From the NCBI RefSeq assembly GCF_001718415.1, contig NZ_CP013377.1, positions 868,001-932,000 on the forward strand: 64,000 bases of DNA. The letters run 5' to 3'. This document shows positions 1-64,000 of this stretch, piece by piece; the stretch's first letter is position 1, and each line of letters opens with the position of its first letter. The translations under genes were made by a program, and so were the position numbers. Origin of the DNA: Burkholderia pseudomultivorans (lineage in GTDB: Bacteria > Pseudomonadota > Gammaproteobacteria > Burkholderiales > Burkholderiaceae). Below the pieces are notes generated by a model that was not told the origin of the DNA, ran no database searches, and saw only the letters and a list, made by a program, of their open reading frames with translations.

Positions 1-353
1 ACGCACCACCAGACGTACGCGTCCTTCAGGCCTGCGTTTCGCACGAGGTTGTGGAGAATCTCCTTGACCTGGTCGCGATTGAACGGATTCTCGAGGAAGA
101 ACTTCGCCGACGACTCCTCCATGCGGGTGAGGTGATCATCGAGCCGGAAGAAATTGCCGCGCGAGACGGTGACGACATCGTAGGCCGCGTCGGCGTGCAG
201 GAACCCCGCGTCGACGAGCGGGACGGTCGCTTCGGTGATGGGGACATAGTTGCCGTCGCAGAAAGCGCTGCCATCTTCGTAGCGGGGTTCATGCGGAGCA
301 CGAGCATGCAACGGGTTCTCATGCATGATCTGCTGTACTTGGATGATTGCCAT
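1..353 (-). CDS. Class IV PLP aminotransferase, (R)-amine transaminase-like (3' end outside window)
   Basis: The first 117 residues of a fold-type IV PLP aminotransferase; the gene runs off the left edge. The start at 353 is preceded by GAAAGG. Residues about 43-75 read FLHADAAYDVVTVSRGNFFR followed by LDDHLTRM, the family block in which an Arg/Leu-Asp-Asp-His segment lines the entrance of the active site. The pattern (Y/F)LH(S/A)D..YDV...(R/N)GN.FRLDDH is the one I know from (R)-selective amine transaminases and related D-amino acid/branched-chain aminotransferases. The catalytic Lys lies beyond the window, so the exact branch is unsettled. Operator-like site A lies 126 bp upstream. In this context it probably moves an amino group between a cluster intermediate and a keto acid. 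Confidence 0.8.
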   Translation of the reverse strand, partial: MAIIQVQQIMHENPLHARAPHEPRYEDGSAFCDGNYVPITEATVPLVDAGFLHADAAYDVVTVSRGNFFRLDDHLTRMEESSAKFFLENPFNRDQVKEILHNLVRNAGLKDAYVWWC

Positions 354-478
354 GGTAATTACCTTTCGCTCCCAGGGGAGAGTTGCCGTTTGGTGTTGAT
401 GTCAGAAAGCGACCGGATCGCGGTGCGCTACTTTGCGGATTGCTTACTTCCTGGCTATCCGGCAGAAAGTCTGCCACA

Positions 479-496
479 TGACTTGATCAATTGACC
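479..496 (-). promoter_or_regulatory. Operator-like site A
   Basis: On the minus strand it reads GGTCAATTGATCAAGTCA: an imperfect dyad GGTCA-AT-TGATC plus a conserved AAGTCA flank. It matches the cluster consensus. A tiny plus-strand ORF with a VNP start begins 32 bp to the right, the same geometry as site B to the aldehyde dehydrogenase start. Confidence 0.6.
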
Positions 497-527
497 GTGT
501 AGTAGAAAGTATTGCTCGAAAAAGTCC

Positions 528-554
528 ATGTCGATGAAGGTTAACCCTCTGTGA
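528..554 (+). other. Mini-ORF with MSMKVNP start (possible scar of a deleted gene)
   Basis: ATG-TCG-ATG-AAG-GTT-AAC-CCT-CTG-stop encodes MSMKVNPL. Its first 20 bases match the ORF at 3385 at 18 positions, and a related VNP start occurs at 14973. All three lie near copies of the operator-like element. It is more likely a leftover 5' gene end or leader than a functional peptide. Confidence 0.35.
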
Positions 555-800
555 TGTTCGCCAGAGACTCGGCCGCCGAGCGGATGTGAACCCGCCGTTG
601 GGTCGGCGAGCCACGCCGGTCTTCGTGGGAAAAGCGACTGCGGTGTGTTCCCATTTCGCCGGAAAGCCCCGTGGCGTCTCGCAATCATTGCCTTCAGGCC
701 GCAGTTTCGGTAGACCTTGACGGGGCCCGAACTGTGGACCGTTCCTTCGAGCGTCTTACTTTGTCTCGCTCATGGCAATGCTGATTATTACGTAGTCGTG

Positions 801-820
801 TGACTTGGACAAATGATCAA
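801..820 (-). promoter_or_regulatory. Operator-like site B
   Basis: On the minus strand it reads TTGATCATTTGTCCAAGTCA. It differs from the consensus mainly by GT instead of GA in the second arm. It ends 36 bp before the aldehyde dehydrogenase start, so a bound repressor would occlude that promoter. Confidence 0.55.
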
Positions 821-856
821 AAAAGACGCTAGTATGGATCGTCCAGGGCGATTTCG

Positions 857-2362
857 ATGACTGATGACGTGCCCCGAGACCAACTGACATGGAGCGAGCT
901 GATGCCGATTTTTGAAGCAGATCATCTCCGCCGGGCGTTCATCGGCGGGCGATGGGTGGAGCCGGTGAACGGTGGCATTGAACAGGAAATTGTCGATCCG
1001 GCGACGGGGGAGGGCTCCGGAGTCTTGCTGTTCTCCGACGAGGCGGATGTGGACCTGGCGGCGAAGGCGGCGAGCGATGCCTTCGCAACGTTCTCGAACA
1101 CGCCGCTGGTCGAGCGGCTCAAAATACTCGAGGCCGTGATCGCCGTATACACCGAGCGGTTGCAGGATATGGCGGACGCCATCACGCTCGAGATGGGCGC
1201 GCCGATGGAAGCCATTTCCCGTCCGCTCCAGGCAGCGCTGGGACTCTGGCACCTTCACACGACGCTGGAAGTCGCCAAGCAATACCCGTTCGAGCGAATC
1301 CAGGGCACATCGCGGATCGTGAAGGAGCCAGTGGGCGTGTGCGGGTTGATTACCCCGTGGAACTGGCCGATGAACCAGGTCATGTGCAAGGTCGCACCGG
1401 CGCTGGTGACGGGTTGCACGATTGTGTTGAAGCCCAGTCAGAATGCCCCCTATTCGGCCATCGTTCTCGCCGAGATCCTCGAACAGGCAGGCGTGCCGCC
1501 GGGTGTATTCAATCTCGTGCAGGGCTCGGGGCAACGCCTGGGGCGGGCGATCGCTTCCAGTCCGCTCTTCGACATGGTGTCGCTGACGGGGTCGACGAGC
1601 GCTGGCGTGGAGGTTGCCCAGGCCGCGGCAACGACGATCAAGCGGGTGACGCTGGAGCTCGGGGGGAAATCGGCGAACATCATTCTGGACGGCGAAAACT
1701 TTCAACAGGCCGTGACGCACGGCGTGCTGCAGATGATGGTCAATTCCGGTCAGACATGTACCGCGCCGTCGCGAATGCTGGTGCCGGCGCATCGCCTCGA
1801 CGAGGCGGAAAAAATCGCCGCGGCCGCGTGCGCGCAGGTCGTCGTCGGCGATCCGCGCGATCCGAGCACGACGATGGGCCCGATGGCGAACCAGCGCCAG
1901 CATCGGAAGGTGCAGGAGATGATCCAGGCAGGAATCGACGAGGGCGCGCTGCTCCTGTCGGGCGGACTCGGCAGTCCTCCCGGGCTCGAAAGAGGTTACT
2001 ACGTCAAGCCGACCGTCTTCAGCCGCGTGAACAATCAGATGAGGATTGCGACGGAGGAGATTTTCGGTCCGGTACTGGTGATCATTCCCTATCGGGACGA
2101 ATCCGACGCTGTTGCCATCGCCAACGACTCGCCGTACGGTTTGTCGGGATACGTCTATGGAGAATCGATCGAGCAGGCAGAGCGGGTTGCAAGAAAACTG
2201 CGGACCGGGATGGTACATTTGAACGGTGCTGCAGCCGATATCGCAGCGCCGTTCGGCGGTTACAAGCAGTCAGGAAATGGGCGCGAATGGGGCTACGCCG
2301 GCATCGAGGAATTCCTCGAGACGAAGTCCATGTTCGGTGCGACCCCGGGTGCCGTCAGCTGA
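857..2362 (+). CDS. NAD(P)-dependent aldehyde dehydrogenase
   Basis: A full-length (501 aa) ALDH-superfamily enzyme that oxidises an aldehyde to the carboxylate with NAD(P). The Rossmann/catalytic signatures are in order: PWNWP near residue 166, the cofactor-binding segment KPSQNAPYSA, LELGGKSANI with general base Glu267, GQTCTAPSR with nucleophile Cys301, and EEIFGPVL in the C-terminal half. The N-terminus is ambiguous: the ATG at 857 has a poor ribosome site, while an in-frame ATG at 902 is preceded by GGAG. Site B is directly upstream, so the gene probably belongs to the TetR regulon of this cluster. A likely substrate is the aldehyde left by P450 or amine oxidation steps; specificity cannot be read from sequence. 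Confidence 0.92.
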   Translation: MTDDVPRDQLTWSELMPIFEADHLRRAFIGGRWVEPVNGGIEQEIVDPATGEGSGVLLFSDEADVDLAAKAASDAFATFSNTPLVERLKILEAVIAVYTERLQDMADAITLEMGAPMEAISRPLQAALGLWHLHTTLEVAKQYPFERIQGTSRIVKEPVGVCGLITPWNWPMNQVMCKVAPALVTGCTIVLKPSQNAPYSAIVLAEILEQAGVPPGVFNLVQGSGQRLGRAIASSPLFDMVSLTGSTSAGVEVAQAAATTIKRVTLELGGKSANIILDGENFQQAVTHGVLQMMVNSGQTCTAPSRMLVPAHRLDEAEKIAAAACAQVVVGDPRDPSTTMGPMANQRQHRKVQEMIQAGIDEGALLLSGGLGSPPGLERGYYVKPTVFSRVNNQMRIATEEIFGPVLVIIPYRDESDAVAIANDSPYGLSGYVYGESIEQAERVARKLRTGMVHLNGAAADIAAPFGGYKQSGNGREWGYAGIEEFLETKSMFGATPGAVS

Positions 2363-2537
2363 GTGGAACCGACGACGGGCGCTCATCTCGGGTGGGCGCC
2401 CCGCTGTCAGTCGTCGTCCGTCGACGGAGCGGCGACGATATCGCGACGCGCGTTCAAGCGCGATGTGGCGCAGATCGGCATCGCATCGGCCCTGTCAGGT
2501 CGTTGGCCTTCGGCACAACGTAGCACTGCGTCGATTC

Positions 2538-3137
2538 TCAAGCGTGTGTGGTCGAGTTCGAGATCGAATCGGCAAACGCCTCCAACGCCGAGCTCGCACT
2601 ATCCAGATTGGCCTCGAGCCCGTCGAGGTCGGTTTCGTTCTGCCAACTGTTCAGCAAACCATCGATCAGGATAATGCTCATTCGTGCGACAGGCTCGAGC
2701 ATGTCGTAGCTCACTTTGGGCACATGCTTGCCGAAGTAAGCGATCGTTCGCTCGACAGTCTGAATGTAGGTTTTCAACGCGAAATCCGGACGATGACGCT
2801 CCGCCCACTGGATCAGCTCGGACTGCGCGCGGGCGTACGACGGATTCCGTACGAGCCATTCGACGGTCTCGCGCAACTGCCATCCGGCGAGTTCGCCCAG
2901 CGAGTGAAATTCACCATGAGCTGGAATGTCCGTTGCGAGAAGATCGAACAGGGATTCGTAAACTGCGTCGAACAGATCGTCCTTAGTCCGAAATACATAA
3001 TGGAGCGACGCGAGAGGGCAGCATGCGGCTTGCGCGATGCGTCTCGTCGTGGCGCCAGCGACGCCATGCGCGGCGATGACTTCCACGGCAGCGTCAACAA
3101 AATCCTGTCGCCGCATCGCAGCGCGAACTCGTGTCAT
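2538..3137 (-). CDS. TetR-family transcriptional regulator (paralogue 1)
   Basis: 199 aa with an N-terminal TetR helix-turn-helix: GVAGATTRRIAQAACCPLAS followed by LHYVFRTKDDL, residues about 25-55. The start at 3137 has GGAG seven bases upstream. The C-terminal ligand domain is helical and not specific. It is clearly paralogous to the regulator at 3721-4350 (MTRVRAAMRRQDFV against MQRVRAEVRRQDLV, and ATTRRIA.AA.CPLASLHYVF shared). Operator-like site C lies 72 bp upstream and site D about 200 bp upstream, which suggests autoregulation. I infer it responds to a substrate or CoA intermediate of the cluster. Confidence 0.9.
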   Translation of the reverse strand: MTRVRAAMRRQDFVDAAVEVIAAHGVAGATTRRIAQAACCPLASLHYVFRTKDDLFDAVYESLFDLLATDIPAHGEFHSLGELAGWQLRETVEWLVRNPSYARAQSELIQWAERHRPDFALKTYIQTVERTIAYFGKHVPKVSYDMLEPVARMSIILIDGLLNSWQNETDLDGLEANLDSASSALEAFADSISNSTTHA

Positions 3138-3208
3138 TGATAAACTCCGGTACCCGAAAATCCTCGTTCGTTCACGTCTTGTGGGTGTGTAGCGTTCATT
3201 CGCATTAC

Positions 3209-3222
3209 ATGGTCAATTGACC
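3209..3222 (+). promoter_or_regulatory. Operator-like site C
   Basis: ATGGTCAATTGACC holds a perfect 12-bp palindrome (GGTCAATTGACC) but lacks the AAGTCA flank of the other sites. It is placed 72 bp upstream of the minus-strand TetR start at 3137, as expected for autoregulation. Confidence 0.5.
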
Positions 3223-3337
3223 ACAACGGTCGTGAATTATGTCGGCTTCTTGAAAGTTTGTCCATGGAAGCGCTGACCAATGGTTTCCCGGATGCCTCGC
3301 TTGCCAAGTTGAGTCATGGACGAGAAAGGTGTTCGAT

Positions 3338-3355
3338 TGACTTGGTCACTTGACC
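3338..3355 (-). promoter_or_regulatory. Operator-like site D
   Basis: On the minus strand it reads GGTCAAGTGACCAAGTCA, a full match to the consensus arms and flank. The plus-strand mini-ORF at 3385 begins 30 bp to the right, the same spacing as site A to its mini-ORF. Confidence 0.55.
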
Positions 3356-3384
3356 TTTCGGAAAAGTAAGCAGCCGAAGATTTG

Positions 3385-3423
3385 ATGTCGATGGAGGTAA
3401 ACCCGTGGGGACGAGGGGCGTGA
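3385..3423 (+). other. Mini-ORF with MSMEVNP start (possible scar of a deleted gene)
   Basis: A 12-codon ORF, MSMEVNPWGRGA then stop. Its 5' 20 bases are nearly identical to those at 528. GAAG lies a few bases upstream. The match, including the distance to the operator-like site, implies duplication of a promoter and gene start followed by loss of the gene body. A leader peptide is the alternative. Confidence 0.35.
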
Positions 3424-3720
3424 CGTCGGCCCAGAGGGCGTCTGGTGAGTCGCGCTCGCATGGGAATTGAACTGGAATGCCGGAAGTGGCGCCAGTGGAT
3501 TCTCTGAGGTGCTGATTACCGCGTCGCGCTTGTTGCGGTAGGGGCGAGCGTCGCGTTTCCGTAACGGGCGTTCGAACAGGGTATGCGCACCGAGTAGCAC
3601 CGCACGCGACGAAGCCATCAACGTGATGCGTTACGAGCCGAGCAGGCATTCGCAAAGAGGTGATGCGAACCTCGCCGCGGCGAGGCCGATGCAACCCGGT
3701 GTCTAGGGGGCAGAAACTGC

Positions 3721-4350
3721 TTACGGCTTCCGTGCTGACTTGCGAGCGGTCTTCGCGGGCGGACCAGCGTCCGAAAGCGTTGCCGCATAGGCGGCCAGCA
3801 TCTTGCTCGCATGGTCGACGTCAGCCGCCAGGCGTTTCGAGTCTTCTTGAGCAAACCAGGAAAAAAGTAGCCCGTCCACCAGGACAACGGTCAGCCGCGC
3901 GACGGCATCCAGCGCTTTTGCACTGGGACGCGGCTCGGCGGCGGAAAGATAGCCACGCGCGCCTTCCAACGAGATACGAAGGGCCCCCACGGCCACTTCG
4001 GGCTGATGTCGCAGTGCCCATGTATAGAGTTCCGACTGGGTTTTTGCGTATGCCGGGTTTGCTTCGAACCAGGCCATCACCGAGCGCAAATTGAATTCCG
4101 CGAGGTCAGACAGGGTGCCATGCTCGGGCGCTTCCGGGCTATCCGTGCGGATCAAGTCGATCAAGGACTCATAGACCGCGAACAACAGTTCGTCCTTCGA
4201 GTGAAAGACGTAGTGCAGCGAAGCAAGCGGGCAACCCGCAGCTTCGGCGATGCGACGGGTCGTGGCGCCCTTTACACCGTGCTCTGCAATAACCGCGACA
4301 GTCGCCGCTACGAGGTCCTGGCGGCGGACTTCAGCCCGTACTCTCTGCAT
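3721..4350 (-). CDS. TetR-family transcriptional regulator (paralogue 2)
   Basis: 209 aa from the ATG at 4350, which has GGAG eight bases upstream and aligns with the start of the paralogue at 2538-3137; an upstream ATG at 4395 would add 15 unsupported residues. The HTH reads GVKGATTRRIAEAAGCPLAS then LHYVFHSKDEL. The C-terminus carries a Lys/Arg/Ala-rich tail (KTARKSARKP) not present in paralogue 1. Two similar TetR proteins in one cluster fit recognition of the same operator family with different ligands. Sites E and F lie 0.4-0.6 kb upstream, on the way to the next gene. Confidence 0.9.
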   Translation of the reverse strand: MQRVRAEVRRQDLVAATVAVIAEHGVKGATTRRIAEAAGCPLASLHYVFHSKDELLFAVYESLIDLIRTDSPEAPEHGTLSDLAEFNLRSVMAWFEANPAYAKTQSELYTWALRHQPEVAVGALRISLEGARGYLSAAEPRPSAKALDAVARLTVVLVDGLLFSWFAQEDSKRLAADVDHASKMLAAYAATLSDAGPPAKTARKSARKP

Positions 4351-4653
4351 AGGCCAGTGCTCCGTTTGATGTCTTCGTCCTAAGGTGCTACCCACGCCGG
4401 GTAGTCGAATCGCTGGATATTAGCATGACGATGAGCGCTATTCCGCGAGCCTCGTAAGGCGTTGCTGCGCACGGATGTGATGTGCGTGGCGCTGCGTGGG
4501 AAACGTGACGCCCCCGACGCATGCCCGATGTGACCTTGGTGCCGCATGCCGGGGAGCGGGGCGGTGCGCCACACGGCAATCGGTCGGCATGCGATTCCAT
4601 CCCGCAGATGGTCGGCTGCGAGCCGGTGTCGATGCAGATGCAGGTCACTCTTT

Positions 4654-4665
4654 GGGGGGGGGGGG
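4654..4665. repeat. Poly-G tract (12 G)
   Basis: Twelve consecutive G on the plus strand in non-coding DNA between TetR paralogue 2 and the operator-like sites. Such tracts slip easily; here it could alter promoter spacing, or simply be neutral or an assembly-sensitive spot. Confidence 0.8.
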
Positions 4666-4770
4666 CAGGCGTGATCGTGTGAGTTCGGGGCCGCGCTTTC
4701 ATGTCGCGGCTAGTGGAAACCCCGTATTCCAAATGTCAATTCGGCGCATAAGACTCGTGCCTGTAGATAC

Positions 4771-4790
4771 ATGGTCATTTGATCAAGTCA
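4771..4790 (+). promoter_or_regulatory. Operator-like site E
   Basis: ATGGTCATTTGATCAAGTCA matches every position of the cluster consensus. It is 234 bp upstream of the IRED-like gene and is the outer of two sites in that promoter region. Confidence 0.55.
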
Positions 4791-4931
4791 GTCACTCTGC
4801 ACCGCTAGCGTGGCTTGAGTCGTTACGTGGTGCGGCGAGTGCGCGGCTCCGGGGCGTGTGTGCCGCTGCAGGTCATGCAAGCGCAACGCAGGGACCGCGA
4901 GCACGTGAATACTTGGTACGTGTCTTGCTGT

Positions 4932-4951
4932 ATGGTCATACGACCAAGTCG
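4932..4951 (+). promoter_or_regulatory. Operator-like site F
   Basis: ATGGTCATACGACCAAGTCG, one mismatch at the last consensus base. It ends 73 bp before the start of the IRED-like gene, a position suited to blocking its promoter. Same orientation as site E, 161 bp apart. Confidence 0.55.
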
Positions 4952-5024
4952 TTTGACTGTATTGATCGATGTGAATGATGATTGTCTTGCTGCAACGTGG
5001 TAGACGACACGAGAGGGTGTACGA

Positions 5025-5882
5025 ATGAGCAACTTGATTGCTGTCTTGGGTCTGGGCGCGATGGGATCCGCGATCGCCGTCTCTCTGATTGAGCATGGCG
5101 AGAAAGTCGTCGTCTGGAACAGGAGCTCAGGAAAGGCTCAACGTGTGTCCGAGCTCGGCGCCCGAGTGGCCGACAGTGTGACGGATGCCTGTGCGCAGGC
5201 GGATGTCATCGTCGTCGTGACCGCGACACCGACCGACGTCGCGAGCGACTTCGAGGAACTGGGCGAGGGCTTGCAAGGAAAAACGATCGTCAATCTGGCA
5301 ACGGGGCGTCCATCCGAGGTCCAGGCGCTGGATCGGCTCGTGAGCCGCGTCGGCGCGAAATTCATCAGCGGGACCATCCAGTGCTTTCCGCCCGATATCG
5401 GCAGAGAAAGCGCAACCATCCTTTTTGGCGCCGAGGTGAATGTCTGGAACGAAGTCGAGCCCTTCGTGAGAAAGATCGCGCCGCAATCCGTCTACGTCGG
5501 TGCACGCCCCGATGTACCGAACGTGCTCGATGCCGGGTTGACGGGAACCTTCGTGTTTGGTGCTGGCGCAGCCTTCCTGGAAGGTCTCCGGTTCATCGTG
5601 AATTCGGGCATGTCGATCGACGAGATTCGTGGCTTGATTCCCACTTATATCGCTGGTCAGGCGCGCTTTATCGAAGGCCTGTTCGAATCCGTGGCGGCTT
5701 CCGACTATCAACCTCGGGGCGCTAACCTGGACGTATACGCGCGAGCAGTCGCGCTGTTCCAGCAGGCGCAGGAGGACGCGGGGCTGCCGCCGCGAATCCT
5801 GAAGGCGTTACGCGAGCGAATCCTGTCATCCATTGCGGAAGGCGATGGTGACCGCGGATACGCTGCTCTTTTCAATCATTGA
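5025..5882 (+). CDS. NAD(P)-dependent dehydrogenase, imine reductase-like (beta-HAD superfamily)
   Basis: 285 aa; AGAGGG lies eight bases before the ATG. N-terminal Rossmann fold GLGAMGSAIAVSLIEHG (residues 9-25), then VVVWNRSSGKA, where WNR-S/T-xxKA is typical of NADP-binding imine reductases. Further IRED-like blocks are NLATGRPSEV (90-99), CFPPDIG (120-126) and NVLDAGLTGTFVFGAG (166-181). The catalytic Lys of hydroxyisobutyrate/hydroxyacid dehydrogenases (in G..GxxxK) is not seen; Asp169 sits where IREDs, as I recall them, carry Asp or Tyr. Function is therefore more likely reduction of an imine, or the reverse oxidation of an amine, than hydroxyacid oxidation. It pairs functionally with the aminotransferase at the window start and is followed after 21 bp by the oxygenase gene, probably co-transcribed. 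Confidence 0.8.
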   Translation: MSNLIAVLGLGAMGSAIAVSLIEHGEKVVVWNRSSGKAQRVSELGARVADSVTDACAQADVIVVVTATPTDVASDFEELGEGLQGKTIVNLATGRPSEVQALDRLVSRVGAKFISGTIQCFPPDIGRESATILFGAEVNVWNEVEPFVRKIAPQSVYVGARPDVPNVLDAGLTGTFVFGAGAAFLEGLRFIVNSGMSIDEIRGLIPTYIAGQARFIEGLFESVAASDYQPRGANLDVYARAVALFQQAQEDAGLPPRILKALRERILSSIAEGDGDRGYAALFNH

Positions 5883-5903
5883 CAACTTGTTGGAGGAAAC
5901 ACC

Positions 5904-6782
5904 ATGTCGTTGCAACGCCTTTCAAGTGATAGCAGTCCTGAAGACCTGGCGAATGCGGTTCGCCAGGATGGCGGTGCGATCGTCAAGAACTTTGTCGGTT
6001 CCGACCTGCTCGCACGTATCCAGCGGACACTTTTCGACACGCTCGAATCTGCTCCGAACGGCGTAGACGAATACTTCGCGGGTACACAGACGCGGCGAGT
6101 TTCGCGGCTCTTCGCACGCACCGACTGGATGGCCGAGGTCGCTTTGCATCCGCTCTACCTGGGCGCCGCGCGCAGCATTCTGCAGACGCCGATCAAGATC
6201 TGGAGCGGCGAAAACCAGGTCGATATTGCACCCGATATTCAGGTGGGCGTGACGCAGGCCATTCAGATTCGACCGGGTCAAGGCCTGCAGCCCTTGCATC
6301 GCGACGATTCTGTCTGGCTCTGGCGACACCCGAACTACGGTCGCGAAGCCCGGTTCCAGGTCATGGTGGCGGTATCGGACTTCACCGAGGAAAACGGCGC
6401 CACACTCGTCATTCCCGGCAGTCACAAGTGGGACGACGAGCGCATGCCCAAGCAGGAGGAAGCGGTTTCCGCGGTGATGTCCGCCGGCGATGCCCTTTTC
6501 TTCATCGGCTCGACCTATCACGGCGGCGGGAAGAACGTCAGCGATGCGCCGAGAACGGGCCTGACGATGTCGTATGACCTGGCGATCCTCCGTCAGGAAG
6601 AAAACCAATACCTCACGTTGCCGATCGAACGTGTGAAGCGCTTTCCGGAGGAACTGCAGCGATTGCTCGGCTGGACCTACGGCACCACGTTTGCCGGCTT
6701 CGTCGAGCGTAACGGACAAATGTCAGACCCGAACGATCTGCTGAAAATGAAGGATTTCCTCGAGGTCGGTCACTTCGACTGA
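5904..6782 (+). CDS. Phytanoyl-CoA dioxygenase (PhyH) family Fe(II)/2-oxoglutarate oxygenase 1
   Basis: 292 aa with GGAGG before the ATG. The double-stranded beta-helix metal triad is visible: His132-x-Asp134 in LHRDD and His206 in STYHGGG. Arg217 in APRTGLTMSYD is the expected 2-oxoglutarate-binding residue. FTEENGATLVIPGSHKW (160-176) is the classic PhyH block. It hydroxylates an unactivated carbon, or less often performs other oxidations, at the cost of 2-oxoglutarate and O2. The cluster carries a second, distant PhyH protein (13886-14761), so two separate positions or intermediates may be oxidised. The substrate need not be a CoA ester. Confidence 0.9.
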   Translation: MSLQRLSSDSSPEDLANAVRQDGGAIVKNFVGSDLLARIQRTLFDTLESAPNGVDEYFAGTQTRRVSRLFARTDWMAEVALHPLYLGAARSILQTPIKIWSGENQVDIAPDIQVGVTQAIQIRPGQGLQPLHRDDSVWLWRHPNYGREARFQVMVAVSDFTEENGATLVIPGSHKWDDERMPKQEEAVSAVMSAGDALFFIGSTYHGGGKNVSDAPRTGLTMSYDLAILRQEENQYLTLPIERVKRFPEELQRLLGWTYGTTFAGFVERNGQMSDPNDLLKMKDFLEVGHFD

Positions 6783-7219
6783 CGGACCTGATGAGCGTTG
6801 GAATTACCGCACTTTTTCCCTGTAGAAATTGGGCGGTTCCCATCGCAGAAGGCATCGTAGTCGGTCGGCATCATGTGCGAGCGGGCCGGCGCGATGCGCG
6901 TAGGTGGGGCGAAATCGGGGCTTCAGCGCAAGCGAATCGTCGCTTAAAACCTGCTGGAGCTGCCGGTCTTGCATATTCAGGATGCTGCCTGGTGGGCACG
7001 TCCTGCTACCTGTTGCCTCGTAGATATCGAGTTTGACCCGTTTCGAGAATTGCCTTGGCCGTCGATATGGCGGTCGGCGAAGCGCGAACGAGCTCGATAT
7101 CGCGATTTATCGGTCGGTGGAAGCCATCTTCGAAACAGTCCACGTGTGGGTGTGAGCAGCAGGGCGTTCGAGATCCTTCGACGCGCTCTCGCATTCGTGC
7201 AAACGGCAAGGAGCGCATC
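6783..7219. other. Intergenic region upstream of MFS transporter
   Basis: About 440 bp. No operator-like copy of the cluster element. A weak promoter (TTGGAA, 17 bp, TGTAGA) begins near 6799. The stretch around 6950-7010 can be read as a protein-like fragment (LHIQDAAWW), possibly a gene remnant, but I cannot assign it. Confidence 0.4.
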
Positions 7220-8368
7220 GTGAGTTACGAAATCAAGGGGATCCGTAAAATCGCCCTGCTTTACACGGGGGCCGTGGTATGGACCCCAACCTATCTGCTT
7301 CCGTTCAACATCGAGGAATCGATGGCCCGGTTCGGACTATCCGAAAGCAGCGCTGGATGGCTCGCGTCCGCGGTGCTTCTCTGTCTTTCGCTTTCTATCG
7401 TCATTTTTGGACGGCGCATGGCGACGTTGAACAAGAGAGCGGGCGCACTGATTGCGGCGGCGCTTGCCGTTTTGTCAACTTGCGCGATGTTTTCGAACAA
7501 TTTCTATGTATTTGTCGCCGCCAGGCTGGTTCTCGGCGTCGCCTTGGGTGTGAGTTGCGTGTGTGCGTACGGTGTTATTGCGCACGTCAAGCACCCGGAG
7601 AAGGTCGCGGCTCAAGTCGCTGTGGCGATGGCCGTCATATTTTCTGTCGCGATGTATGTCGTGCCGGTCGTGAATGCGAAGGTGGGGAGCATCGGCGTGG
7701 ATGCCGTCCAGCTCGCCATTGTCGTGGCAGCCCTGTTTTTCGGCGCGTTCATGCATCCCGCCGTCAACGCCAGCGAGGAAGGCGTCGCGAAGGATGCGAT
7801 CAGATCCAGCGACGTCCGCGGGATTCTGGTCAGCGCATTCTTCATCTACGTTTCGCAGACAGCCCTCATGGGGTTCGCCGCGGAGGTCGCGGCAACCCGT
7901 GGCGTCGAGGCGCAGCAACTGGGCATTCTGTTCATGATCAATGCCGCCGCTCAATTGCCGGTGGGCGTAGCGGTTTCCTGGTTGGGTGATCGTTGCGGAT
8001 TGTTCAAGCCGATCGTGTTTGGGCTCATCGTGTTGATCGCATGCAGCCTGGGCATGTATTGCGTGGGCGGTAAATGGGCGTTTCTCGTGTCGACGGCCCT
8101 GATCAGCGCCGGTGCGACGCTGGTTGCGCCGTATATGGTGGCGGCGCTCTCAAAAATGGATTCCAGCGGCAGAAGCACCGCGACCTGTGCGTCGGCAATC
8201 AATTTGGGCCTGGCAGTCGGCCCCGCGATTGCCGGAACGGTGTTCAGTGTGGCCGGTTTGCGCGCGGTTGGCTGGCTTTCCGTCGGGTTGCTGGTGGTGC
8301 CGATTCTGCTGACCAGCGTTGCGATCCGACAGTTCAAGTCGAGACATTCCGAAGCTGCTGTCGCGTGA
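7220..8368 (+). CDS. MFS transporter
   Basis: 382 aa from the GTG at 7220, chosen because AAGGAG stands seven bases upstream and because the alternative ATG at 7055 would add 55 hydrophilic residues of no transporter character. About eleven to twelve hydrophobic segments are visible with an MFS-like cytoplasmic loop after TM2 (FGRRMATLNKRAG) and a C-terminal half ending in a basic tail. It sits in the inner membrane. No substrate motif is recognisable; the position suggests uptake of the cluster's substrate or efflux of a product. It follows the oxygenase after a 437-bp gap and may have its own promoter. Confidence 0.85.
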   Translation: MSYEIKGIRKIALLYTGAVVWTPTYLLPFNIEESMARFGLSESSAGWLASAVLLCLSLSIVIFGRRMATLNKRAGALIAAALAVLSTCAMFSNNFYVFVAARLVLGVALGVSCVCAYGVIAHVKHPEKVAAQVAVAMAVIFSVAMYVVPVVNAKVGSIGVDAVQLAIVVAALFFGAFMHPAVNASEEGVAKDAIRSSDVRGILVSAFFIYVSQTALMGFAAEVAATRGVEAQQLGILFMINAAAQLPVGVAVSWLGDRCGLFKPIVFGLIVLIACSLGMYCVGGKWAFLVSTALISAGATLVAPYMVAALSKMDSSGRSTATCASAINLGLAVGPAIAGTVFSVAGLRAVGWLSVGLLVVPILLTSVAIRQFKSRHSEAAVA

Positions 8369-8555
8369 CGCGTGAGGCGGAGCCATCGACAGGCGCTGCG
8401 ACCGCACCACGCGGCGGGGCTGCTGCCTGACACGGCAGTGCGGAACCGTCCGGTATCGGTCGGACCATTTCGCGCCGGCAGGCGATGCAGGGAATGGCGC
8501 GAACGCGGTTGAGCTCAAGCACTAATGAAATTCTCGACTATCACTGGATCTCTTC

Positions 8556-9245
8556 ATGGAAATCAAATTTTACCTTTATTGTCTTGCCGATCTCACCTTG
8601 ATAGTGACTTCGCTGATATGTGGAGTGAAGTATCTCGTTAAGCGAAATGGTCTGCTCGGGTTCGAGTCGCTGGTCGTGACGTTCTCCGCAACGAATTTGA
8701 TGATCAATGCTTTGACTGGGAATCCCGCCTTTTTTGAAGTTTCTATTTTTTGCGACGCGTTTTCCAGAGGATTCGGTGTGCCGGTCATCACCATTGCCGC
8801 GATGATGGCTGTCACGCACCGATACAAGCCATCGATTTTAGGTGACGTGATGTATGTGGTGGGCGCACTGGCGGGAACCGTTGTTTTGTGGGCAGCGGAT
8901 TTCATGATCGGACCCAAGCCGTATTTCTATCTGGTGATGTGGTCCTTGTTCTCGCTCTACCTCGTCTACGTCATCAAGAAGTTGATAGACGCGGGAGAGA
9001 ACCGGAACGCTGCGAGCGTGACACTGGCACTGGTATCCACGCAGATCATCGCGAGTATCTACGACTTCTACCACATACCCGGAGATAGCGACCACATGAT
9101 TTTCTACACACTCGCCATGTTCTCCTGGTCGTACATGTCCGTCTCACTGTATTTCGCCTATTGTGCTTTGGAGCGCGCCCAGGAGGATGAAATAAAGCTC
9201 AATCGACGCTATGCTGTTGGTGCCATGCGTCGACATCCAAACTAG
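8556..9245 (+). CDS. Polytopic membrane protein of unknown function
   Basis: 229 aa with about seven predicted membrane spans (roughly residues 5-26, 33-54, 65-87, 94-118, 123-144, 152-170 and 183-205) and a hydrophilic basic C-terminus (ALERAQEDEIKLNRR onwards). I do not recognise the family. Charged or polar residues within spans are few (Asp12, Glu37, Asp160), so transport or small-molecule binding cannot be argued. It is the last plus-strand gene of the cluster, 187 bp after the MFS gene and convergent with the thiolase operon. GGA before the start is a weak ribosome site. Confidence 0.7.
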   Translation: MEIKFYLYCLADLTLIVTSLICGVKYLVKRNGLLGFESLVVTFSATNLMINALTGNPAFFEVSIFCDAFSRGFGVPVITIAAMMAVTHRYKPSILGDVMYVVGALAGTVVLWAADFMIGPKPYFYLVMWSLFSLYLVYVIKKLIDAGENRNAASVTLALVSTQIIASIYDFYHIPGDSDHMIFYTLAMFSWSYMSVSLYFAYCALERAQEDEIKLNRRYAVGAMRRHPN

Positions 9246-9477
9246 TTGTCGTGCCCGACGAAACGCCTTGATTCACTTATGCAATGGAAAGGGAGAGGCG
9301 AAGGAACGTCGCGAGCCGAGTTCGATCTACGTGATGCCGGGCGATGTTGCCCGACGTCACGGTGATGGTGGGACAGTGAGCGGGACTCCGGCTGTTTGCC
9401 GGCCGGGGCGTCCCGGAGTCGAAGGGCTTCGGGTTCGAAACGCACAAGACGGAAGGCACATGTCCTGCGGGCCAACC

Positions 9478-9588
9478 TTATTGGGTCGAGTCGTAATGCT
9501 CGATATGGTACAGAACCATGAATCCCGGGCTCAATACGAAAAATATCCCGGCGATAAGCGAGATTGCGATGAATAAGCGCTTCACCAT
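9478..9588 (-). CDS. Small single-span membrane peptide (36 aa)
   Basis: ATG at 9588 has a strong GGAGG six bases upstream. The product begins MVKRLFIAISLIAGIFFVL and continues SPGFMVLYHIEHYDSTQ: a basic N-terminus, one hydrophobic span and a short polar tail, typical of bacterial membrane miniproteins. It lies 102 bp downstream of the thiolase stop and could be the last cistron of the minus-strand operon. No family recognised. The combination of ribosome site and topology makes chance unlikely. Confidence 0.6.
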   Translation of the reverse strand: MVKRLFIAISLIAGIFFVLSPGFMVLYHIEHYDSTQ

Positions 9589-9690
9589 GACCAGCCTCCG
9601 TGTTTGATGAGCTGAATTTGAAAGCCATTTTTTGCGAACATCCCGGGAACGCAACGCCATGTTCGTGTTCCCGGGATGAGACGCATTGAT

Positions 9691-10875
9691 TCAAGCGACT
9701 TCGAACAAGCCGGCCGCACCCATTCCGCCGCCTACACACATCGAAACAACGACGTAGCGTGCACCGCGTCTTTTGCCTTCGATCAGGGCATGGCCGACCA
9801 TGCGCGCGCCGGTCATCCCGTACGGATGGCCGATAGAAATGCTGCCGCCGTTGACGTTGTATCGCGCGGGATCAATTCCCAGCTTCTCACGGCAGTACAG
9901 CGCCTGGCAGGCAAACGCCTCATTGAGCTCCCATAAGCCGATATCGTCAGTTTTGAGGCCATGAAGCTCCAGAAGCTTGGGGATCGCGTAGATGGGACCG
10001 ATGCCCATCTCCTCCGGCGCATTGCCGACGACGGTCATGCCTCGATAGATACCGAGAGGGGTGGCCCCGATCTGCTCGGCGGTTTTTCCGTTCATCAGGA
10101 CGCAGGCGCTTGCACCGTCCGAAAGCTGGCTCGCGTTACCCGCCGTCACAACGCCGCCGTCGATTACCGGTGCGAGCGTGGCCAGCGATTCGAGCGTCGT
10201 GCCGGGACGATTTCCCTCGTCCTGCGTGAGCGTGACCTCATGCCTCGACGTCGTGCCGGTCGTTTTGTCGACGACCAGCTTCTGTGTCGTGATCGGAACG
10301 ATTTCGCTCGAGAAGCGGCCGGCGGCCTGTGCGGCGGCAGTGCGGAGCTGGGAATCGAGTGCGTACTGATCCTGGACGTCCCGAGAGATCCCGTACTTGC
10401 GGGAAACGAACTCGGCGGTCTCGAGCATTGGCATGTAGGCCGCGGGTTGCGCGGCCAGCACATTGGGGTCCTCGTCGGCGCGGGTCCACTCGAAGTAGCG
10501 CGTTTGTACCGCAGAGATGTTTTCCTGGCCACCCGCCACAACAACCTGCATCCCGTCGCACATAATCTGCTTGGCAGCCGTCGCGATCGCCATCAGGCCA
10601 GACGCACATTGCCGGTCGAGTGTTTGCGCAGCGACGCTGGCAGGCAATCCGGCTGCCAGCACGCCGTGTCGGGCGATATTGCCGCCGGCGGTCCCGGCGT
10701 TGAGTACCGAACCGATCACGGCGTCCTCGATGCGATCCGGCTCGATGCCGGCACGCAGGACCGCGTGCCGGATTGCGTGCCCGAGCAGGGTAGGCGAGTG
10801 CGTGAGGTTGAATGCACCGCGATATGCCTTTCCGATGGGCGTACGTGCGGTGGAAACGATGACGGCATCAATCAT
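9691..10875 (-). CDS. Acetyl-CoA acetyltransferase (thiolase family)
   Basis: 394 aa, normal thiolase length. The acyl-accepting Cys90 lies in LDRQCASGL, the His350 motif in [11 protein letters not shown], and the second catalytic Cys380 in [21 protein letters not shown] precedes them. Soluble enzyme that thiolytically cleaves a 3-ketoacyl-CoA, or condenses acetyl-CoA in the reverse sense. It lies 54 bp after the acyl-CoA dehydrogenase and belongs to the PhyH2-SDR-ACAD-thiolase operon, so the cleaving direction (beta-oxidation) is favoured. No enoyl-CoA hydratase or acyl-CoA ligase is seen nearby; these may lie left of the window or be supplied elsewhere. Confidence 0.93.
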
Positions 10876-10929
10876 ACGGCATCCTTATTGATGAGGAGAT
10901 GGAGGTGAAATAGAGACGTTGAGTCCGGG

Positions 10930-12753
10930 TTAGAACCAGTGTTCGGGCATGGTGAGCGGGGTCGTCTCCACCGGATCGAGAACGGCGAGCCACGCGGTCA
11001 CCTTGGGCATTTCCCATCCGAAGAAGTAGTCGCACGCGGCGAGTTTGCCGCGATGAAAGTCGGTTCCCGTCGGGCCGTTCTGGAGCGTGCCGGCCACAAT
11101 TGCTTGATCGAGCCAAAGCCAGCCGACCACTACATGCCCGAATGCTTCGAGATAGGCAGCCGCATTCGCCAACTGGACATCGGGGTCGTCGAGCTTGTGC
11201 AACGTATCGGTGACGACGCGGATGTGCTCCCACGCGCTTTCGAGCGTGCTGGCGTGACGCTGGAGCGACGGAGTCGACCGCACCCTGGATACCGTTGCGG
11301 CGATTCTCCTGTCGAGAGTCGCCATGGCGACACCGCCGTTTGAACGTGTTTTTCGACCCAGCAGGTCGAGCGCCTGAATGCCGAACGTGCCTTCGTGTAT
11401 CGGATTGAGTCGGTTGTCGCGATAGAACTGCTCGACGTTGTATTCGCGCGTGTACCCATACCCGCCGTGAACCTGAATGGCGAGATCGTTGGCGACCAGG
11501 CCCCATTGCGATGGCCAGCTCTTGACAACGGGCGTGAGCAGATCAAGCAGGCAATGTGCTTCATCCCGGCCGTCGGCGTCTTCCAGAGAATGGATATCGT
11601 CGCTCAGACGGGCCGCGTACAGACACAACGCCAGCGCGCCGGAGACATAGGCCTTCTGCGCCAGCAACATGCGCCGGACGTCGGCATGGCCGATGATGGG
11701 AATCTGCCCGGATGTGGGCGACCGGTCGCCGCGTGGCCGGCCCTGCGTGCGGGTCTTTGCGTAATCGAGCGCGTGCAGGTAGCCCGTGTATCCGATCGAG
11801 GCCGCGCTGAGGCCGACCGAGATACGTGCCTCGTTCATCATGTGGAACATGTAGGCCAGCCCTTTTCCGGGCTCGCCGACGATCTCGCCGATTGCGCCGG
11901 CCTCGCCCTCAGGGCGGTAGCGCCCCTCGCCGAAATTGAGCAGGCAGTTCACGGTGCCGCGATACCCCATCTTGTGATTGATGCCCGCCAGCGCGACATC
12001 GTTTCGCGGGCCCGGCAGGCCGTCGGGGCCGATCAACTTGCGCGGAACCGTGAAGAGCGAGATGCCCTGGATTCCCGGCGGAAGCTGGCCGTTCTCGTCG
12101 GGAATCTTCGCCAGCACCAGATGGACGATATTCTCGGCAATCTCGTGATCGCCGCCCGAAATCCACATCTTGTTGCCGAACAGGCGGTAGCGGCCGTCCT
12201 TGCTCGGGACCGCACGCGTGCGGATATCGGCCAGGCTCGACCCGGCTTGCGGCTCGGACAGGCACATCGTGCCGAAGCATCGGCCTTCCGACATCGCCTT
12301 GACGTAATGCTCCACGCGCTCCCGTTCGCCGTGGGCCATGAGCAGATTGGCATTGGCGATGGTGAGAAACGCATAGCCCGCGGTGCCGGGATTGGCGGCA
12401 AGCAAATAAGCCATGCCGGCTCGCTCCACGGTGCTCGGCAGACACATGCCGTTCCATTCGGCGGGGAACGATGCGCTGATCAGGCCGGCGTCCGAAAATG
12501 CGCGCAGGGCGATTCCGACTTCCGGATTGATGGTGACGCGCTCTCCGTCGAATGCGGGTTCGTTGCTGTCGTTCTTCTTGTTATGCGGCTTGAAGAGATC
12601 CGTGGCGAGCGATTCGTAGACATCGAGCACGGATGTGTAGTCGATTCGGTCTTGCCCGGCATATCGTTGCCGGCGAGCGAGAGACTCGACCTGCAGCCAG
12701 TCGAAAAGAATGAACTCCACGTCGCGACGGGAGAGGGTGAGTTCGCTAGTCAT
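10930..12753 (-). CDS. Large acyl-CoA dehydrogenase (about 600-residue type)
   Basis: 607 aa, longer than standard 380-residue acyl-CoA dehydrogenases and of the FadE/DmdC-like type with an extra C-terminal helical domain. FAD/substrate signatures are GTMCLSEPQAGSSLADI and KMWISGG in the middle, VNCLLNFGE, and QVHGGYGYTREYNVEQFYRD near residue 430. Catalytic Glu454 is in PIHEGTFGIQALDLLGRK. It introduces a double bond into an acyl-CoA, passing electrons to ETF (etfBA genes occur at 36.4-38.1 kb in this window, though not linked to this operon). The ribosome site is weak. It is 93 bp downstream of the SDR gene. Confidence 0.92.
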   Translation of the reverse strand: MTSELTLSRRDVEFILFDWLQVESLARRQRYAGQDRIDYTSVLDVYESLATDLFKPHNKKNDSNEPAFDGERVTINPEVGIALRAFSDAGLISASFPAEWNGMCLPSTVERAGMAYLLAANPGTAGYAFLTIANANLLMAHGERERVEHYVKAMSEGRCFGTMCLSEPQAGSSLADIRTRAVPSKDGRYRLFGNKMWISGGDHEIAENIVHLVLAKIPDENGQLPPGIQGISLFTVPRKLIGPDGLPGPRNDVALAGINHKMGYRGTVNCLLNFGEGRYRPEGEAGAIGEIVGEPGKGLAYMFHMMNEARISVGLSAASIGYTGYLHALDYAKTRTQGRPRGDRSPTSGQIPIIGHADVRRMLLAQKAYVSGALALCLYAARLSDDIHSLEDADGRDEAHCLLDLLTPVVKSWPSQWGLVANDLAIQVHGGYGYTREYNVEQFYRDNRLNPIHEGTFGIQALDLLGRKTRSNGGVAMATLDRRIAATVSRVRSTPSLQRHASTLESAWEHIRVVTDTLHKLDDPDVQLANAAAYLEAFGHVVVGWLWLDQAIVAGTLQNGPTGTDFHRGKLAACDYFFGWEMPKVTAWLAVLDPVETTPLTMPEHWF

Positions 12754-12846
12754 GGAATAGAGTAAGTTGGCTTCTGCTGCTTTCGTAATCGTCCGGATCT
12801 CTTCAATAAACTGAGGGATCCGCTGCGGAGCGCTGTCCGGGATTTG

Positions 12847-13779
12847 TCATGCAGCCGAATGCTCCTGTGCATTCGCCGAGGTGACGCGGGCCTTGGTGAG
12901 TTCGAGATCGCCCTGGGCCGCTCCGGACGAAGGAACAGTCTCGCCGTTCCGGCTCGTGACCTCGTCAAGGCGCTGGGCGAGCTGGTGAACGATCTGGTCG
13001 CCAGTTCCGAGATGGATGCCGGGTGTCAGCGTGATATGTGCGGCCTCGAAGCTGCCTGCGCCCGCGCACAAGATCATCCGACTCGGTGCGTCTTCGGCGG
13101 CAAGTACCGCTACCGCAGGGCTGACCGACGCAGGCGACAGCGTGTCGAGAGTGTCCGCCGACATCAGGCCTTCGAGCATGCGTGTCCCGGCCGTTGGCGC
13201 AAGGCAGTTCACGCGAATGTCGTATCGCTCGCCTTCGATGGCCAGTGTCTGCATCAGGCCTACGAGCGCCATCTTTGCGGCGCCGTAGTTCGATTGCCCG
13301 AAATTGCCGTACAAGCCGGACGACGACGTCGTCATCACGATGCGGCCATACCGTTGCTCCCGCATGGTTTCCCACACGGCCTTTGAACAATTGACCGCAC
13401 CCATCAGGTGCACTTCGATCACCGCACGAAAGTCGTCGAGCGTCATCTTGCTGAAGCTCTTGTCGCGCAGGATGCCGGCATTGTTCACCAGGATGTCGAC
13501 CCGGCCCCATTGCGAAAGTGCTTGGTCGACCATGCACTGGACCTGTTCGAAATCGGTAACCGATGCGCTGTTCGCGACGGCCTCACCGCCGGCTGCGACG
13601 ATTTCGTCGACGACCCGCTGTGCGGCCGTGGCAGAGCCGCCGTTGCCGTTCACGTCGCTGCCCAGGTCGTTGACCACGACCTTTGCCCCCAGTCGGGCAA
13701 GCAGCAGTGCATGCTCGCGGCCGAGGCCTGCACCGGCGCCGGTCACGATCGCAACACGGTTCGTCAGATCAATCTTCAT
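12847..13779 (-). CDS. SDR-family dehydrogenase, (3R)-hydroxyacyl-CoA dehydrogenase-like (MFE type)
   Basis: 310 aa from the ATG at 13779, where the Rossmann fold begins (MKIDLTNRVAIVTGAGAGLG); an ORF extension to 13986 overlaps the upstream oxygenase gene and is rejected. NDLG at 37-40, the NNAG motif at 99-102, and catalytic Ser152-154/Tyr165/Lys169 (SNYGAAK) are present. The insertion VVNDLGSDVNGNGGS is what I know from the dehydrogenase unit of peroxisomal multifunctional enzyme 2. It therefore probably oxidises a (3R)-hydroxyacyl-CoA to the 3-keto form for the thiolase. The hydrophilic C-terminal 50 residues are not part of the core fold. Confidence 0.88.
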   Translation of the reverse strand: MKIDLTNRVAIVTGAGAGLGREHALLLARLGAKVVVNDLGSDVNGNGGSATAAQRVVDEIVAAGGEAVANSASVTDFEQVQCMVDQALSQWGRVDILVNNAGILRDKSFSKMTLDDFRAVIEVHLMGAVNCSKAVWETMREQRYGRIVMTTSSSGLYGNFGQSNYGAAKMALVGLMQTLAIEGERYDIRVNCLAPTAGTRMLEGLMSADTLDTLSPASVSPAVAVLAAEDAPSRMILCAGAGSFEAAHITLTPGIHLGTGDQIVHQLAQRLDEVTSRNGETVPSSGAAQGDLELTKARVTSANAQEHSAA

Positions 13780-13885
13780 GGGTTGTCTCGTTGATGGTGA
13801 TTGTGTAGTGGCTTGCGAATGTGCGTGGAGGAATCCGGAGCGGCATGGCTGGATCTCACGCCGATGCAAGTTTTCTGCTGGTGGC

Positions 13886-14761
13886 TCACAGGCCGAGGTG
13901 CGTTGCAATATCGTCGTAGTCGACTTGCCACAGGCCCGGCGTTCCAGCCGGATATTGAGAACGGAAGCCGATGATTCGCTGGACACGTTTCGACAGGCCT
14001 CTCACGATGTCCATATCCACGATGAACGGATACGCTTCCTCCGGGGTCAGGTAGGACGGCTGCATCGGCAGCGTGAGCCCGCGTCGACGCTCGTTTTTCG
14101 TCACGTTCGCACCGCCGCCATGGATCACCTTCCCGCTAAACAACAAAGCGTCGCCGGCATCCATCTCGGCGGCGATGGTCATTTCGGGCGTGCCCTTGCT
14201 GTTGAAGTAGTCCTCGTCCCAGTTTTGGCTCCCCGGAATAATTCGGGTGGCGCCGTTTTCCTCGGTGAAGCGCGTAAGGGCGATCATCAGGTTGGTAAAC
14301 ACCGTGGGACCGTTGACTCCGAGCGCGCACAGAGGCGGGAAGTTACCGACATCGCGATGCAGCATTTGTGCGGTGTTCCCGGGGCCGATGTCGATCACCT
14401 GGGCGGTCGACAGCCACCAGTCGCCGGACTCTTCTCGGTATAGCACCTCCCCGAGTGCATGAAAGAGATCGTCGTCGAGTACGCTGCCAAAGGTCTTGCT
14501 GTGCGTGATCATGTTCGTCAGGCGCTTTGTATGCGCGCCGTGGAATTCCTTGATCAACTCATTTTCGTGTGACGATCCTTCGCGAAGCCTCTCGAGCGGA
14601 CCATCGACCTCGCGATTGATGTTCGCGACCTGTTCTTGCGACAGGTAAGCCTTGATTCGAACTCCGCCGTACTGATTCATCAGCGATACGATCTCTTGGG
14701 CACTAGTCGTCTTTGGGACGATGGGGAGAGAGTTCAGATTGTTCAGAATATTTTTGCTCAT
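13886..14761 (-). CDS. Phytanoyl-CoA dioxygenase (PhyH) family oxygenase 2
   Basis: 291 aa; GAGGA before the ATG. Metal ligands His135-x-Asp137 (MLHRDVGN) and His214 (KVIHGGGANV), 2-oxoglutarate Arg227 (RRRGLTLPM), and the block FTEENGATRIIPGSQNW at 165-181. It shares the fold and central block with oxygenase 1 but is otherwise divergent, so the two are not a recent duplication. It is the first gene of the minus-strand operon that continues with SDR, acyl-CoA dehydrogenase and thiolase, suggesting that the hydroxylation feeds directly into beta-oxidation. Operator-like site G lies 151 bp upstream. Confidence 0.9.
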   Translation of the reverse strand: MSKNILNNLNSLPIVPKTTSAQEIVSLMNQYGGVRIKAYLSQEQVANINREVDGPLERLREGSSHENELIKEFHGAHTKRLTNMITHSKTFGSVLDDDLFHALGEVLYREESGDWWLSTAQVIDIGPGNTAQMLHRDVGNFPPLCALGVNGPTVFTNLMIALTRFTEENGATRIIPGSQNWDEDYFNSKGTPEMTIAAEMDAGDALLFSGKVIHGGGANVTKNERRRGLTLPMQPSYLTPEEAYPFIVDMDIVRGLSKRVQRIIGFRSQYPAGTPGLWQVDYDDIATHLGL

Positions 14762-14911
14762 TCGTTCCTCGAGGCGGTACGCGATAGGTAACGGAGTGCA
14801 TGCTCGTCACACCCATGTTTCGAGAACTCGAAGGCTACGGCTCGATGCCGGACATGACACACGTGGAATCTGGTCGGGGAGTATCCGGTGATGCGGTGTG
14901 TTCCCGGAAAT

Positions 14912-14931
14912 ATGATCAAACGATCAAGTCA
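14912..14931 (+). promoter_or_regulatory. Operator-like site G
   Basis: ATGATCAAACGATCAAGTCA matches the cluster consensus throughout and is followed by an inverted half-site ATGACTTG. It lies 151 bp upstream of the second PhyH gene, linking the beta-oxidation operon to the same regulator(s) as the aldehyde dehydrogenase and IRED-like genes. Confidence 0.55.
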
Positions 14932-14972
14932 CATGACTTGAAAATTATCACTGTGCGCATCCAGGGTCGATC

Positions 14973-15011
14973 ATGGTTAACCCGTTCGCTTTCCGAATGA
15001 TTTTTCATTGA
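14973..15011 (+). other. Mini-ORF with MVNP start
   Basis: Twelve codons beginning ATGGTTAACCCG (MVNPF), preceded by GGGTCGATC. The stretch GTCGATCATGGTTAACCC resembles GTCGATGAAGGTTAACCC at 528-547. It is the third copy of this motif near an operator-like site; meaning unknown. Confidence 0.3.
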
Positions 15012-15311
15012 GTGATATCGAGCAGCGCCAGCGTGTACGTGGGAAATGAGTTGTTCGCTGAACGTGAAGCAGCGTGCGGATCCGGTGACGGATGTTGGGC
15101 GTGTGGCGGTGTCGTTTCGAATGGAAAGACAAAATTTCTCATCCGGCCCCGGTCAAAGATCGACCGGAGCCCGATGGGAGGAGGCGACGGCAAACAGTGC
15201 CGGCCGGAATCGAGAAGCTAGTCGCTCGAGTGCGGGAGAGCGGTAGTGAGGTCGTTCAAATGCGCGATTGCTCTTCTCAACAAATTGCAATCTGCATGAC
15301 CGTCGTCACCG

Positions 15312-18300
15312 TCATGCGAACACATCGGCAACATACCTGCCATGCTCGCGCTCCATCGTGTCGATCCACGCGTGAGCGCTTTCATCATTCGCGCCGGTTG
15401 AGTCCTGGTAAATCCGACCGAGCGTGGCACGTACGGCGGGCGCCATGTTCTTGCCATCCCCGCATACATAAACGGTGGCGCCTTGCGCAAACAGCGCGGC
15501 GATTTTTTCCCGCTCGAGCCATACTTTGTCCTGGACGAAGCGAGCGCCTTCCTCCGGGCGGTTGGAATAGGCGGGCATCACTTCGACCACCCCCAAGTTC
15601 GCCCACTCTTCGAGCTCATCGCGATAGAGAAAGTCGACGTCGGGGTCATCGATTCCGAAGAAAAGCAACGACGGGCCGACGTTTTCTCCCCGCTGTTTCT
15701 GTATTGCACGCTCTTGCAGAAAGCCGCGGAACGGGGCAATACCGGAACCCGCGCAAATCAAGATCATCGGAAGGTTCGATTCGACTGGCGGACGAAAGCG
15801 TGCATTCGACGGCCTGACCGAAACGGACACACTGTCACCCGCGTCGAGCCGCGCGAGATACGACGACGCCACCCCTTCGTGACGGCCGTTGCCGGAGAGT
15901 GCCGGTGCATCGACTACGGCGACCGTCAGTGTCACGTGATCTGCTTTCCAGAGTGGAGACGACGAGATCGAGTACTGGCGTGCTTTCAACGCGGGGAGCA
16001 TGTCGAGGAACTTGTCGAACGACAAATCGACGGAGCCGAAGCGTTCGAGCAGATCCATGACGGTGGTTCGTTTTTCCAGAATCTCGTATTCGAAGTCGCC
16101 GGTGCTCAGGCGCTCGAGCTCGACCTTCTCGGGCGGACAGCGAGTGGCCGCGGCAAGGATGGAGACTTGCGATCGAGTGGCCGGAACGGCAAGTTCAACG
16201 TAGCTCGAAAGCAGCTCGCCGCAACTGATTGCCTGGCCGAGCGGAAGGCGCGGATTGCTCGATGTCCCGTCGATGACCACTTGCGTGTCCCAGCTCAGGC
16301 GAAACCGGCGCAAGACGCGATCGACGTTCCGTTTGGAATTGCGAGGCAGAACGGCCAGGTAGTCGCCGGAGCGATAGGTCATCGTCTCCGGTAACTTCAG
16401 TTCCATGTGCTTCTTCGACCGGCTTCCCGGCACACTAATATCGACGAGCTCTCTATTGTCGATCACCGTCGCGTGCGTCATATCGTCAACGCTGAGCAAT
16501 TTCTCGCGAACGTTATTCAGGAAGCTGACGTTGAGTGCGGAATTGCTACTTTGCGCAACCGACGTGTCCTTCCCGAAGCTGATTGCAAAGCGATTCCAGA
16601 ACCCGGCATACCATCGATCAAACTCGCCAAAGAAGTCACCACCGGAATCCAGCTCGCCTCTGGCGTGAACGCGCGTGGCGCCGGCTTTTTCGAAGGCTGC
16701 GTCGACGCGCTTGGGGATCGCCTGATACGTTCTTGCCCACTGCTTGTTGCCGCATCCAAGAACAGAAAATTTGACTCCGTCCAGTGCCCCTTCGCTCATC
16801 GCCTCGATATAGGGAAGAAATGCGATTGCATTGTCGGGCGGCTGGCCTTCGTAGGAAGCAGTGACGACTACGATCGCAGGAAATCCGTCGATCTTTCCTG
16901 CGAACGCGTCCAGAGGAGCACAGGTGGCATGAAATCCGTGGCGACCGGCGTCGCCTGCAATGCGGCGAGCGAAAGATTCCGACGAACCCGTGTTCCCGCC
17001 AAACAGGACCAGCATCTTCGACGCGTCCTTGTCGGAGACCGCCGGAGCCTGATCGACGTTCGGCGTTTCGATGCTCGCACGCACGCGAAGGTTGTCGTTC
17101 GATACCTTGCGCACACCTCGCGCCCGTGGCCGCACGTTGATACGCAGGCCGGTGGGCTTGAGCGTAAGGGTTTCGGCGACTTGCAGCTCGTAGTTCGGAT
17201 CGGCGAAGGAAAAATCGAATCGCTGAAGCAGCATGATCAGGACGAGGTGCGCTTCCTGCATTGCGAACGGTCGGCCGATACATGCGCGTGCGCCATTGCC
17301 GAAGGGTTTCCACGAATTCGGCGGAAGTTTTTCCGCATTCTCCGGTTCGAATCGCTCGGGACGAAACGCCTCGACGTCCTCGCCCCAGACGCTTACGTCG
17401 CGATGCAACATGGGCGTCAGGATCATGATGATGTCGTTGGGAGACACGGGATACTTCCCGCCGAACGTGGTGTCGGCGAGTGGGGTGACGGCGAAAGCCG
17501 GAGCCGTCGGCCAGATCCGCAACGTTTCCATCAGGATTTGTTCGATGTAGCGCAGTCGCGCCAGATGCTCGATCCGTGGCGTGTCGTTGCCGACGACCTC
17601 GTCGACCATGTCCCGTGCTCGTTGCAGAACGTCCGGGTTCTTGAGGAGGAAATAGGTGGCAAAGGACAAGAGCCCGCTCGTCGTTTCATGCCCGGCGATG
17701 AGGAACGTAATCATCTGGAAGACGATATTCTCGTCATCGAGCTTCTCGCCCGTCACCGGATCGACACCGTTCAGCATTCGGTCCAGCAGGTCCATCGCTT
17801 CTTCGTTGTCGTGCGGGTTCTTCCGCCTGTCTTCGATCATTTTGGTCGCGAGCGATCGCATGAGCTCGATGTCCGCGTCGAACTTGCGACTCCGGTTGAG
17901 CATCAGCTTCGACACCAGTTTCGGCCGCAACTCGCGCTTTCCCGCCTCGCTGAGGGTATTGACCATCGCATCCACGAACGGATGCTGATCTTCACGGTAG
18001 AAGCTATTGAAGCGACAGTCGAACGCACATAAGGCGATCGTGTCGAGCGTCAGGCGAGTCATGTGGTCGGAGACATCGACAGCCGTCTCCGGGCCGAATC
18101 GTTCCCAATAGAGAAACATCTGGTCGGCGATGTCGACCATCTTGTCGAACATGGACCAAATGCTGAGTGGGCCAAACGACTGCATCAATACACGATGCGC
18201 TTTTGCCCAGTTCGGTTCGTCGCTGAATGCCGTGAATAGGCCATCCCCGATGGCCGGTCTCAGTTCAAGCAGAGATTGGTGTACAGATTTCTGAAACCTG

Positions 18301-18500
18301 CTTTCGTCGCACACCTCATCGACGAGTGCTTGTCCGCTGACAACGTAGTAACCTTGCCCGAATACCTCGAACCAGTAGACCGGCCCGTAGGTTCGTGCGA
18401 GATCCATCATCTTTGCGAGCGGCGATGGCCCGAGGACCTCCATCAGATGGCCGATGATGGGCTTCAGAGGCGGCTGCGGAACGAGGGCGGAGGATTTCAT
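15312..18500 (-). CDS. Self-sufficient cytochrome P450-CPR fusion (CYP102/P450 BM3-like)
   Basis: 1062 aa, close to the roughly 1050 of P450 BM3. The heme domain spans about 1-460: I-helix LIAGHETTSG (267-276), EtLR K-helix motif near 325, heme-ligand Cys407 in FGNGARACIGR. The FMN flavodoxin domain begins near 496 (LFGGNTGSSESFA, 499-511). The FAD/NADPH reductase domain follows, with RQYSISSSP, ICAGSGIAPFRGF and YVCGDGKNMA. One polypeptide thus carries electrons from NADPH to heme. Against the BM3 sequence as I remember it, the carboxylate anchors Arg47 and Tyr51 align with Gln and Val, while the Phe87 position is kept (Phe89). Free fatty acids are thus perhaps not the best substrate. Divergent from TetR 3 and probably controlled by it. 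Confidence 0.95.
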   Translation of the reverse strand: MKSSALVPQPPLKPIIGHLMEVLGPSPLAKMMDLARTYGPVYWFEVFGQGYYVVSGQALVDEVCDESRFQKSVHQSLLELRPAIGDGLFTAFSDEPNWAKAHRVLMQSFGPLSIWSMFDKMVDIADQMFLYWERFGPETAVDVSDHMTRLTLDTIALCAFDCRFNSFYREDQHPFVDAMVNTLSEAGKRELRPKLVSKLMLNRSRKFDADIELMRSLATKMIEDRRKNPHDNEEAMDLLDRMLNGVDPVTGEKLDDENIVFQMITFLIAGHETTSGLLSFATYFLLKNPDVLQRARDMVDEVVGNDTPRIEHLARLRYIEQILMETLRIWPTAPAFAVTPLADTTFGGKYPVSPNDIIMILTPMLHRDVSVWGEDVEAFRPERFEPENAEKLPPNSWKPFGNGARACIGRPFAMQEAHLVLIMLLQRFDFSFADPNYELQVAETLTLKPTGLRINVRPRARGVRKVSNDNLRVRASIETPNVDQAPAVSDKDASKMLVLFGGNTGSSESFARRIAGDAGRHGFHATCAPLDAFAGKIDGFPAIVVVTASYEGQPPDNAIAFLPYIEAMSEGALDGVKFSVLGCGNKQWARTYQAIPKRVDAAFEKAGATRVHARGELDSGGDFFGEFDRWYAGFWNRFAISFGKDTSVAQSSNSALNVSFLNNVREKLLSVDDMTHATVIDNRELVDISVPGSRSKKHMELKLPETMTYRSGDYLAVLPRNSKRNVDRVLRRFRLSWDTQVVIDGTSSNPRLPLGQAISCGELLSSYVELAVPATRSQVSILAAATRCPPEKVELERLSTGDFEYEILEKRTTVMDLLERFGSVDLSFDKFLDMLPALKARQYSISSSPLWKADHVTLTVAVVDAPALSGNGRHEGVASSYLARLDAGDSVSVSVRPSNARFRPPVESNLPMILICAGSGIAPFRGFLQERAIQKQRGENVGPSLLFFGIDDPDVDFLYRDELEEWANLGVVEVMPAYSNRPEEGARFVQDKVWLEREKIAALFAQGATVYVCGDGKNMAPAVRATLGRIYQDSTGANDESAHAWIDTMEREHGRYVADVFA

Positions 18501-18593
18501 TTCAATAACCTTTCACGAGGACATGTCGAGGCGTCGCATCTCAATCTATTGAACGAATGTAAAATAGACAAAAAGACGTGTCCAGAGCTTTTT

Positions 18594-19223
18594 ATGCCAC
18601 CTGATGTAAGCCCTAATCCCGCCGATCCACGCTTTCAGAGAAGTTACGATTCCCTCGTCCGTGCCGTGACGGAACTGCTCGACGAGGCGCCCCTGAGCAA
18701 GCTCAGCATTGCTCAACTGGTGCAGCGTGCAGGTATCGCTCGTCCCACCTTCTATCAGCACTTTCCCGACCTTCAGGTTGCTGCTCAGCGGGCGGCGTTG
18801 GCGAGGCTCGAGAGTGCATTCACGTTCGTCGAGGAGCAGGGCAAGCTGCTGAATCCGTCGAACGTCGCGTTTGTCAAGTCGATGGAAGTGGAAACGGCGC
18901 TGATCCTTCAGCATTTGCTGGCCCATGAATCTTTCTATCTGACCGTATTCAACGACGCAGCGACATCGACGTTTTTCGATGACCTCGTTACGTTCGTCGC
19001 AGGTCGCATCCTCCCGCCCTATGAAGGAATCCGAACGGAAGCGGAAGGGGATTGCCTGACCGTGTTGGGCGGTGGCTTGGTCTGGACGGCGGTGCACTGG
19101 CTTCGCCAGGGTCCCGCGCGCCAGAATCCAGAGGCGATGGCGAAGCGAATGGCCAACACATCAGTGACGATCCTCGACGCTTTCGGTCTTACTACCGGGT
19201 TCGCCCAGGGCGACTCAAATTAG
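18594..19223 (+). CDS. TetR-family regulator, divergent from the P450 gene
   Basis: 209 aa from the ATG at 18594; ORF space upstream to 18276 overlaps the P450 coding region and is not used. The HTH (LSIAQLVQRAGIARPTFYQH then F, residues about 38-58) is of the TetR type, and the C-terminal domain includes GGLVWTAVHWLRQG. It is not a close paralogue of the two regulators at 2.5-4.4 kb. A 93-bp divergent promoter with the CYP102-like gene suggests that it represses that gene and itself, as TetR-like BM3P1-type or FatR-like regulators do for other CYP102 genes. No copy of the cluster operator lies in this promoter, so its DNA site must differ. Confidence 0.88.
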   Translation: MPPDVSPNPADPRFQRSYDSLVRAVTELLDEAPLSKLSIAQLVQRAGIARPTFYQHFPDLQVAAQRAALARLESAFTFVEEQGKLLNPSNVAFVKSMEVETALILQHLLAHESFYLTVFNDAATSTFFDDLVTFVAGRILPPYEGIRTEAEGDCLTVLGGGLVWTAVHWLRQGPARQNPEAMAKRMANTSVTILDAFGLTTGFAQGDSN

Positions 19224-19746
19224 TCGAAGGTGGAGGTACGGGACGCGGTCAAATTGTTCCGCTTGTGGCGTTCAAGTGCCGAGTCGAAGTCACGTCGAAT
19301 ACAACGAAATGAATGAAAAATGCGGGGGGGGGGCTTGCTGCAGCAAATGCAGCCCATAGCCCCGCCGCGAGTGCGGATCCTGACCACAACGCGGCTTGCT
19401 GCTTGCAACGTGCGCGCCCGTAAGCTTTCCTTGGCGTGCCCAAAACTCCACCGCGTGAGGGCGATAAGGTACGCGATGATTGCAACTGGATTTCTGCATT
19501 GCGGATTGGATAAATTTACCGTATGTTGTGGTTTCGTCCTGCCGGTATGTAAATCGGCACAACATCTCGATGTTTGACGGTGCGCCTGGCAAAAATTTTT
19601 GAAAATCGACGGGGCGTTGCGTGAGATGATGGAGTGCTACACGGAATATTCAGATGAATTCGCGTGAGGTCGAAATAGTAGCGGTATTGGAAATATGAAT
19701 ATCGAGCTACCAATCAAGAACGCCGCGATTATTATAAGAGACCACC
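19224..19746. other. AT-richer intergenic region between catabolic cluster and SIR2 gene
   Basis: About 520 bp without a gene. It contains a 10-G tract at 19324-19333, TGCCG...CGGCA arms around 19540-19558, a perfect palindrome CAAAAATTTTTG at 19590-19601 and A/T-rich sequence up to 19740. This is probably the junction of two separately acquired segments. Confidence 0.5.
19324..19333. repeat. Poly-G tract (10 G)
   Basis: Ten consecutive G on the plus strand, non-coding. A second long G tract like that at 4654-4665, in the same accessory region. Confidence 0.75.
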
Positions 19747-21123
19747 ATGCCCATGGACTACGCGCAGTATCAGGAAGAGGTAAAAGCAGATATTGCCAAC
19801 GTGCTGAAACTTGCAGGCTGCCAGCCGATTCTATTTATCGGGTCCGGGTTTTCGCGGCGGTACGCTGATGCGCCGAACTGGGACGAGCTCCTGAAGAAAC
19901 TGGCCGAGAATTGTCCAAAAATAGACCATCCGTACGCGTACTACAAGCAGAAATTCCGGGACCAGCCGCGTATCGCGAGCATGTTTGCGCAGGCGTATCG
20001 AGAGTGGGCGTGGAGCGAAGGGCGCGCGAACTTCCCGCCGGAATATTTCGATGAGGCGTTCCCGACGGAGGTGTTCCTGAAGCATGCGACGGCCGCTATG
20101 CTTCACAACCTGAAGCCGGCGCACCCTGGTCTTAAGGCGGAGCTCAAGGCGCTGCAGGCGATTAACCCGCACGCTATCGTAACCACGAATTACGATGAGT
20201 TGCTGGATCCGCTCTTTCCCCAGTACGAAGCAGTCGTCGGACAAACCATTCTGAAGCAGCCGTACCTCTCCATCGGCGAAATCTTCAAGATTCACGGCTC
20301 GGTTTCGGATCCCCTTTCGCTCGTGCTGACGCAAGAGGATTACGACGCATTCGAGACGGACAAGAAGTACCTGAGTGCGAAGCTACTGACTTACTTCGCA
20401 GAGCATCCACTCCTCTTCATTGGCTACGGGGCCAATGACCCAAACATCCGTAGCGTGCTGTACGACGTTGATCGCATGATTCGAGCAGATTTCGCACTCA
20501 TCCCGAACATCTACATCCTCGAATGGGACCCTGCGATTGACGAGAACTCGTATCCCGCGCGGGATAGGGTGCTCGCCGTCGGCGAGAACCGAGAGATTCG
20601 GATTAAGAGCATCTCGGCGACGTCGTTTGAGTGGGTCTACGAGGCATTTAGTAGCGGTGGAGCGCTTGAGAAGGTGAATATGAAGTTACTTCGGTCACTG
20701 CTCGCTCGCACGGTTGACCTGGTCCGCAAGGACGTGCCGACAAAGAAGGTGGAAATCGACTTCCAGACGCTTGAGCACAAGCTACAACAGGGCGACGGTG
20801 TTGCAACATTGCTCGGCATTACCGCAATCGGGGACCCAGCGAAGGTCAACCTTCATTTTCCGTTCACGCTGACCGAGGTCGCCGAGCAACTCGGATTTAA
20901 AGGCTGGAATGCTGCGCATCGCCTTATAGAGCTCGTGGAGGAACAGACGGGCTTCGACCTCAAGTCTTCCGATAACACATACCACATCACAATGCGCACT
21001 GGGAAATCCAGCAGCACGAACAAGTATTCGCAGGCATGTGTCGACTTGTTGAGAGCGGCGCTGAACGGGGAGCCATATAAGTTGGCGAAGGATTGCATAG
21101 TGGAGGCGGCGAAGGCTGCATAG
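19747..21123 (+). CDS. SIR2-domain protein, probable anti-phage NADase effector
   Basis: 458 aa. Residues about 25-260 form a SIR2-like domain: PILFIGSGFSRRY (27-39, nucleotide-binding loop), IVTTNYDELLD (144-154, Asn148 and Asp150), FKIHGSVSDP (180-189, catalytic His183) and LFIGYGANDPNI (223-234). The remaining C-terminal 200 residues are unassigned, with a helical LARTVDLVRKDVPTKKVEID section and a winged-helix-like end. The zinc-binding Cys set of deacetylase sirtuins is absent, which favours the prokaryotic defence branch that degrades NAD on phage infection. It stands alone, with no Argonaute, TIR or HerA partner beside it. Codon use and GC are lower than in region 3. An ATG six bases later is an equally good start. 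Confidence 0.85.
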   Translation: MPMDYAQYQEEVKADIANVLKLAGCQPILFIGSGFSRRYADAPNWDELLKKLAENCPKIDHPYAYYKQKFRDQPRIASMFAQAYREWAWSEGRANFPPEYFDEAFPTEVFLKHATAAMLHNLKPAHPGLKAELKALQAINPHAIVTTNYDELLDPLFPQYEAVVGQTILKQPYLSIGEIFKIHGSVSDPLSLVLTQEDYDAFETDKKYLSAKLLTYFAEHPLLFIGYGANDPNIRSVLYDVDRMIRADFALIPNIYILEWDPAIDENSYPARDRVLAVGENREIRIKSISATSFEWVYEAFSSGGALEKVNMKLLRSLLARTVDLVRKDVPTKKVEIDFQTLEHKLQQGDGVATLLGITAIGDPAKVNLHFPFTLTEVAEQLGFKGWNAAHRLIELVEEQTGFDLKSSDNTYHITMRTGKSSSTNKYSQACVDLLRAALNGEPYKLAKDCIVEAAKAA

Positions 21124-21281
21124 GCAGCAGGTTCCGCATACAGGTGAGCGCATGGGCTGTATGAGCGCCATTCGGGGTGTCGACTGACGTCATTGGCAGT
21201 TCGTGCGCGATGCTCCGTACGAGATCGGGGTTTCAGGTGTTGCAGAGCAGTTCTCATGTAAATGCCACAAGGAGCGCTACT

Positions 21282-21484
21282 ATGAAACAACCAGGACTTG
21301 ATGGTCGCCATCGTGACAAGGATGAAAAATCGATCTCAAGCACGGCAACACGATGAACAAAAACCTGGGCAACCCCATCCCGGGTTTCGGGCCGAATGCA
21401 ACGCTGAAGGAGATGCGCGACAAGACGGGCAAGGTCAGTGAGAAGGATATCCGAGCCGTAATGGTGAAGAAGCGCGGGGGATGA
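21282..21484 (+). pseudogene. Frameshifted small gene (DGRHRD...KHGNT type)
   Basis: ATG at 21282 has GGAG seven bases upstream. The frame runs MKQPGLDGRHRDKDEKS and stops at 21354-21356. Adding one base in GATGAAAAATCG (about 21321-21332) would give DKDGKIDLKHGNT and continue in the frame of the downstream ORF (21353-21484, MNKNLGNPIPGFGPNATLKE onwards) for a total of about 67 residues. DGRHRD-x-(D/N)G-x-I-xx-KHGNT is a motif I recall from small conserved proteins of unknown role in proteobacteria. The two frames overlap as ATGA, so coupled translation of two peptides is the alternative. It may accompany the SIR2 gene. Confidence 0.5.
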
Positions 21485-21878
21485 GGCGCTAATTCACGCC
21501 CGCGATAGACACGGGTCCTGTCGCGGTATTTCTGGATTGCCCTCGATCCGTCTCAGACGCGTTGTACGCGAATCGACCGGCGCGACGTCGCCTGTCTCCT
21601 ATAACTTCACGGCACCATTTCTCTAGTTCAGATGCGCCGGCAAACGGCCTACTGCGCTCCGCACGCTTCACTTGCTGGAACAGGCCGCCGCAGAGATTTA
21701 CAGAAGTCCTCTGATGGGAAAGCAGTTGCGGCAGCAATACATCACGGCGGGCATGGGCTCGCCGCCCATCTGACACATGATCAAACGACTGAAAGGAAAT
21801 TGTCGGGTTCGGGCCCGATAGGCGGGCAGATAAATATTATTATCGGTCCATCATCATTTTTGCTCTAAACTGGCAATC
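21485..21878. other. Intergenic region upstream of recombinase
   Basis: About 390 bp. No gene recognised. It includes ATGATCAAACGACT at 21777-21790, which resembles half of the cluster operator but lacks the second arm and flank. AT-rich sequence at 21830-21870 probably carries the recombinase promoter. Confidence 0.45.
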
Positions 21879-23576
21879 ATGAAAACGCGTGAGGCTCTTC
21901 CCGTCGACGGCACGGGCCCTGAGTTCCCGAACGAAGCGGAACTCGCCGCATTGCGCGGCTGGTACGCCGGCCTGGACGCACGGACTGCCGTTGCCCGCTA
22001 CCTGGGCGACCGCCGGCAAGCCGGTGTGTCGTCGCGCGGTATCCTCGGCCGTATCCGCCGGCAACTCGTCGCGTTCGCCGTGCAACGTCACCGCGAGGAC
22101 CTGGCTGCCGTCTTCATCGACCGCCCGTCGAAAGCGTCGGCCGACGGGGTAGCCCGTGCGATTGAAACGCTGCGCAATCTACTCGTGCCGACCCCGGTGA
22201 TCACCGATACGCTCGAAGCCTGGTTCCCGCCGCGCATCGTCGCGGCGCTGCAGGCCCATGACATCCGGACCCTGGCCGACCTGACTGTGCGGATTCCGCG
22301 GCGACGGCGCTGGTGGGCCGCCATCACCGGACTCGGCATTGCCAGCGCGCGCCGCATCGAGGCGTTCTTCGCCGCCCATCCGGCGCTGACCGAACGCGCG
22401 CGGGCGCTGATTGTCGTGGCGCCGACGGGCAATATCGTGCCGTGGGAGCAACTGCGCGTGCCAAACGAGGTCGACGGCTCACATGGCCACTTCCGGGCAC
22501 CGCAGGCGGCCTGCCTGTTGAACGCGTCGAACGACTACGAGGCGATCCGGTCCTGGCTAGCGTTGCATGAATCGGTCGCCACCCAGCGTGCCTATCGTAA
22601 GGAGGCGGAACGCCTGATCCTTTGGGCCATCGTCGAGCGCGGCCGCGCGCTATCGTCGCTCAACACTGACGATGCGATTGCCTACCGGGGCTTCTTGCGA
22701 AAGCCGACGCCGCACGAGCGTTGGGTCGGCCTGTCTCGGCAACGACACAGTATCGAATGGCGGCCGTTCACCGGTCCGCTCTCGGCGCGCTCAGCGGCAT
22801 ACGCACTGAACGTCCTGTCGGCGCTTTTTCGCTGGCTGGTCGAACAGCGCTACGTGCTCGCGAATCCGTTCGCTGGCGTCAAGGTCAAGAGTCAAGCGCA
22901 GCGTACAGGATTGGATGTGTCCCGCGGCTTCTCGGAAGGCGAGTGGCTGCTGATCCGCACGCTCGCTGACGGCCTCGAGTGGTCATACGGCTGGAGCATA
23001 CCGGCCGCTCAGCGTCTGCGGTTCTTGTTGGACTTTGGCTATGCCACCGGTCTACGCGCGAGCGAATTGGTCAGTGCAACGCTCGGAGACGTCCGTCGCG
23101 ACGAGCACGGCGATCACTGGCTGCATGTGCTCGGCAAGGGCGGCAAGCTAGGCAAGGTGGCGTTACCATCGCTCGCCCGGACCGCGCTTGACCAATATCT
23201 CATTCAGCGCGGGCTGCCGGTCACGCCGAGTCGCTGGAATCCGGGGACGCCGCTCGTGGGTAGCCTCGACGAGGACGGGGCCGGCATCGAAAGTACACGG
23301 CTTTGGCGTGTGCTGCGCAGGTTCTTCGTGCTGGTGGCCGACGCGATCCAAGACGAGCGCCCGGCGACGGCCGACAAGTTGCGCCGCGCGAGCCCCCATT
23401 GGATGCGGCACACGCACGCGTCGCACGCGCTGGCACGTGGGGCCGAGTTGCTCATGGTCCGCGATAACCTGCGCCACGCGTCCATCTCGACGACATCAAC
23501 CTATCTGCATAGTGACGAGGTGCAGCGGGCCCGCCAGTTCGATCAGGCGTTCAGCGCAGCGGCTTTCAAGCGGTAG
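21879..23576 (+). CDS. Tyrosine recombinase (phage integrase family, with N-terminal extension)
   Basis: 565 aa. The C-terminal catalytic domain shows Arg393 (YATGLRASEL), Lys420/423 (GKGGKLGK), His507-x-x-Arg510 (HWMRHTHASH), His533 (LRHASISTTS) and nucleophile Tyr542 (TYLHSDE). Residues about 215-335 are the core-binding SAM-like domain. The first 200 residues match the extra N-terminal unit (helix-hairpin-helix-like, residues 120-165) found in a group of plasmid/island integrases. It cuts and rejoins DNA at specific sites, consistent with a mobile segment. No clear att repeats were found beside it; the small spacer to the convergent exonuclease gene carries no tRNA. Confidence 0.92.
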   Translation: MKTREALPVDGTGPEFPNEAELAALRGWYAGLDARTAVARYLGDRRQAGVSSRGILGRIRRQLVAFAVQRHREDLAAVFIDRPSKASADGVARAIETLRNLLVPTPVITDTLEAWFPPRIVAALQAHDIRTLADLTVRIPRRRRWWAAITGLGIASARRIEAFFAAHPALTERARALIVVAPTGNIVPWEQLRVPNEVDGSHGHFRAPQAACLLNASNDYEAIRSWLALHESVATQRAYRKEAERLILWAIVERGRALSSLNTDDAIAYRGFLRKPTPHERWVGLSRQRHSIEWRPFTGPLSARSAAYALNVLSALFRWLVEQRYVLANPFAGVKVKSQAQRTGLDVSRGFSEGEWLLIRTLADGLEWSYGWSIPAAQRLRFLLDFGYATGLRASELVSATLGDVRRDEHGDHWLHVLGKGGKLGKVALPSLARTALDQYLIQRGLPVTPSRWNPGTPLVGSLDEDGAGIESTRLWRVLRRFFVLVADAIQDERPATADKLRRASPHWMRHTHASHALARGAELLMVRDNLRHASISTTSTYLHSDEVQRARQFDQAFSAAAFKR

Positions 23577-23755
23577 TCTGTTCGCGCATTCCGACGCAGA
23601 CTCTGAGGGGGATTAGTTCGTGAGACGCCTTGGAATCATAGGCGACCGGGCTGGTCTTGCCCGTTGCCTTTAACACTAACCGACTGGGACATGATGCTGG
23701 ATCATCCACGGTTGAACTCGCAATCGAAGTCGCTAGCATCCTTGGGAGAGGGGCG

Positions 23756-24220
23756 TTAGATTCGATGACGCGCCGCGTGACAATTTGCACGCGCATCATG
23801 CAGCGCGTGATGCCGGCCACCATGCTCGTTGAAATAGACCTCCATTTGTTGCTGGTCCAATGTGTCGCTACCGAGATAGCACGCCTGCCAGCCCGACGGT
23901 ACGTCACCGAGCAAATCGACCATCAATTCCCAGTCGCCGCCATAGTCGAAACACAGCATTCGCGGTTCGCTCTCGATGGCAAACTGATCTAACCAGGATA
24001 GCAATGCGGCACGCAATCCCTCGCGTGTAAACACCCTGCCCGGGTACTGTCCAAGCTGAGGCAGGATCGCTGCCCGTACAAATTCGCTGCAGCTTCCCCG
24101 ATCGAAATCCGACCGCTCCCCATAGAATTCACGGCCGTCTGTGGCCACGAGTGCAATGCTGATGAGGTCACAGTTCAGAAAATCCGTGAACTCGGTGTCC
24201 ACAAAGAGGTGCAATGACAT
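23756..24220 (-). CDS. DEDD-type 3'-5' exoribonuclease-like protein
   Basis: 154 aa from the ATG at 24220 (GGAG upstream; an ATG 15 bases earlier is possible). The N-terminal LFVDTEFTDFLNCDLISIAL contains the DxE metal motif of RNase T/DEDD exonucleases. HHALHDARANCHA near the C-terminus supplies the His-x4-Asp motif. Size and motifs fit the compact Rv2179c-like exoribonuclease family. It would degrade RNA from the 3' end. In this island it could be cargo or part of a defence or toxin function; there is no clear partner. It is convergent with the recombinase. Confidence 0.7.
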   Translation of the reverse strand: MSLHLFVDTEFTDFLNCDLISIALVATDGREFYGERSDFDRGSCSEFVRAAILPQLGQYPGRVFTREGLRAALLSWLDQFAIESEPRMLCFDYGGDWELMVDLLGDVPSGWQACYLGSDTLDQQQMEVYFNEHGGRHHALHDARANCHAARHRI

Positions 24221-24428
24221 CGCGAATTTCTCCACTGGCCTGGCGTCAGTGTGCAGACGCTAGCCAGGCTGTAGTTTTGCGGAAAATACCGTCGCCAAGG
24301 GCCGTATGTGACCTTCCACGGTAGCACGCGTTATCCGGAGCGTTCCTGCCTTAATGTCAGGAAGGGCGGGTCTAGCAGGGAAGCGAGCGAATTTGAGGCT
24401 TGTGCCTGCCGCCGCACGCAGAATTGGT

Positions 24429-24762
24429 GCAATTTTAGTTCCTTTCGAGCAGGAAGCGCGTAACTTTAGTTCCAACGGCGGTATGACGAATGGACCTTGA
24501 TTTTCGACCGCTGTGCCAGCGTCCGTCGTATTCTTTACTGCTGTCGCCTCTCGGTACTTAGACTTATCGCATCGCACATAGCCGCCGCAACGGCGTGTGA
24601 ATCGTGCCTTGATCTGATTACTTGCGCCAACCGCATAGCCAGGACGGTGCGCCGCCAATCTAGCTTTTCTTGCGCGGTCGAGTTTGACAGCCCAAGTTGC
24701 TCCAATAGTGCGAAATGTTAAATCGCACCAAAACCGCCTGAAAAGAGCGCAACTTTAGTTCG
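24429..24762 (+). repeat. Three copies of GYAAYTTTAGTTC, possible transposon end
   Basis: GCAATTTTAGTTCC at 24429-24442, GTAACTTTAGTTCC at 24460-24473 and GCAACTTTAGTTCG at 24749-24762, all in the same direction. Several same-strand short repeats near an element boundary are typical of Mu/Tn7/Tn552-like transposase binding sites. No matching transposase gene is in the window. Confidence 0.45.
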
Positions 24763-24806
24763 TCGGACTCCGGGACAACCCCTCGCACATCCCCTCACTT
24801 GCATCC

Positions 24807-24856
24807 GTGAAATTGCCGTGCTAATTTTTCATGAAATTAATTGGCGAAAATTTCAC
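24807..24856. promoter_or_regulatory. Concentric dyad upstream of puuB-like gene (operator candidate)
   Basis: Outer arms GTGAAATT (24807-24814) and AATTTCAC (24849-24856) and an inner palindrome TTTCATGAAA (24827-24836) share the same centre of symmetry (24831.5). The dyad ends just before the GGGAG ribosome site of the downstream gene. It is the best candidate site for the XRE-cupin regulator encoded by the second gene of this operon. Confidence 0.5.
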
Positions 24857-24866
24857 GGGAGCCCGC

Positions 24867-26156
24867 ATGTTCATGCAGTCCGACCGTCACGTCGCAAGCT
24901 ACTACGCCGGCACCTACCCGGCGCCGATTCCGCATCGGGCGGCACTGGACGAACGCCTCGACGCCGACGTGCTGGTCGTGGGCGCAGGCTTCAGCGGGCT
25001 GCACACGGCGCTGCGTCTCGCGCTGGCGGGCAGGCGCGTGGTCGTGCTCGAGGCGAGCCGCGTCGCATGGGCCGCGTCGGGCCGCAACGGCGGACAGGCG
25101 CTGCTCGGCTGGTCGTGCGACATGCCGCCGATCGAGGCGGCGCTCGGCCGCGACGGCGCGCGTGCATTGTGGGACAGCATGCGCTGGGCCGCGGCCGAAG
25201 TGCGCGAACTGCCGCAGCGGCACGGTTTCGACATCGACTACCGCCCTGGCAGCCTGTGGGCGGCGGTGCGGCCGCGCCGCGTCGCGATGCTCGCGCAGGC
25301 GCGCGACGAGGCGGCCGAGCGCTGGGGCTACGACCGGCTGCGCGTGATCGGGCGCGACGAGATGCCCGAATGGATCGGCAGCCCGCGCTATCTCGCGGCG
25401 CTGTACGACCCGGAGGCCGGGCACCTGAACCCTTTGAAGCTCGCGCTCGGCCTCGCGCAGGCGATCGAGCAGGCAGGCGGCCGCATCTTCGAACAGAGCC
25501 GCGTGCTCGACTATCGCGAGACGGACAGCGGCTACGTGGCGCGCACGGCCACCGGGGAGGTGCGCGCGGACGTGCTGGTGCTCGCGTGCAATGCGTACGT
25601 CGACCGGCTCGATTCGGAACTGTCGCGCCGGATGCTGCCGGTCGGCACCTACCAGGTCGCGACCGTGCCGCTCGCGCCCGACCTCGCGCGATCGTTGCTG
25701 CCGCAGAACAGCTGCGTGATCGACAACCAGTTCGTACCCGACTACTTCCGCCTGAGCCCCGACAACCGGCTGTTGTTCGGCGGCGGCTGCACGTATCTCG
25801 GCGGCATTCCGGCCGATATCGCGGAAGCGACGCGCCGGCCGCTCGAACGGGCATTTCCGCAGTTGCGCGGCGTGAAGCTCGAGTTCGCCTGGGGCGGCCA
25901 TATCGACATCAGCATGCGCCGCACGCCCGACATCGGGCGTCACGGCCAGCGCTTCTGGCTGCAGGGATTTTCCGGGCATGGCGTATTGCCGACGCTGGCC
26001 GGTGCGCGCGCGGTCGCCGACGCGGTGCTCGGCGACGATCGCCTGCTTGCGCAGTACGCGCGCATCCGCAACCCGCGCTTTCCCGGCGGCGACCGGCTCG
26101 CCGCGCCGCTGGAAGCGCTCGGCAAGGTTTGGTACCGTTTGCGCGATACCGTCTGA
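24867..26156 (+). CDS. puuB: FAD-dependent oxidoreductase, gamma-glutamylputrescine oxidase (PuuB) type
   Basis: 429 aa from the ATG at 24867, which has GGGAG five bases upstream; an ATG at 24831 would put the start inside the operator dyad. FAD-binding Rossmann motif VLVVGAGFSGLHTALRLALA near residues 35-54, followed by VVVLEASRVAWAASGRNGGQ, the usual DAO-type second motif with the flavin-contacting SGRNGGQ. C-terminal GFSGHGVLPTLAGA closes the FAD site. The family oxidises gamma-glutamylputrescine or other amines to aldehydes with H2O2 release. The neighbouring regulator and gamma-glutamylpolyamine synthetase-like gene support a polyamine role; ethanolamine- or amino acid-type substrates remain possible. 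Confidence 0.85.
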   Translation: MFMQSDRHVASYYAGTYPAPIPHRAALDERLDADVLVVGAGFSGLHTALRLALAGRRVVVLEASRVAWAASGRNGGQALLGWSCDMPPIEAALGRDGARALWDSMRWAAAEVRELPQRHGFDIDYRPGSLWAAVRPRRVAMLAQARDEAAERWGYDRLRVIGRDEMPEWIGSPRYLAALYDPEAGHLNPLKLALGLAQAIEQAGGRIFEQSRVLDYRETDSGYVARTATGEVRADVLVLACNAYVDRLDSELSRRMLPVGTYQVATVPLAPDLARSLLPQNSCVIDNQFVPDYFRLSPDNRLLFGGGCTYLGGIPADIAEATRRPLERAFPQLRGVKLEFAWGGHIDISMRRTPDIGRHGQRFWLQGFSGHGVLPTLAGARAVADAVLGDDRLLAQYARIRNPRFPGGDRLAAPLEALGKVWYRLRDTV

Positions 26157-26173
26157 CCGCACCGGAAACCATC

Positions 26174-26731
26174 ATGAACGAACAGGAAGAGATAGAAAGT
26201 CTGGCGATCCTGATCCGCGACCTGCGCAAGCATCGCAAGGTCACGCTCAACGACCTCGCGGAGCGGATCGGCCGCTCGGTCGGCTTTCTGTCGCAGGTCG
26301 AGCGCGGCCTGTCGCGCCCGACCGTCGCGGATCTCACCGCGATCGGCGAGGCGCTCGGCGTGCCGACCACGTATTTCTACAGCCTGAGCAAGCCGCGCAG
26401 CGTGCCGTGGGTCACGCGGCCCGACGAGCGGCGCACCGTGTATTACGCGGCCGGCATTACGGACATCCTCGTGTCGCCGAACATGCGCGCACGCTTTTCG
26501 ATCCTCGAGAGCCATCTCGCGCCGGGCGCGAGCAGCGGCGAGCGGCCGGTCGACGACAGCGACGAGCAGGGCGGCTTCGTACTCGAAGGCGAGCTGACGA
26601 TCTGGATCGACGGCGACGACACGCCCGTCACGCTCGGGCCGAACGACGCCTTCCAGCTTCCCGCGCACAAGCGGTTTCGCTATGCGAACCTCGGCGACCG
26701 GCCGGCGCGCGTGATCTGGGTATTCACCTGA
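26174..26731 (+). CDS. puuR: XRE-family HTH regulator with C-terminal cupin (PuuR-like)
   Basis: 185 aa. HTH_3 domain at about 10-65 (IRDLRKHRKVTLNDLAERIG then RSVGFLSQVERGLSRPTVAD) and a cupin at 110-182 (GFVLEGELTIWIDGDD, LGPNDAFQLPAHKRFRYANL). This architecture is that of PuuR and related repressors that sense the polyamine or its derivative in the cupin. The gene starts 17 bp after the oxidase stop and is clearly co-transcribed. The concentric dyad at 24807-24856 is the likely binding site. A GC-rich hairpin follows at 26747. Confidence 0.85.
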   Translation: MNEQEEIESLAILIRDLRKHRKVTLNDLAERIGRSVGFLSQVERGLSRPTVADLTAIGEALGVPTTYFYSLSKPRSVPWVTRPDERRTVYYAAGITDILVSPNMRARFSILESHLAPGASSGERPVDDSDEQGGFVLEGELTIWIDGDDTPVTLGPNDAFQLPAHKRFRYANLGDRPARVIWVFT

Positions 26732-26746
26732 ACATCGCGTAATTCG

Positions 26747-26765
26747 GGCGGCCGGACCGGCCGCC
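26747..26765. terminator. GC-rich hairpin after the regulator gene
   Basis: GGCGGCCGG-A-CCGGCCGCC, nine pairs with almost no loop and no T tract. It could attenuate read-through into the synthetase gene; weak as a terminator. Confidence 0.3.
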
Positions 26766-26878
26766 GTCTCGAAGCAGAAGTCTGCAGTACTGATCGAGGT
26801 GGGACGTGCGGCGCAGTGCATGCCGCACGACTTCGGTGTCGCTGCGCGGCACCGTCATACAAATGGAAAGGATGAGAC

Positions 26879-28225
26879 ATGGCAGACGTCGTTCCCGCGC
26901 TGATCGATGAAGTCCGCGCATTCCGGCAGGCGCACCCCGAGATCCGTTACGTCGACCTGATCTGCCTCGACCTGCCCGGCCACTTCTACGGCAAGCGCTA
27001 TCCGATCGATGCGCTCGAGAAGGTCGCCGCGGGCTCGCTGCTGAAGCTGCCGCAGAACTGCGTGCTGCTCGGCACGCAGGGCGGCCTCTACAAGATCGGC
27101 GACTACTGTTTCAACGACGGCGACCCCGATGCGCCGCGCCGGCTGATTCCCGGCACGCTGAAGCCGGTGCGCTGGGAGCGGCAGCCGCTCGCGCAGATGC
27201 TGATCAGCTCAGACGGCACCGATGCGCCGATCGAGTTCGAACCGCGCGAAGTGCTCGCGCGCGTGCTGCGACGGTTCGCGGCGCGCGGCATCCGGCCGGT
27301 CGTCGCGTTCGAGCTCGAGTTCTACCTGTTCGCCGCGCAGCTTGCGGACGGGATGCCGCAGTATCCGCGCGACCGCCTGAGCGACGACCGCGATGACCAG
27401 CCGAACATGCATATCGAGCGCCTGTCGCGCTTTTCCGACGTGCTGCACGAGATGGTCGAGGCCGCGTGCGAGCAGGGTGTCGATGCGACGGTGATCACCG
27501 CGGAACTCGGGCCCGGCCAGTTCGAGATCAACTTCGGTCATACCGACGACGGATTGCGCGCGGCCGACTGGTCGGCGCTGTTCTGCCGCAGCACGCGCGG
27601 CGTCGCGCTGCGGCACGGCTATCGCGCGAGCTTCATGGGCAAGCCCTACCTGCATGCGCCGGGCAGCGGCATGCACGTGCACGTGAGCCTGTACGACGAT
27701 GCGGGGCGCAACCTGCTCGCCGCGGACGGGCAGCGGCCGCTGCGGCACGCGGTGGGCGGATGCCTCGCGCTGCTGCCGCACTGCATGCCGGTGTTCGCGC
27801 CGAACCACAACGCGTTCCGGCGCTATGGATCGATGGTGAATGCCGCGAGCCGCGCGAGCTGGGGTTTCGAGGATCGCGACGCGTGCATCCGGATTCCGGA
27901 GTCCGACGCGCGCAACCTGCGGATCGAGCATCGTCTTGCGAGCGCCGACGCGAATCCGTATCTGGTGCTCGCCGCGATCCTGAGCGGCATGGAGCACGGG
28001 CTCGAGGCGCGCATCGAGCCGATCGCGCCGCTCAACGACGATCGCGGCAGCGGGATCGATTTCCCGAAGGAGATGCTGTCGGCGGTTGCGGCGATGCAGG
28101 ATCACGCCGCCGTGCGCGACGGTCTCGGCAGCGAGTTCGTGATGGTCTATTGCGAGAACAAGCGGCAGGAGGAACTGGATTTTCGCAACGAGATCGGCGC
28201 GCGCGAGTATCGGTGGTTTCTGTGA
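26879..28225 (+). CDS. puuA: Glutamine synthetase family protein, gamma-glutamylputrescine synthetase (PuuA) type
   Basis: 448 aa; AAAGGA before the ATG. Glutamine-synthetase fold with the N-terminal beta-Grasp part (IRYVDLICLDLPGHFYGKRY) and catalytic segments FELEFYLF (about 149-156), AELGPGQFEINF (208-219), GSGMHVHVSLYD (262-273), PNHNAFRRYGSMVNAASRAS (304-323) and IEHRLASADANPYL (350-363). The family ligates glutamate to putrescine or another amine using ATP. The context with a PuuB-type oxidase and PuuR-type regulator supports polyamine utilisation. No aldehyde dehydrogenase or gamma-Glu-GABA hydrolase gene lies beside it, so the pathway would need distant partners. Confidence 0.87.
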   Translation: MADVVPALIDEVRAFRQAHPEIRYVDLICLDLPGHFYGKRYPIDALEKVAAGSLLKLPQNCVLLGTQGGLYKIGDYCFNDGDPDAPRRLIPGTLKPVRWERQPLAQMLISSDGTDAPIEFEPREVLARVLRRFAARGIRPVVAFELEFYLFAAQLADGMPQYPRDRLSDDRDDQPNMHIERLSRFSDVLHEMVEAACEQGVDATVITAELGPGQFEINFGHTDDGLRAADWSALFCRSTRGVALRHGYRASFMGKPYLHAPGSGMHVHVSLYDDAGRNLLAADGQRPLRHAVGGCLALLPHCMPVFAPNHNAFRRYGSMVNAASRASWGFEDRDACIRIPESDARNLRIEHRLASADANPYLVLAAILSGMEHGLEARIEPIAPLNDDRGSGIDFPKEMLSAVAAMQDHAAVRDGLGSEFVMVYCENKRQEELDFRNEIGAREYRWFL

Positions 28226-28241
28226 GTCGCGACGCGACGAG

Positions 28242-28356
28242 GCCGGCATGATGCCGGCACGGGCGGCCTGCGACGGGCAGTTCAACGGATGCTCGTCGCA
28301 TCGCCGGCCCGTGGCGCAGATAAAGCGCCGTGCCGGACGACAGCTCGCGGCACGGC
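28242..28356. terminator. Hairpins between convergent puuA and lprI-like genes
   Basis: GCCGGCATGATGCCGGC at 28242-28258 and GCCGTGCC...GGCACGGC at 28327-28356. Both are stable stems in the 144-bp convergent gap, without T tracts; probably the region where both transcripts end. Confidence 0.4.
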
Positions 28357-28369
28357 ATGCGCGACGAAC

Positions 28370-28759
28370 TTACTCGCCGAGCTTCGACGCGACACAGCCG
28401 GTGCTCGCGCATTCGCGTTCGCGCTCACGCAGGAACGACAGCCGCGACTGCGTCATGTCGGTCGCGCACTGGAGATCCACGAGGTAGCCGTTGTTGCGGG
28501 TCTCGCTGCACTGCGCGTCGCGCTGCTTCAGCCACGCAAGCTGGCCGGCCTTCAGCGCCGCCTGCTGATCGCCGCTCAGTTGCTTGCGCAGGCGGCCGTA
28601 TTCGTCGTTGAGCTCGCGGTCGCTCTGCGAAAACTGCGTGCTGCTGCAATAGACCTGGTCGAATGCGCTGTGCGGTTTCGCGCAGCCTGCCGCGTGCGCG
28701 GCGAACGGAACGGCGAGCGCGAGCAGCGCGCAGGATGCGAGCAGATTCTTCTTCTTCAT
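28370..28759 (-). CDS. Exported LprI/DUF1311 domain protein
   Basis: 129 aa with a clear Sec signal peptide (MKKKNLLASCALLALAVPFA, cleavage after AHA near 23). The mature part has four to six Cys and the DUF1311/LprI pattern: CAKPHSAFDQVYC, ELNDEYGRLRKQLSGDQQAA, LKAGQLAWLKQRDAQC and LQCATDMTQSRLSFLRER. Members are periplasmic; the mycobacterial LprI inhibits lysozyme, but for most bacterial homologues the role is unknown. An amidase gene follows directly upstream on the same strand (49 bp), compatible with a cell-wall theme. Confidence 0.85.
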   Translation of the reverse strand: MKKKNLLASCALLALAVPFAAHAAGCAKPHSAFDQVYCSSTQFSQSDRELNDEYGRLRKQLSGDQQAALKAGQLAWLKQRDAQCSETRNNGYLVDLQCATDMTQSRLSFLRERERECASTGCVASKLGE

Positions 28760-28808
28760 GGTGATGCTCCTGACTGGGTGAAAACCGTTGAAGCCGATGG
28801 CGGCATCG

Positions 28809-29561
28809 TCACATCGACGCCGTGCACGCGTCGATCCCGCCCGCGATCGCGGTGGACAGGCGCTGGATCGTTTCGCGCCGCGCGAGCCGCGCCTCCTCGT
28901 CGGGATTGACGATCACGCCCGCTTCGACGAGCACGGCCGGAATCGGCGCGGTGCGCAGCACGACGAGATCGTCGAAGCGATGGATGCCGAGTTGCGGATC
29001 GACCAGCGGGCGATTCTCGCCGCGAATCGGCTGCGCGTGATACAGCGACGGCCGTTCGCCGGCCGCGACCAGCCGTTCGGCGATCGCCTTCGCGCAACGC
29101 AGGCTTTCCGCATAGTGCGGATTGCGCGCCGACACGAACACCGCGAAGCCGCGGAATTCGCGCTGCCGGCCCGCGTCGATGAACTGCTGCTGGATCGAAT
29201 CGTGATGGATCGATATGAACAGGTTCGCGTCGGGCGCCTGTGTCGAACGCTGGTCGAGCGCGATCTCGCGGCCGTCGGCCGACGTGCGCAGCACGCGATC
29301 GCCGTGCGCGGCGAGTTTCTCGGCGACCGCGGCGGACAGGTCGAGGTTGTACAGGTACTCGACGCGTCCGCTCGCGCCTGTCGCGCCGGGGTGGGCCGGC
29401 GTGTGTCCGGTATCGACGACGATATAGCGCTGCGGGGTAGCGGGCGTCACGGCATCCGCCGCGTGCAGCGCCGGCGATGCGCCGAGCAGCGGCACGCAGG
29501 TCAGCAGGTGCGCGGCGGCCCGCGCGAGCGGGCGAAGGCGTCGGAGGGTTCGGTTCGTCAT
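28809..29561 (-). CDS. N-acetylmuramoyl-L-alanine amidase (Amidase_3)
   Basis: 250 aa from the ATG at 29561; an ATG seven codons earlier is possible and neither has a good ribosome site. Signal peptide to ALHAADA near residue 37. Zinc ligands are visible: His in VVDTGHTP, Glu in GRVEYLYNL, His in FISIHHDS; the catalytic Glu is in AVLVEAGVI. The enzyme would cut the amide bond between MurNAc and the stem peptide in the periplasm, as in cell separation or recycling. No AMIN domain is present, and the length is that of the catalytic domain alone. Confidence 0.88.
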   Translation of the reverse strand: MTNRTLRRLRPLARAAAHLLTCVPLLGASPALHAADAVTPATPQRYIVVDTGHTPAHPGATGASGRVEYLYNLDLSAAVAEKLAAHGDRVLRTSADGREIALDQRSTQAPDANLFISIHHDSIQQQFIDAGRQREFRGFAVFVSARNPHYAESLRCAKAIAERLVAAGERPSLYHAQPIRGENRPLVDPQLGIHRFDDLVVLRTAPIPAVLVEAGVIVNPDEEARLARRETIQRLSTAIAGGIDACTASM

Positions 29562-29694
29562 TGTTGTTGTCGAGGCGGGCACACAGCCGCGTCGAAGGGC
29601 GCGGCATCGTCGGCCTGCTTGCGCAGTCGGAATGTCGCGCGATTATAGCGGGTGCCGGCTGCGGCGCAATGACGGCATCGCGCCGCCTCGCCCG

Positions 29695-30147
29695 TCAGCG
29701 CGGCGGCGCTTCGGCTTCGGCCCAGCGCTTGAACGAGTCGAGACGCCGGCGCGTCTGCATCAGGTAGAACGCGCCGATCAGCGGTTCGAGCAGCCAGCGC
29801 AGCCAGCCGGGCCGCGCGCGAAAGTGGTAGGTGAACTTGACTTCGGTCGAGCCCGGCGCGCGCTCGGTGAAGTTCCAGCTGCCGCTGAAGCGCGCGAGCA
29901 CCTTCGGGCCGTCGACCATTTCGACGGCCGCGACCTGCGGCGGCCGGTACGAGATGTAGCGTGACACCATCGTCGCGCCCGAGTTGCTGCGACAGAATGC
30001 ATCGACGCCGACATCGGCGGCCGTGCCGTCGAGCAGGTACGCGTCGGCGAGGAAGCTGTCCCACACGAGCCGCCGCCCGTAGTCTTGCGACCACGTGAAC
30101 AGGCGGCGGCGATCGACGCCGACGATCCGGCTGACTGAGATCCTCAT
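29695..30147 (-). CDS. SRPBCC (START-like) domain protein
   Basis: 150 aa from the internal ATG at 30147, where the domain begins (MRISVSRIVGVDRRRLFTW); upstream ORF space to 30228 lacks conservation features. The pattern fits polyketide cyclase/SRPBCC proteins: an N-terminal strand, two short helices, TMVSRYISYRPPQVAAVEMV and TEVKFTYHFRARPG in the sheet, and a long C-terminal helix (GAFYLMQTRRRLDSFKRWA). These bind hydrophobic ligands in a cavity. No specific function can be given. Confidence 0.7.
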   Translation of the reverse strand: MRISVSRIVGVDRRRLFTWSQDYGRRLVWDSFLADAYLLDGTAADVGVDAFCRSNSGATMVSRYISYRPPQVAAVEMVDGPKVLARFSGSWNFTERAPGSTEVKFTYHFRARPGWLRWLLEPLIGAFYLMQTRRRLDSFKRWAEAEAPPR

Positions 30148-30245
30148 GATGGCGGGCGCCTTCGCGCGGGTGGTGGATGCAATCGAGTGTAACGCGGCCG
30201 TACCGGATACTTCTTCAGACTTCGTCAAGTCGAATCGCCGCTCGA

Positions 30246-30274
30246 TTGACGCATCTCGAAAATAATCCTACGAT
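30246..30274 (+). promoter_or_regulatory. Sigma70-type promoter of the NAD salvage genes
   Basis: TTGACG, exactly 17 bp, TACGAT, 55 bp before the NadM-Nudix start. The presumed leader holds a small hairpin CTTCGGG-ACAGA-CCCGAAG (30286-30304). Confidence 0.6.
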
Positions 30275-30329
30275 ACGCGTCATGCCTTCGGGACAGACCC
30301 GAAGCGTTTCCATCTCTTGAGGGAGCCTC

Positions 30330-31370
30330 ATGAGTACGCAACAGAACCGGCGCTTCGACGCGCTCGTTTTCATCGGTCGTTTCCAGCCTCCGCATCGTGG
30401 TCACCTGAACGTGTTGAAATCGGCATTGAGCCGCGCCGAGCGCGTCTGCGTGCTGATCGGGTCGACCGACAAGCCTCGTACCATCAAGGATCCGTTTTCG
30501 TTCGACGAGCGCCGGCAGATGCTGGCTTCGCTGCTCGACGCAGCCGAACGCGAGCGCGTGACGATCGCGCCCGTGCAGGATTCGACATACAACGACGGCG
30601 ACTGGGTGCGCTGGGTGCAGGATGCCGTCGCGTCCGCGCTTGGCGATGTCGCGCAGCGCAAGGTCGGGCTGATCGGCCACGAGAAGGACGCCACCTCGTA
30701 TTACCTGCGGATGTTTCCGCAATGGGAACTGGTCGACGTCGATGCAACCGAAGACATTTCCGCGACCGAGATCCGCGACCAGTATTTCGCCGAACGCACC
30801 AACAGCTTCGTGCAGTGGGCCGTGCCCGAGCCGGTGTTCGGCTGGCTCGAACGCTTTCGCACGCAGCCGGAGTTCGCGCAGCTGAAGGCCGAGGCCGAGT
30901 TCATCGCCGCCTATCGCAAGGCATGGGCCGCCGCGCCTTATCCGGTCACGTTCGTGACCGTCGATGCGGTGGTCGTGCACTCGGGCCACATCCTGCTGGT
31001 GCGCCGGCGCAGCGAACCGGGCCGCGGCCTGTGGGCGCTGCCGGGCGGGTTCGTGAACCAGGACGAGCGGCTCGATGCGGCCTGCATTCGCGAACTGCGC
31101 GAGGAGACCGGCCTGAAGCTGCCGGAACCGGTGCTGCGCGGCTCGATCAAGGATCGCCAGGTGTTCGATCATCCGACGCGCTCGCTGCGCGGCCGCACGA
31201 TCACGCACGCGTGCCTGTTCAATTTCCCGACCGGTGAGCTGCCGCGCGTGAAGGGCAGCGACGACGCCGACAAGGCGCGCTGGGTGCCGCTCAACGAATT
31301 CGCGCAGATGCGCAACGTGATGTTCGAGGATCACTTCGACATCGCGTATCACTTTCTGGGGAAGCTGTGA
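30330..31370 (+). CDS. nadM: Bifunctional nicotinamide mononucleotide adenylyltransferase / Nudix hydrolase
   Basis: 346 aa, the size of the known NadM-Nudix fusion. The N-terminal nucleotidyltransferase (about 10-185) has FIGRFQPPHRGHLN with the HxGH motif, and the ISATEIR signature near 142-148. The C-terminal Nudix domain has the box GGFVNQDERLDAACIRELREETGL (about 228-251; GX5EX7REUXEEXGU pattern complete). The first domain makes NAD from NMN and ATP. The second probably hydrolyses ADP-ribose or oxidised nucleotides. It is 75 bp ahead of NadV, which provides its NMN, forming a two-gene salvage operon. Confidence 0.94.
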   Translation: MSTQQNRRFDALVFIGRFQPPHRGHLNVLKSALSRAERVCVLIGSTDKPRTIKDPFSFDERRQMLASLLDAAERERVTIAPVQDSTYNDGDWVRWVQDAVASALGDVAQRKVGLIGHEKDATSYYLRMFPQWELVDVDATEDISATEIRDQYFAERTNSFVQWAVPEPVFGWLERFRTQPEFAQLKAEAEFIAAYRKAWAAAPYPVTFVTVDAVVVHSGHILLVRRRSEPGRGLWALPGGFVNQDERLDAACIRELREETGLKLPEPVLRGSIKDRQVFDHPTRSLRGRTITHACLFNFPTGELPRVKGSDDADKARWVPLNEFAQMRNVMFEDHFDIAYHFLGKL

Positions 31371-31444
31371 TCCGCTGATTCCCCGCATTCCCGTCCGCCG
31401 CGACAGACGCGGCGGCATTCCAACGGCCTAGAGGAGCTCTAGCC

Positions 31445-32878
31445 ATGCAAAATGATCTCGGCGGCTTTGCCGCGGTTCTCGCCAATCCGATTCTCAACAC
31501 GGATTCGTACAAGGCTTCCCACTTCCTGCAATATCCGCCCGACGCGACGGCGATGTTCTCGTACGTCGAATCGCGCGGCGGACGCTACGACCGCACGCTG
31601 TTCTTCGGCCTGCAGATGCTGCTGAAGGAATATCTGTGCAAGCCGGTCACGCACGCGATGGTCGACGAGGCGCGCGACTTCTTCGCGGTGCACGGCGAGC
31701 CGTTCAACGAGGCGGGCTGGCGCTACATCGTCGAGCGTTACGACGGCTGGCTGCCCGTGAAGATCCGCGCGGTGCCCGAAGGCTCGATCGTGCCGGTGCA
31801 CAACGTGCTGATGACCGTCGAATGCGACGATCCCGCCGTGTTCTGGCTCGCGTCGTATCTCGAGACGATGCTGCTGCGCGTGTGGTATCCGGTGACGGTC
31901 GCGACGCAGAGCTGGCACCTGCGGCAGACGATCCGCCGCTTCCTCGAAAAGACCGACGACGATCTCGCGCAACTGCCGTTCAAGCTGCACGATTTCGGCG
32001 CGCGCGGCGTGTCGAGCGCGGAGTCGGCCGCGATCGGCGGGGCCGCGCACCTGGTCAGCTTCATGGGTTCGGATACGGTGCTGGGCGTGCTGGCCGCGAA
32101 CCGCTTCTATCGCGAACCGATGGCCGCTTATTCGGTGCCGGCCGCCGAGCACAGCACGATCACGTCGTGGGGGCGCGAAGCCGAGGTCGATGCGTACCGG
32201 AACATGATCGCGCGGTTCGGCCTGCCGGGTGCGATCGTGTCGGTCGTGTCGGATTCCTACGATTTGTTTGCCGCGCTCGACATGTGGGGCGGCGAGCTGC
32301 GCCAGGCGGTGATCGACTCGGGGGCGACGCTGGTCGTGCGACCCGATTCGGGCGAACCGGTGTCGATCGTGCTGCAGACGGTGCGCGCGCTCGATGCGTC
32401 GTTCGGATCGACGTTGAACGGCAAGGGGCGGCGCGTGCTGAATCACGTGCGCGTGATCCAGGGCGACGGGGTCGACGAGCAGTCGATCGGCGCGATTCTG
32501 TCCGCGCTCGATGATGCGGGCTATGCGGCCGGCAACGTCGTGTTCGGGATGGGCGGCGCGCTCTTGCAGCAAGTCAATCGCGACACGCAGCGTTTCGCGA
32601 TGAAGTGCTCGGCGATCCGGCGTGGCGGCGTGTGGCACGACGTGTGCAAGGATCCGGTCACCGACCAGGGCAAGCGCTCGAAGAAAGGGCGGCTCACGTT
32701 GCTGCGTCATCGCCGCACCGGCGAGTACCGGACTGCGACGCTGCCCGTCGCATGGGACGATCGCGCGGTGGAAGGCGAGTGGGCCGAGGCGCTCGAAACG
32801 GTGTTCGATACGGGACGGCTGCTGGTCGACGCATCGTTCGCCGAGGTGCGGGCGAGGGCGCACGCGGGCGAAGCATAA
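31445..32878 (+). CDS. nadV: Nicotinamide phosphoribosyltransferase
   Basis: 477 aa; GAGGAG before the ATG. NAMPT/NadV family: DSYKASHFLQYPP at the N-terminus, LHDFGARGVSSAESAAIGGA and AAHLVSFMGSDT (about 178-210), IVSVVSDSYDLFAALD, LVVRPDSGEP (binding of PRPP/ribose phosphate) and VVFGMGGALLQQVNRDTQRF near 365-384. It converts nicotinamide and PRPP to NMN, bypassing deamidation. Directly downstream of nadM and certainly co-transcribed, giving the two-step route nicotinamide to NMN to NAD. Confidence 0.94.
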   Translation: MQNDLGGFAAVLANPILNTDSYKASHFLQYPPDATAMFSYVESRGGRYDRTLFFGLQMLLKEYLCKPVTHAMVDEARDFFAVHGEPFNEAGWRYIVERYDGWLPVKIRAVPEGSIVPVHNVLMTVECDDPAVFWLASYLETMLLRVWYPVTVATQSWHLRQTIRRFLEKTDDDLAQLPFKLHDFGARGVSSAESAAIGGAAHLVSFMGSDTVLGVLAANRFYREPMAAYSVPAAEHSTITSWGREAEVDAYRNMIARFGLPGAIVSVVSDSYDLFAALDMWGGELRQAVIDSGATLVVRPDSGEPVSIVLQTVRALDASFGSTLNGKGRRVLNHVRVIQGDGVDEQSIGAILSALDDAGYAAGNVVFGMGGALLQQVNRDTQRFAMKCSAIRRGGVWHDVCKDPVTDQGKRSKKGRLTLLRHRRTGEYRTATLPVAWDDRAVEGEWAEALETVFDTGRLLVDASFAEVRARAHAGEA

Positions 32879-32923
32879 GCCGGGCTACGGGGTGCGCGAT
32901 GGCGCTTTGTGCTGCGTCGGACG

Positions 32924-33856
32924 TCAAGATACAGCTTGACGCCCGACCGATCGAATGCGCGTGCGCATCGCTTCGGCGACCGCGTCGCGCACGCAGGCCG
33001 CCGCGATTTCCGATGCGCGCGTGCGTGCGGCGCGCGCGAGCCGCGCGATCACCAGCGGCTGGATCACCGTCGATTCACGGATCGGACATTCGACGACGAG
33101 CGGCGAGCGCGTGACGGCCGGGCTTTGCGTGATCAGCAGCGACACGCCGAGCCCGCTCGCGACCATCGCACGCACGAGTTCGATCGATACAGCCCGATAG
33201 CGGACGTTCGGCGACAGCCCGCACTGCCAGAACGGCGCCATCAGAAAATCGCGGCTGTGCGGCAGGTCGATCAGGATGAACGGCTGTGCCGCGAGATCGC
33301 GCAGCGAAATCGCGCGCTTGCGCTTCGCGAGCGCGGAATTCGCCGGCACGAGCGCGTACGGCCGCAATTCGGCCAGACATTCGCGTTCGATATCTTCGGG
33401 CAGGCCCACGTCATACATCAGCGCGAAATCGATCTGCTGCTTGTGCAGGGCGACGTCGAGCTGGGCGAGATCACCTTCGATGAACCGGATCGCGAGCCGC
33501 GGATGGCGCTGTTGCGCGAGTTCCAGCACGCGCGGCAGATACACGGGTGCGATGGTGCTGAACACGCCGATCTGCACGACGCCGCCCGGTTCGTCGCCGA
33601 CGTCGTCGGTCGCGAACGCGGACGCCGACGCGAGCAACTGGCGCGCTTCGGCAAGCTTGCGTTCGCCGAAATGGGTAAGCGTCATCCGCGTGCCGGCGCC
33701 GCGCGTGAACAGCGGATCGTCGAACAGCGCCTCGAGCTCGCGGATCGCCACCGAAATCGACGGCTGCGACACGTTGAGCCGGGTTGCGGCCGCGGTCGTG
33801 CTGCCGGCTTCGGCGGCCGCGACGAAATAGCGTAACAGTCTCAGCGATAGCGCCAT
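32924..33856 (-). CDS. LysR-family transcriptional regulator
   Basis: 310 aa from the ATG at 33856 (MALSLRLLRYFVAAAEAGST); an extension to 33946 has no domain support. HTH residues about 18-40 (TTAAATRLNVSQPSISVAIR) and a periplasmic-binding-like effector domain after residue 88. It is transcribed away from the CoA transferase gene with a 119-bp, AT-rich divergent promoter containing ATACGAAAAACTTATAG, a plausible T-N11-A site. It most likely activates the CoA transferase-ACAD-etfBA operon in response to a carboxylic acid or its CoA ester. Confidence 0.88.
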   Translation of the reverse strand: MALSLRLLRYFVAAAEAGSTTAAATRLNVSQPSISVAIRELEALFDDPLFTRGAGTRMTLTHFGERKLAEARQLLASASAFATDDVGDEPGGVVQIGVFSTIAPVYLPRVLELAQQRHPRLAIRFIEGDLAQLDVALHKQQIDFALMYDVGLPEDIERECLAELRPYALVPANSALAKRKRAISLRDLAAQPFILIDLPHSRDFLMAPFWQCGLSPNVRYRAVSIELVRAMVASGLGVSLLITQSPAVTRSPLVVECPIRESTVIQPLVIARLARAARTRASEIAAACVRDAVAEAMRTRIRSVGRQAVS

Positions 33857-33975
33857 GTCGAACCCATACGAAAAACTTATAGGCGTTAATTTATTCCAGT
33901 ATTTTATCTGATTGCCCCGCTCGACCAGAATCACCGCATCGGCCAACTTGGCCCGACCTTCAGGAGAAAGATGCC

Positions 33976-35226
33976 GTGACTGTGTCCAGGCTGCCGCTCG
34001 ACGGCATACGCGTGATCGATTTTTCCCGGGTACTGGCGGGGCCGTTGTGTTCGGCGCTGCTCGGCGACCTCGGCGCCGAGGTGATCAAGATCGAGCCGCC
34101 GGCGGGCGACGACTATCGTGCGATCGGGCCGTTCGCGAACGGCGAGAGCGGACTGTTCGGCGCAATGAACCGCAACAAGCGCAGCGTCGTGATCGACCTG
34201 AAGACCGACGACGGGCAGGCGCTCGCGCAAGCGCTGTGCGCGCAGGCCGATGTCGTCGTCGAGAATTTCCGGCCCGGCGTCGCCGAGCGGCTCGGAATCG
34301 GCTATGCGGCGCTGTCGGCGCGCCATCCGCGGCTGATCTACGCGAGCGTGTCGGGGTTTGGGCAGACCGGGCCGGAATCGCGCCGGCCCGCGTACGACAT
34401 CATCCTGCAGGCGATGTGCGGACTGATGGATGCGACCGGCGCACCGGACGGCGAGCCGACGCTGGTCGGCGATTCGGTATCCGACGTGATCAGCGGGATC
34501 TTCGCGTCATGGGGCGTGCTGGCCGCGCTCGTCGCGCGCGATCGCACCGGCGCCGGCACGCATGTCGACGTGTCGATGTTCGACGCGACGCTGAACCTGA
34601 CCGCGGCGCTGGTCGCGCGCTATGCGACCACCGGCGTCGCGCAGCCGCGCGTCGGCAATCGCCATCCGACTTCCGCGCCGTTCGGCGCGTATCGCGCGGT
34701 CGACGGGCACTTCGTCGTTGCCGTGCTCAACAACAAGCTGTTCGGCCTGCTGGCCGAGACGATCGGTCATCCGGCGCTGATCGACGATCCGCGTTTCGCA
34801 TCCGATGCGTCGCGCTGCGCGCATGAGGCTGCGTTGCGCGTGTGCATCGAGCAGTGGGCCGCCACGCGCTCGGTCGCGGACGTCAATGAGGAACTCGGTG
34901 CGGCGGGCATTCCGGTCGCGCCGATCCGCAGCGTGCAGCAGGCGCTCGAGAGCGACCACGCGCGCGTGCGGCGCGTGCTCGTCGAGACGGCCGCAGCCGA
35001 CGGTTCGACGATCCGGTTGCCTGCGCAGCCGCTGAAGTTTTCCGCCTATCCCGACACGCGCACGACACGCGCGCCGCAACTCGGCGAACACACGCGCGCA
35101 GTGCTCGAACGCGTGCTAGGCCTCGATGAGGCCGCGATCGCCGCGCTGGCGCAGGCCGGCGCGATCCACACGCCTGCCGCGACGTCGCGCCGGACCAACA
35201 CCCACCAGGAGATGAACGATGCTTAA
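33976..35226 (+). CDS. CaiB/BaiF family (class III) CoA transferase
   Basis: 416 aa starting at GTG 33976, placed by AGGAG nine bases upstream; an ATG at 33971 is out of frame and stops at once. Family signatures: GIRVIDFSRVLAGPLCSALL at 10-29, GAEVIKIEPP, RNKRSVVIDLK, and GDSVSD near 165-170 carrying the probable catalytic Asp (Asp166) that forms the acyl anhydride. It transfers CoA between carboxylic acids without ATP. The gene overlaps the acyl-CoA dehydrogenase start by 8 bp, so the two are translationally coupled: activation of an acid followed by dehydrogenation. The acid is unknown; a C4-C6 mono- or dicarboxylate is my guess. Confidence 0.92.
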   Translation: MTVSRLPLDGIRVIDFSRVLAGPLCSALLGDLGAEVIKIEPPAGDDYRAIGPFANGESGLFGAMNRNKRSVVIDLKTDDGQALAQALCAQADVVVENFRPGVAERLGIGYAALSARHPRLIYASVSGFGQTGPESRRPAYDIILQAMCGLMDATGAPDGEPTLVGDSVSDVISGIFASWGVLAALVARDRTGAGTHVDVSMFDATLNLTAALVARYATTGVAQPRVGNRHPTSAPFGAYRAVDGHFVVAVLNNKLFGLLAETIGHPALIDDPRFASDASRCAHEAALRVCIEQWAATRSVADVNEELGAAGIPVAPIRSVQQALESDHARVRRVLVETAAADGSTIRLPAQPLKFSAYPDTRTTRAPQLGEHTRAVLERVLGLDEAAIAALAQAGAIHTPAATSRRTNTHQEMNDA

Positions 35227-36358
35227 ACGACTGGGCGTCGGCGATGCCGACCTCGAAATTGCCGATGCGATCCGTCGCTTTGCACGAGCCGAACTTGCGC
35301 CGCATGCGGCGCAGGTCGATCGCGACGAAACGTCGACGACGCGCTACGTGCCGGCACTCGCCGAACTCGGGGTGATGGGGATGAACCTGCCGGAACGATG
35401 GGGCGGCACCGGCGCATCGCCGGCCGCGATCATCCTCGCGCTGGCCGAGATCGCGCAGGCCTGCGCGGCGACGTCGTCGATGATCGGCGCGCACTATCTG
35501 GCGACCGACTCGGTGCTGATCGGCGGCGACGACGCATTGCGTGCGCGCTATCTGTCGGACGCGGCGACCGGTGCGAAGCTCGGCGCATTCGCGCTGACCG
35601 AACCGCAGGCCGGCTCGAACCCGGCCGGCATGACCACGCAGGCGGTGCGCGACGGCGACGGCTATCGCATTCACGGCGTCAAGCATTTCATTTCGAACGC
35701 GGATGCTGCGCAATTCATCGTCGTCTATGCGAAAACCGCGCCGGAACTCGGCACACGCGGGATCAGCGCATTCGTCGTCGATCGCGACACGCCGGGCGTG
35801 TCGGTGTCCGCGCCGGAGAAACTGATGGGCATTCACGGCGCGCCTGCCCACGAAGTCGCGTTCGATTGCGTGGTGCCGGCGTCGAACCGGCTCGGCGAAG
35901 AGGGCAGCGGCTTTCGCACCGCAATGAAGGTGCTCGACAACAGCCGCCTCGATGTCGCGGCGACGAGCCTCGGGATCGCCGAAGCGGCGCTCGGCGATGC
36001 GATCGACTGGGCGAAGCAGCGCCACGTCGGCGGCGAGCCGCTGGCGAACAAGCAGGGCCTGCAGTGGCGATTCGCCGACATGAAGACGCAGCTCGAAGCC
36101 GCATGGCTGCTCACGTTGCAGGCCGCCGCACGGCGTGCGGCCGGCGAGCCGTTCACCGACCTGGCGTCGATGGCGAAGCTGTATGCGTCGGAAATGGTCG
36201 CGTTCGTGACCGACGCCGCCTTGCAGGTCCACGGCGGGTATGGCTTCACGCGCGAAATGCGGATCGAGCGCCTCGTGCGCGATGCGCGGATCCTGCGGAT
36301 CTACGAAGGCTCGTCGGAGATCCAGCGCACGGTGATCGCACGCACGATGCTGGCGTGA
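35219..36358 (+). CDS. Acyl-CoA dehydrogenase
   Basis: 379 aa, standard length. FAFTEPQAGSNPAG-like block (FALTEPQAGSNPAGMTTQ, near 123-140), KHFISNADAAQF, and QVHGGYGFTREMRIERLVRD (about 336-355). Catalytic Glu363 lies in IYEGSSEIQR. It oxidises the acyl-CoA produced by the coupled CoA transferase; electrons go to the ETF encoded immediately downstream. Start overlaps the preceding stop. Confidence 0.94.
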   Translation: MLKRLGVGDADLEIADAIRRFARAELAPHAAQVDRDETSTTRYVPALAELGVMGMNLPERWGGTGASPAAIILALAEIAQACAATSSMIGAHYLATDSVLIGGDDALRARYLSDAATGAKLGAFALTEPQAGSNPAGMTTQAVRDGDGYRIHGVKHFISNADAAQFIVVYAKTAPELGTRGISAFVVDRDTPGVSVSAPEKLMGIHGAPAHEVAFDCVVPASNRLGEEGSGFRTAMKVLDNSRLDVAATSLGIAEAALGDAIDWAKQRHVGGEPLANKQGLQWRFADMKTQLEAAWLLTLQAAARRAAGEPFTDLASMAKLYASEMVAFVTDAALQVHGGYGFTREMRIERLVRDARILRIYEGSSEIQRTVIARTMLA

Positions 36359-36391
36359 CGGCGAACGAAACGAGACAAGGCGAGGAGACGA

Positions 36392-37144
36392 ATGGTGAAG
36401 ATTCTGGTGCCAGTGAAAAGAGTGGTCGATTACAACGTGAAGGTCCGCGTGAAGTCGGACAACACGGGCGTCGATATCGCGAACGTGAAGATGTCGATGA
36501 ACCCGTTCGACGAGATCGCTGTTGAAGAAGCGGTGCGCCTGAAGGAAGCAGGCGTCGCGACCGAAGTGGTGGCCGTGTCGGTCGGTGTGGCGCAAGCGCA
36601 GGAAACGCTGCGCACGGCGCTGGCGATCGGCGCGGATCGCGCGATCCTCGTCGAGTCGAACGACGGCGTCGAGCCGCTGGCTGTGGCGAAGATACTGAAG
36701 GCGCTGGTCGACAAGGAGCAGCCGCAGCTCGTGATCCTCGGCAAGCAGGCGATCGACGACGATTCGAACCAGACCGGTCAGATGCTCGCCGCGCTGGCAG
36801 GGCTGCCGCAGGCGACGTTCGCCTCGAAGGTGACGATTGCCGACGGCAAGGCGACGGTTGCACGCGAAGTGGACGGCGGCGCGGAAACGCTGTCGCTTCA
36901 ACTGCCCGCAGTCGTCACCACGGATTTGCGCCTGAACGAGCCGCGCTACGTGACGCTGCCGAACATCATGAAGGCGAAGAAGAAGCCGCTGGAAACGGTG
37001 AAGCCCGAAGACCTCGGCGTGGACGTCGCGCCGCGTCTGAAGACGCTGAAGGTGGCCGAGCCGCCGAAGCGCGCAGCCGGCGTGAAGGTGCCGGACGTGA
37101 AGACGCTGGTCGAGAAGCTGAAGACCGAAGCCAAGGTGCTGTAA
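36392..37144 (+). CDS. etfB: Electron transfer flavoprotein beta subunit
   Basis: 250 aa, typical size. [20 protein letters not shown] at the N-terminus, [19 protein letters not shown], and the recognition loop and AMP-binding region [19 protein letters not shown] (near 109-127) are nearly as in housekeeping beta-proteobacterial Etf[17 protein letters not shown] follows. It binds AMP and forms the ETF heterodimer with the next gene. The placement behind an acyl-CoA dehydrogenase suggests a dedicated or second ETF copy for this operon. Confidence 0.96.
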
Positions 37145-37159
37145 AGGGAGCGGATAGAA

Positions 37160-38092
37160 ATGACGATTCTGGTAATTGCAGAACACGACAACGCGTCGAT
37201 CAAGGCCGCGACGCTGAACACGGTGGCAGCGGCGCAGAAGATCGGCGGCGACATTCACGTGCTGGTCGCCGGTCACAACGCGCAGGGCGCAGCCGATGCG
37301 GCCGCGAAGATCGCCGGCGTGGCGAAGGTGCTGCTGGCCGATGCGCCGCAGCTCGAAGCGGGCCTCGCGGAAAACGTCGAAGCGACCGCGCTGAACATCG
37401 CGAAGGACTATTCGCACATCCTCGCGCCGGCGACTGCGTACGGCAAGAACATCGCACCGCGTATCGCCGCGAAGCTCGACGTCGCGCAGATCTCGGACAT
37501 CACGGCGGTCGATTCGGCCGACACGTTCGAGCGCCCGATCTACGCCGGCAACGCGATCGCGACGGTGCAGTCGAGCGATCCGATCAAGGTGATCACGGTG
37601 CGTGCGACGGGTTTCGATCCGGTTGCGGCTGAAGGCGGCAGCGCGCCGGTCGAGAAGATCGAAGCGGCGGCAGATGCAGGCAAGTCGCAGTTCGTGAGCC
37701 GTGAAGTGACGAAGCTGGATCGTCCGGAACTGACCTCGGCGAGCACCATCGTCTCGGGCGGTCGTGGCCTGGGCAGCGGCGAGAACTACACGAAGGTGCT
37801 GGAGCCGCTGGCGGACAAGCTGTCGGCCGCACTCGGTGCTTCGCGCGCGGCAGTGGACGCGGGCTACGTGCCGAACGACTACCAGGTCGGCCAGACCGGC
37901 AAGATCGTCGCACCGCAGCTGTACATCGCGGTCGGCATCTCAGGTGCGATCCAGCACCTGGCCGGCATGAAGGATTCGAAGGTGATCGTCGCGATCAACA
38001 AGGATCCCGAAGCACCGATCTTCAGCGTGGCCGACTATGGTCTGGTCGGCGATCTGCACGAGATGGTCCCGGCGCTGACCGCGTCGCTCTGA
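37160..38092 (+). CDS. etfA: Electron transfer flavoprotein alpha subunit
   Basis: 310 aa, 15 bp after etfB. The C-terminal FAD domain has [13 protein letters not shown] (near 195-207), [37 protein letters not shown] (254-270) and [20 protein letters not shown] (278-297). It holds the FAD that takes electrons from acyl-CoA dehydrogenases and passes them to ETF-ubiquinone oxidoreductase. A short palindromic hairpin follows at 38107. Confidence 0.96.
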
Positions 38093-38106
38093 TTTCCACA
38101 CCCGTT

Positions 38107-38124
38107 CAGGATCGGTCGATCCTG
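38107..38124. terminator. Hairpin after etfA
   Basis: CAGGATCG-GT-CGATCCTG, eight pairs with a very short loop and no T tract. Possible end of the etf operon transcript; weak. Confidence 0.3.
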
Positions 38125-38261
38125 CGCGCGCGGCTGCATCGTTGCGGCCGACGCGCGAACCACGCGAGGGGCAGCGTCTGCGCCGACGACGAATCGCCGG
38201 TGGCGCGGCACGAGCACCGAGCGAACCTCAAGCGCAGTTTTCCACCGGTCAGGAGCCGAGC

Positions 38262-39692
38262 ATGGAACGTACCGCTTCATCCGTCGCCAATCCGTCGCTG
38301 ATCGAGCGCCGCTCGATCGACTATATTCCCGAAGCCGAGCGCCACGGCAGTCTCTTCAGTCAATTCACCCTGTGGTTCGGCGCGAACCTGCAGGTCACGG
38401 CGGTCGTCGTCGGCGCGCTCGCGGTCGTGCTGGGCGGCGACGTATTCTGGTCGTTGATCGGCCTGCTGGCGGGGCAGTTGCTCGGCGGCGCGGTGATGGC
38501 GCTGCACGGTGCGCAGGGTCCGCAGCTCGGGTTGCCGCAGATGATCTCGAGTCGCGTGCAGTTCGGCGTGTACGGCGCGATCGTACCGCTCGCGCTCGTC
38601 TGCGTGATGTATGTCGGCTTCTCGGCGGGCGGGACCGTGCTGGCCGGGCAGGCGATCGCCGAGCTGCTGGACGTCGGCCGGCCGGCCGCGATCCTGATCT
38701 TCTCGGCGCTCGTCGTGTTGCTCACCGGCCTCGGCTACCGGACGATCCATGCGATGGGCCGCGTGTCGAGCATCGTCGGTTCGCTCGCATTCCTGTACCT
38801 GTTCGCGAGCCTGCTGCACGGGCACGCGTTCGGCGTACTGCTCGCGAATCGCCATTTCACCGTTGCATCGTTCCTGCTCGCAGTATCGCTGTCCGCGTCG
38901 TGGCAGATCGCATACGGGCCGTATGTCGCCGACTATTCGCGCTACCTGCCGCGATCGACGCCGCCCGGCAAGACCTTCGCGGCGGTGTTCTGCGGCACGG
39001 TGATCGGTGCGCAGGTGTCGATGACGTTCGGCGTGCTGGCTGCCGCGCTGGCCGGCGACCGCTTCTCCGGCCACGAGGTGTCGTTCATCGTCGGCCTCGG
39101 CGCGACGGGCGCGATCGCCGCGGTGCTCTATCTGACGATCGCGCTGGGCAAGCTGACGATCACGACGCTCAACGCGTACGGCAGCGTGATGTCGGTTGCG
39201 GCGATCCTGACCGGCTTCGGCGGCCGACGCGAAATCTCGCCGCGCACGCGCATCGCGTTCGTGCTGCTGACCGTGGCCGCGTCGAGCAGCATCGCACTCG
39301 CCGGACAGCACGATTTCCTGAAGGCGTTCTCGTCGTTCCTGCTGTTCCTGCTCGTGTTCTTCACGCCGTGGAGCGCGATCAACCTGGTCGACTACTACTG
39401 CGTGACGCGCGAACGCTACGACGTGCCGGCGCTGTTCGAACCCGACGGCCGCTACGGCCGCTGGAACGTCGCCGGTATCGTCGTGTATGCGCTCGGCGTG
39501 CTCGTGCAGATGCCGTTCGTCGCGACCGGCTTCTACACCGGGGCGTGGGTCGATGCATTGGGCGGCGTGGATGTGTCGTGGATCGTCGGCCTGATCGTGC
39601 CGGCCCTGCTGTACTACGCCGTATCGCGCGGATCACAGGCCAGCGTGCCCGACCGGCCGATCCTGCCCGAATCGGCCGCCGACGTCGATTGA
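38262..39692 (+). CDS. NCS1-family permease (purine/cytosine permease type)
   Basis: 476 aa from the ATG at 38262, which has AGGAG seven bases upstream; an upstream frame to 38142 is unsupported. About twelve membrane spans; the N-terminal RSIDYIPEAERHGSLFSQFT then LWFGANLQ is the conserved NCS1 lead-in with the first substrate-contacting span. Later GPYVADYSRYLPRSTP and FFTPWSAINLVDYYCVTRERYD are typical. It would import a nucleobase or a related compound (cytosine, purines, hydantoin, thiamine precursors) with H+ or Na+. The end overlaps the convergent regulator gene by 79 bp. It could belong to the etf operon but has a 169-bp gap. Confidence 0.9.
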   Translation: MERTASSVANPSLIERRSIDYIPEAERHGSLFSQFTLWFGANLQVTAVVVGALAVVLGGDVFWSLIGLLAGQLLGGAVMALHGAQGPQLGLPQMISSRVQFGVYGAIVPLALVCVMYVGFSAGGTVLAGQAIAELLDVGRPAAILIFSALVVLLTGLGYRTIHAMGRVSSIVGSLAFLYLFASLLHGHAFGVLLANRHFTVASFLLAVSLSASWQIAYGPYVADYSRYLPRSTPPGKTFAAVFCGTVIGAQVSMTFGVLAAALAGDRFSGHEVSFIVGLGATGAIAAVLYLTIALGKLTITTLNAYGSVMSVAAILTGFGGRREISPRTRIAFVLLTVAASSSIALAGQHDFLKAFSSFLLFLLVFFTPWSAINLVDYYCVTRERYDVPALFEPDGRYGRWNVAGIVVYALGVLVQMPFVATGFYTGAWVDALGGVDVSWIVGLIVPALLYYAVSRGSQASVPDRPILPESAADVD

Positions 39693-41125
39693 CCTGACGC
39701 ACCTGGCCCGCGCGTCGCATCCATCGCGCGTGCCAGCGCATCGAACACGGCCGGCCCCTTGCAGCGCGACACGTTGAAGCGCAGGTACGACGTCGCGCCG
39801 CGCGACGCGCTGAACACGTTGCCGGGCGCGAGCACGACATCGTGGTCGAGCGCATGCCGCGCGACGCGCGCGGCGTCGAGCCCATCCGGCAGTTCCGCCC
39901 ACACGAACAGCCCGCCGCGCGGCTCGGTCCAGATTGCGAGCCCCGCGCGTGCGAGCCGCCGGATCGTTTCGCCCATCGCGTCCGCGAGGCGCGCGCGCAG
40001 GCTGTCGAGATGGCGCCGGTAGGTGCCGTCGACGAGCAGCCGATGCACGACGCTTGCGCCGATCTGCGCATGGCCGAACGACGTCGCGAGCTTCAGGTCG
40101 ACGAGTGCGTCGATCCACTCGGGGCGCGCGGCGACATAACCGCAGCGGATGGCGGCCGACAGCGTCTTCGAGAAGCTGCCGATCGACACGACGCGCGACA
40201 GCCCGTCGAAGGCCGCGAGCCGCGGCGCAGGCGTGGTTTCGAAATCCGCGAAGATGTCGTCCTCGACGATCAGCAGTCCGTGCTCGGCCGCGAGCGTCAG
40301 CAGCCGATGCGCGACGGGCGGCGCGAGCGTCGCGCCGGTCGGGTTGTGCAGCGCCGCGTTGGTGATGTAAAGGCGCGGTCGATGCTCGACGAGCGTCTGT
40401 TCGAAGCGCGCGAGATCGGGCCCGTTCGGCGTGTACGGGACGCTGACGATCCGCGCACGATGCGCGCGCAGCAGCGCGTGGAAGTTGAAGTAGCACGGAT
40501 CGTCGAGCACCACCGTGTCGCCCGGCTCCAGCAGCAGGCGGCACACGAGGTCGAGTGCCTGCGTGCCGCTGTCGGTCAGCATGATCTGCGCAGGCTCGGC
40601 ATGGACGCCGTGCTGCGCGAGCCGCCATGCGAGTTGCTGGCGCAGCGCGGGCAGGCCGGACGGCGTCGCGTAGTCGGTGAGTGCGTCGGGCTCGTCGCGC
40701 GATGCGGCGCGCAGCGCGCGGCGCAGGCTCTCGTCGGGCAGCCACGACGCGGGCAGCCAGCCGCAGCCGGGCTTGACGGCGGTCGGCGCCGATTCGAGCG
40801 ACTGGCGCGTGAGCCACAGCGGATCGAGTTCGCGATCGAGGCGCGGGCCGAGATCCGCGAGCGCGAGCGGCGGTGCGTGCCCGGACACGTAGAAGCCCGA
40901 TCCGCGCCGCGCGACCAGCACGCCTTCGCTCGCGAGCCGTTCGTACGCGTCGACGACCGTCGACTTCGACACATGCAGCGCATCGGCCATCATCCGGATC
41001 GACGAGACGCGCGCGCCGGGCATCAGCGCGCGGCTCGCGATCCGCGCGCGCAGCGTGTCCATCACGGTTTCCACGCGCGTGCGCGACGCGGCGGGCGGAG
41101 TCGGGGTAGGGGCGGAACGGGCCAT
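39614..41125 (-). CDS. MocR/PdxR-type regulator (GntR HTH fused to aminotransferase-like domain)
   Basis: 503 aa. Winged GntR HTH at about 20-80 (PGARVSSIRMMADALHVSKS then TVVDAYERLASEG) and a fold-type I aminotransferase domain from about 120. The latter has LTDSGTQALDLVCRLLLEPG, DDPCYFNFHALLRAHR, HNPTGATL, EDDIFADF and the PLP Lys in GSFSKTLSAAIRCGY. These proteins use PLP or its adduct as effector. Divergent from the DMT exporter gene with an inverted repeat in between. The C-terminal 25 residues (ATRGPGASGQST onwards) run over the end of the NCS1 permease gene. Confidence 0.92.
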   Translation of the reverse strand: MARSAPTPTPPAASRTRVETVMDTLRARIASRALMPGARVSSIRMMADALHVSKSTVVDAYERLASEGVLVARRGSGFYVSGHAPPLALADLGPRLDRELDPLWLTRQSLESAPTAVKPGCGWLPASWLPDESLRRALRAASRDEPDALTDYATPSGLPALRQQLAWRLAQHGVHAEPAQIMLTDSGTQALDLVCRLLLEPGDTVVLDDPCYFNFHALLRAHRARIVSVPYTPNGPDLARFEQTLVEHRPRLYITNAALHNPTGATLAPPVAHRLLTLAAEHGLLIVEDDIFADFETTPAPRLAAFDGLSRVVSIGSFSKTLSAAIRCGYVAARPEWIDALVDLKLATSFGHAQIGASVVHRLLVDGTYRRHLDSLRARLADAMGETIRRLARAGLAIWTEPRGGLFVWAELPDGLDAARVARHALDHDVVLAPGNVFSASRGATSYLRFNVSRCKGPAVFDALARAMDATRGPGASGQSTSAADSGRIGRSGTLACDPRDTA

Positions 41126-41136
41126 GGCGAGCGATG

Positions 41137-41165
41137 AACTGTACGGTCGTTGGTCCAGTACAGTT
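41137..41165. promoter_or_regulatory. Inverted repeat between MocR and DMT genes (operator candidate)
   Basis: AACTGTAC (41137-41144) and GTACAGTT (41158-41165), eight perfect pairs separated by 13 bp, lying 12 bp upstream of the MocR start. TTGGTCCAGTACA within it resembles MocR-type sites. Probably controls both divergent genes. Confidence 0.55.
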
Positions 41166-41253
41166 TGTCGAAATTGTATTGGGGTGTAGCTTACGCGCTT
41201 TTGGCGGGCGGCGGATCATCGGTCATCCACCTATTACCCGTTCAGGATTTCCC

Positions 41254-42141
41254 GTGCAAAAGACGACCGACGGATGGCTCAGCGGCCTGCTGGGCGTCAT
41301 CATTTTCAGCGGCTCGCTGCCTGCGACGCGGGTCGCGGTGCAGGGCCTCGACCCGCTGTTCCTCACGTTCGCGCGCGCGACGATCGCCGGCGCGCTCGGT
41401 CTGCTGCTGCTCGCGATGCTGAAGCAGAAGCGGCCGACGCGCAGCGAAGCCGTCTCGCTGCTGATCGTCGCGCTGGGCGTCGTGGTCGGCTTTCCGCTGC
41501 TGACCGCGCTCGCGCTGCGGCACGTGACGTCCGCGCATGCGATCGTGTTCGTCGGGCTGCTGCCGCTGGCGACCGCGCTGTTCGGCGTGTGGCGCGGCGG
41601 CGAGCGTCCGCGCGCGCCGTTCTGGGTGTTTTCGCTGGTCGGCAGCGGCGCGGTTGCGCTATTCGCGCTGCGCAACGGCGCTCACGCGTCGGTACTCGGC
41701 GATGCGCTGATGCTGGCCGCGATCGTCGCGTGCGGGCTCGGCTATGCGGAAGGGGCGCGCCTGTCGCGCGACCTCGGCGGCTGGCAGGTGATCTCGTGGG
41801 CGCTCGTGCTGTCGCTGCCGCTGATGCTGCCGCTCGCGTGGATCACGCGGCCTGCGTCGTTCGACGGCGTCGATGCGAGCGCGTTGTGGGGGCTCGCGTA
41901 CGTGTCGCTGTTCAGCATGCTGATTGGCTTCGTGTTCTGGTATCGCGGGCTCGCGCTCGGCGGGATCGCGGGCGTCGGCCAGTTGCAGCTGCTGCAGCCG
42001 TTCTTCGGGCTGCTGCTCGCGGCCGGACTGCTGCATGAAGCCGTGCCGGGTTCGATGGTGATCGTGACGGTCGTCGTCGTCGGGTGCGTGGCGGGCGCAA
42101 AGTATTTTTCGAAGGCGGTGCCGATGCGGCGCGCGGGGTGA
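41254..42141 (+). CDS. EamA/DMT family transporter
   Basis: 295 aa from the GTG at 41254 (AGGA upstream); the longer ORF from 41134 would read through the operator. Ten hydrophobic spans in two EamA repeats: repeat one near residues 10-135 (LLGVIIFSGSLPATRVAVQG, LTFARATIAGALGLLLLA), repeat two near 150-285 (FVFWYRGLALGGIAGVGQLQ, LLQPFFGLLLAAGLL). Inner-membrane exporter of an amino acid or metabolite. MocR neighbours often control such exporters or PLP-related genes, and this pairing suggests an amine or amino acid substrate. Confidence 0.88.
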   Translation: MQKTTDGWLSGLLGVIIFSGSLPATRVAVQGLDPLFLTFARATIAGALGLLLLAMLKQKRPTRSEAVSLLIVALGVVVGFPLLTALALRHVTSAHAIVFVGLLPLATALFGVWRGGERPRAPFWVFSLVGSGAVALFALRNGAHASVLGDALMLAAIVACGLGYAEGARLSRDLGGWQVISWALVLSLPLMLPLAWITRPASFDGVDASALWGLAYVSLFSMLIGFVFWYRGLALGGIAGVGQLQLLQPFFGLLLAAGLLHEAVPGSMVIVTVVVVGCVAGAKYFSKAVPMRRAG

Positions 42142-42166
42142 CGCACACGTACGCGCGTGCGGTTCG

Positions 42167-42202
42167 ACGCGTGCCATGGATCGAGCGATCCACGGCACGC
42201 GT
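42167..42202. terminator. Strong hairpin between convergent DMT and DUF3088 genes
   Basis: ACGCGTGCCATGGATC - GAGC - GATCCACGGCACGCGT: sixteen positions with a single A/C mismatch. No T tract, but it occupies the 94-bp convergent gap and probably ends both transcripts. Confidence 0.5.
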
Positions 42203-42235
42203 TGCTGCGTGCGTCAGGCAGCGGGCATAACGCGT

Positions 42236-42580
42236 TTATGCGACGTGCGCAACGCCATATTGCGACGACAGATATCTTCGGATGTCGGCCGGCGAGTCGA
42301 TGAAGCGCCGGCCGTTGTGCTCGCGCGTCGCGATCGTGTCGTCGGCGGGTGTCCGGTCGCGGCCGAGCACCAGGACCGGCGCCGACTGGTTGTCCGCGCC
42401 GATCAGCGCGACGATCAGCTGGCGCGGCCGCGGGGCATCGACATACTCGACGTCGACTGCGTCGCGCAGTTGCGGATAGAAACTCAGCAGCCCTTCGACG
42501 GCAACCGAATCGCCGCAGTAGAACGGACCGTCGCTGTCCTTGAAAAAGCCCGGGCGCAGGATGAACAGGGTGTCTTTCAT
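42236..42580 (-). CDS. DUF3088 domain protein
   Basis: 114 aa. MKDTLFILRPGF at the start, FYCGDSVAVEGLLSFYPQL with a single Cys, VEYVDAPRPRQLIVALIGAD and NQSAPVLVL are the pattern of the thioredoxin-like DUF3088 family as I know it. That Cys sits where a glutaredoxin would have its active site, but no second Cys follows. Role unknown. It ends the metC-ABC transporter gene group on this strand (64 bp after metC). Confidence 0.75.
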   Translation of the reverse strand: MKDTLFILRPGFFKDSDGPFYCGDSVAVEGLLSFYPQLRDAVDVEYVDAPRPRQLIVALIGADNQSAPVLVLGRDRTPADDTIATREHNGRRFIDSPADIRRYLSSQYGVAHVA

Positions 42581-42644
42581 ATATGTCTCGCTGGAAGGTT
42601 GAGGTCGTGCGTTGAGGAAAACGTAATGACGGGCGGCCGATGCA

Positions 42645-43826
42645 TCAGGCCGTCGCGAGCGCGGCGGCGCGCATTCTCGCGAAGCCGGCCTCGAGGTCGG
42701 CGATCATGTCGCCCGGGTCTTCGAGGCCGGCGTGGATGCGCAGCAGCGGCCCGGTCGTCGCCCAGCGCGTCGCCGTGCGATGGCGCGACGGATTGGCCGG
42801 AATGATCAGGCTTTCGAAGCCGCCCCAGCTATAGCCCATGCCGAAGCAGGTCAGCCCGTCGAGCAGCGCACGCAGCGCATCGTCGGACTGCGGATAGAGC
42901 GCCACGCCGAACAATCCGCATGCGCCCGTGAAATCGCGCTGCCAGATCGCATGACCGGGATCGCCGGCGCGCGCCGGATAGAGGATTCGCGCGACCTCGG
43001 GCTGCGTCGCGAGCCAGTCGGTCAGCACCCGTGCGTTGCGCTGGTGCCGCTCGAGACGCACCGACAGCGTGCGCAGGCCGCGCAGCGCGAGATAGGCGTC
43101 GTCGCCGCTGACGGTCATGCCGAGCTGCCGGTAGCAGCGCGTGACTTTCGGCGCGAGCGCTTCGGTCGTCAGGATCGCGCCCATCAGCACGTCGGAATGG
43201 CCGGCGATGTATTTGGTCGCCGCGTGGATCGACACGTCGACACCGTGCGCGAACGAGCGGAAATTCAGCGGCGTGCCCCACGTGTTGTCGAGCAGCACGA
43301 CCGCGCCGTGCCGGTGCGCGACGCGAGCGATCGCCGGGATGTCCTGCACCTCGAAGGTCAGCGAGCCGGGCGACTCGGTGAACACCGCACGCGTGTTCGG
43401 CCGCATCAGCGACGCGATGTCCGCGCCGAGCGACGGATCGTAGTACGTCGTGTCGATGCCGAGTCGCGCGAGCGTCTCGTCGCAGAACGAACGGGTCGGG
43501 TCGTACGCGGAATCGGTCATCAGCAGATGGTCGCCCGGGTTCAGCACTGCGAGCAGCGCGGTCGTGATCGCGCTGAGCCCGCTCGGCGTCAGCAGCGCCG
43601 CATGTGCGCCCTCGAGGCGCGCGAGCGCCTTTTCGAGGGCGCGCGTGGTCGGGCTGCCGTGGCGGCCGTAGGCAAGCGGCGTGCCGCGCACCGTGTCGAG
43701 CGCATCGGTATCGTGAAAGAGCAGCGTCGACTGCCGGTACACGGGCGGGTTGACCGGCGAACCGGGCTGGCCGTGAGAACGGCCTTCATGGGCGAGGACC
43801 GTGTCGGGTGAAAGGGGCTGGGTCAA
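42645..43826 (-). CDS. metC: Cystathionine beta-lyase (trans-sulfuration PLP family)
   Basis: 393 aa, normal for the Cys/Met metabolism PLP family. PVYRQSTLLFHDTDAL, YGRHGSPTTRALEKALARLE (near 53-72), DNTWGTPLNFR (180-190) and PLP-binding Lys205 in SIHAATKYIAGHSDVLMG. The DNTWGTP motif with Trp is typical of MetC-type beta-lyases rather than gamma-synthases or gamma-lyases. It cleaves cystathionine, and commonly also cystine, to pyruvate, ammonia and a thiol. The three genes downstream of its start code for a cystine-type importer, so the unit may use imported cystine as sulphur source. Confidence 0.9.
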   Translation of the reverse strand: MTQPLSPDTVLAHEGRSHGQPGSPVNPPVYRQSTLLFHDTDALDTVRGTPLAYGRHGSPTTRALEKALARLEGAHAALLTPSGLSAITTALLAVLNPGDHLLMTDSAYDPTRSFCDETLARLGIDTTYYDPSLGADIASLMRPNTRAVFTESPGSLTFEVQDIPAIARVAHRHGAVVLLDNTWGTPLNFRSFAHGVDVSIHAATKYIAGHSDVLMGAILTTEALAPKVTRCYRQLGMTVSGDDAYLALRGLRTLSVRLERHQRNARVLTDWLATQPEVARILYPARAGDPGHAIWQRDFTGACGLFGVALYPQSDDALRALLDGLTCFGMGYSWGGFESLIIPANPSRHRTATRWATTGPLLRIHAGLEDPGDMIADLEAGFARMRAAALATA

Positions 43827-43887
43827 GATATCGTCCTGTGGTCGGGGTGGGGATCGGTCGGGAGCTTCGGCATGCCGGTGCGCGTGC

Positions 43888-44613
43888 TCAATGCAGGATC
43901 TTGTCGAGGAAGTCGCGCGCGCGTTCGGAGCGCGGCGCGGCGAAGAACGTGTCGCTGGCCGCGTCCTCGACCACCGCGCCCTGGTCCATGAAGATCACGC
44001 GATGCGCGACCTTGCGTGCGAATCCCATCTCGTGCGTGACGCACACCATCGTCATGCCCTCGCGTGCGAGCTCGACCATCACGTCGAGCACCTCGTTGAT
44101 CATCTCGGGGTCGAGCGCGGAGGTCGGCTCGTCGAACAGCATCGCGACCGGGTTCATCGACAGCGCGCGAGCAATCGCGACGCGCTGCTGCTGGCCGCCC
44201 GACAGTTGCCCCGGATACTTGTTCGCATGGGCGGCGAGACCGACGCGGTCGAGCAGCTTGCGGCCGGTGTCGATCGCCTCGTCCCTGTCGCGGCCGAGCA
44301 CCTTGCGCTGCGCGAGCGTCAGGTTGTCGATGATCGACAGATGCGGAAACAGCTCGAAGTGCTGGAACACCATGCCGACGCGCGCACGCAGCTGCGCGAG
44401 CTTCGCGGCCGGATCGCCGAGCCGCATCCCGTCGACGGTGATGCTGCCTTTCTGGAACGGCTCGAGGCCGTTGATCGTCTTGATCAGCGTCGACTTGCCG
44501 GAGCCGGACGGCCCGCACACGACGACCACTTCGCCTTTCGACACCGCGGCGCTGCAATCCGCGAGCACCTGATGCCTGCCATACCACTTCGATACGTTGT
44601 CGAGCGTAATCAT
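43888..44613 (-). CDS. Polar amino acid ABC transporter ATP-binding protein
   Basis: 241 aa from the ATG at 44613 (an ORF reading further to 44964 overlaps the permease and is rejected). Walker A CGPSGSGKS (near 33-41), Q-loop VFQHFELFPHL, signature LSGGQQQRVAIARAL (about 133-147), Walker B VAMLFDEPTSALDPE, H-loop CVTHEMGFA. Typical GlnQ/TcyN-type ATPase of the PAAT family. It energises import by the permease 41 bp upstream in the operon. Confidence 0.95.
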   Translation of the reverse strand: MITLDNVSKWYGRHQVLADCSAAVSKGEVVVVCGPSGSGKSTLIKTINGLEPFQKGSITVDGMRLGDPAAKLAQLRARVGMVFQHFELFPHLSIIDNLTLAQRKVLGRDRDEAIDTGRKLLDRVGLAAHANKYPGQLSGGQQQRVAIARALSMNPVAMLFDEPTSALDPEMINEVLDVMVELAREGMTMVCVTHEMGFARKVAHRVIFMDQGAVVEDAASDTFFAAPRSERARDFLDKILH

Positions 44614-44654
44614 GTTCTGTCCGTTGTCGATGTCGGGTTGGGTGGCGGGCGCGC

Positions 44655-45314
44655 TCAATGCGCGGCCGGCAGCGCGAGGCGCGATTCGACGCGCCCTTGC
44701 AGTCGCGACAGCAGCGTGCTCAGCACCCAGTAGATCGCCGCGGCCGCCAGGTACAGCGGCAGCGGCTGGAACGTCGCGGCGATCACTTCCTGCGTCGAGC
44801 GCAGCAGTTCGGTCACGGTGATCACCGACACCAGCGAGGTATCCTTGATCAGGCTGATCAGCGTGTTGCCGAGGCTCGGCACCGCGAGGCGCAGCGCCTG
44901 CGGGCAGATCACGTAGCGCAGCGTCTGCACGTGCGTGAGGCCGAGGCTGTGCGCGGCCGCCCATTGCCCGCGACCGATGCCGAGAATCGCGCCGCGCATG
45001 CTTTCGGACAGATACGCGGCCGCGTTGAGCGTCAGCGTGAAGATGCCGGCGGTGGTCGGATCGAGCGTGATGCCGAGGTCGGGCAGGCCGTAGTAGACGA
45101 CGAACATCTGCACGAGCAGCGGCGTGCCGCGCATCACGCTGACATAGCCTTGCGCGATGCCGGCCGCGAAGCGGTTGCCGCCGATGCGCACGACGGCGAT
45201 CGCGAGCCCCGCGAGCAGGCCGAGCATCATCGACGACACCGCGAACTTCAGCGTGAGCGCCGCGCCTTGCACCATGACGGGGAGCGTATGAATGACGAGA
45301 TCGAGTGCTTCCAT
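44655..45314 (-). CDS. Polar amino acid ABC transporter permease
   Basis: 219 aa with five hydrophobic spans of the HisM/TcyL type. The EAA-like cytoplasmic loop includes AAHSLGLTHVQTLRYVICPQ then ALRLAVPSLGNTLISLIKDT, near residues 125-165. YLSESMRGAILGIGRGQW precedes it. It forms the channel, probably as a homodimer. Starts 71 bp after the binding-protein gene. Confidence 0.94.
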   Translation of the reverse strand: MEALDLVIHTLPVMVQGAALTLKFAVSSMMLGLLAGLAIAVVRIGGNRFAAGIAQGYVSVMRGTPLLVQMFVVYYGLPDLGITLDPTTAGIFTLTLNAAAYLSESMRGAILGIGRGQWAAAHSLGLTHVQTLRYVICPQALRLAVPSLGNTLISLIKDTSLVSVITVTELLRSTQEVIAATFQPLPLYLAAAAIYWVLSTLLSRLQGRVESRLALPAAH

Positions 45315-45385
45315 CGCATGTCTCCAGACTGTTTATGCATAGGGGCCGCGCATCGTTGCGCGCGGCCTCGCACCGGTGAGCCGGC

Positions 45386-46186
45386 TTACTGCGTGACGGG
45401 CTTCGTGGTGTCGCTGCCGAACCACTGCATCGAGATCTTCTTCAGCGTGCCGTCCTGCTGCAGCGACGCGATCGCATCGTCGAGCGCTTTCGCGAACTTC
45501 GGGTTGCCCTTGCGGAACGGAATGCCCATCTCGTCCGCGCCGTCCGCCAGCACCGAACCGGGGCGCAGCGGCAGGTGCGAGTTCTTGATCAGGTAGTTCA
45601 GCATCAGGCGATCGTTGACCGCCGCGTCGATGCGGCCCGCCGCGAGATCGCGCAGATTTTCCGGCGTGCCCGGATAGACCTGCAGATCGATCGCAGGCAC
45701 GCGCTTCACGAGATCGACATAGTTGCTGCCCATCGTCACGCCGACCTTCTTGCCCTTCAGTTCGTCGAGCGAGCGGAATGCGCGCGCATCGTTTTGCCGC
45801 TGCAGCAGCTGCGCGGACGAATACACGTACGGCTGGCTGAAATCGAGCGCCTGCCTGCGCGACGGCGTGATTGCGACCTGGTTGACGATCACGTCGAACT
45901 TGCCGGCCTGCAGCCCGGCGAGGATGCCGCTCCATTCGGTCGTGACGAATTGCGGCTTCACGCCGAGGCGCGAGGCGACCGCCTTGGCGACATCGACGTC
46001 GAAGCCTTCGAGCTGGCCGTCGGCGTTGCGATAGTCGAACGGCGGATAGGTGCCTTCGAGCGCGATCTTCAGCACGCCGGCCTGCTTGACCGTATCGAGC
46101 AGATCCGCTGCGTGGGATGCCGTGGCGGCGACGCACAGCAGGGCGGCGGCACAGGCTCGCGTGAACGTCGGGGTGAGGCGCTTCAT
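45386..46186 (-). CDS. Cystine-type substrate-binding protein
   Basis: 266 aa from the ATG at 46186, with GGAG six bases upstream. Signal peptide MKRLTPTFTRACAAALLCVA to AHAAD (cleavage near 27). The mature part follows the FliY/TcyJ cystine-binding pattern: ALEGTYPPFDYRNADGQLEG then FDVDVAKAVASRLG, VTTEWSGILAGLQAGKFDVI then VNQVAITPSR, DFSQPYVYSSAQ, and DGTLKKISMQWFGSDTTKPV at the end. Periplasmic receptor that delivers cystine or a related sulphur amino acid to the permease. First gene of the operon leading to metC. Confidence 0.9.
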   Translation of the reverse strand: MKRLTPTFTRACAAALLCVAATASHAADLLDTVKQAGVLKIALEGTYPPFDYRNADGQLEGFDVDVAKAVASRLGVKPQFVTTEWSGILAGLQAGKFDVIVNQVAITPSRRQALDFSQPYVYSSAQLLQRQNDARAFRSLDELKGKKVGVTMGSNYVDLVKRVPAIDLQVYPGTPENLRDLAAGRIDAAVNDRLMLNYLIKNSHLPLRPGSVLADGADEMGIPFRKGNPKFAKALDDAIASLQQDGTLKKISMQWFGSDTTKPVTQ

Positions 46187-46710
46187 GGTTGTCTCCTTGG
46201 TTGTCGTCGAAACTTTCAGGGTGTGCACGTCCGCGGCGACGGGCGGCGTCGCCGTGGGCGGGAAGCGGGCCGCGGTGATGCGGCGGGAGAAGCGGGGCGG
46301 CGGACGGCGGCACGTGCCGCCCGCCGACAGGCGCGTTAAGGCGCGTGCACCGCGAAGCGCGTGAAGGACTGCGCGAGCTTCATGCTGAACGCGGGTCGGT
46401 GCGCGGCGAGGAGTTCAAGCAGGATATTCATGATTGCCCGTGCGGCTTGTCAGTGGTGTAGACCGGTACGCATCGGCGCGTGCCCGGCGCTCACAAATGC
46501 TGAACGACTGACGGCAATCTTAGTTTTGTCAAAAGGGAAAGTGTTTCCAAAAACGCGCGCACTTTTTGAGATGTGGGGAAAATTATTTTTCGCGTTTTGG
46601 TGGCGGCACGTGCGTTGTGCTGCGGTTGCGCACGATGTGAAGGATCGGTTGCTACGCCGCGGCATCGCGGGTTGCGCACGTCGACGTCGCGACCGCACGC
46701 CGCAAAACAA
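46187..46710. other. Upstream region of the cystine transporter operon
   Basis: About 520 bp. It includes a possible 31-codon minus-strand ORF at 46336-46431 (MNILLELLAAHRPAFSMKLA onwards) without a good ribosome site, and A/T-rich sequence at 46515-46600 (CAAAAGGGAAAG, AAAATTATTTTTCG) that probably contains the operon promoter. No known riboswitch structure was recognised. Confidence 0.45.
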
Positions 46711-46748
46711 AACGGCCACGCTCGCCTGTTTCGGCGAGTGTGGCCGTT
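46711..46748 (-). terminator. Intrinsic terminator of lysA
   Basis: AACGGCCACGCTCGCC - TGTTTC - GGCGAGTGTGGCCGTT: sixteen pairs with one G/T wobble, followed in the minus direction by TTGTTTTG. It lies 15 bp beyond the lysA stop. Confidence 0.85.
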
Positions 46749-46762
46749 CATCGTCGCGCGCG

Positions 46763-48001
46763 TTACTCGAACGTTTCCAGCGCGAGCAGTTCGTCGATCG
46801 TCTGGCGGCGGCGAATCAACCGCGGCGTGCCGCGATCGACCAGCACTTCCGGCGCGAGCGGGCGGCTATTGTAGTTCGACGACATCGACGCGCCATACGC
46901 GCCCGCGTCGTGCAGGAACAGCAGATCGCCGATCTGCGGCTGCGCGAGCCGGCGGTGCGTGACCACGCCGCCCGCGTCCTGCGTGAACACGTCGCCCGAC
47001 TCGCACAGCGGCCCCGCGATCGCGATGTCGACAAGCGGCCGGCCTTCGGGCAGCGCGCCGTCGTGCGCATGCACGGACACCGCGTGATAGCTGCCGTACA
47101 TCGACGGGCGCATCAGGTCGTTGAAGCCGGCGTCGATCAGCACGAAGTCGTGTTTCGGCCGGCGATTCACGGCCTGCACCTCGGTAACGAGCGTGCCCGC
47201 TTCGGCGACCAGGAAGCGGCCCGGTTCGATCTCGATGCGCACCGCGTGGCCGAGATGCCGTTCGATCCGTTTGCGCGCGGCATCCCATTGCTTGAAATAG
47301 TGATCGACGTCGACGCGCGGCTCGCCGTCGCGATAGGGGATCGACAGGCCGCCGCCGGCCGAGATCGCGTCGATGTCGTGGCCGAGCGACGTGACGAGAT
47401 CGACCATCGCATCGCAGACCTGCGACAGGTGGCCGTAATCGACGCCCGAGCCGATATGCATGTGGATGCCGACGAGCTTCAGCCCGTACTGGCGCACGAT
47501 CTCGATCGCGCGCGGCACGTCGTCGATCCAGATGCCGTGCTTGCTTTGCGGGCCGCCGGTGTTGGTCTTGTTGCTGTGGCCGTGGCCGAAGCCGGGATTG
47601 ACGCGCAGCCATACGCGATGGCCGGGCGCCTGCTCGCCGACGCGCGCCAGCATGTCGAGCGAGCCTGCGTTGACGGTCACGCCGTGCTTCAGCACGGCCG
47701 CGAGCGTCGGGCGGTCGATCAGGTCGGCCGTAAACACGACGCCTTCCGGTTCGCCGGCGGGGCTGAACCCGGCCGCGAGACTGCGCTCGATCTCGCCGAG
47801 CGACACCGCGTCGACGCACGCGCCTGCCTCGCGCATCAGCTTCAGGATATGCAGGTTCGAGTTCGCCTTCTGCGCATAGCGGATCACGTCGAACTGGCGC
47901 AGTTGCGCGATGCGGTCGCGGATGACGTCGGCGTCGTACACCCACAGCGGGGTGCCGTATTGCTGCGCGAGCGCAGCGAGCTGGCGGGAATCGAGGGACA
48001 T
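46763..48001 (-). CDS. lysA: Diaminopimelate decarboxylase
   Basis: 412 aa from the ATG at 48001; the reading frame extends to 48301 but that part overlaps the divergent regulator. Fold-type III PLP enzyme: Lys45 in IRYAQKANSN, HIGSGVDYG, AISAGGGLSIPYRDGEP, EIEPGRFLVAEAGTLVTEVQ, the catalytic Cys in GPLCESGD, and GAYGASMSSNYNSRP near the end. It decarboxylates meso-diaminopimelate to L-lysine, the last step of lysine synthesis. Divergent from lysR, 103 bp apart, the arrangement known from Escherichia coli. Confidence 0.95.
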   Translation of the reverse strand: MSLDSRQLAALAQQYGTPLWVYDADVIRDRIAQLRQFDVIRYAQKANSNLHILKLMREAGACVDAVSLGEIERSLAAGFSPAGEPEGVVFTADLIDRPTLAAVLKHGVTVNAGSLDMLARVGEQAPGHRVWLRVNPGFGHGHSNKTNTGGPQSKHGIWIDDVPRAIEIVRQYGLKLVGIHMHIGSGVDYGHLSQVCDAMVDLVTSLGHDIDAISAGGGLSIPYRDGEPRVDVDHYFKQWDAARKRIERHLGHAVRIEIEPGRFLVAEAGTLVTEVQAVNRRPKHDFVLIDAGFNDLMRPSMYGSYHAVSVHAHDGALPEGRPLVDIAIAGPLCESGDVFTQDAGGVVTHRRLAQPQIGDLLFLHDAGAYGASMSSNYNSRPLAPEVLVDRGTPRLIRRRQTIDELLALETFE

Positions 48002-48104
48002 GGCGGATCGATCGGGTCGAATGGACGGACAGTCGTCATGATGCGCGCGATCGGCTATACAGTAAAATGCCGATTTATCGAGATTCGATTCATTCCTGAT
48101 ATAG

Positions 48105-49043
48105 ATGGCTACGCTTACGCACCGCCACATCGAGGTGTTTCGCGCGCTGATGGTCACGGGCAACACGACGCGCGCGGCCGAGATGCTGTATACGTCGCAG
48201 CCGACGATCAGCCGCGAGCTGGCGCGGATGGAGCAGGTGGTCGGCTTCGCGCTGTTCGAGCGCACGCACGGCCGGCTGCGCCCGACGATGGCCGCGCTCA
48301 CCCTGTTCGACGACGTGCGGCTCGCCTATGTGGGGCTCGAACGCGTGTCGGCGACCGCCGCGCGGCTGCGCGAGTTTCGCGACGGGCAGTTGTCGGTGAT
48401 CGCGCTGCCGGCGTTCTCGCATGCGATCCTGCCGGGCGCATGCCGGCGTTTCCACGACGCGCATGCGGGCGTCAGCGTGTCGGTCGCGACGCAGGAATCG
48501 CCGGTGCTCGAGGAGTGGCTGACCGCGCAGCGCTACGATCTCGGGCTGACCGAGCATGACGTCGCGCCGCCCGGCACCGTGCTCGCGCCGCTGCTCGAAG
48601 TCGACGAAGTATGCGTGCTGCCGGACGGCCATCCGCTGCTCGCGAAGGATGCGATCGCGCTCGCGGATCTCGCCGATCGCCCGTTCGTGAGCTTGTCGCT
48701 GAACGATCCGTACCGGATCATGATCGACGACGCGTTCGCGCAGCTCGGCGTCGCGCCGCGTTCGGTGGTCGAGACGCCGTCGGCGGTGTCGGTGTGCGCG
48801 TTCGTGCGGCAGGGTCTCGGCGCGGCGATCGTCAATCCGTTGACCGCGCTCGATTTCGTCGGCCGCGATCTGCACGTGCGGCCGCTCGGGCAGTCGTTTC
48901 CGTACCGCGTCAGCGTGATCGTGCCGGAGCACCGGCCGAAGAACCTGCTCGTCGATGCATTCGCCGACGCGCTGCGCGACGAGGCAAAGGCGATTCGCAG
49001 CCGGCTCGCGGCGCTGCTTGGCCAGCGCGCGCGATCGTCGTGA
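48105..49043 (+). CDS. lysR: LysR-type activator of lysA
   Basis: 312 aa. HTH at about 18-37 (NTTRAAEMLYTSQPTISREL). Strong likeness to E. coli LysR as I recall it: RHIEVFRALM, TSQPTISRELARMEQVVGFA, LFERTHGRL, LREFRDGQLSV, QESPVLEEWLTAQRYDLGLT, DEVCVLPDGHPL, VVNPLTALD-like AIVNPLTALD. It activates lysA when diaminopimelate is high and lysine is low. The divergent 103-bp promoter shows CTATACAGTAAAATGCCG upstream of the gene. Confidence 0.92.
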   Translation: MATLTHRHIEVFRALMVTGNTTRAAEMLYTSQPTISRELARMEQVVGFALFERTHGRLRPTMAALTLFDDVRLAYVGLERVSATAARLREFRDGQLSVIALPAFSHAILPGACRRFHDAHAGVSVSVATQESPVLEEWLTAQRYDLGLTEHDVAPPGTVLAPLLEVDEVCVLPDGHPLLAKDAIALADLADRPFVSLSLNDPYRIMIDDAFAQLGVAPRSVVETPSAVSVCAFVRQGLGAAIVNPLTALDFVGRDLHVRPLGQSFPYRVSVIVPEHRPKNLLVDAFADALRDEAKAIRSRLAALLGQRARSS

Positions 49044-49113
49044 CGCGGTTCGCGCGCACGGGCCGTATGATGGACGCTTTGCCGTGCGTGCCCTTACTTC
49101 AACGGAATCCGTC

Positions 49114-49719
49114 ATGACCGACGCTGCATCATTACCGGAACAACCGACCCTGACCGGCGAGCGCGTCGAACTGCGTCCGCTCGAACCGGCCCACCGGCAG
49201 GCGCTGCTGGATGCGGCCGCGGACGGCCAGCTGTGGAACCTGAAGGTGACGATCGTGCCGAACGCCGACACGGTCGATGCGTATATCGACACGGCATTGC
49301 GCGGGCGCGCGGCCGGCACCGTGATGCCTTATGCGATCGTCGATCGCGGGTCGGGGCGCGTGGTCGGCAGCACGCGCTTCTGGAAGATCGACCGCGACAA
49401 CCGCAAGCTCGAGATCGGTCATACATGGCTCAGTGAATCGGCGCAGCGCACGCGCGTGAACACCGAGGCGAAATGGCTGCTGCTCGCGTATGCATTCGAC
49501 ACGCTGCGATGCGTGCGCGTGCAGTTCACGACCGACGAACTGAACGAGAAATCGCGCGCGGCGATTCTGCGGCTCGGCGCGAAGCAGGAAGGGATCGTGC
49601 GTCACGAGCGGATCATGCCCGACGGCCGCAAGCGCAACTCGGTGCGCTTCAGCATCATCGACGACGAATGGCCCGACGTGGATGCGCGCTTGCGCGCGAG
49701 GCTTGCGACGCGCGCGTGA
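49114..49719 (+). CDS. GNAT-family N-acetyltransferase (RimJ/RimL-like)
   Basis: 201 aa from the ATG at 49114; ORF space upstream overlaps lysR. Acetyltransferase_3 pattern: LTGERVELRPLEPAHRQALL at 11-30, GSTRFWKIDRDNRKLEIGHT then WL, TEAKWLLLAYAFDTLRCVRV (the acetyl-CoA loop and following helix), and NEKSRAAILRLGAKQEGIVR then HERIM. This type acetylates protein N-termini or small molecules. 70 bp downstream of lysR, possibly co-transcribed. Confidence 0.85.
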   Translation: MTDAASLPEQPTLTGERVELRPLEPAHRQALLDAAADGQLWNLKVTIVPNADTVDAYIDTALRGRAAGTVMPYAIVDRGSGRVVGSTRFWKIDRDNRKLEIGHTWLSESAQRTRVNTEAKWLLLAYAFDTLRCVRVQFTTDELNEKSRAAILRLGAKQEGIVRHERIMPDGRKRNSVRFSIIDDEWPDVDARLRARLATRA

Positions 49720-49830
49720 TCTGCGCGAAGGGCGTGCGGGAGAGCCGCTGTGCATCGCGCCGCCGGCAGGGGAGCGGCGGCGCGAGCGGGGAACGGAGGT
49801 GCCGCGCGCGATGCGCGGCGGGGCATCGCG

Positions 49831-50406
49831 TTACTGCGCCGATGCGAGGTGGTGACGCTGCGCGAGCTTCTGCGCTTCCGCGTAGTGGGCCTGCAGCATC
49901 GGCAGCGACTGACGGGCGACTTCCTTCAGCTTCGCGTCGCGGCCCGACGCGATTTCAGCCTGGAACGCCGAGATCGCCTTCTGCTGGCCGGCCAGCGCGA
50001 CCTGTTCGATATACGCCTTGTCGAACTCCGCGCCGCGCAGGTTCTTGATGCCGTCCAGCACGGTCGTGTCCGGATCGTTGGCCGGTACGTCGACGCCGCG
50101 CGGGCTGGCCGCGCGCATCGCCTGGATGATCTTCTCGTCGTCGGTCGACACGCGTTGCGCGAAGGCCTTGACCTGGCTGTCCGACGTGCGCGAATCGGCG
50201 ATGCGCGCCGCGTCGTGCTGCGTCGACACGGTCTTCGTGCCGTCGGTGATGAAGGTCTGGTCGGCTTCGTGGATGCGCGCGGTCGCGGCGGCCGGCGCGG
50301 ACGGCGACGGTTGGGCGGTTTGCGCGTTCGCGGTCGCCGTCACGGCGACGAGAAGCAGGCCAGCGGCAGACAGGGCAAGGCGCGAGACTTGGGGAAAGCG
50401 GTTCAT
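49831..50406 (-). CDS. Exported DUF4142 protein
   Basis: 191 aa from the ATG at 50406 with a perfect AGGAGG five bases upstream. Signal peptide MNRFPQVSRLALSAAGLLLV to NAQTA (near 30). The rest is helical and ferritin-like: DQTFITDGTKTVSTQHDAAR, IADSRTSDSQVKAFAQRVST, FDKAYIEQVALAGQQKAISA and LPMLQAHYAEAQKLA. This is the DUF4142 pattern, common and often multicopy in Burkholderia, linked in places to stress. No enzymatic residues can be named. Confidence 0.85.
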   Translation of the reverse strand: MNRFPQVSRLALSAAGLLLVAVTATANAQTAQPSPSAPAAATARIHEADQTFITDGTKTVSTQHDAARIADSRTSDSQVKAFAQRVSTDDEKIIQAMRAASPRGVDVPANDPDTTVLDGIKNLRGAEFDKAYIEQVALAGQQKAISAFQAEIASGRDAKLKEVARQSLPMLQAHYAEAQKLAQRHHLASAQ

Positions 50407-50763
50407 GGGACCTCCTTTCGATCGGGGCTCTGGTTGAAAGACGGATCGCGTGATCCGTAGCTGTGCGAGAGAGACCGGGCGCGCGCCCGGACCGGATTCG
50501 ACCGCCGCTCTGCCGCGGCGCCGGTCGAAGCGAGTTCCGGCCCGACTGATTCTAGAAGCGCGATCGGGTAGCAGGTGCAACGGTGCTGTGGCTTGTGTAA
50601 CGGTTAGTAAGACGAATCGGGATGCAAGCTCGCGTTCAGGTAGGGCATACCGGCGTGCGTCATGACGCCGGCAATTTTTGCGAGCGGAAGGCCGTCGCGA
50701 TGAACGCGCCTGTCACACGCAGTTCATCGTGGTGATGTGGGGGCGGCGATGTCGCGCAGCGGG
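50407..50763. other. Intergenic region with a plus-strand terminator
   Basis: About 360 bp between two minus-strand genes. Left part: promoter region of the DUF4142 gene with GGATCGCGTGATCC (dyad at 50442-50455) and GC-rich stems. Right part: hairpin with T tract at 50650-50679 in the plus direction. No ORF. Confidence 0.5.
50650..50679 (+). terminator. Terminator-like hairpin without an upstream plus-strand gene
   Basis: CCGGCGT - GCGTCATG - ACGCCGG followed by CAATTTTT. The T run is on the plus-strand side, while both flanking genes are on the minus strand. It could end an unannotated small RNA. Confidence 0.4.
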
Positions 50764-51387
50764 CTAGAGGCGATCGAGCAATGCGTCGAGCGTCGGCAGC
50801 AACGGTGTCGCGCAATGCGACTGCAATGCGTCGGGCGCGGTGTAGCCCCACGCGACGCCCTGAAAGGCGACGCCCGCGCGGCGAGCCGCGTCGGCATCGC
50901 GAATCTCGTCGCCGACATACAGCATCTCGCCGGGGCGCACGCCGGCTTCGCGTGCGAGTGCGCGCAGTCGTCGCGCCTTGCCGAACAGCGAGATCCCGCA
51001 TGCGAAGTAGGCAACGCGACGGCTCGCATGCGCACCGAGCCGGTCGCGCACGACGGCCTCGGTATTGGAGCTTGCGATCGCGATGCGGATGCCGCGTGCG
51101 GCGAGCGCGTCGAAGGTCGGTTCGACGCCGGGAAACAGCGCGATGTGCGCGATGCGCGGCTGCATCAGGCGTCGCATGTCGGCCGTCACGCGCGGCACCT
51201 TCCACATCGGCACCTCGAGCGCGCGGATGATGTCGCGCGCAGACATGCCGCGCAGCGCCGGGCGCATGGCCGGATCGGCATCGCGAAACCCGTGCAGGCG
51301 CGACGCTTCCGACAGCGCCGCGAGAAAGCAGTCGAGCGAATCGGCGAGCGTGCCGTCGAAGTCGAATGCGACGAGCCGGCACGTCAT
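50764..51387 (-). CDS. HAD-superfamily phosphatase (phosphoglycolate phosphatase-like)
   Basis: 207 aa from the ATG at 51387 (an ATG at 51417 adds ten residues; neither has a good ribosome site). Motif I VAFDFDGTLADS with nucleophile Asp at the start, an alpha-helical cap (LRGMSARDIIRALEVPMWKV), motif II IAIASSNTE, motif III GKARRLRAL, motif IV LYVGDEIRDADAARRAGV. Hydrolyses a small phosphate ester; substrate unknown. Confidence 0.88.
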   Translation of the reverse strand: MTCRLVAFDFDGTLADSLDCFLAALSEASRLHGFRDADPAMRPALRGMSARDIIRALEVPMWKVPRVTADMRRLMQPRIAHIALFPGVEPTFDALAARGIRIAIASSNTEAVVRDRLGAHASRRVAYFACGISLFGKARRLRALAREAGVRPGEMLYVGDEIRDADAARRAGVAFQGVAWGYTAPDALQSHCATPLLPTLDALLDRL

Positions 51388-51750
51388 CGTGCCGTGTCGT
51401 GCGGCGTCATTGATCATGCGAAGCGGGCGTGGGGGCGAGCCGGGTGGCATGCGGCGACGCGAGATAGTCGAGCAGCCGCTTTGCGTTCGCCGGTGCGAAG
51501 GGCGGTGTGTTCCTGCATCGGTTTTCTCCGGTCGTGTTGTCCTTGCCGTACCTGCGACGCATGGCGACTGCAGGCGTGGCGCCGTCGGGTACACCGTGCG
51601 TAAGTTAGCGGAAGCGCCGGCGCGAGGCCAGCGCGATTTTCGCTATCGACGACGGCAATTCGAACGGCAGCTTCTCTTGAGGTCGATCTCTCCGGTCAAC
51701 ACGTCGGCCACTGGCGACGGAAATGCCGAACGTTACACGTCCGCGAGTCG
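51388..51750. other. Intergenic region between HAD gene and exported protein gene
   Basis: About 360 bp, both neighbours on the minus strand. No gene, repeat or clear promoter recognised; a possible reading frame from 51594 has no family features. Confidence 0.45.
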
Positions 51751-52509
51751 TTAGCTTTTTTTGCCGAACAGGGCACAAAGCGCCTCGCCGATACCGCTGG
51801 TTCCGTTTCCGCCATCTTTCACGAAATTGCTCGACTCCTTGTCGGCATAGTTTATGTTGAAATAGAAGACTTCGCCCTGCTCGTTTTTGCAGCTGCGCTC
51901 GGAAATGGAGGCTTTTCCGAAAGTCGTTCGATTTTCGTTGGTATTAACGCTCTTGAGCGTGGCGCCCATATATCGAACGCCGTTTTCCCTGTATATTTTT
52001 GCGCTGCCCTTCTTGATATAGAAGGTGCTATTGTTCGTTTCAACTACATTAATCCACATCGACTCGGGCGCCACCTGGCGGACGGTAGTGGTCCCCGCAA
52101 TCTGGTCCAGCGTGGCACAGACGGATTCCGCCAAGGCGCTCGCAATCGTGCCCCCGTACACGACAAAGTCGTCATGCGCAGTCGCTTTTCCGTCCATATT
52201 GGCGTAATAAATCAGTCCCTCACCGCGCTCACAATCGCTGACCTTGGCGAAAAGCTCGCCGAGTTCAATGTGATCTGTCGAAGGCGACGTTCTCTTGTAG
52301 GTGATCACGACATCCTTGTATTTTCCATCCAGCGTTCCAAGTTGGCCGGAATTTCGCTTGGCGTACCACTTGTCACCACTTTTACTGAGCGCTATTAGCA
52401 TCCAGCCGTCGTCCGCGTTCTGCGCCATATCGGCCATTGCTGTGGCAGGGGAAAGAAAAGATCCGAGGACGGCGAGTGCGAAAGAAGCGAGCGTTATAAT
52501 GCGTTTCAT
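51751..52509 (-). CDS. Exported protein with two internal repeats, unknown function
   Basis: 252 aa from the ATG at 52509; the open frame continues upstream to 53247 but that part lies antisense to other genes. Signal peptide MKRIITLASFALAVLGSFLS to AMADM (near 27). The mature part is two divergent copies of a roughly 98-residue domain (36-134 and 152-248). Each starts with Trp, has (W/F)Y-x-K-(R/K)-x-S, a Cys (93/207) before a G-(L/V)-(I/F)-Y strand, FV-x-x-GG-x-x-x-(S/A), and E-x-(V/L)-CA near the end (Cys131/245). The paired Cys suggest a disulphide per domain in the periplasm or at the surface; a distant resemblance to the adhesin-E fold is possible. The gene is much richer in A/T and in AAA, ATA and TTT codons than its neighbours, a sign of transfer. 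Confidence 0.75.
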   Translation of the reverse strand: MKRIITLASFALAVLGSFLSPATAMADMAQNADDGWMLIALSKSGDKWYAKRNSGQLGTLDGKYKDVVITYKRTSPSTDHIELGELFAKVSDCERGEGLIYYANMDGKATAHDDFVVYGGTIASALAESVCATLDQIAGTTTVRQVAPESMWINVVETNNSTFYIKKGSAKIYRENGVRYMGATLKSVNTNENRTTFGKASISERSCKNEQGEVFYFNINYADKESSNFVKDGGNGTSGIGEALCALFGKKS

Positions 52510-52737
52510 GTTGACGGGGTAGTTGATGCTAAGCTTTGAGAGGATGCGAAAAAGATTTTTTGATCTTGATAATCCACTCGTAGTTAACGGACGTCGCCTC
52601 CCGAACTTGAGGGGAAAGCGGCAACCCGGGCACGACATGAAAGACGACGCGATATGCCGGCCGCGCGACCGCGCTTGTCTCGCCCCCCGCATCGCGGTAT
52701 CGTCCACGCTTCCCCCTTCCTCGCCCCGGAGGCCGCC

Positions 52738-53181
52738 GTGCCCGCTGCCACTCCCGCCACGCTGAGATTTTCCACCGACAAGCGCGAACTCGACGTCGAC
52801 GCGATCTTCGACTTCCTGCATCGCGAAGCGTACTGGTCGAAGGGCATCCCGCGCGACGTGGTCGAGCGTGCGATCGACGGCTCGCTGTGCTTCGGCGCGT
52901 ATGTCGGCGAGCGCTTCGTCGGGTTCGCGCGGCTCGTCACCGATCACGCGACGTTCGCGTACCTGTGCGACGTGTTCGTGCTGCCGGCCGAGCGCGGTCG
53001 CGGCTACGGCCGCGCGCTGATCGACCACGTGTTCGCGCAGCCGATGGTGCAGGGCCTGCGCCGCATCATGCTCGTGACGAGCGACGCGCACGAACTGTAT
53101 CGGCCGGTCGGCTTCGGGCCGTCCGCGAATCCCGAGCGGCTGATGGAGATTCGCCGCCCCGACATCTACACGAAACGCTGA
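52738..53181 (+). CDS. GNAT-family N-acetyltransferase
   Basis: 147 aa from the GTG at 52738, preceded by CGGAGG five bases upstream. Acetyl-CoA site VFVLPAERGRGYGRALIDHV (Q/RxxGxG/A loop) and YRPVGFGP near the C-terminus (Tyr general acid region of GNATs) are present; GERFVGFARLVTDHATFAYL is the central sheet. Small-molecule acetyltransferase of unknown substrate. The longer frame from 52654 is not favoured. Confidence 0.82.
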   Translation: MPAATPATLRFSTDKRELDVDAIFDFLHREAYWSKGIPRDVVERAIDGSLCFGAYVGERFVGFARLVTDHATFAYLCDVFVLPAERGRGYGRALIDHVFAQPMVQGLRRIMLVTSDAHELYRPVGFGPSANPERLMEIRRPDIYTKR

Positions 53182-53245
53182 AACGCCTGGGCGCGGCGCA
53201 GCGCATACAATACGCGCTTTCCGATTTGCCGAAGGGACGTGCATC

Positions 53246-53464
53246 ATGACCGAACAGGAAGCCGAACAGCTCGCGACGCACCGCCATTACAAGGGCGGAC
53301 TCTATCGCTATATCGGCGTGGCCCGCCATTCCGAAACCGAGGAAGCGGTGGTCGTCTACGAGCATCTGTGGCCGCACGCGCGCGGACTATGGGTACGACC
53401 CGAAGCGATGTTCAACGAAAACCTGCCGGACGGCACGCCGCGTTTTCGCAAGCTGCGCGACTGA
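53246..53464 (+). CDS. DUF1653 family protein
   Basis: 72 aa. HRHYKGGLYRYIGVARHSET, VVVYEHLWPHARGLWVRPEA and MF(N)E are the DUF1653 core: a small beta barrel that starts with YxHYKGxxYxVxGxAxHSET in other members. Function unknown. 64 bp after the GNAT gene, likely the same transcript. Confidence 0.88.
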   Translation: MTEQEAEQLATHRHYKGGLYRYIGVARHSETEEAVVVYEHLWPHARGLWVRPEAMFNENLPDGTPRFRKLRD

Positions 53465-53489
53465 GCCATCAAGACGATCCGGCGGCCGG

Positions 53490-53515
53490 CCGGTTCCGTC
53501 ACGAACGGGAACCGG
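53490..53515. terminator. Hairpin between convergent DUF1653 gene and atpC remnant
   Basis: CCGGTTCC - GTCACGAACG - GGAACCGG, eight pairs, reaching into the 3' end of the atpC remnant. No T tract. Confidence 0.35.
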
Positions 53516-53972
53516 CGCCGGTTTCGTCCGGTACTACGCCCATCCCATCCTGCCGCATCGCCAGCGCAAAAAAGCGGCGGATCTCGTCCAGCAGTTCCAT
53601 GCGCGCGCCCGCGAAATCGAATGCGCGCCGGCTTTCCTGCGCATAGCGCCGCCGCCAGTCGTTCGCTGCGCTGCGCGCGTCGCGGGCGCGCAATGCATCG
53701 AGTTCCGGCGTGCGCAAGGCATGGTCGGCGATCAGCGTCACGCCTTCGCGGCTGACTTCCAGCACGCCGCCGGCCACGGGCAGCCGGCGACGCTCGCCGC
53801 TGCGCGCATCGACGAGCGTCACGACGCCCGGCTTGAGACGCGTGAGCAGCGGTGCATGGTGCGGCTAGATGCCGAGTTCGCCGCTTTCGCCCGGAACGGC
53901 GACGAAGTGCGCCTCGCCGGCATACAGCGCACCCTCCGCGCTCAGGATGTCGAGTTTCATCGCACTGACCAT
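53499..53972 (-). pseudogene. atpC: ATP synthase epsilon subunit, broken by an in-frame stop
   Basis: From the ATG at 53972 (or 53960, MKLDILSAEG) the frame reads LDILSAEGALYAGEAHFVAV, PGESGELGI, then TAG at 53865-53867, then PHHAPLLTRLKPGVVTLVDA and the rest of the epsilon subunit with its helical hairpin. In the family the position of the stop holds Tyr, Phe or another hydrophobic residue (GELGI-x-PHHAPLLT), so a single base change explains it. Everything else is intact, which suggests a recent mutation. The gene starts one base after the atpG stop. No atpA, atpD or Fo genes are present around it, so this is the tail of a second, lost F-type ATPase operon. Confidence 0.85.
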
Positions 53973-53973
53973 G

Positions 53974-54843
53974 TCAGACGGCCGCCGCGCCCGCGACGAT
54001 CTCGCACAGTTCGGTGGTGATCAGCGCCTGCCGCGTTTTCTGATAAAGCTGCCGCAACTCGCGCAGCACGCGGTCGGCGTTGTCCGTCGCGGTCTGCATG
54101 CTGAACATCCGCGCGCATTGCTCGCACGCGTAGTTCTCGACGACGGCCTGGTACAGCATCGCCTCGACGTAGCGCAGCAGCAGCGTGTCGAGCGCCGGTT
54201 TCGGCGCGGGCTCGTACAGGTAATCGGCAGCGCGCGCGCCGTCGGTCGGCGCGGCGGTGTCGAGCCCCGCGACCGGCAGGATCGCGTCGATACGCGGTTC
54301 GTAGGTCAGCGGGCTCGTCAGCCGGTTGTAGCCGACGTGCACTTCGTCGAGCTCGCCGTCGACGAAGGCGGTCAGCGGCACCAGCAGCGCGCCGAGCAAG
54401 GTGTCGAAGTGCGGCTCGGCCGCGAGGTTGGCGGCGCGCGCCACGATGGTCGCGCCGTGGCGCGCGAGCGGCGCGATGCCGCGCGCGCCGATCACGCTCA
54501 GCTCGCACGCGATGCCGGCGTTCTGCCAGGTTTCGATCGCATCGATGCATCGCACCAGCAGACGCGCGTTGAGCGGGCCGCACAGTCCGCGATCCGTGCT
54601 GACGACGATCAGGCCGACACGGCGCACGTTCGCGCGTCGCGCGATCAGCGCCGACGCGTAATCGGGCCGGTCGCGCAGCACGCGCTCGGCCATCGAACGG
54701 ATGCGGGACGCGTACGGCCGGAATTCGCGTGCGCGCTTCTGCGCGCTCGCCATCCGGGTGCGCGCCATCATTTCCATCGCCCGCGTGATCTTGCGGGTCG
54801 ACGTCGTGCTGGCGATCTTCGAACGGATTTCGTGAATGTGCAT
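53974..54843 (-). CDS. atpG: Orphan ATP synthase gamma subunit
   Basis: 289 aa from the ATG at 54843, the usual start of the family (MHIHEIRSKIASTTSTRKIT then RAMEMMARTRM); an ATG at 54915 would add 24 residues without support. The central-stalk hallmarks are kept: IVVSTDRGLCGPLNARL, the Rossmann-like middle and the C-terminal coiled-coil helix AMLYQAVVENYACEQCARMF then SMQTATDNAD. RMFSMQTATDNAD replaces the common RMxAMxxATDNA. In a complete ATPase gamma rotates inside the alpha3beta3 ring. Here the neighbouring catalytic subunit genes are missing and the next gene, atpC, is broken, so the protein is probably without function. Confidence 0.85.
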   Translation of the reverse strand: MHIHEIRSKIASTTSTRKITRAMEMMARTRMASAQKRAREFRPYASRIRSMAERVLRDRPDYASALIARRANVRRVGLIVVSTDRGLCGPLNARLLVRCIDAIETWQNAGIACELSVIGARGIAPLARHGATIVARAANLAAEPHFDTLLGALLVPLTAFVDGELDEVHVGYNRLTSPLTYEPRIDAILPVAGLDTAAPTDGARAADYLYEPAPKPALDTLLLRYVEAMLYQAVVENYACEQCARMFSMQTATDNADRVLRELRQLYQKTRQALITTELCEIVAGAAAV

Positions 54844-55011
54844 GGCGGCGTCGGGCAAAGGTGCGCGCATCGCCCGCGGCGGCATGGCGATCCGGAAGTC
54901 GTTGTGCAGATCCATGCTATCGGGACTTCACCCGAAACCATTGACGGCCGTCAAGCTTGTGTCGCGCCGATCGCTCCAGAATGCGGTGTCGCGATCGAGG
55001 AAGGGGCCGTC

Positions 55012-56160
55012 ATGAGCATGCATTCAGCCGGGAATACGATGAACCGAACCGACGATCTCGCGGCCCGACCGGCCCCGGCGCCTGCGTTGCCGATGTTCTG
55101 GCCGATGGCCGCGATGACGATGCTGCAGGCCGGCTCCGGGATTGCCGCGCGCAATCTCCGTTTTCTCGCGGAAGAGGAGAAACTGCATTTCGAGCTGCAT
55201 CCGGCGCTGGCATCGCCGAGCCGGCCCTTGCTCGAATTGCGCACGATGACGTTTCGCGACTACTCGATCGTGCCGGGGCAAGGCCTGCCGACGATCGTCG
55301 ACGCGCCGTACGCGGGGCACAGTGCGATGATCGCCGACTACCAGCCGGGGCAGAGCCTGATGGAGACGCTGCGCGGCAACGGCGTGACGCGCCTGTACCT
55401 GACCGACTGGCGCTCCGCGACCGACGACATGAAGGATTTCGAAATCGACCAGTATCTGGCCGAGCTGAACGCGTGCGTCGACGAGCTCGGCGGCCGCGTG
55501 AACCTCGTCGGGCTGTGTCAGGGCGGCTGGATGTCGGCGATGTATGCCGCGCGCTTTCCGCACAAGGTCGCGAGCCTCGTGCTCGCGGGCGCGCCGATCG
55601 ACACGGACGCGGGCGACGGCCCGATCAGGCGCATGGCGCACGCGTATCCGCTGTCGTTCTACGAGGAACTCGTCGCGATGGGCGGCGGCCTGATGCGCGG
55701 GCGCTTCATGCTGCGCGGCTGGAAGAACATGCATCCCGACGAGCACTACCTGTCCGAGCACGTCGACCTGTACGCGCATCTCGACGAGCCCGACTACCTG
55801 CGCAAGCGCGAGGTGTTCGCGAGCTGGTACGAAAACCCGATCGACCTGCCGGGGCGCTGGTATCTGCAGGCGATCGAGCAGATCTTCAAGGAGAACCGGC
55901 TCGCGAAGGGCGCGTTCGTCGCGCTCGGCCGCACGCTCGATCTGAAAAACATGCGGTGTCCTGTCTATCTGCTCGCCGGCGAGGCCGACGACATCACGAC
56001 GCCCGAGCAGGTGTTCAATGCGCGCGACTGTGTCGGCACCCCGGCCGCGCAGGTGACGAGCCGGCTGGTGCCGGGCGGCCATATCGGGCTGTTCATGGGC
56101 TCGCGCACGCTGAAGGCGGTATGGCCGGAGATTGCGCGCTGGATCGCTGCGCAGCGTTAG
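55012..56160 (+). CDS. PHA synthase-like alpha/beta hydrolase
   Basis: 382 aa from the ATG at 55012 (GAGGAAGG upstream). Alpha/beta-hydrolase with the PHA-synthase-type nucleophile elbow GLCQGGW, Cys169 instead of Ser. The expected Asp is in GEADDITTPEQV and the His in PGGHIGLFMGS. YLTDWRSATDDMKDFEIDQY is the PhaC-like lead-in. It is shorter than class I synthases (about 590) and near the size of class III PhaC. It may polymerise or depolymerise hydroxyacyl-CoA esters. The position beside ATP synthase remnants recalls the low-oxygen clusters of Burkholderia in which a phaC-like gene and an extra ATPase lie together. Confidence 0.82.
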   Translation: MSMHSAGNTMNRTDDLAARPAPAPALPMFWPMAAMTMLQAGSGIAARNLRFLAEEEKLHFELHPALASPSRPLLELRTMTFRDYSIVPGQGLPTIVDAPYAGHSAMIADYQPGQSLMETLRGNGVTRLYLTDWRSATDDMKDFEIDQYLAELNACVDELGGRVNLVGLCQGGWMSAMYAARFPHKVASLVLAGAPIDTDAGDGPIRRMAHAYPLSFYEELVAMGGGLMRGRFMLRGWKNMHPDEHYLSEHVDLYAHLDEPDYLRKREVFASWYENPIDLPGRWYLQAIEQIFKENRLAKGAFVALGRTLDLKNMRCPVYLLAGEADDITTPEQVFNARDCVGTPAAQVTSRLVPGGHIGLFMGSRTLKAVWPEIARWIAAQR

Positions 56161-56187
56161 CGCTGCAACCGGCGGGCGTGGTCTGGC

Positions 56188-57402
56188 TCAGGCGGCGCTG
56201 GCGAACGCCTGCGCGAAAGCCGGCGGCGCGTTGCCGATCCGGATCTCCGGCGTGCCGTGCCACGCCGCGAGCTTTTTCACGGCCTTCGCGACGTCGGCCG
56301 CGACGCCCGCGCCGATGCGCACGCCGGGCTCGACATGCACGGACTTCAGTTCGAACGTGCCGAGCATGCGATGCGCTTTCGCATCGACGCGGCCGATCAG
56401 CCGGCCGCGATGCAGCACGGGCAGGCAGAAATAGCCGTAGCGCCGCTTGTGTGCGGGGGTGTAGCACTCGATCGTGTAGTCGAAGCCGAACAGCGTCGAC
56501 GCGCGCCGGCGGTCCCATACCACCGGATCGAATGGCGACAGCAGCGTCGTGACCGTCGAGCGCAGCGTGTCGGCTTCGGCGGCGGGCAGCAGCGCTTCGA
56601 GCGAGCGGTGTACGTAAGCGGGCTCCTTCCAGTCGCCGACCTGCACCGGAATCAACTCGCCGGCTTCCGCGAGCCGTTCGAGTTCCGGCTTGTACGAGCG
56701 GCGCGGCAGCCGGTAGTAATCGGCGACCCAGTCCGCACGCACGATGCCGAGCGCGCGGCACGTGTAGTCGAGCAGCGCGGGCAGCACCGCCTCGCGCGGC
56801 GGCAGGTCGCGCGCATCGTCCCAGTCGGGCAGCACGCGCTCGCGCAGGTCGTACACGCGCTGGAAATTGCGGCGCTCCGACACCATCAGCTCGCCGGTCG
56901 TGAACAGCACTTCGAGATGACGCTTCTCGGGCTTGCGGTCCCACCAGCCGTTGCCTTTCGCGCCGTCCTCGCGAACGAAGTCGGCCGAGCGCACCGGGCC
57001 TTCGCGGCGGATCCGCGCGAGCAGCCGTTCGATCTCGTCGCGTTTTTGCGCATGCCAGTCGGCCGCGTATTGCCAGCCCATGCCGGAGGGATCGAGCATC
57101 TTGTAGCGCATCAGGCCGAACTGCTCGATGGGCAGGAAGCACGCCTCGTGCGACCAGTATTCGAACAGGCGCGCCTCGGCCAGATGCTCGTCGAGCCAGT
57201 GCGGGGAAAAATCGCCGAGCCGGCTGAACAGCACCAGGTACGGGCTGCGCGCGACGACGTGAATCGTATCGATTTGTAACTGCGCCATGCGGCGGATCGT
57301 GTCGAGCACGTCGGCCTTGGTCGCCTTGCGGCGCGGCGGTGTCAGCAGGCCCTGCGCGGCGAGATGCAGCGCGCGGGCGGCGGCGGGCGAGAGCGTCGGC
57401 AT
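56188..57402 (-). CDS. Winged-helix DNA glycosylase, YcaQ/AlkZ family
   Basis: 404 aa, family size. The catalytic QxD motif is Gln43-Ile-Asp45 in MAQLQIDTIHVVARSPYLVL. Three tandem winged-helix units follow, with LFEYWSHEACFLPIEQF, VRADWVADYYRLPRRSYKPE, LLSPFDPVVWDRRRASTLFG then FDYTIECY, and KRRYGYFCLPVL. The family (HTH_42) unhooks interstrand crosslinks and removes bulky alkylated bases; YcaQ is the E. coli member. Monocistronic on the minus strand, with the intergenic RNA candidate starting beyond its 5' end in the opposite direction. Confidence 0.88.
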   Translation of the reverse strand: MPTLSPAAARALHLAAQGLLTPPRRKATKADVLDTIRRMAQLQIDTIHVVARSPYLVLFSRLGDFSPHWLDEHLAEARLFEYWSHEACFLPIEQFGLMRYKMLDPSGMGWQYAADWHAQKRDEIERLLARIRREGPVRSADFVREDGAKGNGWWDRKPEKRHLEVLFTTGELMVSERRNFQRVYDLRERVLPDWDDARDLPPREAVLPALLDYTCRALGIVRADWVADYYRLPRRSYKPELERLAEAGELIPVQVGDWKEPAYVHRSLEALLPAAEADTLRSTVTTLLSPFDPVVWDRRRASTLFGFDYTIECYTPAHKRRYGYFCLPVLHRGRLIGRVDAKAHRMLGTFELKSVHVEPGVRIGAGVAADVAKAVKKLAAWHGTPEIRIGNAPPAFAQAFASAA

Positions 57403-57480
57403 CGGAACGGCGGAAAAGGGTGGCGGTCGGGCACCACTTTAGCGCGAAAGCGGCGCGCGCGTGCGACGTGCGCACGCCAC

Positions 57481-57505
57481 GCATCTGACAATGGTTGACA
57501 GATGC
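57481..57505. promoter_or_regulatory. Inverted repeat in front of the RNA candidate
   Basis: GCATCTG (57481-57487) and CAGATGC (57499-57505), seven perfect pairs, 11 bp apart. It overlaps a TTGACA at 57495-57500. TATAGT follows at 57522-57527 with a long 21-bp spacer, so an activator- or repressor-controlled promoter is possible. Confidence 0.45.
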
Positions 57506-57530
57506 CCGACGCAAGATTCCCTATAGTGCA

Positions 57531-57703
57531 CTCATGGCGCGACGACATGCGCGCACAACGATTCCGCTTCCGACGCACGATATGTCCATGGCACGCAGGA
57601 AGCGAATCCGGGATTCTCAACCCCCAACGGGAGACCCGGAGCCCTGAGCGGACATCCATGCGGCTGTGCACCGGCCCCGTGTGGATGTCCGCTGATTTTT
57701 TTT
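57531..57703 (+). ncRNA. Candidate small RNA with intrinsic terminator
   Basis: No ORF, but two well-formed hairpins. The first (57607-57640) is TCCGGG-AT-TCTC closed by GAGA-CCCGGA, with a C-rich loop AACCCCCAACGG. The second (57647-57693) is AGCGGACATCCA / TGGATGTCCGCT, twelve perfect pairs with an extended loop, followed by eight T. Both neighbouring genes are on the other strand, so the terminator can only serve an independent plus-strand transcript of roughly 170 nt. The C-rich loop could pair with a Shine-Dalgarno sequence. The family is not recognised, and the 5' end is a guess from TATAGT. Confidence 0.55.
57647..57703 (+). terminator. Intrinsic terminator of the RNA candidate
   Basis: Twelve-pair stem AGCGGACATCCA / TGGATGTCCGCT with a 23-nt apical part, then GATTTTTTTTG. 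One of the clearest Rho-independent terminators in the window. Confidence 0.85.
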
Positions 57704-57745
57704 GTTTTCCGCGCTGCCGATCGATGCAGCGCTTTCAGGCCCGCT

Positions 57746-59161
57746 TCAGGCCCGCTTGCCGCGCGCGACTTCGTCGCCGGCGCCGGGCGGCAGCTTGCGC
57801 GTGATCGGAATCGACGCGAACGAGCACAGCCCGACCACCACGAACGCGGGCCAGAAATCCGACCACACCATCGTCTGATGGCCTTGCAGCCAGTGCGAGA
57901 TGTGCAGCACGAGGCCCGCGACCGTCACGCCGAGCCCGAGCGACATCTGCTGCACGACGCTGCCGAGGCTCGTCGCGCGCCCCGCATCGCGCGGCGAAAT
58001 GTCCGCGTAAATCATCGAATTGAGGCTCGTGAACTGCAGCGCGGGAAAGATCCCGCCGACCAGCACGATCAGCCAGATCGCCCAGGTCGCCATGCCCGGA
58101 TGGAACACGCCGTACGCGGCGATCGCCAGGCCCGCGAATGCCGCGTTGTACATCAGCACCGTGCGAAAGCCGAAGCGGCGCAGCGTATGGGTGGCCGTCG
58201 AGCGGCTCACCGCGCCGCCGAGCGCGGACGCGCAGGTGATCAGCCCGGAGTGGAACGCGGTCATGCCGAGTCCTTCCTGCAGCGCGAGCGGCAGCAGGAA
58301 CGGCACCGCGCCGAGCCCGATGCGAAACAGCGAGCCGCCGACCACGCTCGCATGGTAGGTCGGAATCTTCAGGAAGCTGAGGTCGAGCACCGGCCGCTCC
58401 TTGCGGCGCGCGTACGGCACGTAGAGCACGAGCAGCACCGCGCCGGCCACGCACATCGTCAGCGCATTCGCGCGCGTGGTGAGCGCGCCGTCGATCAGCG
58501 TGAGACCCATCAGCAGCAGCGCCGCGCCGCTGGCGGACAGCAGGAAGCCGAACCAGTCGAGCGGGCCCGGATCGGGCTCGTGCGTGTTCGCGATGTGCTT
58601 GCTGGCGAGATAGATGCCGTACAGGCCGATCGGCACGTTGATGAAGAAGATCATCCGCCAGTGCAGGTAGGTCGTGATGAAGCCGCCGACGAGCGGCCCG
58701 ACCGTAGGCCCGAACAGCGCGGGAATCGCGAGGTAGTTCATCGCGCGCACGAGATCGGAGCGCGGCACCGCGCGGAAGATGATGATGCGGCCGACGGGCA
58801 CCATCATCGCGCCGCCGACGCCCTGCACGAAGCGCGCGAACGTGAGCAGGCCGAGCGAATTGGATGCGGCGCACAGCAGCGAGCCGGCGACGAAGATGCC
58901 GATCGCGGTGCGGAACACGGAGCGGGCGCCGAAGCGGTCGGCGAGCCAGCCGCAGATCGGGATGAACACGCCGAGGCCGACCACGTAGGCCGTGATCGCG
59001 ATGTTCAGCGTGACGGGGCTGTGCCCGAAGTCCCTTGCCATCGCCGGCAGCGCGGTGACGATGATGTTTGCGTCGACGCTTTCCATGAACAACGCACAGG
59101 CAACGATGAGCGGTGCTAGGAAGACGGGCGACATGGGCTGGGCGCGCGGTAAAGACGCCAT
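57746..59161 (-). CDS. MFS drug efflux transporter (DHA2, EmrB/QacA type)
   Basis: 471 aa from the ATG at 59161 (GTG at 59170 and ATG at 59134 are alternatives). About 14 hydrophobic spans. Motif C-like and DHA2 signatures: MESVDANIIVTALPAMARDF near 25-45, CGWLADRFGARSVFR (motif A), GALFGPTVGPLVGG-type ALFGPTVGPLVGGF, LHWRMIFFINVPIGLYG. Inner-membrane proton-driven exporter, probably of hydrophobic toxic compounds. Monocistronic. No regulator gene adjoins it. Confidence 0.9.
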   Translation of the reverse strand: MASLPRAQPMSPVFLAPLIVACALFMESVDANIIVTALPAMARDFGHSPVTLNIAITAYVVGLGVFIPICGWLADRFGARSVFRTAIGIFVAGSLLCAASNSLGLLTFARFVQGVGGAMMVPVGRIIIFRAVPRSDLVRAMNYLAIPALFGPTVGPLVGGFITTYLHWRMIFFINVPIGLYGIYLASKHIANTHEPDPGPLDWFGFLLSASGAALLLMGLTLIDGALTTRANALTMCVAGAVLLVLYVPYARRKERPVLDLSFLKIPTYHASVVGGSLFRIGLGAVPFLLPLALQEGLGMTAFHSGLITCASALGGAVSRSTATHTLRRFGFRTVLMYNAAFAGLAIAAYGVFHPGMATWAIWLIVLVGGIFPALQFTSLNSMIYADISPRDAGRATSLGSVVQQMSLGLGVTVAGLVLHISHWLQGHQTMVWSDFWPAFVVVGLCSFASIPITRKLPPGAGDEVARGKRA

Positions 59162-59461
59162 TATGCCCACATTGTGGTCGCTGCGTCACGCATGGCCGCG
59201 CGTGTTCCGCATGTTGCAACAGTCGTTCCTGTTGCGCGGCCGGCAACAAGAGACGACTGCGCGGGACCGCGGCGCATGACGTGACACATGACACCGGCCG
59301 CGAATGCGGGCCGCGAAGCTTGCGCGCCGCGCGCGTTTCGTGCGACAGTCGAATCCTCGCGAAACACATCATCATGCGCATCGATCGACGGCCATCGAGA
59401 CGAGCGCACGCGTGCGGAGACCCTTGCCGATCCACTCACCATCGAAAGGAGGGGACACGCC
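59162..59461. other. Divergent promoter region of MFS pump and trehalase
   Basis: 300 bp. The last 30 bp carry AAAGGAGGGG for the trehalase start. No strong dyad was recognised; short frames here have no support. Confidence 0.4.
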
Positions 59462-61150
59462 ATGACGTCACGTCGTGCCGCATCGACCGCATCGCATCCC
59501 GCGCCGGCCGCACCGCGCATCCGTTGGGCCGCCGCGCTGGCGGTCGCCTATCTCGCCGTCGCCGGCTGTGCCGCACAGGCCGACAGCGCGAACCAGGCCG
59601 CCGTGCAGGCGGCCGCATCGTCCGCCGCCGTCGCGACGCCCGCTTCGAGCGCGCTGCTGCCACCGCCGAGCCAGCTCTACGGCGACCTGTTCGTCGCGGT
59701 GCAGACCGCGCAGCTCTATCCCGACCAGAAGACCTTCGTCGACGCGACGCCCGATACCGATCCCGCGACGATCGTGCAGTTGTATCAGCAACAGAAGTCG
59801 CAGCCGGGCTTCTCGCTGAAGGCGTTCGTCGACCAGCACTTCACGCCGCCGCCCGCGGGCGGCGTGACGCCGCCGCCGAACCAGACGCTGCGCGAGCATA
59901 TCGACTGGCTGTGGCCGCAACTCACGCGCACGAGCACGAGCGTGCCGCCGTACAGCTCGCTGATTCCGATGCCGAAGCCGTACGTCGTGCCGGGCGGCCG
60001 TTTCCGCGAAGGCTATTACTGGGACACCTATTTCACGATGCTCGGCCTGCAGGTGTCGGGGCGCGAGGATCTCGTCGACGACATGCTCGACAACTTCGCG
60101 CACCTGATCGACACGGTCGGGCATATCCCGAACGGCAACCGCACGTATTATGCGAGCCGCTCGCAACCGCCGTTCTTCGCGTACATGGTCACGCTGGCCG
60201 CGCAGGCGGAGGGCGACAAGGTGTACCAGAAGTATCTGCCCGCGCTGCGCAAGGAGTACGCGTACTGGATGCAGGGCGAGACGTCGACGCCGCGCGGGCA
60301 GGCCGCGCGCCACGTGGTCGCGATGCCGGACGGCGCGGTGCTGAACCGCTACTGGGATGCGAGCGACACGCCGCGCGACGAGTCGTATCTCGAGGACGTG
60401 ACGACCGCGAAGGCCGTGCCGGGCCGCCCCGCGAACGAGGTCTACCGCGACCTGCGTGCGGGCGCCGAGAGCGGCTGGGACTACAGCTCGCGCTGGCTCG
60501 GCGACGGCCGCACGCTCGCGACGATCCGCACGACGTCGATCGTGCCGGTCGACCTGAACAGCCTGATGTTCCATCTCGAGCGGACGATCGTGAGGGGCTG
60601 CACGATCACGCACGACGTCGCGTGCGTGACCGACTTTTCGGCGCGCGCGACGCGGCGCGCGGCGGCGATCAATCACTATCTGTGGAATCGTCGCGGCTAT
60701 TACGGCGATTACGACTGGCAGCTGCGCAAGCCGCGCGACGGCGTGAGCGCGGCCACGCTGTATCCGCTGTTTACCGGCGTCGCATGGCCCGAGCGCGCGA
60801 AAGCGACCGCGCGCGAAGTGCGCCGCACGCTGCTGCAGCCGGGCGGGCTCGCGACGACGACCGAGAACACCGGGCAGCAGTGGGACGCGCCGAACGGCTG
60901 GGCGCCGCTGCAATGGATCGCGATCGAAGGGCTGCGCCGCTATGGCGAGCCGGCGCTCGCGAAGGACATCGGCACGCGTTTCCTGACCGACGTGAAGCAC
61001 GTGTACGCGACCGAGGGCAAGCTCGTCGAGAAATACGTGGTCGAGGGGGCCGGCGAGGGCGGCGGGGGCGGCGGCGAATATCCGCTGCAGGACGGCTTCG
61101 GCTGGACCAACGGCGTCACGCTGAAGCTGCTCGGGCTGTACGGCGAGTGA
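59462..61150 (+). CDS. treA: Periplasmic trehalase
   Basis: 562 aa from the ATG at 59462 (GGAGG upstream; earlier in-frame starts rejected). N-terminal export signal ending LAVAGC-AA, which would also fit a lipobox. GH37 signatures: [15 protein letters not shown] (signature 1, near 179-193) and [13 protein letters not shown] (signature 2, near 474-486). The Gly-rich [20 protein letters not shown] then G near the end is normal for the family. It hydrolyses trehalose to two glucose in the periplasm. Convergent with an OprB-type porin that could admit the sugar. Confidence 0.93.
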
Positions 61151-61161
61151 TGTGCGCACAC

Positions 61162-61185
61162 GCTGCGCGGCATGCGCCGCGCAGC
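61162..61185. terminator. Hairpin between convergent trehalase and porin genes
   Basis: GCTGCGCGGC - ATGC - GCCGCGCAGC, ten perfect pairs, no T tract, in the 84-bp gap. Confidence 0.45.
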
Positions 61186-61234
61186 GGCGCAACGCGGGCC
61201 GGCGCGTGCTGCCCGCGCAGGCGTATCGCGCGCG

Positions 61235-62704
61235 TCAGAACGTGATCGTCGTGCGCACGCCGATCACCGTTTCGTCGCCGATGCGCGCGCCCGTCGCGTC
61301 CGGGATGCCGCCGCCCGGACGGAAGAAGTGCTGCAGGTCGGCCTGCAACTGCCACCACGGCGCGACCTGGTACTGGTAGGTCGCCTCGATCACCGTCTCC
61401 GCGCGGCGCACCGGATAGCCGGGCGTCGTGTAGGCGCCGACGTCGCCGTCGAGCGCGCGCGCATGCGAGCCGATCTTCGCGTAGCCGATCGCGATGCCCG
61501 CGACGTCGTCGTCGCGTCCGGCGAACGGCGCCTTCAGCGTCACGCCCGCGTTGGCGGCGAAATCGACGACGTTGCGGTCGCCCGGCGCGCCCATCACGCG
61601 CGCGAACACGCCGACCGAGCGCGGGCTGTCGGCGGCCGGCCGCCATACCATCTGGTCGGCGACCGCATAGAACCCGTAGTTGCCGCGATGGGTCGCCGCC
61701 ACGCCGTTGCTCGCCGGATTCGCGAGCGACAGCCCGTCGGCGCCCGTGCGCAGATCGTTCGCATGCTGCGACTGATACCAGACGCCGAGCTTGTACGTGC
61801 CCGGCAGGCCGGCCGGCTGCGGTGCCTTCGGATCGGCAGGCGGCGCGTTCAGCGCATACTGGACTTCGCCGATCAGCAGCGCGCCGCTGCGCAGGTTGAA
61901 ATTCGTGCCGTGTGCATTGAGTTGCTGCGGATCGCCGTCGAGGCGGCCGGCCGGGTTGCCGTCGAACACGCCGGCGAGCACGGTCCACGCATCGGACGGC
62001 TTCACGCGCAGCCGCACGCCGAGCGACGATAGCGGATACGCGGGGCCGCCCGACGGCAGGTCCGCCGACGGCAGCACGGGCCAGCCGAACGTCGCGTTCA
62101 TGAACGACGCCGCGTACTGGCTCACCATGAATTCCTGGTCGAGACTTTGCTGGCCGACCTTCACGTCGAGCTTGTCGCCGAGGAACGCCTGCTGGTACCA
62201 CAGCTCCCACAGTCGCGTGGTCGAGTTCGCCTCGATGCCGGTCGCGGTCTGCAGCGTCTGCAGATAGCGCTGGGTGAGGTTCGACCCGTGAATCTGCAGG
62301 CCCGACACGTTGAACGTACCGCCCGGCAGGCCGATCGCCTTTTCCGTATCGACGCTGAAGCCGAACTGCGTGAGCCCCTGGTATGCGCCGCCGCGTCCGG
62401 TGCCGCCGGCCGCGTTGTACAGGTACTCGCTGGTTTCCTGCAGGTTCAGCGTGACGCCATGAGCGCCGAGCACGTCGCGCAGGCCGCCCATGTTGCCGAG
62501 CAGGTTCGAGCGCTCGAAGAGGCCGGCGGGCGCGGCAGTGTCGGCCGACGGTGCCGGTGCGGCGCCGCTGGCGCCGGCGGCGGCTTCCGGCGCGGCCGGC
62601 GGTGCGGACTGCGCGAACGCGGGTGCGGCGGCGAGCGACAGCAGCAGGGTGGCCAGTGCGTGCAGGCGTGGCGTGTGCAGGGCGGGTGCGAAGTGGTGCT
62701 TCAT
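61235..62704 (-). CDS. OprB-family carbohydrate-selective porin
   Basis: 489 aa with signal peptide (cleavage at AFAQS near 32) and an Ala/Pro-rich linker to about residue 60. The barrel begins LFERSNLLGNMGGLRDVLGA then HGVTLNLQETSEYLYN, the OprB lead-in. It contains LWELWYQQAFLGDKLDVKVG, and ends with alternating strands to a terminal Phe (IGVRTTITF), as outer-membrane barrels do. It facilitates diffusion of mono- and disaccharides. Convergent with trehalase, so trehalose or glucose is a plausible substrate. Confidence 0.93.
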   Translation of the reverse strand: MKHHFAPALHTPRLHALATLLLSLAAAPAFAQSAPPAAPEAAAGASGAAPAPSADTAAPAGLFERSNLLGNMGGLRDVLGAHGVTLNLQETSEYLYNAAGGTGRGGAYQGLTQFGFSVDTEKAIGLPGGTFNVSGLQIHGSNLTQRYLQTLQTATGIEANSTTRLWELWYQQAFLGDKLDVKVGQQSLDQEFMVSQYAASFMNATFGWPVLPSADLPSGGPAYPLSSLGVRLRVKPSDAWTVLAGVFDGNPAGRLDGDPQQLNAHGTNFNLRSGALLIGEVQYALNAPPADPKAPQPAGLPGTYKLGVWYQSQHANDLRTGADGLSLANPASNGVAATHRGNYGFYAVADQMVWRPAADSPRSVGVFARVMGAPGDRNVVDFAANAGVTLKAPFAGRDDDVAGIAIGYAKIGSHARALDGDVGAYTTPGYPVRRAETVIEATYQYQVAPWWQLQADLQHFFRPGGGIPDATGARIGDETVIGVRTTITF

Positions 62705-62791
62705 GTGGATCCCGTTGACGATTCGATTAGTCAGGCTGAAGAAGGGAAGGTGCGGTTCGGTGCGCGGGCGCGCGTGGCAGGTCGCGTGCGG

Positions 62792-63034
62792 CTATGGCAG
62801 CCAGCCGCCGACACGTCCGGCTGCCGCGAAGCCGACGCGCGATGCGGCGACGCACAGTAGCGCGGTGAGCGCGATGGCGGCGGTCATTGCACCGACCAGT
62901 GCGCAGTCGAGCAGCCGGGGCGGGGACGGCAGATGGGCGAACGCGCGCCGGTTGCCGGGCCCGGGGGCAAGCGGCGACAGACCCGCACCGGGCACGATGC
63001 GCCTGAGTCTGACCGCGAACGATGGAATGAACAT
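62792..63034 (-). CDS. Small hypothetical membrane protein
   Basis: 80 aa; GGAGG seven bases before the ATG at 63034. One hydrophobic segment near residues 43-70 (LLDCALVGAMTAAIALTALL then CVAASRVG) behind a basic, Pro-rich N-terminus. No family recognised. It lies 87 bp upstream of the porin gene on the same strand and could be its leader cistron. Moderate support from ribosome site and topology only. Confidence 0.45.
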   Translation of the reverse strand: MFIPSFAVRLRRIVPGAGLSPLAPGPGNRRAFAHLPSPPRLLDCALVGAMTAAIALTALLCVAASRVGFAAAGRVGGWLP

Positions 63035-63906
63035 GACGTGGCCTCCGTCCGGTCCGGCGAGCGCCGGACGACGTGATCGAGCGCCGGGCGCGCGGCGCGC
63101 CCTGCGATCGGCGGTTGAAACGTAACGGAGCGTGCGACGGACGAACCGGCGATGGCCGGCCCGGAGGAAGCGCGCTAACCCGGCGAATGCGAGCTAGCGG
63201 CGGCAGGCATGCTGGCTGCTATCTCGCGATGGTTTGGCCGGCCTGGACCGGCATCGAACTGCAACTGGAGCATGTGTCCACGAAGGGACTCCTGTGTTGA
63301 ACTGCGGCGGATTGTAGACGGCCGATTTGCTGCAGTGCAAGTAAAAAACGCATCAAGAATCGTCGCCGCGACCGGGTCGGGCCGCGCCGGCGCGAGGTGG
63401 AACCGATCCCGCGCACGGTCCGGCCGTTGCGTGCGCGCATCGCGCGCGACGCCCGGCGTGAAAGGTTTCGTCGCGTGTTTTCGAGGGCAAAACTTTCAGC
63501 GTCGCGGCCGCGAAATTTTATTTCCGGAAAAGGGTTTCAAGGGGTTGACTTCGCTTTCGGCCGGTCCATAGAATCCGGCATCTTCACTTTTGGGGCAGCC
63601 GTCTTGGACGCTTGCAGTAGTCGATCTTCGAACGAAATTTCCGCCTGAGCGACCGACGTCCGCGCCTCTTCAAGCCGCCGTTTGTCACCCAGGCAAACGG
63701 TGCGCGCAGCAGTACTCCGCAGCAACACTTCCTACGTGCACCCTGATTCGCGCCGGTTAGCGTGATGCGTTCGCGCATGCGCCGTCCGGTTTCGCCGCCG
63801 CCGGGCCGCGGCCGCGTTCGCGCATGCCTTGCCAGGGCGCGCGGATCCGGTCACCGTGCCGGACGGCGCCCAACCGTGTTCCCCGGAACACCGTACAGGA
63901 GCCGCC
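63035..63906. other. Long non-coding stretch with one good promoter
   Basis: About 870 bp without a supported gene. The promoter at 63545-63574 points right. Short frames between 63073 and 63650 carry no family features. No tRNA, terminator or repeat recognised between the promoter and 63900. Confidence 0.5.
63545..63574 (+). promoter_or_regulatory. Sigma70-type promoter
   Basis: TTGACT, 18 bp, TAGAAT. Placed in a gene-free region; it resembles promoters of stable RNAs in style, but none is recognised downstream. The next start codon with a ribosome site is at 63907. Confidence 0.55.
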
Positions 63907-63993
63907 ATGAACGACAGTGACAGTTGTCCCTTATGCCATGCATACCGCCAGACCCTTTTGAACCCGGGTCGCAGGGACACTCCGGCCGACTAG
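63907..63993 (+). CDS. Possible 28-residue protein with a CxxC motif
   Basis: ATG at 63907 with AGGAG six bases upstream. The product starts MNDSDSCPLCHAYRQTLLNP and ends GRRDTPAD. CPLCH looks like half a zinc ribbon. The ribosome site argues for translation; the size and the window edge leave it uncertain. Confidence 0.35.
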   Translation: MNDSDSCPLCHAYRQTLLNPGRRDTPAD

Positions 63994-64000
63994 CCTGATT

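Follow-up and report, generated by a model that had tools for sequence, protein, structure and literature searches.

A double-dyad operator predicted for a TetR subfamily in an oxidative gene cluster of Burkholderia pseudomultivorans

The 64-kb stretch of Burkholderia pseudomultivorans DNA analysed here (the window) opens with the start of a class-IV aminotransferase gene (1..353, minus strand, continuing left of the window, L032:17373-18353; Pfam Aminotran_4), followed by an aldehyde dehydrogenase gene (857..2362, plus strand; Pfam Aldedh), two TetR-family genes, an imine-reductase/reductive-aminase-like oxidoreductase gene (IRED; 5025..5882, plus strand; Pfam NAD_binding_2 and RedAm-like_C) and a PhyH-type Fe/2-oxoglutarate oxygenase gene (PhyH1; 5904..6782, plus strand; Pfam PhyH). 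Further right, all on the minus strand, lie genes for an acetyl-CoA acyltransferase (thiolase; 9691..10875, NCBIfam TIGR01930 above cut-off), an acyl-CoA dehydrogenase (10930..12753, Pfam), an SDR oxidoreductase (12847..13779, with the best NCBIfam SDR models under their cut-offs), a second PhyH-type oxygenase (PhyH2; 13886..14761, Pfam PhyH), whose nearest solved relative is named DhiD (a name for which the literature matches listed held nothing relevant, so that no substrate was deduced from it), and a CYP102-type P450-reductase fusion (15312..18500, Pfam), whose nearest solved chains are P450/reductase fusions. The oxidative genes of the cluster comprise this P450, two FMO/Baeyer-Villiger-like monooxygenases, two esterase-like hydrolases and a GMC oxidoreductase, and are joined by two aldehyde dehydrogenases, an acyl-CoA ligase, the acyl-CoA dehydrogenase and thiolase, the two PhyH oxygenases, the IRED and the aminotransferase. 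DUF1302, DUF1329, YCF48/BNR and HAE3-type RND genes stand together as in AmeABCD-type modules (the HAE3 model TIGR00921 scores 183.3 bits, below its cut-off of 351.9), and the module reads as a predicted hydrophobe exporter. From these annotations, the pathway reads as a putative oxidation of a hydrophobic, possibly amine-bearing compound, together with AmeABCD-type hydrophobe export. An OmpR-type response regulator gene (L032:9743-10444) also lies inside the Burkholderia cluster, and a 46%-identical relative of it lies left of the efflux genes.

One operator-like element recurs through this locus. The sequence-only reading had proposed seven repeats, every one of them in a gap between genes, and exactly seven matches to the 20-mer first noted were recovered in the window at up to three mismatches (479-498, 801-820, 3205-3224, 3338-3357, 4771-4790, 4932-4951 and 14912-14931), all seven intergenic; 100 dinucleotide shuffles averaged 0.06 matches, with at most one in any of them. 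That the core part of the window carries none also holds, because a matrix scan from C1:882910 (window 14910) to the window end gave nothing above 11 bits.

The element consists of two RTCAnnYGAY dyads, 13 bp apart and about 29 bp overall. It had previously been described as a GRTCA-YGAYC dyad plus AAGTCA; this AAGTCA resolves into the spacer and the left arm of the second dyad. This second unit is imperfect in the window, with 0-2 of its 8 fixed letters off, and is present with 0-2 of 8 mismatches in all ten own-genome sites. The 13-bp pitch was observed 127 times in the 12 clusters compared (those of 11 Burkholderia genomes, this one among them, and of one genome from a different genus) against 0.2 expected, 31 times in Pseudomonas (0.03 expected), seven times in two P. 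aeruginosa plasmids (0.03 expected), five times in R. koreensis (0.0 expected) and once in Tsukamurella (0.01 expected). Each operator holds two adjacent or overlapping palindromes, as in QacR, and two dimers may bind the double dyad cooperatively.

Measured from the middle of the 31-bp matrix match, the spacing of the sites to the corresponding start codons is kept across the 12 clusters, and none of the 147 matrix sites falls inside their mapped genes. The operator before the aminotransferase gene (471..501, minus strand; matrix score 36.8) lies 133 bp from the start codon in the window and 132-134 bp in 12/12 clusters, and that before the aldehyde dehydrogenase gene (793..823, minus strand), which overlaps a -35-like hexamer, lies 49 bp away (49-65 bp in 12/12). 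Two operators precede TetR1: a proximal one (3197..3227, minus strand), 75 bp from its start and 46-77 bp from the mapped start in 11 of the 12 clusters, the site in G006 scoring 20.4 bits, below the 22-bit cut-off; and a distal one (3330..3360, minus strand), 208 bp away and present in 11 of the 12, with none found in G387. The IRED-PhyH1 genes likewise have a distal (4768..4798, plus strand) and a proximal operator (4929..4959, plus strand), 242 and 81 bp before IRED in the window and 242-249 and 78-82 bp in 12/12 clusters; the second dyad of the proximal operator includes a -35-like TTGACT. The operator before PhyH2 (14909..14939, plus strand), 163 bp from the gene start, is supported by the 20-mer search, the matrix scan and its kept geometry, and would also serve the SDR, acyl-CoA dehydrogenase and thiolase genes behind PhyH2. 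The 471..501 operator may also serve the AmeABCD-type transport genes that follow the aminotransferase, although a 313-bp gap, in which the matrix scan finds no site, separates the aminotransferase gene from DUF1329. Promoter-like matches number six against a chance expectation of 4.7, and four of the six overlie an operator or are no more than 10 bp from one, among them 806-835 (plus strand) at the aldehyde dehydrogenase operator, 3264-3236 (minus strand), which stops 9 bp from the proximal TetR1 operator, and 4953-4982 (plus strand) at the proximal IRED operator.

Both regulator genes lie on the minus strand and were assigned by Pfam TetR_N and alignment. TetR1 (2538..3137), a predicted repressor with ATTRRIA...CPLASLHYVF helices, and its paralogue TetR2 (3721..4350), which has the PLASLHYVF helix in common with it, score 37.8 and 41 bits against the TetR_N cut-off of 24, and are 74% identical in residues 1-62 and 39% in the remainder. 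Neither reaches the cut-off of the NCBIfam equivalogs BetI, RutR, AcrR, PsrA or FadR, the best being BetI at 37.7 and 44.3 against 201.3 bits. The RutR operator has similar letters. The common recognition helix, together with the sites in the TetR1 promoter region, points to TetR1 and TetR2 as the predicted binders, and both are predicted to bind DNA as dimers and to be released by a ligand. Only TetR1 looks autoregulated, because the nearest site is more than 400 bp from the TetR2 start. The 4771/4932 pair is assigned to the IRED promoter rather than to that of TetR2, since its distance to IRED is steady and that to TetR2 drifts over 428-617 and 589-786 bp in the 12 clusters; for lack of a conserved distance, autoregulation of TetR2 through the 4771 site was set aside.

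Within the 7.96-Mb genome, all eight matches with at most one mismatch, two of them left of the window, fall inside one 35-kb stretch, so that a scan for equally good matches scattered elsewhere returned none. At exactly two mismatches, two of six matches lie in the cluster; the others (C1:1207931; C2:239807, 740737 and 3457658) are scattered and were not counted as members. The proposal of a regulon across the catabolic cluster is supported by this distribution, its true extent being larger than first drawn: three further members (C1:847482, 854888 and 855038) lie left of the window, and of the 35 kb over which the sites extend, 20 kb is beyond the window.

Comparison across genomes bears out both the conservation of the sites in homologous clusters, kept in 11 Burkholderia genomes and one of another genus, and their co-occurrence with the TetR pair. 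Of 65 genomes of the genus, 11 have the pair, this one among them, and each of these 11 carries 5-10 sites, against one stray match in one of the other 54 and none in 65 for a reversed-pattern control (Fisher p 1.3e-11, which is no true probability because the genomes are kin). In G005, the single match falls within long open frames that overlap, and it was attributed to chance. Of 398 family genomes, the 11 with TetR1 are the only ones in which the exact double dyad recurs at two or more separate positions inside 60 kb; single exact double dyads without the TetR occur in 49 of 387, and a reversed control in 18 of 398, the forward pattern being commoner than the control. In a class-wide sample, TetR1 was found in one of 369 genomes, the own one. 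Sites also follow relocated genes: in G003 the SDR, acyl-CoA dehydrogenase, thiolase and CYP102-type genes are found on a different contig, where a site precedes SDR by 164 bp.

Relatives of the regulators extend the association. Pseudomonas TetR relatives are 43-50% identical with a near-identical recognition helix, and in 198 Pseudomonadaceae genomes all 16 such genes have two or three copies of the dyad beside them at 13-bp pitch; dyad arrays are present at all eight Pseudomonas/Stutzerimonas loci. Metapseudomonas resinovorans DSM 21078, for instance, has a single TetR match and a single array. TetR-less Pseudomonadaceae show a single exact double dyad in 14 of 183 genomes, five of these having one identical 23-mer. 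On the P. aeruginosa plasmid p12939-PER, one array precedes DUF1329, a second stands in the PhyH-TetR gap, and a third precedes an NAD(P)/FAD-dependent oxidoreductase. Of the three actinobacterial relatives examined, two (on R. koreensis and Tsukamurella plasmids) have a dyad array; the R. gordoniae TetR is 36% identical with a changed helix, and no array was found at its locus. From that homologue search, five of six matches were examined for context. Judged by sequence comparison, the element and this TetR subfamily occur together in Burkholderiaceae, in Pseudomonadaceae and on two actinobacterial plasmids. Among the literature matches listed, which give partial coverage, no described operator for the TetR1/TetR2 subfamily was found.

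We consider it quite probable that the element is the operator of the TetR1/TetR2 subfamily. One TetR dimer would sit on each dyad, side by side on two dyads 13 bp apart; the bound dimers would block the promoters and keep the pathway off; and a pathway compound would free TetR from the operator, turning the cluster genes on. The inducer would be a substrate or intermediate of the cluster's oxidative pathway. We infer repression from the position of some sites on or directly beside promoter-like hexamers and from the general behaviour of the TetR family, most of whose investigated members repress (PMC3511530). A more speculative extension, to which we give rather low credence, is that TetR1, TetR2 and perhaps mixed dimers share the 13-bp-spaced arrays as one DNA code with two ligand pockets, so that pathway and export would open only with two compounds, with array length (two or three units) determining how sharply each lineage switches.

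Other readings can be set against this one. It is possible, though doubtful, that one of TetR1 and TetR2 alone binds the sites, the other being a mixed-dimer partner or having other targets: two sites lie upstream of the TetR1 start and none near TetR2, and one TetR gene is enough in Pseudomonadaceae, where 14 of the 15 genomes with a match have a single one. However, the two proteins are alike at 20 of 23 positions in residues 28-50, share the entire PLASLHYVF helix, and occur together in all 12 genomes having either. That the TetR proteins bind and chiefly activate transcription, like some members of their family, seems unlikely; the distal sites of several promoters, about 200-290 bp before the start codon, are compatibly placed, but promoter-like hexamers coincide with or adjoin some proximal sites, sites precede TetR1 itself, and most studied family members repress (PMC3511530).

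OmpR-type proteins bind tandem sites. The response regulator inside the Burkholderia cluster, its 46%-identical relative or an unlinked protein might thus read the sites; yet at a 40% identity limit the regulator gene was found nowhere on the 50-kb contig of G387, which does retain the sites, and for that reason the response regulator was set aside as the binder. None is annotated in 20.6 kb of p12939-PER, and the TetR gene is what Burkholderia, Pseudomonas and actinobacterial loci have in common, all of which makes another reader very improbable. Least credible of all is a chance family, mobile repeat or RNA-level element rather than a protein site: copies do occur on both strands, but the window expectation is 0.06, the dyads keep their letters and pitch amid differing flanks, and no copies lie beyond the cluster at 0-1 mismatch.

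The predicted TetR1/TetR2 operator has partial parallels among known systems, as far as the accessible portions of the published accounts describe them. FadR of Sulfolobus acidocaldarius, a TetR-family repressor, controls a single fatty-acid cluster of 23 genes, its own among them, through four sites, each taking one or two dimers (PMC6449355); control of one gene cluster together with the regulator's own gene is the likeness, whereas FadR is archaeal, single and bound to a 16-bp dyad motif, in contrast to the paralogous pair and the double dyad of fixed 13-bp pitch found here. EthR of Mycobacterium tuberculosis, also of the TetR family, binds a long operator cooperatively with several dimers, as an octamer on 55 bp (PMC9210681), with a different motif and one operator described, in contrast to the cluster-wide set here. 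For QacR, CprB, CgmR, RolR and DarR, a pair of TetR-family dimers occupies palindromes that adjoin or overlap, the two of RolR lying within 29 bp (PMC4150764, PMC9210681, PMC10636190); here the dyad unit comes two or three times at one pitch, the count depending on lineage. On the transport side, the exporter AmeABCD acts in monoterpene metabolism of Castellaniella defragrans (PMC6394551) and PP_0765/PP_0766 of P. putida are needed for Tween 20 use (PMC10866462); both resemble the present module in uniting DUF1302, DUF1329, YCF48/BNR-like and HAE3-type RND genes. The portions available describe no TetR operator for either, whereas in Pseudomonas, and presumably in Burkholderia, a TetR-linked operator precedes the module. 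In crude-oil isolates of P. aeruginosa, RGP10, called a 'possible alkane degradation cluster', resembles p12939-PER in gene order (RND, DUF1302, DUF1329, FAD oxidoreductase, PhyH, TetR, almA-like oxidoreductase, hydrolase), and the available part of its description mentions no operator or regulation (PMC7145413).

Altogether, an unannotated gene cluster becomes a defined, testable regulon with a precise predicted operator and a likely regulator subfamily. The operator offers a handle for finding the pathway genes, moved ones included, and the substrate, through what releases TetR; it also links one regulator subfamily, across two bacterial families, with the DUF1302/DUF1329 transport module, of which little is understood. 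Arrays that vary naturally between two and three dyads at one pitch, together with paralogues that have one helix and diverged ligand halves, would suit the study of cooperation between TetR dimers and of the logic that arises from regulator duplication.

At the level of sequence, comparison across genomes establishes the sites, the geometry and the conservation of a repeated two-dyad element (RTCAnnYGAY twice, at a 13 bp pitch), as well as its company with one TetR subfamily, represented in the window by the paralogous predicted repressors TetR1 (2538..3137, minus strand) and TetR2 (3721..4350, minus strand). The seven operator-like sites proposed in the sequence-only reading were recovered by a consensus search (up to three mismatches), which returned the same seven places and none additional in the window, with 0.06 expected. 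Their clustering also held in the whole genome (7.96 Mb, three contigs), where all eight places matching the 18-base core with at most one mismatch lie within C1:847482-882931 (C1 being contig NZ_CP013377.1); two of the six places with exactly two mismatches fall in the cluster stretch, and up to three mismatches give 39 matches versus 5 with the reversed pattern. The window, which spans C1:868001-932000, displays just part of the cluster, and three of the ten cluster sites fall outside it on the left.

Alignment of the ten sites yields about 29 conserved columns, comprising AT-rich letters, RGTCAnnYGACY and AAGTCAnnYGAY; judged by it, the earlier description had captured the whole first dyad and, of the second, only its left half. 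In that second dyad zero to two of eight fixed letters deviate at every one of the ten sites. Units one step further out are mostly random-looking, with a partial third unit (two of eight letters off) at C1:855038 and C1:872934. Across 12 clusters (11 from Burkholderia, including this one, and one from G387, another genus of Burkholderiaceae), a dyad spacing of exactly 13 bp was counted 127 times versus 0.2 in shuffles, pairs with both dyads exact being scored twice in observed and shuffled sequence alike; the next commonest spacings were 8 bp (21; overlapping units) and 48 bp (10). Several promoters carry paired operators, among them those at window 4768/4929 and 3197/3330, the second preceding the first by about 130-195 bp at distances kept in relatives; such pairs could be explained by looping or a second promoter. 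The TetR2-IRED gap also contains a run of 12 G (window 4654-4665).

The expected co-occurrence of site and TetR pair was borne out within the genus. TetR1, of which B. stagnalis LMG 28156 has an identical copy, occurs together with TetR2 in 11 of 65 genomes, the present one among them, the two being separated by about 600-640 bp. The same 11 genomes carry sites with at most one mismatch (5-10 each), and one of the 54 others has a single match; the reversed pattern matches in none of the 65. All but one of the 82 matches in TetR-pair genomes (81) lie on the contig bearing the pair; the exception, in G003, precedes by 164 bp an SDR gene that has acyl-CoA dehydrogenase and thiolase genes behind it and a CYP102-type gene beside it, all 88-94% identical to those of the own cluster. 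As no counterparts were mapped in the fetched main cluster of G003, these genes have relocated, the site travelling along. Separate SDR or acyl-CoA dehydrogenase genes in G019 and G043 are also preceded by sites, as is a separate acyl-CoA ligase gene in G018, G019 and G043 (293-296 bp).

Among 398 family genomes, TetR1 is present in 11, and only these carry the exact double dyad at at least two separate places within 60 kb; in 49 genomes lacking TetR1 its matches are single, widely spaced or part of overlapping tandem repeats, and the reversed control matches in 18 of the 398. TetR1 is rare, being found in one of 369 genomes of a class-wide sample, namely its own. Conservation in homologous clusters likewise extends to G387, where 13 kb separate TetR1 from TetR2, the identity of three transport genes is just 46-67% and no DUF1302 gene was mapped: 11 sites matching a 31-bp position matrix persist there, with kept distances ahead of the aminotransferase, aldehyde dehydrogenase, IRED, monooxygenase 2 and TetR1 genes. 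The 12 clusters hold 147 matrix sites of at least 22 bits, a cut-off set after the training scores were known (lowest leave-one-out score 22.0), and none lies inside the 28 mapped genes covered by this count.

Beyond the family, the closest TetR relatives in the genome collection belong to Pseudomonas and Stutzerimonas (43-50% identity), with helices ATTRRIA...PLA[S/T]LHYVF matching both paralogues. In all eight loci the dyad recurs at the 13-bp pitch, the array preceding the TetR gene by about 335-390 bp; seven loci have three exact units, and the eighth has two plus a third unit with one mismatch. In P. resinovorans (L099), the array separates the TetR gene from a DUF1329-DUF1302-RND-YCF48 module of the type found in the Burkholderia cluster, and neither genome searched (those of L099 and L105) has a second place with the exact double dyad. 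Among 198 Pseudomonadaceae genomes, 15 carry the TetR (16 genes); the dyad pair (at most one mismatch) occurs in the 1.5-kb flanks of all 16 genes, and its exact form in 14 of these 15 genomes versus 14 of the 183 without TetR. One genome without TetR at E 1e-30 has a double dyad exact on both strands (G870:C7:9616-9638; L188), which may mark a more distant TetR relative. The 496-kb P. aeruginosa plasmid p12939-PER bears a TetR/PhyH/DUF1329/oxidoreductase cluster; its three arrays, within L162:1-20576, lie ahead of DUF1329, between PhyH and TetR and, with one mismatch, ahead of an NAD(P)/FAD-dependent oxidoreductase gene. A second P. aeruginosa plasmid (H15) has one degenerate array between PhyH and TetR.

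In Actinobacteria, on a Rhodococcus koreensis megaplasmid whose record lacks gene annotation, double-dyad arrays at L166:2592, 7852 and 14177 surround a 37%-identical TetR gene. Two are exact and one has a mismatch, all within 16.6 kb, which suggests an actinobacterial version of the regulon. The one array of Tsukamurella carries a mismatch. In R. gordoniae no array appears even when two mismatches are allowed, and its TetR helix reads PAASIHYCF, a single case of joint operator loss and helix change.

Multi-dimer TetR operators are on record for QacR, CprB, CgmR, RolR and DarR (PMC4150764, PMC9210681, PMC10636190) and EthR (PMC9210681); FadR of Sulfolobus is a TetR repressor serving one lipid cluster from few sites (PMC6449355). 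A related cluster in P. aeruginosa crude-oil isolates was noted as a possible alkane-degradation island, the excerpted text describing no operator for it (PMC7145413). Among the literature matches listed, neither this TetR subfamily or its operator, nor arrays in which two or three similar dyads follow one another at a constant 13-bp pitch in different phyla, were found described.

Left of the window, the cluster includes an RND efflux operon encoding membrane fusion, pump and outer-membrane proteins (C1:841593-847402, L031:11593-17402), divergent from an aldehyde dehydrogenase gene; the operator in the gap between them means that the pump may belong to the regulon. Next come genes for that dehydrogenase, an FMO/Baeyer-Villiger-like monooxygenase (the only one of the two monooxygenases there covered by comparison with solved structures), an Abhydrolase_3 esterase-like protein, a long-chain acyl-CoA ligase, a second monooxygenase, a second hydrolase, a GMC oxidoreductase and an OmpR-type response regulator, with YCF48/BNR, MMPL/HAE3-like RND, DUF1302, DUF1329 and class-IV aminotransferase genes in the opposite direction. 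The window adds aldehyde dehydrogenase, TetR1, TetR2, IRED-like, PhyH1, MFS, a protein without Pfam match, thiolase, acyl-CoA dehydrogenase, SDR, PhyH2 and a CYP102-type fusion. The top solved relative of PhyH2 (13886-14761) is a chain named DhiD (8zyb), with several fungal natural-product oxygenases ranking below. Classical degradation proceeds from hydroxylation through ketone and ester to alcohol plus acid and beta-oxidation; the gene set fits this order, with amine chemistry (IRED, aminotransferase) added.

TetR1 and TetR2 share 74% identity over residues 1-62 (20 of 23 positions in residues 28-50) and 39% in the remainder, and both are present in all 12 genomes found with them; such similar DNA-reading and diverged ligand halves, kept together, suggest two inputs to a single operator set. 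Of six promoter-like matches in 15.5 kb, four coincide with operators or come within 10 bp of them, the total of six being near the 4.7 expected by chance. We infer the binding, its sign and stoichiometry, the ligand and control of genes farther down each operon: without substrate, TetR dimers would occupy both dyads of every operator and cover the promoter, TetR1 restraining its own gene too, and a substrate or intermediate bound by the C-terminal half would free the dimers and switch on transport, oxidation and beta-oxidation at once.
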